From contig NZ_BJDL01000035.1 of the NCBI RefSeq assembly GCF_005405125.1, positions 1 to 32,671 on the forward strand: a stretch of DNA of 32,671 bases. The letters are read 5' to 3'. The position numbers and the translations under genes are program-made. The DNA comes from Lactiplantibacillus songbeiensis. GTDB lineage: Bacteria; Bacillota; Bacilli; Lactobacillales; Lactobacillaceae. The notes under the pieces were generated by a model. That model was not told the DNA's origin and made no database searches. It saw nothing but the letters and a program-made list of their open reading frames with translations. Position 1 is the stretch's first letter, and each line of letters starts with the position of its first letter. Positions 1 to 32,671 of this stretch are shown one piece after another.

Positions 1-82
1 AATGCCTGAACTAGCTTAGCAACTAGACCACTTCTAAGAATAGATTCTTAGTGTTGCACTTGATTTGACAATTGAGGTAATA

Positions 83-132
83 AAAAAAGTTGTTTGATTT
101 TGGAAAAAGTCCCTCAATCAAACAACTTTTTT
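83..132. terminator. Rho-independent terminator downstream of patB
   Basis: A near-perfect inverted repeat pairs 83-98 with 116-132, flanked by A-rich and T-rich arms, so it can end transcripts in both directions. It lies just past the stop codon of the leftward patB-like gene. Bases 1-82 hold no gene that I can support. Confidence 0.85.
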
Positions 133-137
133 GTTGC

Positions 138-1340
138 CTAGTCATTTTGTGTTAATTGCGCTAAACAAGTCGTTATATTAGCAACGGCTTGATGTACATA
201 TTTTGGATCAGTCGCTAAGTTTAAGCGGACAAAACCTTGATCATTGGCACTGAACCATTCACCGAAGTCCACCGCTAAACCACATTTATCAATAATGAAT
301 TCGCGGGTATATTCAGGTTTAACATATGGTCGAATATCTAGCCAAGTCAAGTAAGTCCCCTGTAGCTCCGCGACCACAATCTTAGGCGCTTTTTCAGCTA
401 AGGTCGTCTTCAAATACTGATAGTTACTCCGGACAATCGCCAAGATATGATCTAACCATTCGGCCCCGTCCGTATACGCAGCTTGGCCCGCCGTTTGACC
501 TAAGACGTTGGTTTCCGTTTGGTTAACCCTCGTCATATAAGCATCGTATTGTTGGCGTAACTTTGAATTAGGAATAATCACGTGTGAATTCAGCAAAGTT
601 GCCATATTAAACGTCTTGGATGGTGCATTCACCACAATCACATTATCCTCAAACCGGCGATCTGCGACGGTTAAGGCTGACCTAAACGGATGGTTTTGCG
701 GATCAATTTCTAAATCTTGATGGATCTCATCCGAAACCACTAAGACGCCATATTGTTCACATAAGGCTAATAACCGAGTTTCTTCAGCTTCAGTCCAAAT
801 ACGACCTACTGGATTATGTGGAGAACATTGGATAAATAAACGAACTTCATGAGCTTTGATCTGGCGTTCCACATCATCAAAGTCAATGGTATAGTGACCT
901 TGATCATTATACAGTTCCGATGTCACTAATTGCCGATGATTGTCTTTAACCGCGTCAAAGAATGGGTAGTAGACCGGCGTTAGGATCAAGACAGCATCTC
1001 CAGGTCGGGTATACGTATTCACTAACGCATACAATGAGTTGACGACCCCGGTTCCAAAGCGAATCCAGTCTTTTTCCAAGTGCAATTGGTGCCGCTGTTG
1101 CTCCCAATTAAAAAAGGCTTGATAATAACTATCCGGGGTATAAGAATAACCGTAAATACCATGGGCAATTCGGTTAGTCAACGCAGTCGTAACCGCTTCC
1201 GGCACTTTAAATTCCATATCAGCGACCCACATTGCAATTAAATCTGGATTGCCATAGCGTTCATCTAAAGCGTCCCACTTCAGTGAGTTCGTGTGTTGCC
1301 GATTTGTGGCGTATTTTTCAATAAATGTTGCTTGATCCAT
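138..1340 (-). CDS. patB: PatB/MalY-type PLP-dependent C-S lyase / aminotransferase
   Basis: A fold-type I PLP enzyme of 400 residues. Family members cleave cystathionine or cysteine C-S bonds, giving homocysteine or sulfide plus pyruvate, and some also transaminate. Visible motifs are CSPHNPVGR (about 172-180), SDEIHQD (203-209, with the Asp that contacts the PLP ring nitrogen) and APSKTFN with the Schiff-base Lys at about 242. I chose the ATG at 1340 because GGAAGGGG lies 8 bases upstream; a longer in-frame reading from a TTG at 1358 would swallow this ribosome site. The gene sits alone behind a methionine-type T-box leader, so it is probably induced when uncharged tRNA-Met builds up. That supports a role in methionine or sulfur amino acid metabolism. 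PatB versus MalY cannot be settled from sequence. Confidence 0.88.
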   Translation of the reverse strand: MDQATFIEKYATNRQHTNSLKWDALDERYGNPDLIAMWVADMEFKVPEAVTTALTNRIAHGIYGYSYTPDSYYQAFFNWEQQRHQLHLEKDWIRFGTGVVNSLYALVNTYTRPGDAVLILTPVYYPFFDAVKDNHRQLVTSELYNDQGHYTIDFDDVERQIKAHEVRLFIQCSPHNPVGRIWTEAEETRLLALCEQYGVLVVSDEIHQDLEIDPQNHPFRSALTVADRRFEDNVIVVNAPSKTFNMATLLNSHVIIPNSKLRQQYDAYMTRVNQTETNVLGQTAGQAAYTDGAEWLDHILAIVRSNYQYLKTTLAEKAPKIVVAELQGTYLTWLDIRPYVKPEYTREFIIDKCGLAVDFGEWFSANDQGFVRLNLATDPKYVHQAVANITTCLAQLTQND

Positions 1341-1379
1341 GCTAAAAACCCCTTCCAACCTTAACGTTCAATCACAAAA

Positions 1380-1648
1380 AAACTCCGTCCTTAATTCTCA
1401 TTAAGGACGAAGTTATTCACTCCGAGGTGCCACCTACATTCACAGCTTACGCTGCCTCTTGCGTTTACTATACTACATAAACGACATCAGGATAACGGCG
1501 ACTAATCCGAATTAACAGCGCTAACGCACCGTTAATTAAACTCCGAGTTCATCTTCACCAAGCCGCAATCATCAATTTTCACCAACCATTGACTCGCTGT
1601 CATCACAACTTCGCTACTCTTCTCATCAACGTATCATTTTTTAATCTG
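1380..1648 (-). promoter_or_regulatory. T-box riboswitch leader, likely Met specifier, upstream of patB
   Basis: Read leftward, the leader ends with the T-box core TAGGTGGCACCTCGG (1436-1422), followed by a strong terminator (stem 1381-1395 with 1400-1414, then a T run). The upstream stem I region contains GGTGAAGATGAACTC. The ATG at 1552-1550 has the GAA-N-codon-purine spacing expected of a specifier loop, which would read tRNA-Met. T-boxes antiterminate when bound by the uncharged cognate tRNA. The leader fits the sulfur amino acid gene behind it. The specifier is assigned by eye. Confidence 0.88.
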
Positions 1649-1653
1649 TTTCT

Positions 1654-1682
1654 AACTTACAACGTTACTTTTAAATTGTCAA
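1654..1682 (-). promoter_or_regulatory. Promoter for the patB T-box transcript
   Basis: On the minus strand a perfect TTGACA -35 (1682-1677) lies 17 bases from a weaker -10, TAAGTT (1659-1654), directly upstream of the T-box leader and just past the stop of the neighbouring gene. Confidence 0.65.
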
Positions 1683-1686
1683 CCGA

Positions 1687-2193
1687 CTAAGCATCAATAA
1701 ATTGTGGGGTACTTGGAATGGCATATTGTGAAATCCGCTGATCGGCAATCGGAAATGCGCCTGTTTCCAAATAACGTTTGGCTTGCATGACCAGTGGTGA
1801 ACTGTTGGCCCAATTTAACTGACTTAACGGTACACGGGCAGCCCCGGCCGAAACAGCGGCCGTAAAAGCTGGTCGTTCACTAAGTAGCTTGCCGCTAACA
1901 GGTTGTAGCAAATAAAAGGTACTGATCATCGCCCAACGCGGCTGATCAGCTTCGACCGCTGGAAAAGTAAAACGAATAGTGCCGAGTTGTTTTTCAATGG
2001 TCGTTTGTAAACCAGTCTCAATGGCAGTGATTCTAGCCACCGTCTCGCTAAGCGTGGTCTCTGTGGTAACCGGTGCCGTTGCCAAATCATAGCGATTGGT
2101 GAAAGGCCCCGTTAGACATTTATTTACGATTAAGGTGGTTTCATCGCCAATGATGCCACACACCAATAGTGGATTAACTTGTTCGACTATCAT
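1687..2193 (-). CDS. Nudix-fold protein with a degenerate catalytic box
   Basis: A 168-residue protein starting at an ATG preceded by GAAGGAAG. The N-terminus (LLVCGII..ETTLIVNK, then FTNRYDL) and the C-terminal stretch around LNWANSSPLVMQAKRYLETG resemble Nudix hydrolases of lactobacilli. The Nudix box should be Gx5Ex7REUxEExGU. Here the matching segment ends ARITAIETGL (53-62): Arg54, Glu59 and Gly61 are kept, but the positions expected to be Gly and three Glu are Ala40, Thr46, Ile55 and Ile58. It probably cannot bind the catalytic metal normally. It may be a nucleotide-binding or regulatory relic; the substrate is unknown. Family assignment is by recognised pattern and should be treated as moderate. 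Confidence 0.6.
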   Translation of the reverse strand: MIVEQVNPLLVCGIIGDETTLIVNKCLTGPFTNRYDLATAPVTTETTLSETVARITAIETGLQTTIEKQLGTIRFTFPAVEADQPRWAMISTFYLLQPVSGKLLSERPAFTAAVSAGAARVPLSQLNWANSSPLVMQAKRYLETGAFPIADQRISQYAIPSTPQFIDA

Positions 2194-2374
2194 CGGTTCG
2201 CTTCCTTCATTATCTTTCGATTAGTTGCTTGATTTCAGATATTTTAACTAGATAAATAATGTGTAAATATCCAAAAATTTGTAACTACTTAATTCTACTC
2301 CTTTATACGGTGAACTAAAACTAAAAACAACATTCTGATATAAACATTTAATAACTTTTAGTATTTATGACCCA

Positions 2375-2405
2375 AAAGGGACAATCCAAGGCGGATTGTC
2401 CCTTT
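2375..2405 (-). terminator. Rho-independent terminator
   Basis: A perfect 13-bp stem (2375-2387 with 2393-2405, loop of 5) just after the stop of the leftward membrane protein at 2412. A-rich and T-rich edges are short but present. Confidence 0.8.
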
Positions 2406-2411
2406 GATTAG

Positions 2412-3047
2412 CTATTCAGCTTGTAACTCAGTTGTGTTAATAAACGATTGCGCTGGGACTCGAATCAGCCAACGCGTCATCGCTTGATGCCCCACGTGAA
2501 CACCTAACCCATTCCAAAAACTAGGCTTGTACGTCGCGGTCATCTTTGCCACATATGCCTTTTCATGTTGCTTATCTTGTTTTAATAAGGCTTGTTGCCG
2601 CCATGGAATCCCGGCGTCTGCCACCTTAACTTGATTTAAGTTAGTCACGACGGTGGCCTTATTGCTGGAAACGGTATATTTAGCACCTTTAACCCAGTAA
2701 TTATAAATATGCACCGGTTTGTTGGCACTCCCACGGTCAACGGCCACATAAGTTGAGCCATTGCTGCCAACCTGCATGACTAACGGTTCATAGTCATAGC
2801 TGACACTGACATCGTTCTTCGCTAGACTAACCCGATGATTAAACGTGACAAAAAACATGCCGGCAACTAATCCCAAACTTACAATTAATTCGCCAATCGT
2901 GATAAATAAACTTGGCCATTCAAAGGTATGTTTCCGTTCAACAATCATCTTAATGCGACGCACGCGAATATTATGAAATACCCACACAAACAATACCAGT
3001 ACAATAATCCAAGCAATGATTCCAATCCAGTTCCATGCAGAAGTCAT
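2412..3047 (-). CDS. Two-helix membrane-anchored protein of unknown function
   Basis: A protein of 211 residues from the ATG at 3047. Two hydrophobic helices (about residues 6-25 and 48-70) are separated by a short Arg/Lys-rich loop (RVRRIKMIVERK), followed by a soluble domain of roughly 140 residues that is probably extracellular. It resembles the uncharacterised LVIS_2131-type proteins of Lactobacillaceae, from memory only. An upstream ATG at 3068 is in frame, but its AAGGAAA site is too close, whereas the ATG at 3047 has GGGAAAGGG about 10 bases upstream and gives a leader of normal length from the promoter at 3090-3118. No catalytic motif is visible. Confidence 0.72.
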   Translation of the reverse strand: MTSAWNWIGIIAWIIVLVLFVWVFHNIRVRRIKMIVERKHTFEWPSLFITIGELIVSLGLVAGMFFVTFNHRVSLAKNDVSVSYDYEPLVMQVGSNGSTYVAVDRGSANKPVHIYNYWVKGAKYTVSSNKATVVTNLNQVKVADAGIPWRQQALLKQDKQHEKAYVAKMTATYKPSFWNGLGVHVGHQAMTRWLIRVPAQSFINTTELQAE

Positions 3048-3089
3048 CAATTGCCAACCCTTTCCCATTTTCCTTGTTATTATTCTCTA

Positions 3090-3118
3090 ATTGTAAATAA
3101 TTCGCTTCCAAATAACAA
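3090..3118 (-). promoter_or_regulatory. Promoter for the leftward membrane protein gene
   Basis: Minus-strand TTGTTA (3118-3113), a 17-base spacer and TACAAT (3095-3090). The predicted transcript start is about 35 bases before the ATG at 3047. Confidence 0.55.
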
Positions 3119-3230
3119 GTAATGCCCGCCAACTTTAAGATTTCTATTGTGAAAATCCTCACTGAAGCTCCCAATGTAATCGAATTCATGGTAAAATGAT
3201 GGTATTAACTTGTAGAAAGAAGGAGTACCG

Positions 3231-3548
3231 ATGATCGCATCACTTATTTATTGGGTTGTTGTCGTAGGCTTAATCGTCTGGGGCGTTTGGATGGCAATTC
3301 TTTCAGCTTACTGGGCTGGTCAAAAGCAAAACGGCAATATTTTCTTTATTGCAATTATGAATACCTTAGGCTTAATCGCCGGTTTGTTAGTATGGTGGGT
3401 TTTCAACAACCAAAACTGGCAATACTACTGGTTATCCAGCACCGTGCAAACAACCAACTTATTAGGCATCGTCCTAATTTGCTACGTCGTTTTAATTGTC
3501 ATCGAATTCATTCAAGGTCGCGGCATCAAACCAGCTGCTGCTAAATAA
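3231..3548 (+). CDS. Small three-helix membrane protein, DUF5652-like
   Basis: A 105-residue protein with AAGGAG seven bases before the ATG. Three hydrophobic segments are visible (about 5-27, 36-58 and 75-95), with a polar NNQNWQYYW loop between the last two and a charged C-terminus. The segment WMAILSAYWAGQKQN..FFIAIMNTLGLIAGLLVW resembles the short PLDc-N/DUF5652 style of membrane domain, but this is from memory. A TAAAAT -10 candidate lies at 3192-3197. It is monocistronic, divergent from the gene at 2412-3047, and followed by its own terminator. Function unknown. Confidence 0.78.
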   Translation: MIASLIYWVVVVGLIVWGVWMAILSAYWAGQKQNGNIFFIAIMNTLGLIAGLLVWWVFNNQNWQYYWLSSTVQTTNLLGIVLICYVVLIVIEFIQGRGIKPAAAK

Positions 3549-3556
3549 AGCTTGTC

Positions 3557-3586
3557 AACTCGTCCAATTGCGGGCGAGTTTTTTTG
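3557..3586 (+). terminator. Rho-independent terminator after the small membrane gene
   Basis: Stem AACTCGTCC with GGGCGAGTT (3557-3565 and 3572-3580, one G-T pair), followed by a run of seven T. A second, weaker inverted repeat with CTCAGC/GCTGAG arms and a T tail follows at about 3620-3672. Confidence 0.85.
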
Positions 3587-3727
3587 CAATTGAACTTGCT
3601 ACTCCAATTGATTGACTCCAAAAAGCTCAGCCTAACTCGTCGTATTAAACGGCTAGCTAAGCTGAGTTTTTGTGCCATCTAAACTTAATTCTGCCTGATT
3701 ACGCTTGGTGCTAGTTGGATTAAATTA

Positions 3728-3874
3728 CCACTCTGGTTGGACCAGAATCGGCCGGAACGTGGTGGCCGCGTTTGCGAGCCAAAAATCGGTCTCGCAAGCC
3801 GGGCTTTATCTAAGCCGAAAACCACGACTAAGATAAACGACACCACTGAGCCAATTCTGGCCCGCCCGTCGTTA
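3728..3874 (+). repeat. Structured intergenic element, copy 1a (type I)
   Basis: Begins CCACTCTGGTTGG and ends GCCCGCCCGTCGTTA. Stems: CCAGAAT with ATTCTGG; GTGGTG with CACCAC; TGCGAG with CTCGCA closing a CC...CGGT loop; and TTTATCT with AGATAAA, carrying the repeated CTAAG motif. Matches the copies at 5887, 13822 and 19865. Confidence 0.88.
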
Positions 3875-3935
3875 CATAACGGGAATCAAAAAATTAACAA
3901 TTGATTATTTAAAGTCCAGTTTATTTAGCTGATAA

Positions 3936-4071
3936 GTTGGATTCTAAAATGCTCAGCCGTGTCGTTGGCCTTAGTACGAGTGTTTTGCTCGGACTTAGGC
4001 CAAGGCCAGCTTTGAAGACCGTTCTTTGGCTTCAAAATGGCCCATAGCGTTCCAGCATTTTAGAATCCAAC
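3936..4071 (-). repeat. Structured intergenic element, copy 1b (diverged)
   Basis: Minus-oriented relative of the family. The outer stem is a perfect 18-bp pairing (3936-3953 with 4054-4071), unrelated in sequence to the outer stems of other copies. It keeps the inner TTGAAG/CTTCAA stem with the CC...CGGT loop, and the TTGGCCT/AGGCCAA stem with the CTAAG motif. Confidence 0.8.
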
Positions 4072-4114
4072 CGGCAGGCGGCAATCTCAACTAGCACCAA
4101 GCATGTCCGCTTAT

Positions 4115-5836
4115 CTATTGAACTTGTAAGCTAAAACCGCCGGCTGCCAATTGCTGGCCTTGCTGACCAACCGCTAAGACCGTCATCCCATCATTCGCAA
4201 TCGTTTGCGCCGTCGTGCCAAGGTTGAAGGTTCCCGTGACAGTCTGATCATCATTTTGCCGAATCAGGACTAAACAATCGCCTTCAATCTGCCAGCTCAA
4301 CGCACTCGTCGCCAAGAACTCAGTCTGTTGACGTCGCCATACTAATAAAGCGCGGACAAAACCGTACATTTCCGTCGTTACTGGTGCTGGTTGCCAAGAC
4401 ATACAACGTCGATTATCTGGATCAGGACCACCCGGCAAGCCAATTTCGGTCCCATAATAAATGCACGGACTCCCTGGCAATAACATCATTAACGTTAACG
4501 CTGCTTGTAGCCGTTGCGGCTGATTGCCCATCACTGTGATTGCCCGCGCCGTATCATGCGTATCTAGCGCATTGAGCATCACTTGTTGATTAGGCCGTGG
4601 GTATTGGGTCAATTGGAGATTCGTCTTACCGACATAATCTTTGAGCGTCAACTCATGATTGAATAACGCTAAGATTGGCCGGGTTAAAGGATAGTTCATG
4701 ACCGCATCAAACTGGCCATTGCCAATTAACGACGGACTACTATGCCAGGCCTCACCCAACAAATAAACATCTGGTTTGACCGCTCGTAAGGCCGCACAGA
4801 TTGCCCGCCACGTGCCATGGTCAACTTCATCGGCCACGTCAAAGCGCCAAGCATCGATATCCAATTGTGATAACCAATAAGTGGTAATTTCAATCAAATA
4901 ATCCCGAACAGCTGGATTCTGCGTCTTTAATTTTGGCATGCTGGCCGTGGTGCCAAAGGTTTCATAGTTTAACGTCCCCGTCTGTTGGTCGCGCCCAACT
5001 GGCCAATCATGAATATGGAACCAATCGGCGAACCGCGACTTAGCACCATTCTTCACCACGTCTTGCCATTGGGGTGACGCCGCGCCAAAGTGATTGAAAA
5101 CCGCATCCAACATGACATGCATTCCACGGGCATGCGCACCATCAACCAATTCTTGAAAATCTTGTTTCGTCCCAAAATGCGGATCAATTTCAAAGTGATC
5201 CAAGGTGTCATATTTGTGATTGGATGGCGACGTGAAGATGGGGCATAGATATAATCCGTTAATCCCTAAGTCGGCCAAATCATCTAAGTGATCAATAATA
5301 CCGCGTAAATCACCACCATAAAACGAGTCCGTCTTAACTGGCCCTTGTCCCCAAGGTTGGGTGTTTTGCGGATCATTGCTAACATCACCATTGGCAAAAC
5401 GTTCCGGAAAAATCTGATACCAGACGGTCGACTTGACCCAAGCGGGCGGTAATTCAGCATCACTGACATGTAAGTACGGCAGATGGAAATAATGTCCCGT
5501 TGTCGCCCAATTGGCAACCGTATCATCAAAGAACCCATCATCGCCATAACCAATCGTCGCACCATTTAAATCGGTCAGCTTAAAGGCATAAATTAACCGA
5601 TTCGTTGGCACAGTTACAGGCAGCGTCCAATATTGTTGCGCTTGCGTCGCTAACGTCGGCTGCAAATACACCTGTTGTAACGGTGTTCCCGCCTGCCACA
5701 AATACATATCGCCATAAATCAACTCCACCTGCTGCACACCATCTAAAGCCGTGCGCAGCCGCATCAATACCTGATGATCCGCTAGAATCGCGGTATCAGC
5801 GCTCTCGGCACAATGTGAAATTCCTGCTAATTGCAT
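4115..5836 (-). CDS. GH13 alpha-amylase, neopullulanase/maltogenic amylase type
   Basis: A 573-residue intracellular (no signal peptide) alpha-glucan hydrolase of the neopullulanase/cyclomaltodextrinase group. Residues 1-125 look like the N-terminal CBM34-type domain, followed by the (beta/alpha)8 barrel starting WYQIFPERFANGD (139-151). Conserved regions: DAVFNH (244-249), WRFDVADE with the nucleophile Asp333, GEAW with acid/base Glu362, and HDT with the transition-state Asp428. The C-terminal beta domain follows. Start: ATG with AAAGGAG 10 bases upstream. Such enzymes degrade imported maltodextrins or cyclodextrins. It stands alone here, with repeats on both sides; no sugar transporter or regulator adjoins it. 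Confidence 0.92.
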   Translation of the reverse strand: MQLAGISHCAESADTAILADHQVLMRLRTALDGVQQVELIYGDMYLWQAGTPLQQVYLQPTLATQAQQYWTLPVTVPTNRLIYAFKLTDLNGATIGYGDDGFFDDTVANWATTGHYFHLPYLHVSDAELPPAWVKSTVWYQIFPERFANGDVSNDPQNTQPWGQGPVKTDSFYGGDLRGIIDHLDDLADLGINGLYLCPIFTSPSNHKYDTLDHFEIDPHFGTKQDFQELVDGAHARGMHVMLDAVFNHFGAASPQWQDVVKNGAKSRFADWFHIHDWPVGRDQQTGTLNYETFGTTASMPKLKTQNPAVRDYLIEITTYWLSQLDIDAWRFDVADEVDHGTWRAICAALRAVKPDVYLLGEAWHSSPSLIGNGQFDAVMNYPLTRPILALFNHELTLKDYVGKTNLQLTQYPRPNQQVMLNALDTHDTARAITVMGNQPQRLQAALTLMMLLPGSPCIYYGTEIGLPGGPDPDNRRCMSWQPAPVTTEMYGFVRALLVWRRQQTEFLATSALSWQIEGDCLVLIRQNDDQTVTGTFNLGTTAQTIANDGMTVLAVGQQGQQLAAGGFSLQVQ

Positions 5837-5886
5837 GTTATGATTACTCCTTTTGTTTATAGTTATTATTGGTTAGATTAAGAGTA

Positions 5887-6035
5887 CCACTCTGGTTGGA
5901 CCAGCATCGGCTGGAACGTGGTGGCCACGTTTTCGAGCCATAAAGCGGTCTCGAAAGCCGGGCTTTTTCTAGGCTGGAAAATCACCAGCCAAGAAAAACG
6001 ACACCACTGAGCCAATGCTGGCCCGCCCGGCGTTA
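5887..6035 (+). repeat. Structured intergenic element, copy 2a (type I)
   Basis: Left member of the pair filling the 758-base gap between the divergent amylase and thrC genes. Stems: CCAGCAT/ATGCTGG, GTGGTG/CACCAC, TTCGAG/CTCGAA and TTTTTCT/AGAAAAA extended by GGCTGG/CCAGCC. The flank before it (GGTTAGATTA) matches other type I copies; CAACTAGTACTAAACACC, a decayed end-repeat, lies at about 6135. Bases 6036-6315 between the copies are AT-rich with no gene that I can see. Confidence 0.88.
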
Positions 6036-6315
6036 ATTAGCGAGTACTCACTTTATTTTGTATAAACCGCTAATTTCAAAAGTACTCAGTGATAATGTGC
6101 CAACATTTTGGCCTCAATTATCAAGTAATCAACCCAACTAGTACTAAACACCTATATGAAATCAGTCACGATTTTTCTTTTCATTGAACAGCTATAATTA
6201 TGTCATCAACGTCATCTAACCATCAGTTGACCACCAATAAGCCAGGCTACCCCGCTCATTTGATACCAACATTAATCCATTCCTAAATAATCTTGAATTA
6301 ACAGCAATAATAGCA

Positions 6316-6467
6316 CAGGGCGGGCTGGATGACGCTCAGTGGTGTCGTTTGACTTAGAGCGGGTGACTTTCCCCGGTCTTAGTCAAAGCCCGGCTTGTGA
6401 GACCGCTCTGTGGCTCACAAACGTGGCCACCACGTTCCAGCGTCAGTCCAGACCAACCGGAGCGGCA
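6316..6467 (-). repeat. Structured intergenic element, copy 2b (type II)
   Basis: Right, minus-oriented member. Read on the minus strand it starts GTTGCCGCTCCGGTTGG and ends GCCCGCCCTG. Stems: CTGGA..TGACGCT with AGCGTCA..TCCAG, GTGGTG/CACCAC, TGTGAG/CTCACA, and TTTGACT/AGTCAAA extended by CGGG/CCCG. Close in sequence to the copy at 14143-14297. The 71-codon open frame running across it is not credible as a gene. Confidence 0.88.
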
Positions 6468-6594
6468 ACAATCGCCAAAGTAGTAACCGGTTACATTTCA
6501 CAACAAGATTCCCGGTTATTTTCGTGGAAACGCCCCCGCTGGCTCGTAAATTAGTGTATCATTTAAAGCAAACTAAGTGAAAGGACGTTCATCT

Positions 6595-8088
6595 ATGGAA
6601 ACACTTTATCGCAGTACCCGTGAATCTGCAAGCCAGACCATGACGAGTTCACAAGCCGTGTTACAAGGCTTAACTCCTGATGGTGGTTTGTTTGTCCCCG
6701 TTACCTTGCCACAAGCTGACTTTGATTTTGACCAACTAGCTCAGGCCGATTATCAAACAGTCGCTTACGAGGTTTTAAAGCTCTTCTTTACTGATTACAC
6801 CGAAGCTGAACTTAAAGGCTGTATTCAAGCTGCCTATGGTGATCAGTTCGATGACCCAGCCATTGCCCCCGTTACGAAGCATGGCAAGCAATATTACTTA
6901 GAACTCTTCCATGGTCCCACAATTGCCTTCAAAGATTTGGCCTTGCAAATCTTACCGCATTTAATGACGACCGCCGCTAAAAAGAACCAGTTACAAGCTG
7001 AAGTCGTCATTTTAACAGCAACTTCGGGTGATACCGGTAAAGCCGCTATGGCTGGCTTCGCAGATGTCGACCAGACCAAGATCATCGTCTTCTACCCCCA
7101 AGCTGGGGTCAGCGCCATTCAGAAACAACAGATGGTGACCCAAGTTGGTGACAATACTTACGTGGTCGCGATTAATGGAAACTTTGATGACGCTCAGACC
7201 AAAGTCAAAGAACTGCTTAATGACAGCGAGTTACACGCCCAATTAGCAGCCAACCAATTCCAATTTTCAAGTGCCAACTCGATCAATATTGGCCGCCTAT
7301 TCCCACAAGTGGCTTACTACGTCTATGCGTACACCCAATTGATCAAGCAAGGCCAGCTTAAAAATGGTGATGAAGTCAACTTTAGTGTGCCAACCGGGAA
7401 CTTCGGCGACATCTTAGCCGGCTACTATGCCAAACAATTAGGTGTGCCGATTCATAAACTAATTTGTGCGTCAAACCGCAATAACGTGTTAACTGACTTC
7501 TTTAATACCGGCGTATACAACAAGAACCGGGAATTTTTCTTAACGAGTTCACCATCCATGGATATTTTAGTTTCCAGTAACTTGGAACGCCTAATCTTCT
7601 ATCTAACTGGTGAAGATCCGAAGCAAACAGCTAGTTTGATGGCTGATTTACAAACGAAAGGTGCATACACCTTGACCCCTGCCATGCGCCAAGCGGTTAC
7701 GGAATTCTGGGCGGGCTTCGTCACGGAAGGTCAAGATCAACACGAAATCCACCACTTGTATGCGCATCATCACTACACGATTGATCCACATACTGCCGTA
7801 GCCTCTGCCGTAGCGAAGCAATACCAAGCCGCCACGAAGGACCAGCGGCCGATGGTGGTCGTTTCAACCGCTAGTCCGTATAAATTCCCGAAAGCGGTCT
7901 TAGCAGCTATTACCGGACAAGACCATGACGTTGATGGCTTAGCGGCCGTCGACCAGTTGCACGCCTTGATTAAGACGCCCATTCCAGCAACCGTTGACAA
8001 TTTACGGACAGCGCCGGTACGCCATCATCAAGTTACGGAACCCGACGCCATGGCCGCTGCCATTAAGGCTATTTTAAAGCTTAACTAG
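6595..8088 (+). CDS. thrC: Threonine synthase
   Basis: A PLP enzyme converting O-phosphohomoserine to threonine and phosphate, the last step of threonine synthesis. At 497 residues it matches the longer threonine synthase class. The Schiff-base Lys is Lys113 in GPTIAFKDLALQ, and the phosphate/PLP loop is TATSGDTGKAA (141-151). The N-terminus METLYRSTRES..SSQAVLQGLTPDGGLFVP is typical. The ATG at 6595 follows AAAGGA by 9 bases; the in-frame GTG at 6577 lies upstream of that site and is rejected. It is followed after 14 bases by a HAD phosphatase with its own ribosome site, so the two are probably cotranscribed. hom and thrB are not in the window. Confidence 0.95.
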   Translation: METLYRSTRESASQTMTSSQAVLQGLTPDGGLFVPVTLPQADFDFDQLAQADYQTVAYEVLKLFFTDYTEAELKGCIQAAYGDQFDDPAIAPVTKHGKQYYLELFHGPTIAFKDLALQILPHLMTTAAKKNQLQAEVVILTATSGDTGKAAMAGFADVDQTKIIVFYPQAGVSAIQKQQMVTQVGDNTYVVAINGNFDDAQTKVKELLNDSELHAQLAANQFQFSSANSINIGRLFPQVAYYVYAYTQLIKQGQLKNGDEVNFSVPTGNFGDILAGYYAKQLGVPIHKLICASNRNNVLTDFFNTGVYNKNREFFLTSSPSMDILVSSNLERLIFYLTGEDPKQTASLMADLQTKGAYTLTPAMRQAVTEFWAGFVTEGQDQHEIHHLYAHHHYTIDPHTAVASAVAKQYQAATKDQRPMVVVSTASPYKFPKAVLAAITGQDHDVDGLAAVDQLHALIKTPIPATVDNLRTAPVRHHQVTEPDAMAAAIKAILKLN

Positions 8089-8102
8089 AAAGGACTTTTA
8101 GG

Positions 8103-8900
8103 ATGATTACGACAATTGCATTGGATTTAGATAATACGTTATTAACATCTGACAAGACGATTTCGCCGAAAACTGAAGCGGTGTTAAAGCAGCTCCACAC
8201 CGCTGGTAAACGGATTGTGCTCTGTACCGGCCGACCAATCAAGGCTATCCAACCTTTTCTAAAGCAATTAGATTTAGAGCAGCCAACTGACTTTGCCATT
8301 ACCTTCAATGGTGGCCTCGTGCAGCAAAATACGACCGGTGATGTTTTAGCTCGTAATAGTGTCACGAAGGCTGATATTCAGCCGCTGTACGACTACGCCC
8401 AAGCGCAACACTTTCCACTTGATGTCATCGACTTAAAGCAAGTCTATTCGTTAGTCGAACTTGGTAAGTCACCATACGAAGACTTCATGCGTGGCTTAAT
8501 GCCTTTTAAAGACGTGCATTTCGAAGACTTGCCTGCCGATGACCAATTCGGTAAAGTCGTGAGTGCTTATGAAGATGTGGCCAGCATCCAAGCCAACTTG
8601 CCACAGGCGGTCACGGATAAATTCCACGTCGTGCCTTCACGCCGTAATTTATTAGAATATTTACCAGCTGGTACCGATAAATCAGCCGGGTTAAAGGCCT
8701 TATTAGCGCACTTCAACGAAGACTTCAGTAACTTAATGGCCTTTGGTGATGAGGAAAATGACCTCGGTATGCTCAAAGCTGCCAAAGTCGGTGTCGCGAT
8801 GGCTAATGCCATTCCAAAGGTAAAAGCCGCGACAACTGATGACACCTTGAGTAACGATGACGATGGGGTGGCTGTTTTCTTGGAGAATTATTTTAAGTAG
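8103..8900 (+). CDS. Cof-type HAD family sugar-phosphate phosphatase
   Basis: A 265-residue HAD hydrolase of the Cof/YidA class (C2B cap). Motif I is DLDNTLL with catalytic Asp8 and Asp10, motif II is CTGRP (41-45), Lys193 is a candidate motif III, and motif IV is GDEEND (215-220). Members dephosphorylate sugar phosphates or flavin precursors; the substrate cannot be read from sequence. AAAGGA precedes the ATG. It lies 14 bases after thrC and before a terminator, so it is likely the second gene of that operon. No role in threonine synthesis is implied by the fold itself. Confidence 0.9.
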   Translation: MITTIALDLDNTLLTSDKTISPKTEAVLKQLHTAGKRIVLCTGRPIKAIQPFLKQLDLEQPTDFAITFNGGLVQQNTTGDVLARNSVTKADIQPLYDYAQAQHFPLDVIDLKQVYSLVELGKSPYEDFMRGLMPFKDVHFEDLPADDQFGKVVSAYEDVASIQANLPQAVTDKFHVVPSRRNLLEYLPAGTDKSAGLKALLAHFNEDFSNLMAFGDEENDLGMLKAAKVGVAMANAIPKVKAATTDDTLSNDDDGVAVFLENYFK

Positions 8901-8943
8901 ATCACCTTTAGCACACCGTTGCCAACTATTTAGATAACTACTG

Positions 8944-8980
8944 AAAGACCAACACGGCTTAGTCCCTTGTTGGTCTTTTT
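8944..8980 (+). terminator. Rho-independent terminator of the thrC-HAD operon
   Basis: An 11-bp perfect stem (8944-8954 with 8968-8978) followed by T residues. From here to the promoter at 9143 the DNA is AT-rich with no gene visible. Confidence 0.9.
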
Positions 8981-9142
8981 CTTATTCGCCCCAACAACTG
9001 ACATGCACCAGGACAATTAAACTTTTTTTCAAATAATAAAAAATTAATTTAAAACTATCACTATCATCTCGAACACCTGTCCGTTAAAATAAGCATTAGT
9101 ATCCTCTATTTGGCAAGTGGCATTTTAATTCAAACGTATTAA

Positions 9143-9170
9143 TTGACTATTATCATCTTGCTGATATGCT
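9143..9170 (+). promoter_or_regulatory. Promoter of the toxin-antitoxin operon
   Basis: TTGACT (9143-9148), a 16-base spacer and TATGCT (9165-9170). The implied transcript start near 9177 rules out the upstream in-frame ATG at 9166 as the antitoxin start. Confidence 0.6.
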
Positions 9171-9228
9171 TTATTTTAGGTGGGACACTCGGATTGAATT
9201 AAGTCTGATCATGAAAGTGAGGTTCACC

Positions 9229-9471
9229 ATGGAAGAACAAATCAACTTTTCACTTGACGCTGATAAAGCCCAAAAATTACATCTTATTTTTAAATCAGCC
9301 GGTCTAACCCCAGAACAAGCTTTTACACTTTTCGCAGATAAAACCATTGCTACTGGCAAATTACCATTTGATGCTGAAAGACCAAATAATCGTTTACAAA
9401 AAGCACTCACTAGCAAAGATTATATTGCCTTCACAGACCCCCAAGCTGGTTTACGTTGGCTCAATGAGTGA
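9229..9471 (+). CDS. dinJ: RelB/DinJ family antitoxin
   Basis: An 80-residue antitoxin. It has the RelB/DinJ plan: a short N-terminal beta strand (EEQINFSLDADKA) of a ribbon-helix-helix DNA-binding domain, the conserved GLTPEQAFTLFADKTIATGKLPF segment, then a C-terminal tail for wrapping the toxin. The start at 9229 has GTGAGG 6 bases upstream. Its stop overlaps the toxin start by 8 bases (ATGAGTGA), which implies translational coupling. Such antitoxins usually repress their own promoter with the toxin as corepressor. Confidence 0.85.
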   Translation: MEEQINFSLDADKAQKLHLIFKSAGLTPEQAFTLFADKTIATGKLPFDAERPNNRLQKALTSKDYIAFTDPQAGLRWLNE

Positions 9472-9751
9472 ACGATATATCTACTATCCTAAATACGAAC
9501 GCCAATTTAAAAAGCATTACCGTAAAATGATCCGCAGTGGTCAATATCACGCTAAAGATTTTGAAATTATTTACGATAAACTATTAAAAAATGAACAGCT
9601 CGAAGCTAAATATCAAGACCACAAATTAGAAAACATGTCTAAAAATGATCGTGATTTGCACATCTATCCAGACTGGATTCTGATTTATCGTTATGAAGAT
9701 GACTTCGTCGCTTTTGTTGATATCGGTACCCATTCAGACTTGTTTAAATAA
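9464..9751 (+). CDS. yafQ: YafQ-type mRNA interferase toxin (RelE superfamily)
   Basis: A 95-residue basic toxin with the ATG inside the end of the antitoxin gene. Residues His53, His66, Asp70, Trp71, His90 and Phe94 line up with E. coli YafQ His50, His63, Asp67, Trp68, His87 and Phe91 at a constant offset of three; the C-terminal IGTHSDLF is the family signature. Family members are ribosome-dependent endoribonucleases that cut translated mRNA, in E. coli mainly at AAA codons. All catalytic positions are kept, so it is likely active. A 20-bp terminator follows. An in-frame reading that starts inside the antitoxin gene is rejected. Confidence 0.88.
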   Translation: MSERYIYYPKYERQFKKHYRKMIRSGQYHAKDFEIIYDKLLKNEQLEAKYQDHKLENMSKNDRDLHIYPDWILIYRYEDDFVAFVDIGTHSDLFK

Positions 9752-9794
9752 ACCCAAACAAGACTAATGCCCCCTTACCACATCCCTAACACCT

Positions 9795-9847
9795 AAAAAT
9801 GGTCAACAATTACTGACACATCCAAGTAATTGTTGACCATTTTTTTG
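9795..9847. terminator. Strong bidirectional terminator between convergent genes
   Basis: A perfect 20-bp stem (9795-9814 with 9825-9844), loop of 10, with a T run on the + side and A residues on the other. It serves both the toxin operon and the leftward acetyltransferase operon. Confidence 0.92.
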
Positions 9848-9873
9848 TTTCATTAATCGTTGATTTGCTAAGC

Positions 9874-10472
9874 CTATTCCGTAAAGCTCATCCCCGTAAA
9901 CCCAGTCCGATCCACTGCAGTAATTGGCCGCAACACCTGACACGGATTTCCAGCTGCTAGGACATTACTTGGCAGGTCGTGCGTCACCACACTGCCAGCG
10001 CCAACAATCGTCTTGTCCCTAATCGTCACGCCCGGCAAAACAGTGACGTTGGCCGCTAACCAACAACGATCACCAATTGTAATCGGTTTGGCAATACAAC
10101 CGCCATTTTGCCGTTCCGTTGCATCGAATAAATGGTTACTCGTATACAAGCCAACTTTCGGACCAAATAAGACATGATCACCAATCGTAATCGGGGCACC
10201 ATCCAACATCACACAATCATAATTAGCGTAAAACTGGTCACCGACATGAATATTACGTCCGAACTCAACCCGGAAGTTAGGATTAACAAACGGCTGTTGG
10301 CCCGCACTGCCCACTAATTGCGAAAAATTGGCACTTGTTTTATGGGATCAGTGATGGCATTCAAGTGAGTCGTCACGGTTGTTGCGGTGTTACGCGCGGT
10401 AATCAAGTCAGCATCCAAATCTAAATACGGCTGACCAGTCGCCATATAAGCAAATTTTTCAGCTAAGTTCAT
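9874..10472 (-). pseudogene. Maltose/galactoside O-acetyltransferase, frameshifted
   Basis: The gene starts at the ATG at 10472, three bases after the upstream Nudix stop, and reads 52 residues (MNLAEKFAYMATGQPYLDLD...) of the Mac N-terminal domain before a TAG at 10316-10314. The hexapeptide-repeat acetyltransferase domain then continues in another frame from 10314 to 9874 (LVGSAGQQPFVNPNF..., with TSNHLFD carrying the likely catalytic His). One missing base near 10317-10322 (CGCAATTA where CGCCAATTA is expected) explains the break. Intact, it would be about 200 residues and would transfer acetyl from acetyl-CoA to sugars. The downstream part could start at the GTG at 10314, but no ribosome site precedes it. 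Either a recent mutation or a sequencing error. Confidence 0.87.
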
Positions 10473-10475
10473 CCG

Positions 10476-11039
10476 CTACGCCTCACGTAAAAAGTTCAAA
10501 TACCACGTCAAGGCACAGACCGCCTGAGCCGACCGAATCTTACCAGCCCGCAATAAATCAATCACTTGGCGCAGCGGCACCAACTGATTATTCACGAATT
10601 CATCGGCATCGAAGTGACGTTCGCCATGCTCAGTCGGATCAATATGAGTCAAAATCAAGTTCACCGTTTCACTCGTAAAGCCTTCAGACGACGTAATCGC
10701 CGTCATCACTTGGCTATCATGAGCAATATAACCCGTCTCTTCTTGTAATTCGCGGGTTGCCGCCACTAACGGTGCTTCACCAGCATTAATCAATCCCGCT
10801 GGTAAGCTAATCGTTTCGGCATTCAAACCAACCCGATATTCTGTATTCACGACAACTTGGTCATCATCGGTAATCGCTAAAATCGTAACTGCATCGCCAT
10901 GCTTGATTAAATCCCGATCAACCGTTAACCCATCCGGCGTTTTGATGGTTTGCTTGACCAAGTCAAAAATTGGTCCCTGATACACCGGTTGCTCATCTAA
11001 AATCTGACCGGTCCGCCCGGCTTTATCTAATGCATCCAT
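10476..11039 (-). CDS. Nudix hydrolase, ADP-ribose pyrophosphatase-like
   Basis: A 187-residue protein with a complete Nudix box: Gly82, Glu88, then Arg96-Glu97...Glu100-Glu101-x-Gly103 (RELQEETGY). Length and N-terminal layout fit ADP-ribose pyrophosphatases, which split ADP-ribose to AMP and ribose 5-phosphate. The ATG at 11039 has GAGGTC upstream; an in-frame GTG at 11054 overlaps that site and is rejected. It lies 18 bases after the secreted-protein gene and 3 bases before the broken acetyltransferase, so it is inside an operon. Exact substrate is inferred. Confidence 0.88.
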   Translation of the reverse strand: MDALDKAGRTGQILDEQPVYQGPIFDLVKQTIKTPDGLTVDRDLIKHGDAVTILAITDDDQVVVNTEYRVGLNAETISLPAGLINAGEAPLVAATRELQEETGYIAHDSQVMTAITSSEGFTSETVNLILTHIDPTEHGERHFDADEFVNNQLVPLRQVIDLLRAGKIRSAQAVCALTWYLNFLREA

Positions 11040-11057
11040 TTTTATTGACCTCACTTT

Positions 11058-12383
11058 TTAATCATCTTGATTAGACCAAATCCCACTTTTAAACGTGGCC
11101 GTCCGATTGCGATATAAGACACCACTTGCCGTATACCCTTCTTCATCAGTCGGATCATCGCCATCACTAAACGATACCAGACGCCGCTTATGATTTCGGT
11201 AAACTGTGACACTGCCAGCATCGCCATATTCATTTTCACGATCATAAGTCCGCTGGTTAGACTGCTTTTTGAAATGCACCTTAATCACGCGATTCCGACG
11301 CCGATTCGGCTGATAAAAGGTCACTTGCTGTGCTTGACCAGCTCTAAACGTCACTTTAATCGGCGTATTCATTGCCGTCAAGATTAAAGCTCGCTTAAGC
11401 TGATGTTGCCGATCCGTCACCCAAGTCACACGACTGCGACTGAGATAACCACTACTTTCAGTTCGTTTGATTGTATGCTGAACAGCCTGTGTCACCGTTT
11501 CAGTCGATTTAGGCGTCAATAACACCGTCGCTGCGTCGTGATACCGGCCTTGCACTAATTGGGATTCTTCTGGCAACCAGCCAATGGTTCGGCCACTCGC
11601 CGTCTTCAGTAACAAGTACCGGCGACCATCTGTCCGCACTAGGCGTTTCACCGCATAGAATTGCTGATTCAATAACGTGTCCGTGTCATGGGCAAACGCG
11701 CGGAAAACCGTCCCGGGTACATTCGACCAAGCATGGACAATCGTATTCCCTAGATTCATTGCCAGATTTGACGGATTTTTACCTTCAAACGACGTTAAAT
11801 AATACGGCACCTTCGGCAAGGTCGTTACCGACCGCCGATAAGTCGTCCGGCGTAAATCTTTTAACGCAATATAACCCCAGTCATTATTCGGCTTTAGGTT
11901 CGTCCACGTTTGCTTAGCATACGCCTTAAAAGGTCGGTTAACGGCCACATGATGCACATTTTGAATCAAACAATACGTGCCTTTTTCAGTATCGAACAAC
12001 TTAGCAATCACGACTTTAATCGGCGCCGAAATCTCTTCTTCATCACCATCAACCGTCACATGATACCGATTATTCACGTGTTTCAAACTATCATATAATT
12101 TCACATGGTCATTGGCGAGCTGATAAGGCACCCGACTATTGCCAGCCCGGGTGGCTAAAACTTTTCCCACACCATCAGTCCGATCCGCGGCCCGTCGACG
12201 CTTTTGAGCGGCCGTTAACGGCTTGGGTTTCGCCAGTTTAGTCGCCACTTTAACATGCTTTTTCCGTTTGGGCGCTGTGACGGTTGCCGTAGTCGCCAAT
12301 TGCTGCGTCCATCCGGTCCCAATCAACAAGCCTAACCCAATCAAGCTAATTCCTAATCCCCACCAAATTCGTCGTTTACGCAT
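11058..12383 (-). CDS. Secreted, membrane-anchored protein with SH3/GW-like domains
   Basis: A 441-residue protein with MRKRR and a hydrophobic segment (about 6-26) forming a signal anchor, then a Lys-rich, low-complexity linker (KRKKHVKVATKLAKPKPLT, to about 60) and an extracellular part. The ectodomain contains GW/SH3b-like units, for example NNDWGYIALKDL and GRRYLLLKTASGRTIGWLPEESQL, which in other surface proteins hold the protein to teichoic acids. The C-terminal 90 residues are Arg-rich with a DEEGYTASGVLYRNRTATF tail. A weak GGGGAT site precedes the ATG. The neighbours are cytoplasmic enzymes, so its place in the operon is odd. Function unknown. Confidence 0.72.
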   Translation of the reverse strand: MRKRRIWWGLGISLIGLGLLIGTGWTQQLATTATVTAPKRKKHVKVATKLAKPKPLTAAQKRRRAADRTDGVGKVLATRAGNSRVPYQLANDHVKLYDSLKHVNNRYHVTVDGDEEEISAPIKVVIAKLFDTEKGTYCLIQNVHHVAVNRPFKAYAKQTWTNLKPNNDWGYIALKDLRRTTYRRSVTTLPKVPYYLTSFEGKNPSNLAMNLGNTIVHAWSNVPGTVFRAFAHDTDTLLNQQFYAVKRLVRTDGRRYLLLKTASGRTIGWLPEESQLVQGRYHDAATVLLTPKSTETVTQAVQHTIKRTESSGYLSRSRVTWVTDRQHQLKRALILTAMNTPIKVTFRAGQAQQVTFYQPNRRRNRVIKVHFKKQSNQRTYDRENEYGDAGSVTVYRNHKRRLVSFSDGDDPTDEEGYTASGVLYRNRTATFKSGIWSNQDD

Positions 12384-12418
12384 GTTCGTATCCCCATCTA
12401 TTTTAAAGTTAGTCTCCG

Positions 12419-12781
12419 TTATCCTTGATCAGCCGGCAACATCTTGCGAATGCCACCCGTTGGATCAGGCACATCGCCGTGATATCGCGGAATCAAGTGT
12501 AGATGGCAGTGCATCACCGTCTGACCAGCCGCCGCGCCAACATTGATGCCGATGTTATAACCATCTGGCTGATAATGCGCATCTAAATAGGCCTTCGCTT
12601 GTTTTAGTAAAGCCATCATTGCCTGCTGATCTGCAGTGGGCACCTCAAAATAAGTGGCATAATGCTGCTTGGGAATAATCAGCAAATGACCACGACTCAC
12701 TGGATGAATATCGAAAAAAGCCGCTGCCAAGTCGTTTTCCAAGACATACGGCTGCGGCGCACAAAACAAACAATCTTTCAT
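12419..12781 (-). CDS. HIT family nucleotide hydrolase/transferase
   Basis: A 120-residue histidine-triad protein. The triad is HCHLHLIPRY (91-100), with His91, His93 and His95. CLFC near the N-terminus is a common zinc-binding remnant in this family. HIT proteins hydrolyse dinucleoside polyphosphates or nucleoside phosphoramidates. The ATG at 12781 follows AGGG; an in-frame TTG further upstream is unlikely since it falls inside the preceding SDR gene. Only 8 bases separate it from the SDR stop, so the two are cotranscribed. Confidence 0.9.
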   Translation of the reverse strand: MKDCLFCAPQPYVLENDLAAAFFDIHPVSRGHLLIIPKQHYATYFEVPTADQQAMMALLKQAKAYLDAHYQPDGYNIGINVGAAAGQTVMHCHLHLIPRYHGDVPDPTGGIRKMLPADQG

Positions 12782-12789
12782 TTTTAACC

Positions 12790-13536
12790 CTACTTTTCTA
12801 ACCAACCACCGTCAACTGGCATGACCGTTCCATGAATATAATCGGCGTGGCGACTCGCTAAGAACAGCGTCAGATCTGCCACTTCATGCGGTTGCGCCCA
12901 GCGTTTGGCAGGCGTCTCACCGGCAACCCAGGTCGCCATATGGCCGTCACCCGCAAAGTCAGCCGCATTCATCGGCGTTTCAATCGCCCCCGGTGCAATA
13001 CAGTTGGCTCGAATGCCCTGATCTGCATAATCCAAATCAAGTTGCTTCGTATAACCGATAATCGCGTGCTTGGCCGCGGTATACGCGGCCCCACCACCAC
13101 CAGCAACTAGCCCAGCAATCGAGGCCATGTTCACAAAGACCCCATGTTGTTGCTTCAGCATCGCCGGTAACACTGTATTCGTCACGATAAATTGACTTGT
13201 TAAATCCGTCGCTAACAAATCTTGCCACGCCGCTAAGTTCGTCTCGAGGGTTGGCCGATAACCATCCAACTTTCCCGCGGTATTGCAGACAATCGCTGGC
13301 GTTCCTAATTGTTGCATACCAGCGTAAATAGCCGCCGTTAATGCCGTAGCATCGGTAACATCGGCCACCTGATAGCTTAACTGCTCGGTCACCGCTAACG
13401 CTGTGGGCCGTGGTTGAATATCAATCGCAATCACCCGGGCGCGCTGCGTCAAAAAGGCTTGGGCTTGCTCCAAACCAATTCCAGACGCGGCACCAGTTAC
13501 CAGCACCGTTTGCCCGGTAAATTCATCAAATTGCAT
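12790..13536 (-). CDS. Short-chain dehydrogenase/reductase
   Basis: A 248-residue classical SDR. NAD(P)-binding TGAASGIG at 14-21, CNTAG at 84-88, catalytic Ser139, Tyr152 and Lys156 (YTAAK), C-terminal GTVMPVDGGW. An acidic residue at the end of the second strand (IDIQP) suggests NAD preference. The ATG overlaps the preceding stop by one base (TAATG), indicating translational coupling to the DUF2829 gene. The substrate cannot be told; FabG-like or acetoin/sugar alcohol oxidoreductases are possible. Confidence 0.9.
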   Translation of the reverse strand: MQFDEFTGQTVLVTGAASGIGLEQAQAFLTQRARVIAIDIQPRPTALAVTEQLSYQVADVTDATALTAAIYAGMQQLGTPAIVCNTAGKLDGYRPTLETNLAAWQDLLATDLTSQFIVTNTVLPAMLKQQHGVFVNMASIAGLVAGGGGAAYTAAKHAIIGYTKQLDLDYADQGIRANCIAPGAIETPMNAADFAGDGHMATWVAGETPAKRWAQPHEVADLTLFLASRHADYIHGTVMPVDGGWLEK

Positions 13537-13757
13537 TAGGCAACCAACTGCCAATCTTCGGCTAAAATATCACAATCAGTTGGTGACCATAAGCTGAAGG
13601 CTTCATCCGCGGTCTTGATCAAGAAGTATGGGTTCAATACATCCCCTTGATACGTGGTTGTCGGTTGCAGGACCACATACAATTCGGTTCCTTCCCAACC
13701 AGTCCGAACGGCTTTTTTGCCAGCCTTTAATTCAGGTAAAATTGCTTCAAATGTCAT
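13536..13757 (-). CDS. DUF2829 (Tad2-like) small protein
   Basis: A 73-residue protein matching DUF2829 end to end: FEAILPELKAGKKAVRTGWEG, then NPYFLIKTAD and DILAEDWQLV. This family includes Tad2, a phage protein that sequesters the cyclic ADP-ribose signal of Thoeris defence; many chromosomal members have no known role. GGAGGA precedes the ATG and a TATAAT lies at 13800-13795. It is the first gene of the leftward operon with SDR, HIT and Nudix enzymes, two of which belong to families that cleave ADP-ribose or dinucleotides. No phage genes are near. Family is confident; the ligand is inference. Confidence 0.85.
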   Translation of the reverse strand: MTFEAILPELKAGKKAVRTGWEGTELYVVLQPTTTYQGDVLNPYFLIKTADEAFSLWSPTDCDILAEDWQLVA

Positions 13758-13794
13758 GATGATTCCTCCATTAATTTTGATTTATTTTTTCACG

Positions 13795-13800
13795 ATTATA
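13795..13800 (-). promoter_or_regulatory. -10 element for the DUF2829-SDR-HIT operon
   Basis: A perfect TATAAT on the minus strand, 38 bases before the ATG. The matching -35 would fall in the repeat's end sequence (CTAGTTAGATTAAAA, 13804-13818), and no good -35 is seen. Confidence 0.5.
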
Positions 13801-13821
13801 TTGCTAGTTAGATTAAAATTG

Positions 13822-13968
13822 CCACTCTGGTTGGCCCAGAATTGTCTGGAACGTGGTGCCCGTGTTTGGAAGCCAAGGAACGGTCTTCCAAGCCGGGCTT
13901 TATCTAAGTCGAAAACCACGACTAAGATAAACGACACCACTGAGCCAATTCTAGTCCGCCCGTCGTTA
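13822..13968 (+). repeat. Structured intergenic element, copy 3a (type I)
   Basis: Left member of the third pair, in the 713-base gap between the divergent DUF2829 and mupG genes. Stems: CAGAATT/AATTCTA, GTGGTG/CACCAC, TGGAAG/CTTCCA and TTTATCT/AGATAAA extended by GTCG/CGAC. Preceded by CTAGTTAGATTA and followed at about 14048 by CAACTAGCACC, the same end motifs as in the first composite. Bases 13969-14142 hold no gene that I can see. Confidence 0.88.
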
Positions 13969-14142
13969 ATGACTGCTAGTTATAACTGAGTTTCGTATTG
14001 ACTTTTAACCAGCTATTTTAAGTAGAAAACATCTAGTCACAACGTCAACTAGCACCAAATGTATCATCTGTATATAACTATCATTGACTGACACAGCAAA
14101 CATGCTGGTCAACATATCGATTATCAATATACACCCTAATTA

Positions 14143-14297
14143 GCGCAGGTTGATCTGGATGATGTTCAGTGGTGTCGTTTGACTTAGGTGAGTGACCTTC
14201 TCAGCTTAGTCAAAGCCCGGCTTTTGAGACCGCCCTTCGGCTCAAAAACGCGGCCACCACGTTCCAGCATCAATCCAGACCAACCGGAGCGACAACC
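14143..14297 (-). repeat. Structured intergenic element, copy 3b (type II)
   Basis: Right, minus-oriented member, closely related to the copy at 6316-6467. Stems: CTGGA..TGATG with CATCA..TCCAG, GTGGTG/CACCAC, TTTGAG/CTCAAA, and TTTGACT/AGTCAAA extended by TGAG/CTCA. The type I-left, type II-right order is thus the same as in the second composite. Confidence 0.88.
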
Positions 14298-14423
14298 TAA
14301 GCAAATTCAACAGTACTTATGTCAAAATCGTATCATAATCCCCCACTGATTAACAGCGAACTCGCATGTCTAAAATTTGTTGGTACCAATTTACCGTAAT
14401 TGCTGGTATGGACCAATCATCTG

Positions 14424-14432
14424 TGCGATAAT
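14424..14432 (+). promoter_or_regulatory. Possible extended -10 promoter of mupG
   Basis: TGCGATAAT, an extended -10 form, sits 38 bases before the mupG ATG. No convincing -35 is seen. Confidence 0.4.
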
Positions 14433-14470
14433 GTAAGCGAATACAGCAATTGCAATGGAGGAATTTTATT

Positions 14471-15562
14471 ATGAGTAAACTGGGAGTATCCGTTTATCCA
14501 GAACGGTCAACTTTTGAAAAGGATGCCGCTTATTTGGACCTGGCTGCCAAGTATGGCTACCAACGTGTCTTCACTTCGTTACTAGAAATCAAAGGCGATG
14601 CCGATGAAGTTGTCACTAACTTCAAACGTGTCATTACTTACGCGAACAAATTAGGCTTACAAGTCATGGTTGATGTGAACCCGGGCTTATTCAAACAACT
14701 TGGCGTGTCTTACGATGACTTATCCTTTTTCCATGACCTCGGTGCTTGGGGTGTCCGCTTAGACCTCGGCTTTACTGGTGCCGAAGAATCTCGGATGACG
14801 CATAACCCATATGGCATCAAGATTGAAGTCAACATGTCGAAAGGGACGCACTATGTGGATACGATTATGGATTATTCACCGGTTAAAGATAATCTACTTG
14901 GATCACATAACTTTTATCCACAACAGTATACCGGTCTCGGTTATGATTACTTCGTCCAGACTTCGACTCAATATCGGCAATACGGCTTAAACACCGCCGC
15001 TTTCGTCTCATCAAATGACGCGACTTATGGGCCTTGGCCAATGCAAGATGGCCTCTGTACATTAGAACAACACCGAGGCTTGCCACTTGCCGCACAAGTT
15101 CAACATTTGAAGATGACAGGACTCATTGACGATGTGCTCATCGCTAACGCTTATGCCAGTGAAGCTGAACTTAAAGCAGCCAGTGACGTCTTCTTCAGCC
15201 CCTACCCCGCCTTACATGTTGAAACGGTCAGCGATATCACAGCAGCGGAAAAAGCAGTACTGTTCGATCAACCGCAAACGTATCGTGGCGACTTCTCAGA
15301 TTACGTCATTCGCTCCTCCGAAACGCGGGTAATCTATAAAGATTGCGACTTTCCAGCCCATGCCACGACCGATGTTAAACGCGGCGACCTGTTAATCGAC
15401 AATGATGACTTTGGCCAATACAAAGGTGAACTCCAGATTGCCCGGCGTGACTTTGAAAATACTGGCCGCATCAATGTTGTTGGCCATGTCGTCGCCAGTG
15501 ACGCCCAATGTTTGGACTTATTAGCACCTTGGGCCGACTTCAAGCTCGTCGCCGCTAAGTAA
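14471..15562 (+). CDS. mupG: MupG (DUF871) 6-phospho-N-acetylmuramidase
   Basis: A 363-residue protein of the DUF871/MupG family. The N-terminal TIM barrel begins MSKLGVSVYPERSTFEKD, with VMVDVNPGL and GVRLDLGF strands; a smaller C-terminal beta domain starts around GDFSDYVIRSSETR. Characterised MupG hydrolyses MurNAc-6-phosphate-GlcNAc in the cytoplasm during cell-wall recycling. Start: ATG with GGAGGA 9 bases upstream; an in-frame codon at 14450 precedes that site. An Eis-like acetyltransferase follows after 16 bases. The MurNAc PTS and the MurQ etherase usually found with it are absent here, so disaccharide uptake must be encoded elsewhere. Confidence 0.87.
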   Translation: MSKLGVSVYPERSTFEKDAAYLDLAAKYGYQRVFTSLLEIKGDADEVVTNFKRVITYANKLGLQVMVDVNPGLFKQLGVSYDDLSFFHDLGAWGVRLDLGFTGAEESRMTHNPYGIKIEVNMSKGTHYVDTIMDYSPVKDNLLGSHNFYPQQYTGLGYDYFVQTSTQYRQYGLNTAAFVSSNDATYGPWPMQDGLCTLEQHRGLPLAAQVQHLKMTGLIDDVLIANAYASEAELKAASDVFFSPYPALHVETVSDITAAEKAVLFDQPQTYRGDFSDYVIRSSETRVIYKDCDFPAHATTDVKRGDLLIDNDDFGQYKGELQIARRDFENTGRINVVGHVVASDAQCLDLLAPWADFKLVAAK

Positions 15563-15578
15563 AAAGGAGGAGTACTGG

Positions 15579-16760
15579 ATGGCTGAAAATTTACGTTTAA
15601 CTAGTGATGCCGACCGCGATGCATTCTATCAACTGTATCAATATGCCTTCAATAATCATGATAGTGCTGCACGACGGGCCTTCTTTATGGATCGTTATCA
15701 ACACGGTTGGATTTATGGCTTGCACGCTAATCAACAACTCGTCAGTGGCCTGTATAGTTTGCCATTTCAAGTCAACTTTCATGGCGTCACCTATCCGATG
15801 AACGGCATCGGGGATGTCATGAGTGCACCCGAATACTCGGGCCGTGGCGGCGCTGGTAAGTTACTTACCGCTGCGTTACAAGAAATGGCCGCTAAGCAGA
15901 TTCCGTTGTCCTATCTCGCGCCATTTTCTTATGCTTATTACCGTAAATTCGGTTACGAACAAGTCTTTAATCACACGCAACACACGATTGCGGCCCACGA
16001 TCTCCCGGTTATTAAGCCCTACGACTTGTCTGGGACCATCACCCGTTACGGCAATGAAGGTCTAGTCCTAATTAATGACTTTTACGCGGCGCAACCAATC
16101 AATCAGCGTGGTGGCATGATTCGTTCTGACTGGTGGTTACATTACTTGACGTTAAAACATGCTTGGTCCGTCGCGATTTATCGCAATGCCGACCAACAAA
16201 TTGAAGGTTATCTCATCTACGATCGCCAAGCTACCACCTTTGCCATTCAGGAATGGGCCGCTAGCACCCCGACTGCTCAGCAACGACTAGCTAACTTTGT
16301 GACCAAACACGGCACGACTTTTCAAACGTTTAGTTACGAAGCGCCAAGTGAAGCACCGTTAGCGGATTTGTTCGAAAATCCATACGCCCTCCACGTCACC
16401 ACGACCCCGTATATGATGGCGCGCATCGTGTTATTGCATGACTTTTTAAAACGCTACCCGTTTACTGGCGATATCACGCCTATCCGCTTAGCGATAACCG
16501 ATGCGACGCTACCGGCTAACCAAGGCATCTGGCAATTACAGGTCACGCACGGTCAAGTCACTTTAAACCGTGTGACTGCCGACTTAACCAGCACTAGCGA
16601 CTTACAACTCTCGATTCAGCAACTCACCAAAGCACTGTTTGGCGCCCGGAGCTTGGCTAGTGCTTGGCACTATGGTCAACTCACCGGCGACCTCGCTGCA
16701 GCCCAACGACTAGATGCGAGTTTGGTTCATGACAAACCAGCGCTAATCGATTACTTCTAA
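15579..16760 (+). CDS. Eis-like GNAT acetyltransferase
   Basis: A 393-residue protein with Eis architecture: an N-terminal GNAT domain (acetyl-CoA loop around SGRGGAGKLL, about 87-96, after GIGDVMSAPEY), a second GNAT-like domain from about 150, and an SCP2-like C-terminal domain ending DYF, where Eis proteins carry a functional C-terminal carboxylate. AAGGAGG precedes the ATG. Eis relatives acetylate amines at various positions; the natural substrate in lactobacilli is unknown. The tight link to mupG hints at an amino-sugar or wall-fragment substrate, which is inference. Confidence 0.86.
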   Translation: MAENLRLTSDADRDAFYQLYQYAFNNHDSAARRAFFMDRYQHGWIYGLHANQQLVSGLYSLPFQVNFHGVTYPMNGIGDVMSAPEYSGRGGAGKLLTAALQEMAAKQIPLSYLAPFSYAYYRKFGYEQVFNHTQHTIAAHDLPVIKPYDLSGTITRYGNEGLVLINDFYAAQPINQRGGMIRSDWWLHYLTLKHAWSVAIYRNADQQIEGYLIYDRQATTFAIQEWAASTPTAQQRLANFVTKHGTTFQTFSYEAPSEAPLADLFENPYALHVTTTPYMMARIVLLHDFLKRYPFTGDITPIRLAITDATLPANQGIWQLQVTHGQVTLNRVTADLTSTSDLQLSIQQLTKALFGARSLASAWHYGQLTGDLAAAQRLDASLVHDKPALIDYF

Positions 16761-16761
16761 C

Positions 16762-16803
16762 TAAAAACCACCGACCTACTGAATACGTGGTCGGTGGTTT
16801 TTA
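16762..16803. terminator. Bidirectional terminator
   Basis: A perfect 15-bp stem (16762-16776 with 16789-16803). It ends the mupG-acetyltransferase operon, and the stop codon of the leftward small membrane gene lies inside its right arm. Confidence 0.9.
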
Positions 16804-16968
16804 GTGCTGATGCCATAATTGATAACTCATCCAAGCTAAGCCGATTAGCAATAGCCCGAAAACGCCATTCAACAGCAAATTATCCGCTGGTATGCGAATA
16901 TTGGTTATCCAAAAGATTAGAATGATCATTAAAGCAATGAGACTCCCAATTTGAATCCTTCTATGCAT
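16801..16968 (-). CDS. Small two-helix membrane protein
   Basis: A 55-residue protein, MHRRIQIGSLIALM..., with two hydrophobic helices (about 6-24 and 30-50) and short charged ends. I prefer the ATG at 16968, which follows GGGGGA by 9 bases, over the longer reading from 17025 that would place polar residues and a Cys ahead of it without a ribosome site. Function unknown. Confidence 0.6.
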   Translation of the reverse strand: MHRRIQIGSLIALMIILIFWITNIRIPADNLLLNGVFGLLLIGLAWMSYQLWHQH

Positions 16969-17076
16969 GATCCAAGTCCCCCACAGATTGAATTTTGACC
17001 TAATTATGCAAGCTAACCAAGTCAAATACCAGCCGAATCAGACTAACTATGTCAAATCTTAACGATTATTCGCAGA

Positions 17077-17115
17077 CTAAAAGCGGCACGCCTTCACTGG
17101 TCGCGCCGCTTTTAG
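17077..17115 (-). terminator. Terminator of the 34-codon ORF
   Basis: An 11-bp perfect stem, CTAAAAGCGGC (17077-17087) with GCCGCTTTTAG (17105-17115), nine bases past the stop of the small ORF at 17124. Confidence 0.72.
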
Positions 17116-17123
17116 CATCAACT

Positions 17124-17228
17124 TTAACGTCGTAATTTAAACAAAAAGAAAATCACAGCTGCCAGTGCTAAAATCACTAGCGCCGTCACACCTAAAAATA
17201 AGAGATCCCCGTAATAGATGCCGTTCAT
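17124..17228 (-). CDS. Very small membrane protein (34 residues)
   Basis: Reads MNGIYYGDLLFLGVTALVIL followed by a hydrophobic run and KLRR. It is one transmembrane helix with a short acidic N-terminus and a basic C-terminus, so the N-terminus is probably outside. GGAGG lies 9 bases before the ATG, a promoter at 17262-17290 and a terminator at 17077-17115 frame it, and it fits no larger gene. This gene context argues that it is real despite its size. It could be a small regulatory membrane peptide or a type I toxin-like peptide; no antisense RNA partner was recognised. Confidence 0.65.
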   Translation of the reverse strand: MNGIYYGDLLFLGVTALVILALAAVIFFLFKLRR

Positions 17229-17261
17229 CGCCGTTGTCCTCCAAGGTTTTGACTTACCTTT

Positions 17262-17290
17262 AGCATAACGCAAAAGCAGTCGCTAACCAA
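17262..17290 (-). promoter_or_regulatory. Promoter of the 34-codon ORF
   Basis: Minus-strand TTGGTT (17290-17285), a 17-base spacer and TATGCT (17267-17262). The -35 lies inside the hairpin that terminates the upstream beta-glucosidase gene. Confidence 0.5.
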
Positions 17291-17322
17291 CCTGAAAATC
17301 AGGCTGCCTAACGACTGCTTTT
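17272..17322 (-). terminator. Terminator of the beta-glucoside operon
   Basis: A long hairpin pairs 17272-17282 (AAAAGCAGTCG) with 17312-17322 (CGACTGCTTTT), with an inner CCTGA/TCAGG stem. It lies 22 bases past the stop of the 6-phospho-beta-glucosidase. Confidence 0.8.
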
Positions 17323-17343
17323 TACAATTTCAGCTTCTTATAA

Positions 17344-18888
<1,545 letters not shown>

Positions 18889-18938
18889 CTAATCCCGTAG
18901 CACTAGTCGCGGTCCAAAATTAACGGCAGTTCTAATCA

Positions 18939-19283
18939 TTACTTTTCAGCGTCTAAACGCCGGTATAAATCAACAATTTCACCAGCTAAGTCGCGGAACG
19001 TAATCGCGTTCATGATATGATCTTGTGAATGAACAAGGAGCAATGAGACATGGGTATGCTTGCCAGAAGCCTCATCAGTTAACATTGAGGTCTGAGCATT
19101 GTGTGCTTCAGTCAAGAAGTTATCAGCTTCCTTCAACTTGGCATCAGCCTTGTCAAAGTCGCCTTCCTTAGCGGCCCGAATCGCTTCAAAAGCGGAACTT
19201 TTAGCGTTCCCACCATTGACGATCAATCCCATGATTGTTTCTAAACTTGCGTCGGTTTCTGTTGCTTGATTTTCTTCTGCCAT
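18939..19283 (-). CDS. PTS lactose/cellobiose-type IIA component
   Basis: A 114-residue IIA protein of the lactose/chitobiose family. The phosphorylated His is His85 in LLLVHSQDHIM, with Asp88 as the metal-binding trimer residue; the usual Ala after the active His is Ser here. It takes phosphate from HPr and passes it to IIB. The ATG at 19283 is used because AAAGGA touches the upstream ATG at 19295. The acidic N-terminal extension EENQATETD is normal for the family. It lies between IIB and the glucosidase. Confidence 0.93.
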   Translation of the reverse strand: MAEENQATETDASLETIMGLIVNGGNAKSSAFEAIRAAKEGDFDKADAKLKEADNFLTEAHNAQTSMLTDEASGKHTHVSLLLVHSQDHIMNAITFRDLAGEIVDLYRRLDAEK

Positions 19284-19375
19284 TAATTTATACATCCTTT
19301 TTAATTTTTTAGTTCAACCGTCATCGCCGGATTTGGACGATCACGTTGATTGGTACTTGCTAGGTTAATTGATAA

Positions 19376-19699
19376 CTATTTTGCGGCTTTGGCCATTGAG
19401 GCTTCGGCTTCTTTTAAGACTTTTTCACCATTCATCATGCCATAATCTTGCATGTTGATGACTTCAACAGGAATATCAGTGACTTTCTTTTGGAAGTCAC
19501 TTAACATATAGCGAATTTGTGGTCCAAGCATTAAGATATCAGGGTTCTTTTCTTTTAGCTTGTTATCGGCATCACTGGCAGCGGTTGCAAAAATATCTGC
19601 ATCAATCCCGTCAGCTTCCGCTGCTTTTTGCATCTTTGAAACTAATAATGAGGTCGACATTCCGGCAGAACAGACCAACATAATTGTTTTTTCAGCCAT
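19376..19699 (-). CDS. PTS cellobiose-type IIB component
   Basis: A 107-residue IIB protein. The phosphocysteine is Cys10 in MLVCSAGMSTS, followed by the fold typical of the cellobiose/chitobiose IIB family (LGPQIRYM at about 58-65). It takes phosphate from IIA and gives it to the sugar bound in IIC. AGGAGC lies 9 bases before the ATG at 19699. No IIC permease gene follows in the operon or elsewhere in the window. Confidence 0.93.
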   Translation of the reverse strand: MAEKTIMLVCSAGMSTSLLVSKMQKAAEADGIDADIFATAASDADNKLKEKNPDILMLGPQIRYMLSDFQKKVTDIPVEVINMQDYGMMNGEKVLKEAEASMAKAAK

Positions 19700-19753
19700 A
19701 ATCAACACGCTCCTAAATTCTTTTTTGTTTTTATTACTTTTAACGGTTGCATT

Positions 19754-19768
19754 TTAAACCGCTTTCAT
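19754..19768 (-). promoter_or_regulatory. Catabolite-response element (cre)
   Basis: Minus-strand ATGAAAGCGGTTTAA matches the consensus WTGNAANCGNWWNCA at all but one fixed position. It lies just downstream of the -10, where CcpA would block the operon when preferred sugars are present. Confidence 0.65.
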
Positions 19769-19778
19769 TACAATTAAG

Positions 19779-19807
19779 ATTATAAGTCATGGGTACAAAT
19801 TAAACAA
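19779..19807 (-). promoter_or_regulatory. Promoter of the PTS IIB-IIA-glucosidase operon
   Basis: Minus-strand TTGTTT (19807-19802), a 17-base spacer and a perfect TATAAT (19784-19779). Confidence 0.65.
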
Positions 19808-19864
19808 GTCTGAATAAATACTTTTAGCAAAAATTTTCAGATGGCACGCGTTGAACGTAACTTG

Positions 19865-20012
19865 CCACTCTGGTTGGGCCAGCATTGGCTGGAACTTGGT
19901 GGTCGCGTTTGGAAGCCAAAGGGCGGTCTTCCAAGCCGGGCTTTATCTAAGTCGAAAAACCACGACTAAGATAAACGACACCACTGAGCCAATGTTGGCC
20001 CGCCCGGCGTTA
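19865..20012 (+). repeat. Structured intergenic element, copy 4a (type I)
   Basis: Left member of the fourth pair, between the divergent PTS operon and GntR gene. Stems: GGGCCAGCATTGGCT with AGCCAATGTTGGCCC (the most complete outer stem), TGGAAG/CTTCCA and TTTATCT/AGATAAA. A decayed end motif AACTAGCACCTAGCACC follows at about 20068. Bases 20013-20204 hold no gene that I can see. Confidence 0.88.
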
Positions 20013-20204
20013 ATTAACGACTAGTTATGCTTAATCCGGTAACTTAGCCAAGAACTTGGCAGCATTTTAACTAGCACCTAGCACCACCTAAACTAACTTA
20101 TTAGTGAGACAATTAGTCCATCACTAATTATCGACACATCAGACTAACACCCGGGTGACTGATTTATTTTTTAAAAGCAACTTTTACCAATTAACAGTCG
20201 TAGT

Positions 20205-20357
20205 GACCAAGATAGTCGCCGTGTCGCGTCACTTGACCGGGTGATTTCCCCGATTTAGTGACTGGGCCGCCTTTAAAGACGTGGGTTATCGGCTTTGAAG
20301 CGCCTCGAAGACCGCTCCTCGGGCTTCCAGGCTCGCCCCACCGCGACTGTCTTGGTC
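20205..20357 (-). repeat. Structured intergenic element, copy 4b (highly diverged)
   Basis: Minus-oriented. The outer stem GACCAAGACAGTCGC pairs with GCGACTATCTTGGTC at the other end, with a sequence unlike all other copies. The inner GAAG...CTTC stem with a CGGT loop is retained, and an extra hairpin of about 35 bases is inserted before the last stem. It ends 61 bases before the GntR start. Confidence 0.7.
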
Positions 20358-20418
20358 AACGAAGACGATCAAGGTACCACTAATCAATACACCATCAACC
20401 AAGAAAGCAGTGATTTTT

Positions 20419-21126
20419 ATGTATCGTGACATTGCAGCTAGTATCGTTAAAGCGATTCGCGACGGTATCTTTGTCACCAAGCTCCCCACCGAAGCCCAAT
20501 TAATGGACCGGTATAATGTTAGTCGTAATACAATTCGCAAGGCCATTGACCTTGTCTACCAACAAGGCTTACTCCGCCGTGTCCAAGGTAGTGGCTATTT
20601 TATTAGTAAGATTGAGCTTCGTCATAAAACAGTCGTCAACTTGTCCGCTCGTTCGATTCAAGGTGGCGAGAATCAACCACATAACCTAGAATCGAAAGTC
20701 GTCACCTTCGATACTATTAAAAGTGATACCGCCCTTGCTAAGCAATTCGGGATTCCAGTTGAAGAAGAACTTTATCGCGTCATCCGGCTACGTTATTGGC
20801 ATCATCAGCTTTACAGCCTAGAAACCTCCTATTATTTAAAATCAGTGGTACGCTTTATTTCCGTCGAAGCGGTTAATAGTTCTATTTTCAGCTTTCTGGA
20901 AGAAGTCTACGGCATTCGAGTGGCCAATAGTGATGATTACTTATCGTTAACTAATCTGAACGAAGAAGAAGCCAGCTTAATGCAAGCGGACCACGGCAAA
21001 ACTTATTTGACCTTAGATTCCAGCAATTATTACAAAAATAATGGTCTATTTAATTTTTCGCACACAGTCTTCGCATACCCTGATCTGGCGCTGTATTTCC
21101 ACACAACTAACTTAGCAAATAATTAA
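20419..21126 (+). CDS. GntR/HutC family transcription regulator (UTRA domain)
   Basis: A 235-residue regulator. The winged helix-turn-helix is N-terminal (LPTEAQLMDRYNVSRNTIRKAIDLV, about 22-46, then GLLRRVQGSGYFI), and the effector-binding UTRA domain runs from about 80 to 230. Such regulators respond to phosphorylated sugars. It diverges from the PTS IIB-IIA-glucosidase operon, whose last gene has a perfect palindrome upstream, so it most likely controls that operon by sensing a phospho-beta-glucoside. The ATG at 20419 lacks a strong ribosome site (only AGAAAG); a GTG at 20410 is the alternative. Confidence 0.88.
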   Translation: MYRDIAASIVKAIRDGIFVTKLPTEAQLMDRYNVSRNTIRKAIDLVYQQGLLRRVQGSGYFISKIELRHKTVVNLSARSIQGGENQPHNLESKVVTFDTIKSDTALAKQFGIPVEEELYRVIRLRYWHHQLYSLETSYYLKSVVRFISVEAVNSSIFSFLEEVYGIRVANSDDYLSLTNLNEEEASLMQADHGKTYLTLDSSNYYKNNGLFNFSHTVFAYPDLALYFHTTNLANN

Positions 21127-21176
21127 TTTATCCTCAAATATTGACGAATCACTGTAAATTCATCACATTTTACGGC

Positions 21177-21194
21177 TATAATGGTATAGTATAC
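21177..21194 (+). promoter_or_regulatory. -10 element and palindrome before the glycosyltransferase
   Basis: TATAAT (21177-21182) followed by the odd palindrome GTATAGTATAC (21184-21194). No clear -35. The palindrome may be an operator placed over the transcript start. Confidence 0.45.
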
Positions 21195-21217
21195 AAAAAT
21201 ATGATGGAGGAATTAGC

Positions 21218-21952
21218 GTGTCTGCACCCCTTTTTTCAGTGGTTGTACCTGCGTACAATCAACATAAATTTATCAACAGTTGCCTGACCAGCCTCCGCCA
21301 ACAAACGATTACAGACTTCGAAGTGATCGTGGTGGATGACTGTTCAACCGATGATACTGCAGCTCAGATTGCGACGTTAATCAAAGATGATGACCGGTTC
21401 CACGTCATCACCCATACGCACAATCGCGGTGTTTCGGCAGCGCGCAATTCAGGTATGGCGGCCGCAACCGGTCAGTACTTGTGTTTCGTCGACGGGGACG
21501 ACTGGGTGGAACCAAACTTTCTTGAATATTTCTTGCAGGCTTACCAAGCTGCTCCCAAATCACAATTGGTTGTTTGCGGCCACTACGGCTATTTAGCTGT
21601 ACCTGGCCCACAGAAAACATACGATCAAAAGGAATTAATTGCCAATATTAATTTTGGGACCGTGGGCGGCTTTTCGTGGAATAAATGTTTCGTCCGCGCT
21701 ATTATTACGGCGCATCATTTAAAATTCAACGAAGAAATTGATTTTCTTGAAGATCAATTATTTGCTTTTCAGTATGCCAACTATGTCCAATCGACAGCCT
21801 ACATGCCTGAAAAGACCTATCACTATCGCTGGCGTTTCCGTAGTAACCTGTCCCACATCGGGATTCCGTTCTTTGCGGCACGGCGCAAGATGATCAAGTT
21901 ATTAAAGCAAGAAAGTAAGCAAACGTTGCGTGAAGATTTGAATAATCAGTAG
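21218..21952 (+). CDS. Family 2 glycosyltransferase
   Basis: A 244-residue GT-A fold enzyme. It begins LFSVVVPAYNQHKFI, has VVDDCSTDDT (38-47) for nucleotide binding, and the metal-binding DGDD motif at 92-95. A short C-terminal region without membrane helices follows. The start is GTG with GGAGG 7 bases upstream. Such enzymes add sugars to cell-wall polysaccharides or glycoproteins; donor and acceptor are unknown. It is convergent with two WxL wall proteins across a strong terminator. Confidence 0.9.
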   Translation: MSAPLFSVVVPAYNQHKFINSCLTSLRQQTITDFEVIVVDDCSTDDTAAQIATLIKDDDRFHVITHTHNRGVSAARNSGMAAATGQYLCFVDGDDWVEPNFLEYFLQAYQAAPKSQLVVCGHYGYLAVPGPQKTYDQKELIANINFGTVGGFSWNKCFVRAIITAHHLKFNEEIDFLEDQLFAFQYANYVQSTAYMPEKTYHYRWRFRSNLSHIGIPFFAARRKMIKLLKQESKQTLREDLNNQ

Positions 21953-21953
21953 T

Positions 21954-21990
21954 TTAAAAGGCGTTCAGAATTTTTCTGAACGCCTTTTAA
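21954..21990. terminator. Bidirectional terminator between convergent genes
   Basis: A perfect 16-bp stem (21954-21969 with 21975-21990) with a 5-base loop and A/T-rich feet. Confidence 0.92.
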
Positions 21991-22001
21991 CTATCTCGAT
22001 A

Positions 22002-23615
22002 TTATTGATCACTGGGCACATCCTCTAAAGTCCACGTAATCTTACCTTGATACGTTCCAGGAACCGCATCAGGACGCGTCTTCAATAAAATTCCCGTATC
22101 GTTTTTCCAAGCTTGATTACTGTCAAAGGCCGCCTGACCTTGCGCCGTCGCAATCACTGTCCCTTTGCTCGTTAACGGCACCGCATTTTGGCCTTGATGA
22201 TATTCGAGTTGACCCGCCAATTCACCTTTTTTTGGATCTTTAAATGATGTCACTGCAGCCAAGAGACGCCAGCTTTGCTTAACATCGCCCCGCTCATCGT
22301 TAACTTTAACTTGCCAATCATCGGTACGCTCAGTTAATTGTGAGTGCCCGTTTAAGACGACATCTTTGAATTTAACTTGGTCTGGGACTTTCTTAAAGGC
22401 TAGATTGCCTTGGACGTGGACAGACACTGATAATTTCTGCGAAGTCATATTATGTCTATCGATCGAAAATACTTCCAATTCGTGGGTACCAGGCTTTAAG
22501 CTTTTTTCATCTAAATCAAATTCAAATTTACCAGTTGCAATCTCTTCATCATTCAACTTTAAGCTTGCCAACCGATCACCTTTCCGCACGACCATAATTC
22601 GAACATTATGATCTTCCATGCTACTTTCACGTTTGATTGTACCAGTTATTTTTAGCTTTTCATGATGCTTAATTTTAAATTCAGTTTTTGCCAATTCTAG
22701 GTGCATTGGTAAATCAGCTAATAGCATATATCTTGGCAGGACAAGGTTATGATCACTACCATCGACATAATACTTAGCTACACCATCATCTTTCTCACTA
22801 CTAACAATATTATTCTTTACATGATTAGCAATAACCTTTACCTCAATCGTTGCCCAATCACGCTGGTCGCTCAACTTAACCGGAAAATTATATTCCAATC
22901 TTTTTTCTCCCACAGAAACAGCATTCGTCACACCCTGACTAGTTAAAAATTCAGCACTTTTAAACGTAATCGCTTTTGGCGCCCTAAAATACAACTTAAC
23001 CTTTCGCGTTGCTGCAGTCCCAGTTCGATGTTTAAATTTGAATCGATAGGTCAACTCTGAATGATCCCCCAATACTGACCCAGCGCTAACCTCTTGACCA
23101 TGCGCATCAATAATGTCTACCGAAGTGTCGACAACCGCATTCGGCATGGCATCATTAGCATGTGACGTCGCCGTATCCGAACCACCTTCAGTCACCACTG
23201 ACGGTTCACTGGCACTACTACTAGTACTCTCGCTGCTAGTTGAGACACTTGAATCACTTGAATGTTCACTCCCAGTCTTACTTGAACTATAACTGGTCTC
23301 CTGTGACTCGCGACTACTTGAATCCGCACTGTTCTGACTAACACTACTTTCTGAACTACTTTCACGTTCAGCATGACTCTCTACACTACTAGCTGAACTT
23401 GAACTAACCTGAGATTCTGAGCTACTTGAACTTTCTACATGACTGCTTAAATCGGCTGCTGAACTGCTCACAGTTGACTGACTTTCCGATTGCTTAGTTG
23501 TGTCATCAATCTGACTACTTTCAACTGTTGGTGTGGCGATGGCTTGTACCGCCAGTTCTTCCCCAACTTGATTCAAACTAATGATTAACCCAATAATACT
23601 TACCCATCGCCACAT
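22002..23615 (-). CDS. Serine-rich secreted surface protein with C-terminal WxL-like domain
   Basis: A 537-residue exported protein. A hydrophobic signal segment (about 1-24, ending VQA) is followed by an extended Ser-rich region with many Ser-Ser and Glu-Ser repeats (about 34-145). A beta-rich domain (about 165-290) and an Ig-like region follow, and the C-terminus has WxL features: DDWQVKV and a YQGKITWTLEDVP end. WxL domains bind peptidoglycan non-covalently; no LPxTG anchor is present. AGGAGG precedes the ATG. The upstream neighbour also ends in a WxL domain and is probably cotranscribed or co-regulated. The Ser-rich linker is a likely site of glycosylation and length variation. Confidence 0.83.
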   Translation of the reverse strand: MWRWVSIIGLIISLNQVGEELAVQAIATPTVESSQIDDTTKQSESQSTVSSSAADLSSHVESSSSSESQVSSSSASSVESHAERESSSESSVSQNSADSSSRESQETSYSSSKTGSEHSSDSSVSTSSESTSSSASEPSVVTEGGSDTATSHANDAMPNAVVDTSVDIIDAHGQEVSAGSVLGDHSELTYRFKFKHRTGTAATRKVKLYFRAPKAITFKSAEFLTSQGVTNAVSVGEKRLEYNFPVKLSDQRDWATIEVKVIANHVKNNIVSSEKDDGVAKYYVDGSDHNLVLPRYMLLADLPMHLELAKTEFKIKHHEKLKITGTIKRESSMEDHNVRIMVVRKGDRLASLKLNDEEIATGKFEFDLDEKSLKPGTHELEVFSIDRHNMTSQKLSVSVHVQGNLAFKKVPDQVKFKDVVLNGHSQLTERTDDWQVKVNDERGDVKQSWRLLAAVTSFKDPKKGELAGQLEYHQGQNAVPLTSKGTVIATAQGQAAFDSNQAWKNDTGILLKTRPDAVPGTYQGKITWTLEDVPSDQ

Positions 23616-23647
23616 TGATTGTGCCTCCTATTCTTTCGCTACGATAC

Positions 23648-23662
23648 TTGCAAACGGTTGCT
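23648..23662 (+). promoter_or_regulatory. cre-like site between the two WxL genes
   Basis: TTGCAAACGGTTGCT matches the cre consensus except for the last base. It lies 33 bases upstream of the serine-rich gene. A GTGGC/GCCAC hairpin at about 23682-23702 separates it from the gene at 23711. It may place the second gene under CcpA control; a chance match is possible. Confidence 0.45.
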
Positions 23663-23710
23663 TTTTAGTATGATATGTATCGTGGCCCCGCTAACGGTAG
23701 CCACCTCTTT

Positions 23711-24400
23711 TTATTGTCGCGGTTTAGCGGTTTCTGGCACCATCGCCATCGTCCACGTTACCTTAGCCGTATAGGCCCCAGTACGGTTACCTTCAGGAAC
23801 AGACAACCGAATGTCACTATTCCCATAGTGAAGCGTAGACCGCCCTAATCCAGCTTTAGCTTTCGCTGCAAATACGGGTTGTGCGTCTTTCGTTAAAGTC
23901 ACTTGGCTAGGCGCAGTTGGCAGTTCTGACGCAGAGTTCCCCAGAATTGCCCCTCTATAAAGTGTCACCGACGCCCCTTTCAAAAATTCTTTAGCCGGTG
24001 CAGGTGTCGCCGGCTTTTTAGACTCTGGCCGCGTCGTTGGCGTCATTTTTTCAAACTCACTAATGCTGGCAGAAACCGTCCAGCCCCCTTCGAAGCCGGG
24101 ATTGCTAACTCGGATTGGCTCTGGATTCACTGTGGCTTGGGCTTCGTTTAACCCACTAGCCTGCATTTCTAATGCCTCAAAAGTAAATGTTGGTGCAGAA
24201 TCTAATGTCACGGTGGCCGTTGGATTAGTCTTCAAACTAACTTTAGCTTCCGTCGCCTGAGTTGAAATACCAGGGATATCTGGTTTTGGGGAATCTTTAT
24301 TGCTATCTGTACCAGCTGCATTTACCAGCATTGTACAAGTACTAACTCCCATACTCAACGTGGCGCTCATCATCAAGAGTTGCTTCGCTAATTTTTTCAT
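23711..24400 (-). CDS. WxL domain cell-surface protein
   Basis: A 229-residue protein: a signal peptide (MKKLAKQLLMMSATLS..., cut near VNAA at about 29), a Pro-rich linker and a full WxL domain with GGWTVSASISEF and the C-terminal YTAKVTWTMAMVP. It would be held at the wall by binding peptidoglycan. AAGGAG precedes the ATG and a promoter lies at 24459-24487. The serine-rich WxL-like gene follows after 95 bases. The DUF916 partner proteins of complete WxL clusters are missing here. Confidence 0.9.
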   Translation of the reverse strand: MKKLAKQLLMMSATLSMGVSTCTMLVNAAGTDSNKDSPKPDIPGISTQATEAKVSLKTNPTATVTLDSAPTFTFEALEMQASGLNEAQATVNPEPIRVSNPGFEGGWTVSASISEFEKMTPTTRPESKKPATPAPAKEFLKGASVTLYRGAILGNSASELPTAPSQVTLTKDAQPVFAAKAKAGLGRSTLHYGNSDIRLSVPEGNRTGAYTAKVTWTMAMVPETAKPRQ

Positions 24401-24458
24401 CTGTTGTGCTCCTTTGCATTGGATGTTTTTTTACTGGGCCTCAGTTATCCATGCCCAT

Positions 24459-24487
24459 ATCCTAGCAGATGCAATTTTAGATTGCAA
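24459..24487 (-). promoter_or_regulatory. Promoter of the WxL gene pair
   Basis: Minus-strand TTGCAA (24487-24482), a 17-base spacer and TAGGAT (24464-24459). Predicted leader of about 50 bases. Confidence 0.5.
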
Positions 24488-24649
24488 GCTTAATTCTTAT
24501 GTAAATCATATGAAAAATCTAATAATTATTTTGTTGCAATCATTTATCATAAAAATATCGTTAAATTGATGGTCTCCCTCGTTCAAGACCATTATGCCTG
24601 CTAATGATTCAGCTACAAACATTTAGTGGAAACGGTCTCAACAAAATGC

Positions 24650-24678
24650 TTGTTCTCGCCTCCATCGCGCCGTACAAT
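24650..24678 (+). promoter_or_regulatory. Promoter of the histidine phosphatase gene
   Basis: TTGTTC (24650-24655), a 17-base spacer and TACAAT (24673-24678), 34 bases before the ATG at 24712. Confidence 0.6.
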
Positions 24679-24711
24679 GAAGCTATGTTAACTAATCGAG
24701 GAGGCTTCGCA

Positions 24712-25386
24712 ATGACCACAATTCATCTTTACCTAGTTCGGCATGGTCAAACCAAGCTCAATGCTGCCAGCCGTTTACAAGGCATTTATGATTCCGACCT
24801 AACCCGGCAAGGTGTGCGCTCTGCCCAACGGTTAGCCCGAATGCTGGCCGACGTCTCCTTTGATGGCGCCTACGTAAGTGATCTTGGCCGGGCCCAACAA
24901 ACCGCCCGGATCATCACCGCTTTACATCCCGAAATAAAAAAACCGACGATTGACGTCGGTTTAAGAGAATTTAATTTTGGTGGTCTTGAAGGCACTAAAA
25001 ACCTTTGGATCGTCCAACAAGTCCGCAAACAACTCGGTTTAGGGACCTTTCTCAAATTAATGCTCAGTAAAGAACGCTTTGCCACGTTACTCTGGGTCTT
25101 TAACTCCCTCGATAAGACGCGGACTGCCGAGACATTAGTTGGCGTTACCAATCGTATTAGCCGCACGTTACGACGCATCAGCCTCTACGAATCTAAAGCC
25201 GCTAACAGCGACAAGAACATTTTAATCGTCTCACACGGTTTAGTTCTCAGTGCCTTTTTGTATCAATTGAGTCCCCGCGAATTACCAACACGTTTACTAA
25301 AAAACACGAGTGTGTCACGAGTCGATTACACTGATGGCCACTTTCAACTGGTCGATATCAATATCACCCCTAAGAAACGGGCTTAA
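24712..25386 (+). CDS. Histidine phosphatase (phosphoglycerate mutase-like)
   Basis: A 224-residue phosphatase of the RHG family. The phospho-accepting His11 is in LVRHGQT, Glu86 is in LREFNFGGLEG, and the second His175 is in IVSHGL. Such proteins often act as broad phosphatases on small phosphate esters rather than as glycolytic mutases, since the extra mutase insertion pattern is not clear. The ATG at 24712 has GAGGAGG 7 bases upstream and lies 34 bases after a promoter; the longer frame from 24604 starts upstream of that promoter. Its last 17 bases overlap the end of the convergent gene at 25370-25852. Confidence 0.9.
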   Translation: MTTIHLYLVRHGQTKLNAASRLQGIYDSDLTRQGVRSAQRLARMLADVSFDGAYVSDLGRAQQTARIITALHPEIKKPTIDVGLREFNFGGLEGTKNLWIVQQVRKQLGLGTFLKLMLSKERFATLLWVFNSLDKTRTAETLVGVTNRISRTLRRISLYESKAANSDKNILIVSHGLVLSAFLYQLSPRELPTRLLKNTSVSRVDYTDGHFQLVDINITPKKRA

Positions 25387-25852
25387 TCGTGTCCAGCACC
25401 TGGCTGACTGAACCCAACGTGCGAAATTGCAACCGTGCTTGAATGCCAAAAAACGCCTTGAGTTTGCGTTGCAATTCTTGGCCCGTGGCATGCACGACTT
25501 CATCCGTCACATGCAGGGCGCCAATCAGCACGAGGACTTGACTACTTTTACTATCTAAATCAGGTGGTAACGGTGTCGCTGCTAATCGTAAGGTGACTTG
25601 ATCAGCCGTTAACTGGACGTCAACGGGGCGATCACCGATCAGAGCAGCATCCCAAGCTTGCATCGCTACTTGATGACGATCACCAATCACTTGCAAGAGA
25701 TCGCCTAACGCACTTTGCGGTTGTGCCGGCGATAAGTGCCGTTCACTCAGTTGCTTTTCCACTGCGGGATTCAATTCCCGATTATCTAAGCCCGTCATTG
25801 ACAAGATTGCCAAGGGCACCGGTTGGTTAGCCGGTAATAATTTAATTTCCAA
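25370..25852 (-). CDS. Uncharacterised protein, TTG start
   Basis: A 160-residue soluble protein that I do not recognise. Composition is rich in Gln, Leu and Val, with beta-strand-like segments (VDVQLTADQVTLRLAATP, SSQVLVLIGALHV) and a C-terminal helix (TGQELQRKLKAFF). The start is TTG at 25852, with AGGAAGTG upstream; no ATG fits. Its stop overlaps the end of the convergent phosphatase gene by 17 bases, so transcripts from both would be partly antisense. No motif or partner suggests a function. Confidence 0.65.
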   Translation of the reverse strand: MEIKLLPANQPVPLAILSMTGLDNRELNPAVEKQLSERHLSPAQPQSALGDLLQVIGDRHQVAMQAWDAALIGDRPVDVQLTADQVTLRLAATPLPPDLDSKSSQVLVLIGALHVTDEVVHATGQELQRKLKAFFGIQARLQFRTLGSVSQVLDTIKPVS

Positions 25853-26002
25853 CAGACTTCACTTCCTAAAAAACACATTCCACTTTAAGTTTGCCAAATT
25901 TGACGAAAAAGTCAATTATCCTTGACCCGCTAATACCGAAAATTTAATAATTAAACGCTAGTGGCAATGGTTCTCTAGTGACGATCAACTGTTAGGTCAA
26001 TT

Positions 26003-26034
26003 AAAAAACTTCACGCTAAGGTGAAGTTTTTTGG
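26003..26034 (-). terminator. Terminator of the second HAD gene
   Basis: A perfect 12-bp stem (26003-26014 with 26021-26032) directly after the stop of the gene at 26035, with A and T tracts on both feet. Confidence 0.92.
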
Positions 26035-26859
26035 TTAGGATTGGGGTTGCTTGGCAAAATAATCATCCAAGAACTTAGCCAGTCCATCATTATAATTCGT
26101 ATCAGTCACATAATTAGCCGCAGATTTCACTTGTGGTAAGGCATTACCCATTGCCACTGACAGATCCGCTTCCGCCATCATGCCAACATCATTGAGCCCA
26201 TCGCCAAAGACAAACGTATGCGCAGCATCGACGCCCTGCTCAGTTTGAATTTGTTTGACGGCCGTCCCTTTATCCGTATGTAACGGAATCATTTCGATAT
26301 TATTCGGGTTAGAAGATGATAACCGTAACAACTTGCTATTCGTCAACTTTTCACGGGCAGAATCTAGACGCGCCATATCTTCGCGACTTAAAATAACGCC
26401 GTTCGTAATTTGGTCCTCAACCGCTGCTAGTTCAGCGAAACTCTTGATTTCCTGATACCCAATCGTCGTATCGCCCGCTTCAAAGTTGGCGGCATTCCGA
26501 GCCACAAACCGGGGGATCTGTTCCGTGTAATACGCCATCTCTGGGGTAAATAGCAGCATCGGCAAGTTATCGCGCCGGGCAATCAAATAGGCTAATTCAA
26601 CCGCCGCGCCACCCAACTTAGTAACCTCACGCCCGTTTTGACCATCAAAAACGGCCCCATTCGACGTGACTAACCGCACATCCGGGTTGACCTTCTGGCG
26701 AACTAGCTTCGCTAATTCATACATCCGCCCAGTTGCAATGTAAAACAGCACATCTTGTTGCTGCAAACGGGCAATCGTGGCCTTCGTATGGTCCGAAACA
26801 TATTGATGTTCAGTCAGCAAGGTGCCATCAATGTCCATGAAAACTAGATATTTTGGCAT
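26035..26859 (-). CDS. Cof-type HAD family phosphatase
   Basis: A 274-residue HAD phosphatase. Asp9 and Asp11 are in FMDIDGTLL, motif II is ATGRM, and motif IV is GDGLND (about 220). Cap class C2 between motifs II and III. Related to but distinct from the one at 8103. Substrate unknown; family members act on sugar phosphates or pyridoxal phosphate. AAAGGAG precedes the ATG. Divergent from the MoxR operon. Confidence 0.9.
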   Translation of the reverse strand: MPKYLVFMDIDGTLLTEHQYVSDHTKATIARLQQQDVLFYIATGRMYELAKLVRQKVNPDVRLVTSNGAVFDGQNGREVTKLGGAAVELAYLIARRDNLPMLLFTPEMAYYTEQIPRFVARNAANFEAGDTTIGYQEIKSFAELAAVEDQITNGVILSREDMARLDSAREKLTNSKLLRLSSSNPNNIEMIPLHTDKGTAVKQIQTEQGVDAAHTFVFGDGLNDVGMMAEADLSVAMGNALPQVKSAANYVTDTNYNDGLAKFLDDYFAKQPQS

Positions 26860-27077
26860 ATTTTTCCACTCCTTTTACATGATTACACTTCTAATTGTAC
26901 GCTATTCCGTATCAGAAAGGAAATCGCTTTCAAAGCGAACCTTCTACTCCCGTTTTACTGGTGAACAGTGTATTCTGATAGTATCGAGAACGTGAAAACA
27001 AGCCGTTGCTTACAGGCGATCTTTTTACCGTAACCAACCGAAATGGCACAAAAAACGTTACCTTTGGAGATGGCAAC

Positions 27078-28019
27078 ATGGAAAATCCAGCTTTATCAAC
27101 TTTAACTGCGCAAATTAATCAAGTCGTCGTCGGTAAACCCGATGTGATCAAACTTACGATCACCGCGCTATTAGCGGGCGGCCACGTCTTATTTGAAGAC
27201 GTGCCGGGCGTCGGCAAAACTACTCTAGCCCGGGCTTTAGCCCGCAGTGTCGCCGGTGATTTTAACCGGGTCCAATTCACCCCCGACCTCCTACCGAATG
27301 ATATTTTGGGTGTCTCAATCTTAAATCAACAACATAATGACTTTGAATTTCATGCTGGTCCCATCTTTACGACCATGCTACTAGCCGATGAAATCAATCG
27401 GGCCACGCCGCGGACGCAATCGGCATTACTACAAGCGATGGCCGAACGCCAAGTCACCATTGACGGCACAACTTATCCGTTACCAGCAAACTTCTTTGTC
27501 CTCGCAACCGAAAATCCTAGTGAATATGCCGGCACCTATCCATTACCCGAAGCCCAACTCGACCGTTTCTTATTCAGCTTACAAGTCGGCTATCCCACCG
27601 CCCCTGATGAATTGGCGTTATATAGCGGTGACGACCGGCAACAGACGTTGGCTAAACTCCAAGCGGTCGTTTCCGAAGAGACTTTAACCGCGCTAAAACA
27701 ACAAGTCACTCAAGTCAAAATCAGTCCCACCGTGGTTCAGTATGCCTTAGATCTAGTGACTGCCACCCGGCAAGACGCCGCGATTCGCTTGGGTATTAGT
27801 CCCCGAGGCGGTTTGGCTTTAATGCAAGCTAGCCGGGCCTACGCCTTACTCAATGGTCGTGATTACGTCTTGCCCGCTGATATCCAAGCGCTGTTGATTC
27901 CCACCTTCAGTCACCGGCTCGTTCTCGCTAACGGTGCCCAATCACTAGCTGCCAAGCAACAAGTCGTCCGTGACCTGCAAAGCAGTCTCCCGGTACCAAC
28001 AAAGGGGCTAGACAAATGA
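27078..28019 (+). CDS. MoxR family AAA+ ATPase
   Basis: A 313-residue AAA+ ATPase. Walker A is DVPGVGKTT (41-49) and Walker B is LLADEINR (101-108), followed by the TENPSEYAGTYPLPEAQLDRF sensor region. MoxR proteins act as chaperones for the assembly of partner complexes, often with DUF58 and transglutaminase proteins as here. The ATG at 27078 has TTTGGAGA 7 bases upstream; the in-frame start at 27006 has no ribosome site. Overlaps the DUF58 gene by 4 bases (ATGA). Confidence 0.92.
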   Translation: MENPALSTLTAQINQVVVGKPDVIKLTITALLAGGHVLFEDVPGVGKTTLARALARSVAGDFNRVQFTPDLLPNDILGVSILNQQHNDFEFHAGPIFTTMLLADEINRATPRTQSALLQAMAERQVTIDGTTYPLPANFFVLATENPSEYAGTYPLPEAQLDRFLFSLQVGYPTAPDELALYSGDDRQQTLAKLQAVVSEETLTALKQQVTQVKISPTVVQYALDLVTATRQDAAIRLGISPRGGLALMQASRAYALLNGRDYVLPADIQALLIPTFSHRLVLANGAQSLAAKQQVVRDLQSSLPVPTKGLDK

Positions 28020-29017
28020 ACAGCTTGAAATCTATCGGCCATAACCTCATCTTTGTCACCGTGATCGCCCTCTTTTGGGGCTATGCGCTGAGCTTTAATA
28101 ATGCCACTGGTTGGGCCGCCGCTGCTAGTGTCACTGGTATCGGCTTGCTTAGCGCACTGACACTGTTAGTCCCCTTGCATCGACTCGTCGTCCACGCCAC
28201 GCTAACTAAACAACCGAACCAGCAATTTTTACAGCTGACGCTACCAGCTAAACCATGGATTAACCTGGTGACGCCTAGTTTACAGAACCCCAAGCTGGCC
28301 TTGCAGCCAACCGGACAGCCACAGCAATGGCAAACGACCACCCCCTTACCGCGTGGTGTCTACGATCAAGTCACGATTAATTTACAACTCAATGACCCGT
28401 TACACCTACTCGTTAAACGGCGCCGCCAGACCATTAAGACTGCGCTAATTGTCCCACCCGTCCTAGCTTCAGCGGCCGCCACCACGATTTTTGAACAACT
28501 AGCACCGTTGATTCATGCTGCCCCAACCAACAGTAGTGAGGCTAGCGGCTTTGAGACGCAAGACTTTCGGCCGTACCACCCGGGTGACCCGAGTAACCAG
28601 ATTGATTGGAAGCTCTCGGCAAAGCAACAGACGCCCATGCTGCGGGTCTTAACTCATGATGAACCGGTTCCTTGGGGCTGGGTCTTCTTCACCACAACAG
28701 ACATTGATTTGGAAGCGCGTTTAGCTGCCTTCTATACCTTTGTTCAATTGGTCGGTGACTTGCCAGCCGACATCTTGTTACTGGGGACAACTCAACAATT
28801 CAGCGCTAGCGTCCTACCAGATGCCTTTGCCAGCTATCAGCCCGCCGACACCACTACAGTGCCAGCGACTGCCCTGCGGCAACATCGCGTCGTCTTGTTT
28901 GGCGACAATAGTGCCCAAGCACAAGCCCTGTTTGATCAATTACAAGCCCAGAATTTGCAAGTCACCATGTTCGACTGGACAGCTAAAGGAGGTGACCCGA
29001 ATGCGTCAAGGACTTAA
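28016..29017 (+). CDS. DUF58 membrane protein
   Basis: A 333-residue protein with two N-terminal transmembrane helices (about 10-27 and 33-53) and the DUF58 core FETQDFRPYHPGDPSNQIDW, followed by a von Willebrand A-like fold. DUF58 proteins are the usual partners of MoxR. The ATGA overlap with moxR and the 17-base overlap with the transglutaminase gene show translational coupling of all three. The complex is thought to sit at the membrane and help cell-envelope function; the exact client is unknown. Confidence 0.9.
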   Translation: MNSLKSIGHNLIFVTVIALFWGYALSFNNATGWAAAASVTGIGLLSALTLLVPLHRLVVHATLTKQPNQQFLQLTLPAKPWINLVTPSLQNPKLALQPTGQPQQWQTTTPLPRGVYDQVTINLQLNDPLHLLVKRRRQTIKTALIVPPVLASAAATTIFEQLAPLIHAAPTNSSEASGFETQDFRPYHPGDPSNQIDWKLSAKQQTPMLRVLTHDEPVPWGWVFFTTTDIDLEARLAAFYTFVQLVGDLPADILLLGTTQQFSASVLPDAFASYQPADTTTVPATALRQHRVVLFGDNSAQAQALFDQLQAQNLQVTMFDWTAKGGDPNASRT

Positions 29018-31187
29018 AACCAGTTGGCTTGCGCTGTTAAACGGCCTCCTCTTAGCGATTCCGTTAGCCACCTACACGACCGTCAACGACTTTCGACAGC
29101 CGCATGCATTACTGTTATTTCTAGCGGTCATCAGTCTACTCGTCGTTGGGCACACCCAATGGCCGCGAGCTTGGGGACTATGGTGGCCGCTATATCTACT
29201 CAGCTTAATCGGCGGCAGTTACGCCAGCTATCCTTTGGGTGAACCGTTATCGCTAACTTGGTTACAACATTTTAGTACGAAATTAATCCAGCAAACTAGT
29301 GCTTTTCGGGCATCCACTAGTACTCAAGCCATGCCGGTCTTACTCAGCATGTTGTTGATTATGGCTTTAGTAATTGGCTTGAGCTTATTAACTGTTCGTT
29401 GGCAACAACCGTTACTCAGTATTGTCGTCAGCCTCGGCTACCTGCTGGCCGTCACGTTATTTGCCACGCGTAATGAAGTCTGGCCACTAACGGCGGCGAT
29501 TGGGCTGGCAATGCTATTGTTGCTGTCCTACCGTCACAATCACTGGTCATGGCTATCACTAAGCTACAGTTTATTGGCACTTGGCCTGCTCGGTGCGGGA
29601 GCGACCGTTAATACTTGGGCGAAACCAGCAGTTAATCAGCTGGCGAAAAGCAGTCTGATTTGGCGTAATCAGCTTAGCAGTCGCGGCTTTTATAACTTTT
29701 TAGCGAAATCCGCCGCTGCTAAGAAGACCGGTATCTCCGAAGATACGGCCATACTAGGCGGCTCGATTCAAGATGACAATAGCGTGGCATTTAAAGCTAT
29801 CAGCCGGACTAATCATTATTGGCGAGTCGATACCCGAGATGAGTATTCCGGTAAAGGCTGGACGATTGCCGGTGACCAGGACGCTACTCGCAAGCCCACC
29901 ACAACTTCGAGCGGCTATCTAGCTACCCCAACTAGTACGAAAGATGCCATTAAGCTGACGTTTGCCAAAACGCTCACCTATCTACCAGTCGGCTACGGTG
30001 CTACCAGTTGGGCCGTCAGTTCGGCACAACAAAAACGCATCGGCGTCAGCTATGAACAGGAACGTGGTCGCATCTATTTAAATACTGGCAAGCATCCGCT
30101 GACCAGTGTGCAAGTTCACTATCAACCGCAAAAGTACACCGCCGCCCAATTAACCGCGGTCACGGTCAAAGCTAACACTGAGTTGACCGAGACTTACACC
30201 CAATTACCCGAAGACTTACCTAAGCGAATCAAGACGCTCAGCCAAAAGCTGACGAGAACACAAACGACCGAGTACGGGCGGGTTCACGCCATCTTGACTT
30301 ACTTGAAAAACAATCATCGGTTTGAATATACCAAAATCGATACGCCAACGACCCCTGCCAAACGTGATTACGTCGATTACTTTCTCTTCACTAGTCGCCG
30401 CGGTTACTGTGACAACTTCTCGACTGCCATGGTTGTGATGTTGCGGACATTAGGGATTCCAACCCGCTGGGCACATGGCTTTAGCGGCGGCACTCGTGGC
30501 AAAAAAGCCGATGATGGTCAGTATCATTATCAGATTCTCAATTCCGATGCCCATTCGTGGGCAGAAGTCTATTTCGCCGGGATCGGCTGGGTCCCCTTCG
30601 ACCCGACCCCCGGGTATCAAAATCCAGGAACCAAAGCTGCCAAAGAAAAAGCCGCTAAAGCCGCCAGTATCAGCAGTAGTTCCAGTAGTGCAGCGACTAG
30701 CAGTTCCAGTAGCCATGCTAGTCAAGCAACAACTAGTTCCTCTAAATCGCATCTAACGAGTCAAACCAGTAACAGCACGACTACGAAACAACCCACTCAA
30801 CAGTTTCGGCTAACAACGACTTGGTTACATGTTAGCCTCGGAATACTTGGCTTGCTACTCATCTTATTCGCTTGGTTAGGCCGATTCTGGCTAGGCTTAA
30901 TGGGGCTTAGTCTCATGCTACATTGGCATCTTGGTCGGCCAACCCAACACTATCGTTACTTGCAAGCCTGGTTCGAACACCAGCACGCCCGCCGACCAGC
31001 CGAAACGCTCAGCGATTATGCAGCTACCGTCGAGCAGCTCTGGCCAGCATTAGCCGGTCAGTTTACGACGGCTACAACGACTTATTTAGCCATTAACTTT
31101 GGTGACTACCCGGCTGATACCTTATCTGCACAGCTACAAACCGTTGTCGCTACCTTACGACAGCATCGAAAACCGATCCCAGTTTAG
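29001..31187 (+). CDS. Membrane transglutaminase-like protein
   Basis: A 728-residue protein. About six N-terminal helices (13-200) precede an extracellular region. The transglutaminase core has Cys470 in RRGYCDNFSTA, His518 in DAHSWAEVYF and Asp534 in VPFDPTPGY, so the catalytic triad is intact. A Ser/Thr-rich linker (about 557-598) leads to a C-terminal helix (609-640) and a cytoplasmic DUF4129-like tail. AAAGGAGGTGA precedes the ATG at 29001; longer in-frame readings inside the DUF58 gene are rejected. The enzyme may cross-link or cleave wall-associated peptides. Third gene of the MoxR operon. Confidence 0.92.
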   Translation: MRQGLKTSWLALLNGLLLAIPLATYTTVNDFRQPHALLLFLAVISLLVVGHTQWPRAWGLWWPLYLLSLIGGSYASYPLGEPLSLTWLQHFSTKLIQQTSAFRASTSTQAMPVLLSMLLIMALVIGLSLLTVRWQQPLLSIVVSLGYLLAVTLFATRNEVWPLTAAIGLAMLLLLSYRHNHWSWLSLSYSLLALGLLGAGATVNTWAKPAVNQLAKSSLIWRNQLSSRGFYNFLAKSAAAKKTGISEDTAILGGSIQDDNSVAFKAISRTNHYWRVDTRDEYSGKGWTIAGDQDATRKPTTTSSGYLATPTSTKDAIKLTFAKTLTYLPVGYGATSWAVSSAQQKRIGVSYEQERGRIYLNTGKHPLTSVQVHYQPQKYTAAQLTAVTVKANTELTETYTQLPEDLPKRIKTLSQKLTRTQTTEYGRVHAILTYLKNNHRFEYTKIDTPTTPAKRDYVDYFLFTSRRGYCDNFSTAMVVMLRTLGIPTRWAHGFSGGTRGKKADDGQYHYQILNSDAHSWAEVYFAGIGWVPFDPTPGYQNPGTKAAKEKAAKAASISSSSSSAATSSSSSHASQATTSSSKSHLTSQTSNSTTTKQPTQQFRLTTTWLHVSLGILGLLLILFAWLGRFWLGLMGLSLMLHWHLGRPTQHYRYLQAWFEHQHARRPAETLSDYAATVEQLWPALAGQFTTATTTYLAINFGDYPADTLSAQLQTVVATLRQHRKPIPV

Positions 31188-31242
31188 TCAGACCTTTGAC
31201 AAATAAACGTGACTTTAGAATCTTAAAGATTTGAAAAAAAGA

Positions 31243-31271
31243 TTGACATCACGCCAGCAAAAGTTTAAATT
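31243..31271 (+). promoter_or_regulatory. Promoter of the panE-like T-box transcript
   Basis: A perfect TTGACA (31243-31248), a 17-base spacer and TAAATT (31266-31271), directly ahead of the T-box leader. Confidence 0.65.
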
Positions 31272-31277
31272 AAGAGT

Positions 31278-31560
31278 CAATTAATATTTGATGAGAAAAA
31301 GCAATGAGCAGTTCAGTAAAATGACCCCCGCCGTTACAGCGAGTCTGAGTTGGTGTAAGCAGACCGGTAAAGTCATTTGAATATCGACTGTGAGCGTGAA
31401 GGCCAAGCCAGCGTTAACCTTCAATGGTCGCACCCATTATCGTGCCGCGTATCGCTAGTTTTGGGTACGTTAAGGTCAGTGAGGCGACTTACTGATAAAT
31501 TCACGGTGGTAACACGCTCAAAGCGTCCGTTTGACAAGTTCTTGTCAGACGGGCGTTTTT
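31278..31560 (+). promoter_or_regulatory. T-box riboswitch leader, likely Ile specifier
   Basis: The 416-base gap upstream of the reductase holds a T-box. Stem I has the distal AGCGAGTCTG / GGTGTAAGCAG pattern. The specifier loop reads GAA-T-ATC-G (31379-31386), giving Ile codon ATC in the same register as the Met codon of the first leader. The T-box core CGGTGGTAACACG (31503-31515) precedes a terminator with arms 31521-31537 and 31541-31557 and a T run. Uncharged tRNA-Ile would allow read-through. The last two core bases depart from the usual form. Confidence 0.85.
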
Positions 31561-31603
31561 CTTATCTTTGTTAATAATTCAACTCAAAGGATGGTCAATA
31601 CAT

Positions 31604-32596
31604 ATGAAAGTTACAGTTTTAGGTGCCGGTGCCATGGGATTACGTTACGGGGTTTTATTACAAGCCGCTGGAAATCAAGTCGAATTTGTTGATACTTGGC
31701 AGCCAAATGTCGAAGCGATGCGTCAGCAAGGTGGCGTCTACGTTTCCCGCGATCATCAAAATCGGCATTTAGTCCCAGTCAAAGTCTACTATCCCGAAGA
31801 CTATCATGGCAATCCTGATCTCTGGGTCGTCTTCACGAAACAGATGCAACTCGCCGACTTTCTCAAACGTACTGCTCACGCCTTCAATGACCAGCAATAC
31901 GTCTTAACTTGTATGAATGGCATGGGGCACGTTGAAAAGTTGTTGCAATACTTTAAACCGGACAAGTTACTAGCCGGAACTGCTCTGGTTGCCACCGTTT
32001 TAAATGGCCCTGGCGATGTTGACTTCATCGGTAAACGCGGTGCCGGCACGATGAACTTAGCCAATTACACTGAAAAGCCCGATGCCATGACTCATCAGGT
32101 CGTTGCCGAACTAGAAAAATGCCAGTTCCATCCCAACTTAACGACTAACTTTAAAGGCACCTTACTCGCCAAAGTTGTCTTCAACTCCGTAGTGAACACC
32201 TTATGTACGTTATTTGAGATCACGATGGGCGAATTCGCTGACTATGCGGGCGCTGATGAGCTAAGCAAACAATTGATCAATGAAGCTTACGATGTCTGCG
32301 AACGCGATGGCGTGACGATGTTAAATACGCGTGCCGAAGAACTGGCTTCAGTCAACTACGTCAGTCAAGTCGCCAACCCGCTCCACTACCCATCAATGTA
32401 TCAAGATATGTCACACGACCGTCCTACCGAAGTCGACTATATCAACGGTTACCTAGTACGGTTGGGTCAAAAATATCATTATCAAGCTAAGACTCACGCC
32501 TTTTTGACCCATCTCGTGCACTTGGCCGAACACACTCGCCAGGTCGCAGCCACGCAATCCGCGGCCACCGATGCATCCGTTAAAGCTACCGCTTAA
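31604..32596 (+). CDS. panE: PanE-like 2-ketoacid/ketopantoate reductase
   Basis: A 330-residue NAD(P)-dependent reductase. The Rossmann motif GAGAMG is at residues 8-13, followed by the family pattern (KQMQLADFL..., CMNGMGHVEKL, KVVFNSVVNTLC). Characterised relatives reduce ketopantoate to pantoate, or in lactic acid bacteria reduce branched-chain 2-keto acids to D-hydroxy acids. Placing it behind an Ile-type T-box fits either a branched-chain ketoacid role or pantothenate synthesis from ketoisovalerate. The ATG at 31604 is preferred to the in-frame start at 31568, whose N-terminus is not conserved-looking; AAAGGATGG lies upstream. Confidence 0.88.
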   Translation: MKVTVLGAGAMGLRYGVLLQAAGNQVEFVDTWQPNVEAMRQQGGVYVSRDHQNRHLVPVKVYYPEDYHGNPDLWVVFTKQMQLADFLKRTAHAFNDQQYVLTCMNGMGHVEKLLQYFKPDKLLAGTALVATVLNGPGDVDFIGKRGAGTMNLANYTEKPDAMTHQVVAELEKCQFHPNLTTNFKGTLLAKVVFNSVVNTLCTLFEITMGEFADYAGADELSKQLINEAYDVCERDGVTMLNTRAEELASVNYVSQVANPLHYPSMYQDMSHDRPTEVDYINGYLVRLGQKYHYQAKTHAFLTHLVHLAEHTRQVAATQSAATDASVKATA

Positions 32597-32636
32597 ACGG
32601 CTCTTTGTCAACGGCTGTTGATGAATGATCCTATGA

Positions 32637-32671
32637 GAAACCAATTCATTTTCGAATTGGTTTCTTTTTTG
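32637..32671 (+). terminator. Rho-independent terminator after the reductase
   Basis: Stem 32637-32647 with 32654-32664 (GAAACCAATTC / GAATTGGTTTC) and a run of T at the window edge. Confidence 0.9.

Follow-up and report, generated by a model that had tools for sequence, protein, structure and literature searches.

A strongly covarying fold in paired, mobile-looking intergenic DNA elements of lactobacilli

The eight related intergenic elements in the window (the whole 32,671-nucleotide stretch of Lactiplantibacillus songbeiensis DNA analysed here) are part of a family of small, mobile-looking intergenic DNA elements of lactobacilli, and the support for their module fold goes far beyond chance. 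We consider it likely that this is a non-autonomous mobile family built of convergent pairs of folded modules, that its A-B units are probably moved by IS982, and that the fold acts as DNA during spread.

Results

Eight elements share a covarying fold

We built a covariance model, R1 (162 positions, 47 pairs), from 56 copies including e1-e7; a 90% identity filter had reduced 103 full copies to 61, and five short or damaged copies were then dropped. R1 recovers eight elements in the window, as the first-pass annotation had claimed, with E values of at most 1e-41 for e1-e7 (Table 1). The same annotation had quoted pairs for a six-base stem (TGCGAG/CTCGCA and others), an outer stem and a last stem, and we located all of them in the window sequence. 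Two of its generalisations hold with exceptions: five of the eight elements have GTGGTG/CACCAC, described as fixed in most copies, unaltered on both arms (e7 carries TTGGTG, and e2 and e8 deviate), and CTAAG, said to be kept on both arms, is so in general but not in e3 (CTAGG/CCAAG) or e8, where it is altered.

Table 1. Modules, composite unit and inverted repeats in the window.
Feature	Position	Strand	Remarks
Intact A-B composite (MITE, 404 bp)	3701..4104	.	Encloses modules e1 and e2
Module e1, type A	3725..3881	+	R1 159.6 bits; 5'-side IS982-type repeat, 0 mismatches
Module e2, type B	3919..4084	-	R1 146.3 bits; 5'-side IS982-type repeat, 1 mismatch
Module e3, type A	5884..6042	+	R1 170.2 bits; no recognisable IS982-type repeat on the 5' side (best 7/17 mismatches)
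Possible degenerate inverted repeat, right of e3	6135..6151	-	By eye, 5/17 mismatches; below the 3-mismatch scan
Module e4, type C	6304..6468	-	R1 162.2 bits
Module e5, type A	13819..13975	+	R1 151.4 bits
Inverted repeat, right of e5	14046..14062	-	Scan, 2/17 mismatches; B module absent beside it
Module e6, type C	14134..14295	-	R1 159.1 bits
Module e7, type A	19862..20019	+	R1 163.8 bits
Possible degenerate inverted repeat, right of e7	20068..20084	-	By eye, 4/17 mismatches; missed by the 3-mismatch scan
Module e8, divergent type with insertion	20185..20371	-	R1 39.9 bits, E 4.3e-9

Each module, about 150 nt in length, can form a P1-P2 stem leading to a three-way junction, from which the hairpins P3 and P4 branch off. 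Among the 56 copies, 352 cells were changed on both sides, compared with 112.5 after shuffling and 16-83 in slid controls. Across genera, 71 distinct rows gave 806 both-side changes against 215 shuffled and 82-202 slid, in an alignment that was fitted to R1, and is thus biased toward the fold, and that does not include the weakest loci. Under a tree-based null for the 71 distinct copies from several genera, 240 branches carried a double change from one Watson-Crick pair to another, whereas 200 simulations gave a mean of 7.8 and a maximum of 16; 35 of the 47 pairs lay above every simulation. Unpaired motifs and junctions are likewise conserved across genera. Together, these results confirm the proposed covarying fold, with compensated changes far above shuffled, slid and tree-based nulls. 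That the elements belong to no named RNA class was also upheld: a search of the whole window at Rfam gathering thresholds matched only a T-box elsewhere, and a permissive Rfam search of 3600-6600 returned just two matches, both below threshold (E 1 and 3.6).

Modules are numerous, intergenic and convergent

In 1.71 Mb of the L. songbeiensis genome (G000), R1 found 277 matches, which extrapolates to about 490 copies, fragments included, in 3 Mb. Among the 236 modules of at least 100 nt, 229 are intergenic, with gap classes near background and no preferred orientation relative to genes. Neighbouring modules are convergent, with their 5' ends outward, in 92 of 97 pairs in this genome, and the same held for 17/17 and 6/6 pairs in two other genera (23/23 among the matches listed). 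The usual unit consists of two modules of about 150 nt facing each other in this way. Across 295 Lactobacillales genomes, R1 matched only within Lactobacillaceae (strict filters; the number of genomes from outside the family is not given), and in a Lactobacillaceae sample the family was present in 84 of 301 genomes and 13 of 40 genera.

Between close species, copies are gained, lost and partly deleted. The GH13-thrC gap, for example, is filled in L. songbeiensis and L. dongliensis and short in the four other species compared; the alignments at L031 and the first at L069 were poor and were not counted as empty sites. Some copies lack the inverted repeats or one module, and in a few the inner parts seem to have been exchanged with those of paralogues.

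The A-B form is a MITE with IS982-type inverted repeats

Modules were typed as A, B or C by a rough text rule that leaves many rows as '?'. The A-B form, of about 400 bp, is bounded by terminal inverted repeats, ACGCTTGGTGCTAGTTG. Allowing at most 3/17 mismatches, we found this repeat on the 5' side of 70/162 A, 36/51 B and 0/43 C modules, and in 1/347 random controls. Sites number 181 in the L. songbeiensis genome and 179 in G004, and 0-21 in the 19 other genus members. Among 67 repeat pairs, target duplications matched at at least 6/8 bases in 15 and at least 7 in 10 (shifted control 1 and 0). The other 52 had no duplication of at least 6/8 bases; these include the window composite, which has its inverted repeats at 3701-3717 and 4088-4104, no recognisable 8-bp target duplication and no ORF of at least 80 aa.

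In the sister species G010, three pairs of A-B-type inverted repeats lie 958 bp apart; two of these units contain IS982 transposase frames without interruption (222.7 and 219.4 bits), and the third a decayed one. G004 also has an uninterrupted IS982 frame. The only IS982 match in the L. songbeiensis genome contains nine stops, and a working transposase source in its own genome was not found. Within 2.6 Mb of G000 and G004 there were no longer units with matching repeats and no BLAST match to the G010 IS982 piece. With e1 as query, plasmid and phage collections gave no match at E≤1e-5, records from very near genomes possibly being excluded, and an exact 17-mer search of IMG/VR found one contig.

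The A-B form fits the description of an IS982-derived MITE: it shares its repeats with an autonomous IS, shows target duplications in a subset, lacks a transposase, is a few hundred bp long and occurs in many copies. Within the clade, A-B units were probably moved in trans by an IS982-family transposase, a process that would leave 8-bp target duplications. The first-pass annotation had named, as evidence that would refute it, a known transposon end whose inverted repeats account for all the pairings. This is borne out in part, since e1 and e2 are enclosed by the terminal inverted repeats of a transposon-like unit, but these repeats flank the fold and leave its pairings unexplained.

The modules are, moreover, distributed more widely than IS982. 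In two other genera, no flank carried an IS982-type repeat at ≤3/17 mismatches (0/16 in G287 and 0/13 in G144; best 7-11/17 over the 29 flanks); outer flanks are partly shared in 9/16 cases in G287 and 0/13 in G144. Because C modules and these two genera are without IS982 repeats, IS982 cannot be the general mover. We tentatively raise the less probable view that the convergent folded pair is an ancient mobile unit of Lactobacillaceae, with branched DNA ends recognised by shape, that passed from mover to mover over time, so that IS982 repeats are confined to part of the A and B modules in a single clade. The recogniser would be some protein or replication step.

Resident copies seem to decay while lineages keep the fold

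Of the 277 G000 matches, 66 were anchored on both sides in G004 and 42 could be aligned; two were set aside as conversions, and rates were taken from the 32 copies with flanks less than 15% diverged. The 40 remaining copies contained 87 single-arm differences (paired versus unpaired) against 7 paired double changes; the single-arm differences are unpolarised, and they include 29 cases of G·T, a pairing that an RNA would tolerate. From these counts, resident copies seem to decay while spreading lineages retain the fold. The proposal of selection instead of passive repeat decay is therefore only half the picture: lineages keep the fold, but resident copies mostly show uncompensated single-arm differences, and both seem true. 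Divergence was 2.9% in stems, 3.7% in loops and 5.3% in flanks; independent changes at those rates would, roughly estimated, account for one or two double changes, fewer than the 7 observed. Since modules diverge less than flanks, they may be subject to weak upkeep or gene conversion.

The first-pass annotation had offered folded RNA or cruciform DNA as the object of selection. Mostly paired columns contain fewer G·T than A·C (74 vs 163, 61 vs 114 and, across genera, 27 vs 50), as do the orthologue differences (29 vs 46), which argues against the modelled strand being read as RNA. Nor would a role as purely double-stranded DNA lead one to expect such an asymmetry in favour of A·C. An A·C on the modelled strand is a G·U on the other, and its excess in every set would suit a selfish element with a fold that functions in RNA read from the opposite strand, for example as an mRNA-protecting transcript or the target of a mobility protein. 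Wobble pairs, however, occupy only about 1-3.4% of cells on either strand, compared with 7.0% G·U in tRNAs (a control of 32 distinct tRNAs, some from other organisms, in which bracket output may show standard pairs only), and the modules have no sense orientation to genes. We regard this reading as unlikely.

A somewhat weaker candidate is a copying process, either gene conversion from paralogues or a switch of template from one arm to the other, that made the paired changes without selection on the fold. Two of the 42 orthologous pairs do contain many linked double changes; at L062:16152-16310 versus L214, for example, P3 and P4 changed jointly into a type found in a paralogue. In addition, G·T intermediates are rare. 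Nonetheless, the 87 to 7 ratio in the other 40 copies indicates that arm-to-arm copying is infrequent in resident copies, and such copying does not explain why unpaired motifs and junctions are conserved across genera.

It is improbable that the modules are host regulatory RNAs or terminators, each serving its adjoining gene. Their strong conserved fold, their intergenic placement and their somewhat lower divergence than the flanks would fit such a role, but orientation and gap class are random, where a cis-regulatory RNA calls for fixed orientation and position. In addition, copies come and go between close species, single-arm differences far exceed compensated ones, and 2/21 genus members have no R1 match. 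On this evidence the modules do not look like host RNAs. Least credible is a REP/BIME-like system in which a Y1 (HUH) transposase recognises single-stranded hairpins: inverted, intergenic, numerous pairs foldable as single-stranded DNA would suit it, but the 8-bp duplications and IS982 inverted repeats of the A-B form suit a DDE transposase, and we rejected a Y1 link after finding Y1_Tnp absent from 8/21 genus genomes, all with modules, and present in both genomes without an R1 match.

Discussion

Our results favour a non-autonomous mobile family whose fold matters as DNA. IS982 probably drove the movement of the A-B units, and the fold would be required for spread, acting in single-stranded or supercoiled DNA as a hairpin or cruciform that a transposase or a replication-linked step would recognise. 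If only copies with intact arms seed new copies, covariation would build up among lineages even though individual copies are not maintained. We know of no protein that binds the module fold.

Several known repeats invite comparison, for which we assume EFAR and Efa-1 to be the same element. Bcr1 of the Bacillus cereus group (147-167 bp; PMC2267715) is likewise intergenic, multicopy, of similar size, conserved in fold and MITE-like (PMC3446304, PMC2267715), but belongs to another order, whereas the Lactobacillaceae family forms convergent pairs, spans many genera and has one form with an IS982 partner. Among enterococcal repeats, EFAR is counted with the bacterial MITEs (PMC3733652), and Efa-1 of E. 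faecalis, another member of the Lactobacillales, is described as a 163-bp intergenic folded repeat with an adjacent pair of stem-loops instead of a three-way junction (PMC2267715). An IS982-derived MITE in a Cardinium endosymbiont, a non-autonomous repeat of about 240 bp, has IS982-family inverted repeats and no transposase gene; the term 'secondary structure' does not occur in the text of that paper (PMC9769881), and our module family extends beyond IS982 repeats. REP/BIME sequences are, as summarised in PMC3733652, also palindromic, intergenic and often paired, but REPs measure 20-40 bp, and the Lactobacillaceae modules lack association with a Y1 transposase. A literature search by title and start of abstract, with bcr1 and EFAR papers targeted, found no description of the family; its coverage was partial and does not show the family to be unpublished.

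Structured repeats between bacterial genes are frequently put forward as regulatory RNAs on the strength of their covariation, and this family looks like a caution against inferring RNAs from that signal alone. Although the modules covary very strongly, orthologues differ mostly by uncompensated changes, so that covariation here looks like a mark of selection during spread and not of host function. Should the view of an ancient unit prove true, selection would be acting on the DNA fold of transposon ends, a three-way junction, and ends of this type would be new. The family occupies much of the intergenic DNA of these lactobacilli, and its combination of fold, inverted repeats and IS982 partner provides a testable system for the role of DNA shape in transposition.

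Fold and covariation of the modules

A covariance model of the module (R1; 162 positions, 47 pairs) recovered all eight of the ~150-bp elements that the first-pass annotation had named in the window. The genome measures 3.03 Mb, and the threonine synthase of the window is 98% identical to its Lactiplantibacillus dongliensis counterpart, which suggests a Lactiplantibacillus near that species. Seven window modules scored 146-170 bits, and these seven were among the 56 copies, all from this genome, on which R1 was trained. The fold consists of a stem, P1 (about 12 bp), followed by an internal loop (GGAAC/TG), P2 and a junction with two hairpins, P3 and P4, the former closed by a CC...CGGT loop. 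Two described details hold in part: P2 reads GTGGTG/CACCAC in five of the eight copies and differs in the other three, and CTAAG on both P4 arms, which then include an A·A mismatch, is usual rather than universal.

Covariation of the stems, also proposed earlier, was borne out against shuffled, slid and tree-based controls. From 103 full own-genome copies we retained 61 non-redundant ones, and 56 after removing five that were short or damaged. In these, 91.6% of cells were paired, and 352 cells carried double-sided changes, compared with 112.5 in shuffled and 16-83 in slid controls. In a cross-genus set (75 matches, 71 distinct, at 55 loci, most from other genera; the weakest loci were left out), 43 of 47 pairs had changed on both sides. 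Using FastTree, we counted branches on which both partners changed and Watson-Crick pairing was kept: there were 240, against 7.8 +/- 2.8 (maximum 16) in 200 simulations without covariation, and 35 of 47 pairs exceeded all 200, in a cross-genus alignment that had been fitted to R1.

Window features, and short module matches lacking P1 at other loci
Feature	Position	Strand	Remarks
Aminotransferase-like gene	138-1358
T-box-like leader	1370-1640	minus	GGTGGCACC motif (by eye); upstream of the aminotransferase-like gene; no Rfam report at gathering threshold
A-B unit e1/e2	3701-4104		Only intact A-B unit of the window
Two overlapping small ORFs	9166-9751	plus	Resemble antitoxin and RelE/YafQ-type toxin (by eye)
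Module e5, repeat on right	14046		Left side without a recognisable repeat
Module e8, divergent	20185-20371	minus	R1 39.9 bits
T-box leader	31295-31533	plus	Rfam RF00230, 96.8 bits; upstream of the ketopantoate-reductase-like gene
Ketopantoate-reductase-like gene (by eye)	31568-32596
Short match	L032:14036-14117		Model positions about 41-122
Short match	L046:13082-13162		Model positions about 41-122
Short match	L204:11059-11140		Model positions about 41-122
Short match	L206:6850-6931		Model positions about 41-122
Short match	L209:1416-1497		Model positions about 41-122

Fold upkeep in single copies

We compared orthologous copies between the own genome and a relative, G004, whose long matches to it (182 kb) are 91.6% identical: of 277 copies, 66 were anchored on both sides and 42 aligned. 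Two of the 42 showed many linked double changes, which we read as conversion by a paralogue. In the other 40, seven pairs differed at both positions yet still paired, and 87 were Watson-Crick in one species but not in the other because one partner differed. Of these single-sided differences, 46 are A·C, 29 G·T and 12 of other kinds; they are unpolarised, so that break and repair look alike. Stems thus change mostly uncompensated. Divergence was 2.9% in stems, 3.7% in loops and 5.3% in flanks (32 copies); this modest slowing relative to flanks, together with the small excess of double changes, could reflect selection, conversion or alignment. The suggested selection on the fold fits the strong covariation between lineages and finds little echo in the weak compensation inside orthologous copies, a combination that one would expect as the trace of a mobile lineage selected for its fold.

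DNA or RNA

Selection had been proposed to act on folded RNA or cruciform DNA; we give folded DNA, within the mobile-element reading, slightly better than an even chance. In families acting at the RNA level, G·U replaces G-C and A-U. Counted on the modelled strand in columns where Watson-Crick pairs exceed 75%, G·T and A·C numbered 74 versus 163 in the own genome, 61 versus 114 in G004 and 27 versus 50 across genera. Among the columns that this limit drops, one is dominated by T·G (81 of 116 copies) and another is rich in C·A (50). Between orthologues, G·T and A·C numbered 29 versus 46. The A·C:G·T ratio was about 1.6-2.2 to 1 in each set. G·U made up 7.0% of stem pairs in 32 distinct tRNAs from the fetched loci, a count based on output in which standard pairs alone may show. 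Seen from the opposite strand, the A·C excess would become one of G·U, and it could stem from either RNA of that opposite strand or strand-biased mutation. The scarcity of G·T makes an RNA of the modelled strand unlikely.

Abundance, placement and turnover

R1 gave 138 matches in 832,671 bases and 277 aligned matches in a 1.71-Mb sample of the own genome, which extrapolates to ~490 modules per genome, a figure that counts fragments as well as a few copies truncated where a sampled stretch stops. Although ORFs occupy 82% of the sequence, 229 of 236 modules (>=100 nt) have less than half their length in long ORFs. The 218 modules with neighbours on both sides lie in tandem (59%), divergent (21%) and convergent (20%) gaps, against 62%, 20% and 18% in the background, and their orientation relative to flanking genes is random.

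Within the genus, 19 of 21 genomes had matches; the two without (G018, G019) are among the smallest (2.6 Mb). In the family sample, matches at E<=1e-4 occurred in 84 of 301 genomes, and 13 of 40 genera were positive. Named relatives with matches include L. dongliensis, L. nangangensis, L. garii and Loigolactobacillus zhaoyuanensis. Among 295 genomes of the order, under strict filters and with the share from other families not shown, 11 were positive, all Lactobacillaceae. A 17-mer of the module had a single exact match in an IMG/VR viral contig (L335:685-701), which could be prophage host flank.

The GH13-thrC gap holds e3 and e4 in the window. Its L. dongliensis counterpart contains an A/C hybrid together with truncated forms of e3 and of a B unit, and the gap is short and empty in L. 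daowaiensis, L. nangangensis, L. pingfangensis and L. fabifermentans (sequence read). BLAST positions agree at L080, L082, L085, L086 and L126; L084 is a 20-base match only, and L083 has no GH13-side match. At the e1/e2 locus, 6 of 21 stretches carried R1 modules, of differing kinds and some outside the gap. Length differences between L062 and L214, and between L069 and L198, are flanked by short direct repeats (CGGTT, GTTGG; by eye).

Convergent pairs and a possible mover

Of 97 pairs of adjacent modules no more than 700 bp apart, 92 were convergent (plus followed by minus), as were all neighbours less than 1 kb apart in two other genera (17/17 and 6/6, among matches listed). An A-B pair often forms a ~380-405-bp unit bounded by inverted repeats, ACGCTTGGTGCTAGTTG. 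With at most three mismatches, this repeat lay 5' of 70/162 A, 36/51 B, 30/91 untyped and 0/43 C modules, compared with 1/347 random stretches. Type C, lacking the IS982-type repeat that A and B often carry, may be an older unit or one moved differently. Among 67 repeat pairs spanning <=450 bp (one site may serve several pairs), the 8-base flanks matched at six or more positions in 15 and at all eight in four, compared with 1 and 0 for shifted flanks. In the window, e3 and e7 have remnant repeats at most, by eye.

Four of the five short matches without P1 adjoin GCAGACCTGCAGCC...GGTCTGCAGG; some stand opposite a type C module, whose own partner type they may represent. A separate repeated hairpin, GCATCTATTCAG...CTGAATAGATGC, lies in the spacer of module pairs or beside such pairs at L272 and L283 of G144, from another genus (by eye).

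A search of 2.6 Mb of the own genome and G004 for larger units that combine matching repeats with a target duplication found none. A sister species (G010) has three repeat pairs, each spaced exactly 958 bp: two enclose uninterrupted 290-codon frames for an IS982-family transposase (222.7 and 219.4 bits, against a cut-off of 130), and the third is decayed, its successive pieces matching 15-108, 110-150 and 155-196 of the IS982 model. The own genome has one IS982 match, with nine stops. Perfect 8-bp duplications were absent from its sampled repeat pairs, and four occurred in sampled G004. The A-B form of the window clade is thus compatible with IS982. IS982 does not explain the other modules, because C modules lack the repeat and the outer flanks of two other genera (G287, G144) are unlike it, the best matches there having 7-11 mismatches of 17. 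Outer flanks resembled at least one other in 9 of 16 cases in G287 and 0 of 13 in G144; G287 may therefore have outer repeats of another kind. At L157, L267, L273, L276, L279, L282, L285 and L291 of G287, one end type shares ~35 outer bases in part, unlike the IS982 repeat and perhaps another mover's inverted repeat.

Relation to known repeats

No Rfam family matched the modules, and searches of an open library listed no paper whose title or opening abstract lines describe them. A 2008 survey of folded repeats covered L. johnsonii, and a text search of it returned no match for plantarum (PMC2267715). Closest in kind are bcr1, EFAR/Efa-1 and IS982-derived MITEs, the last of which occur in Cardinium (PMC9769881). 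We place the A-B form among the IS982-derived MITEs and treat the module family as a new variety within the structured mobile repeats of bacteria, unusual in its breadth across genera, its near-invariant convergent pairing and a fold that is kept while the outer repeats differ.
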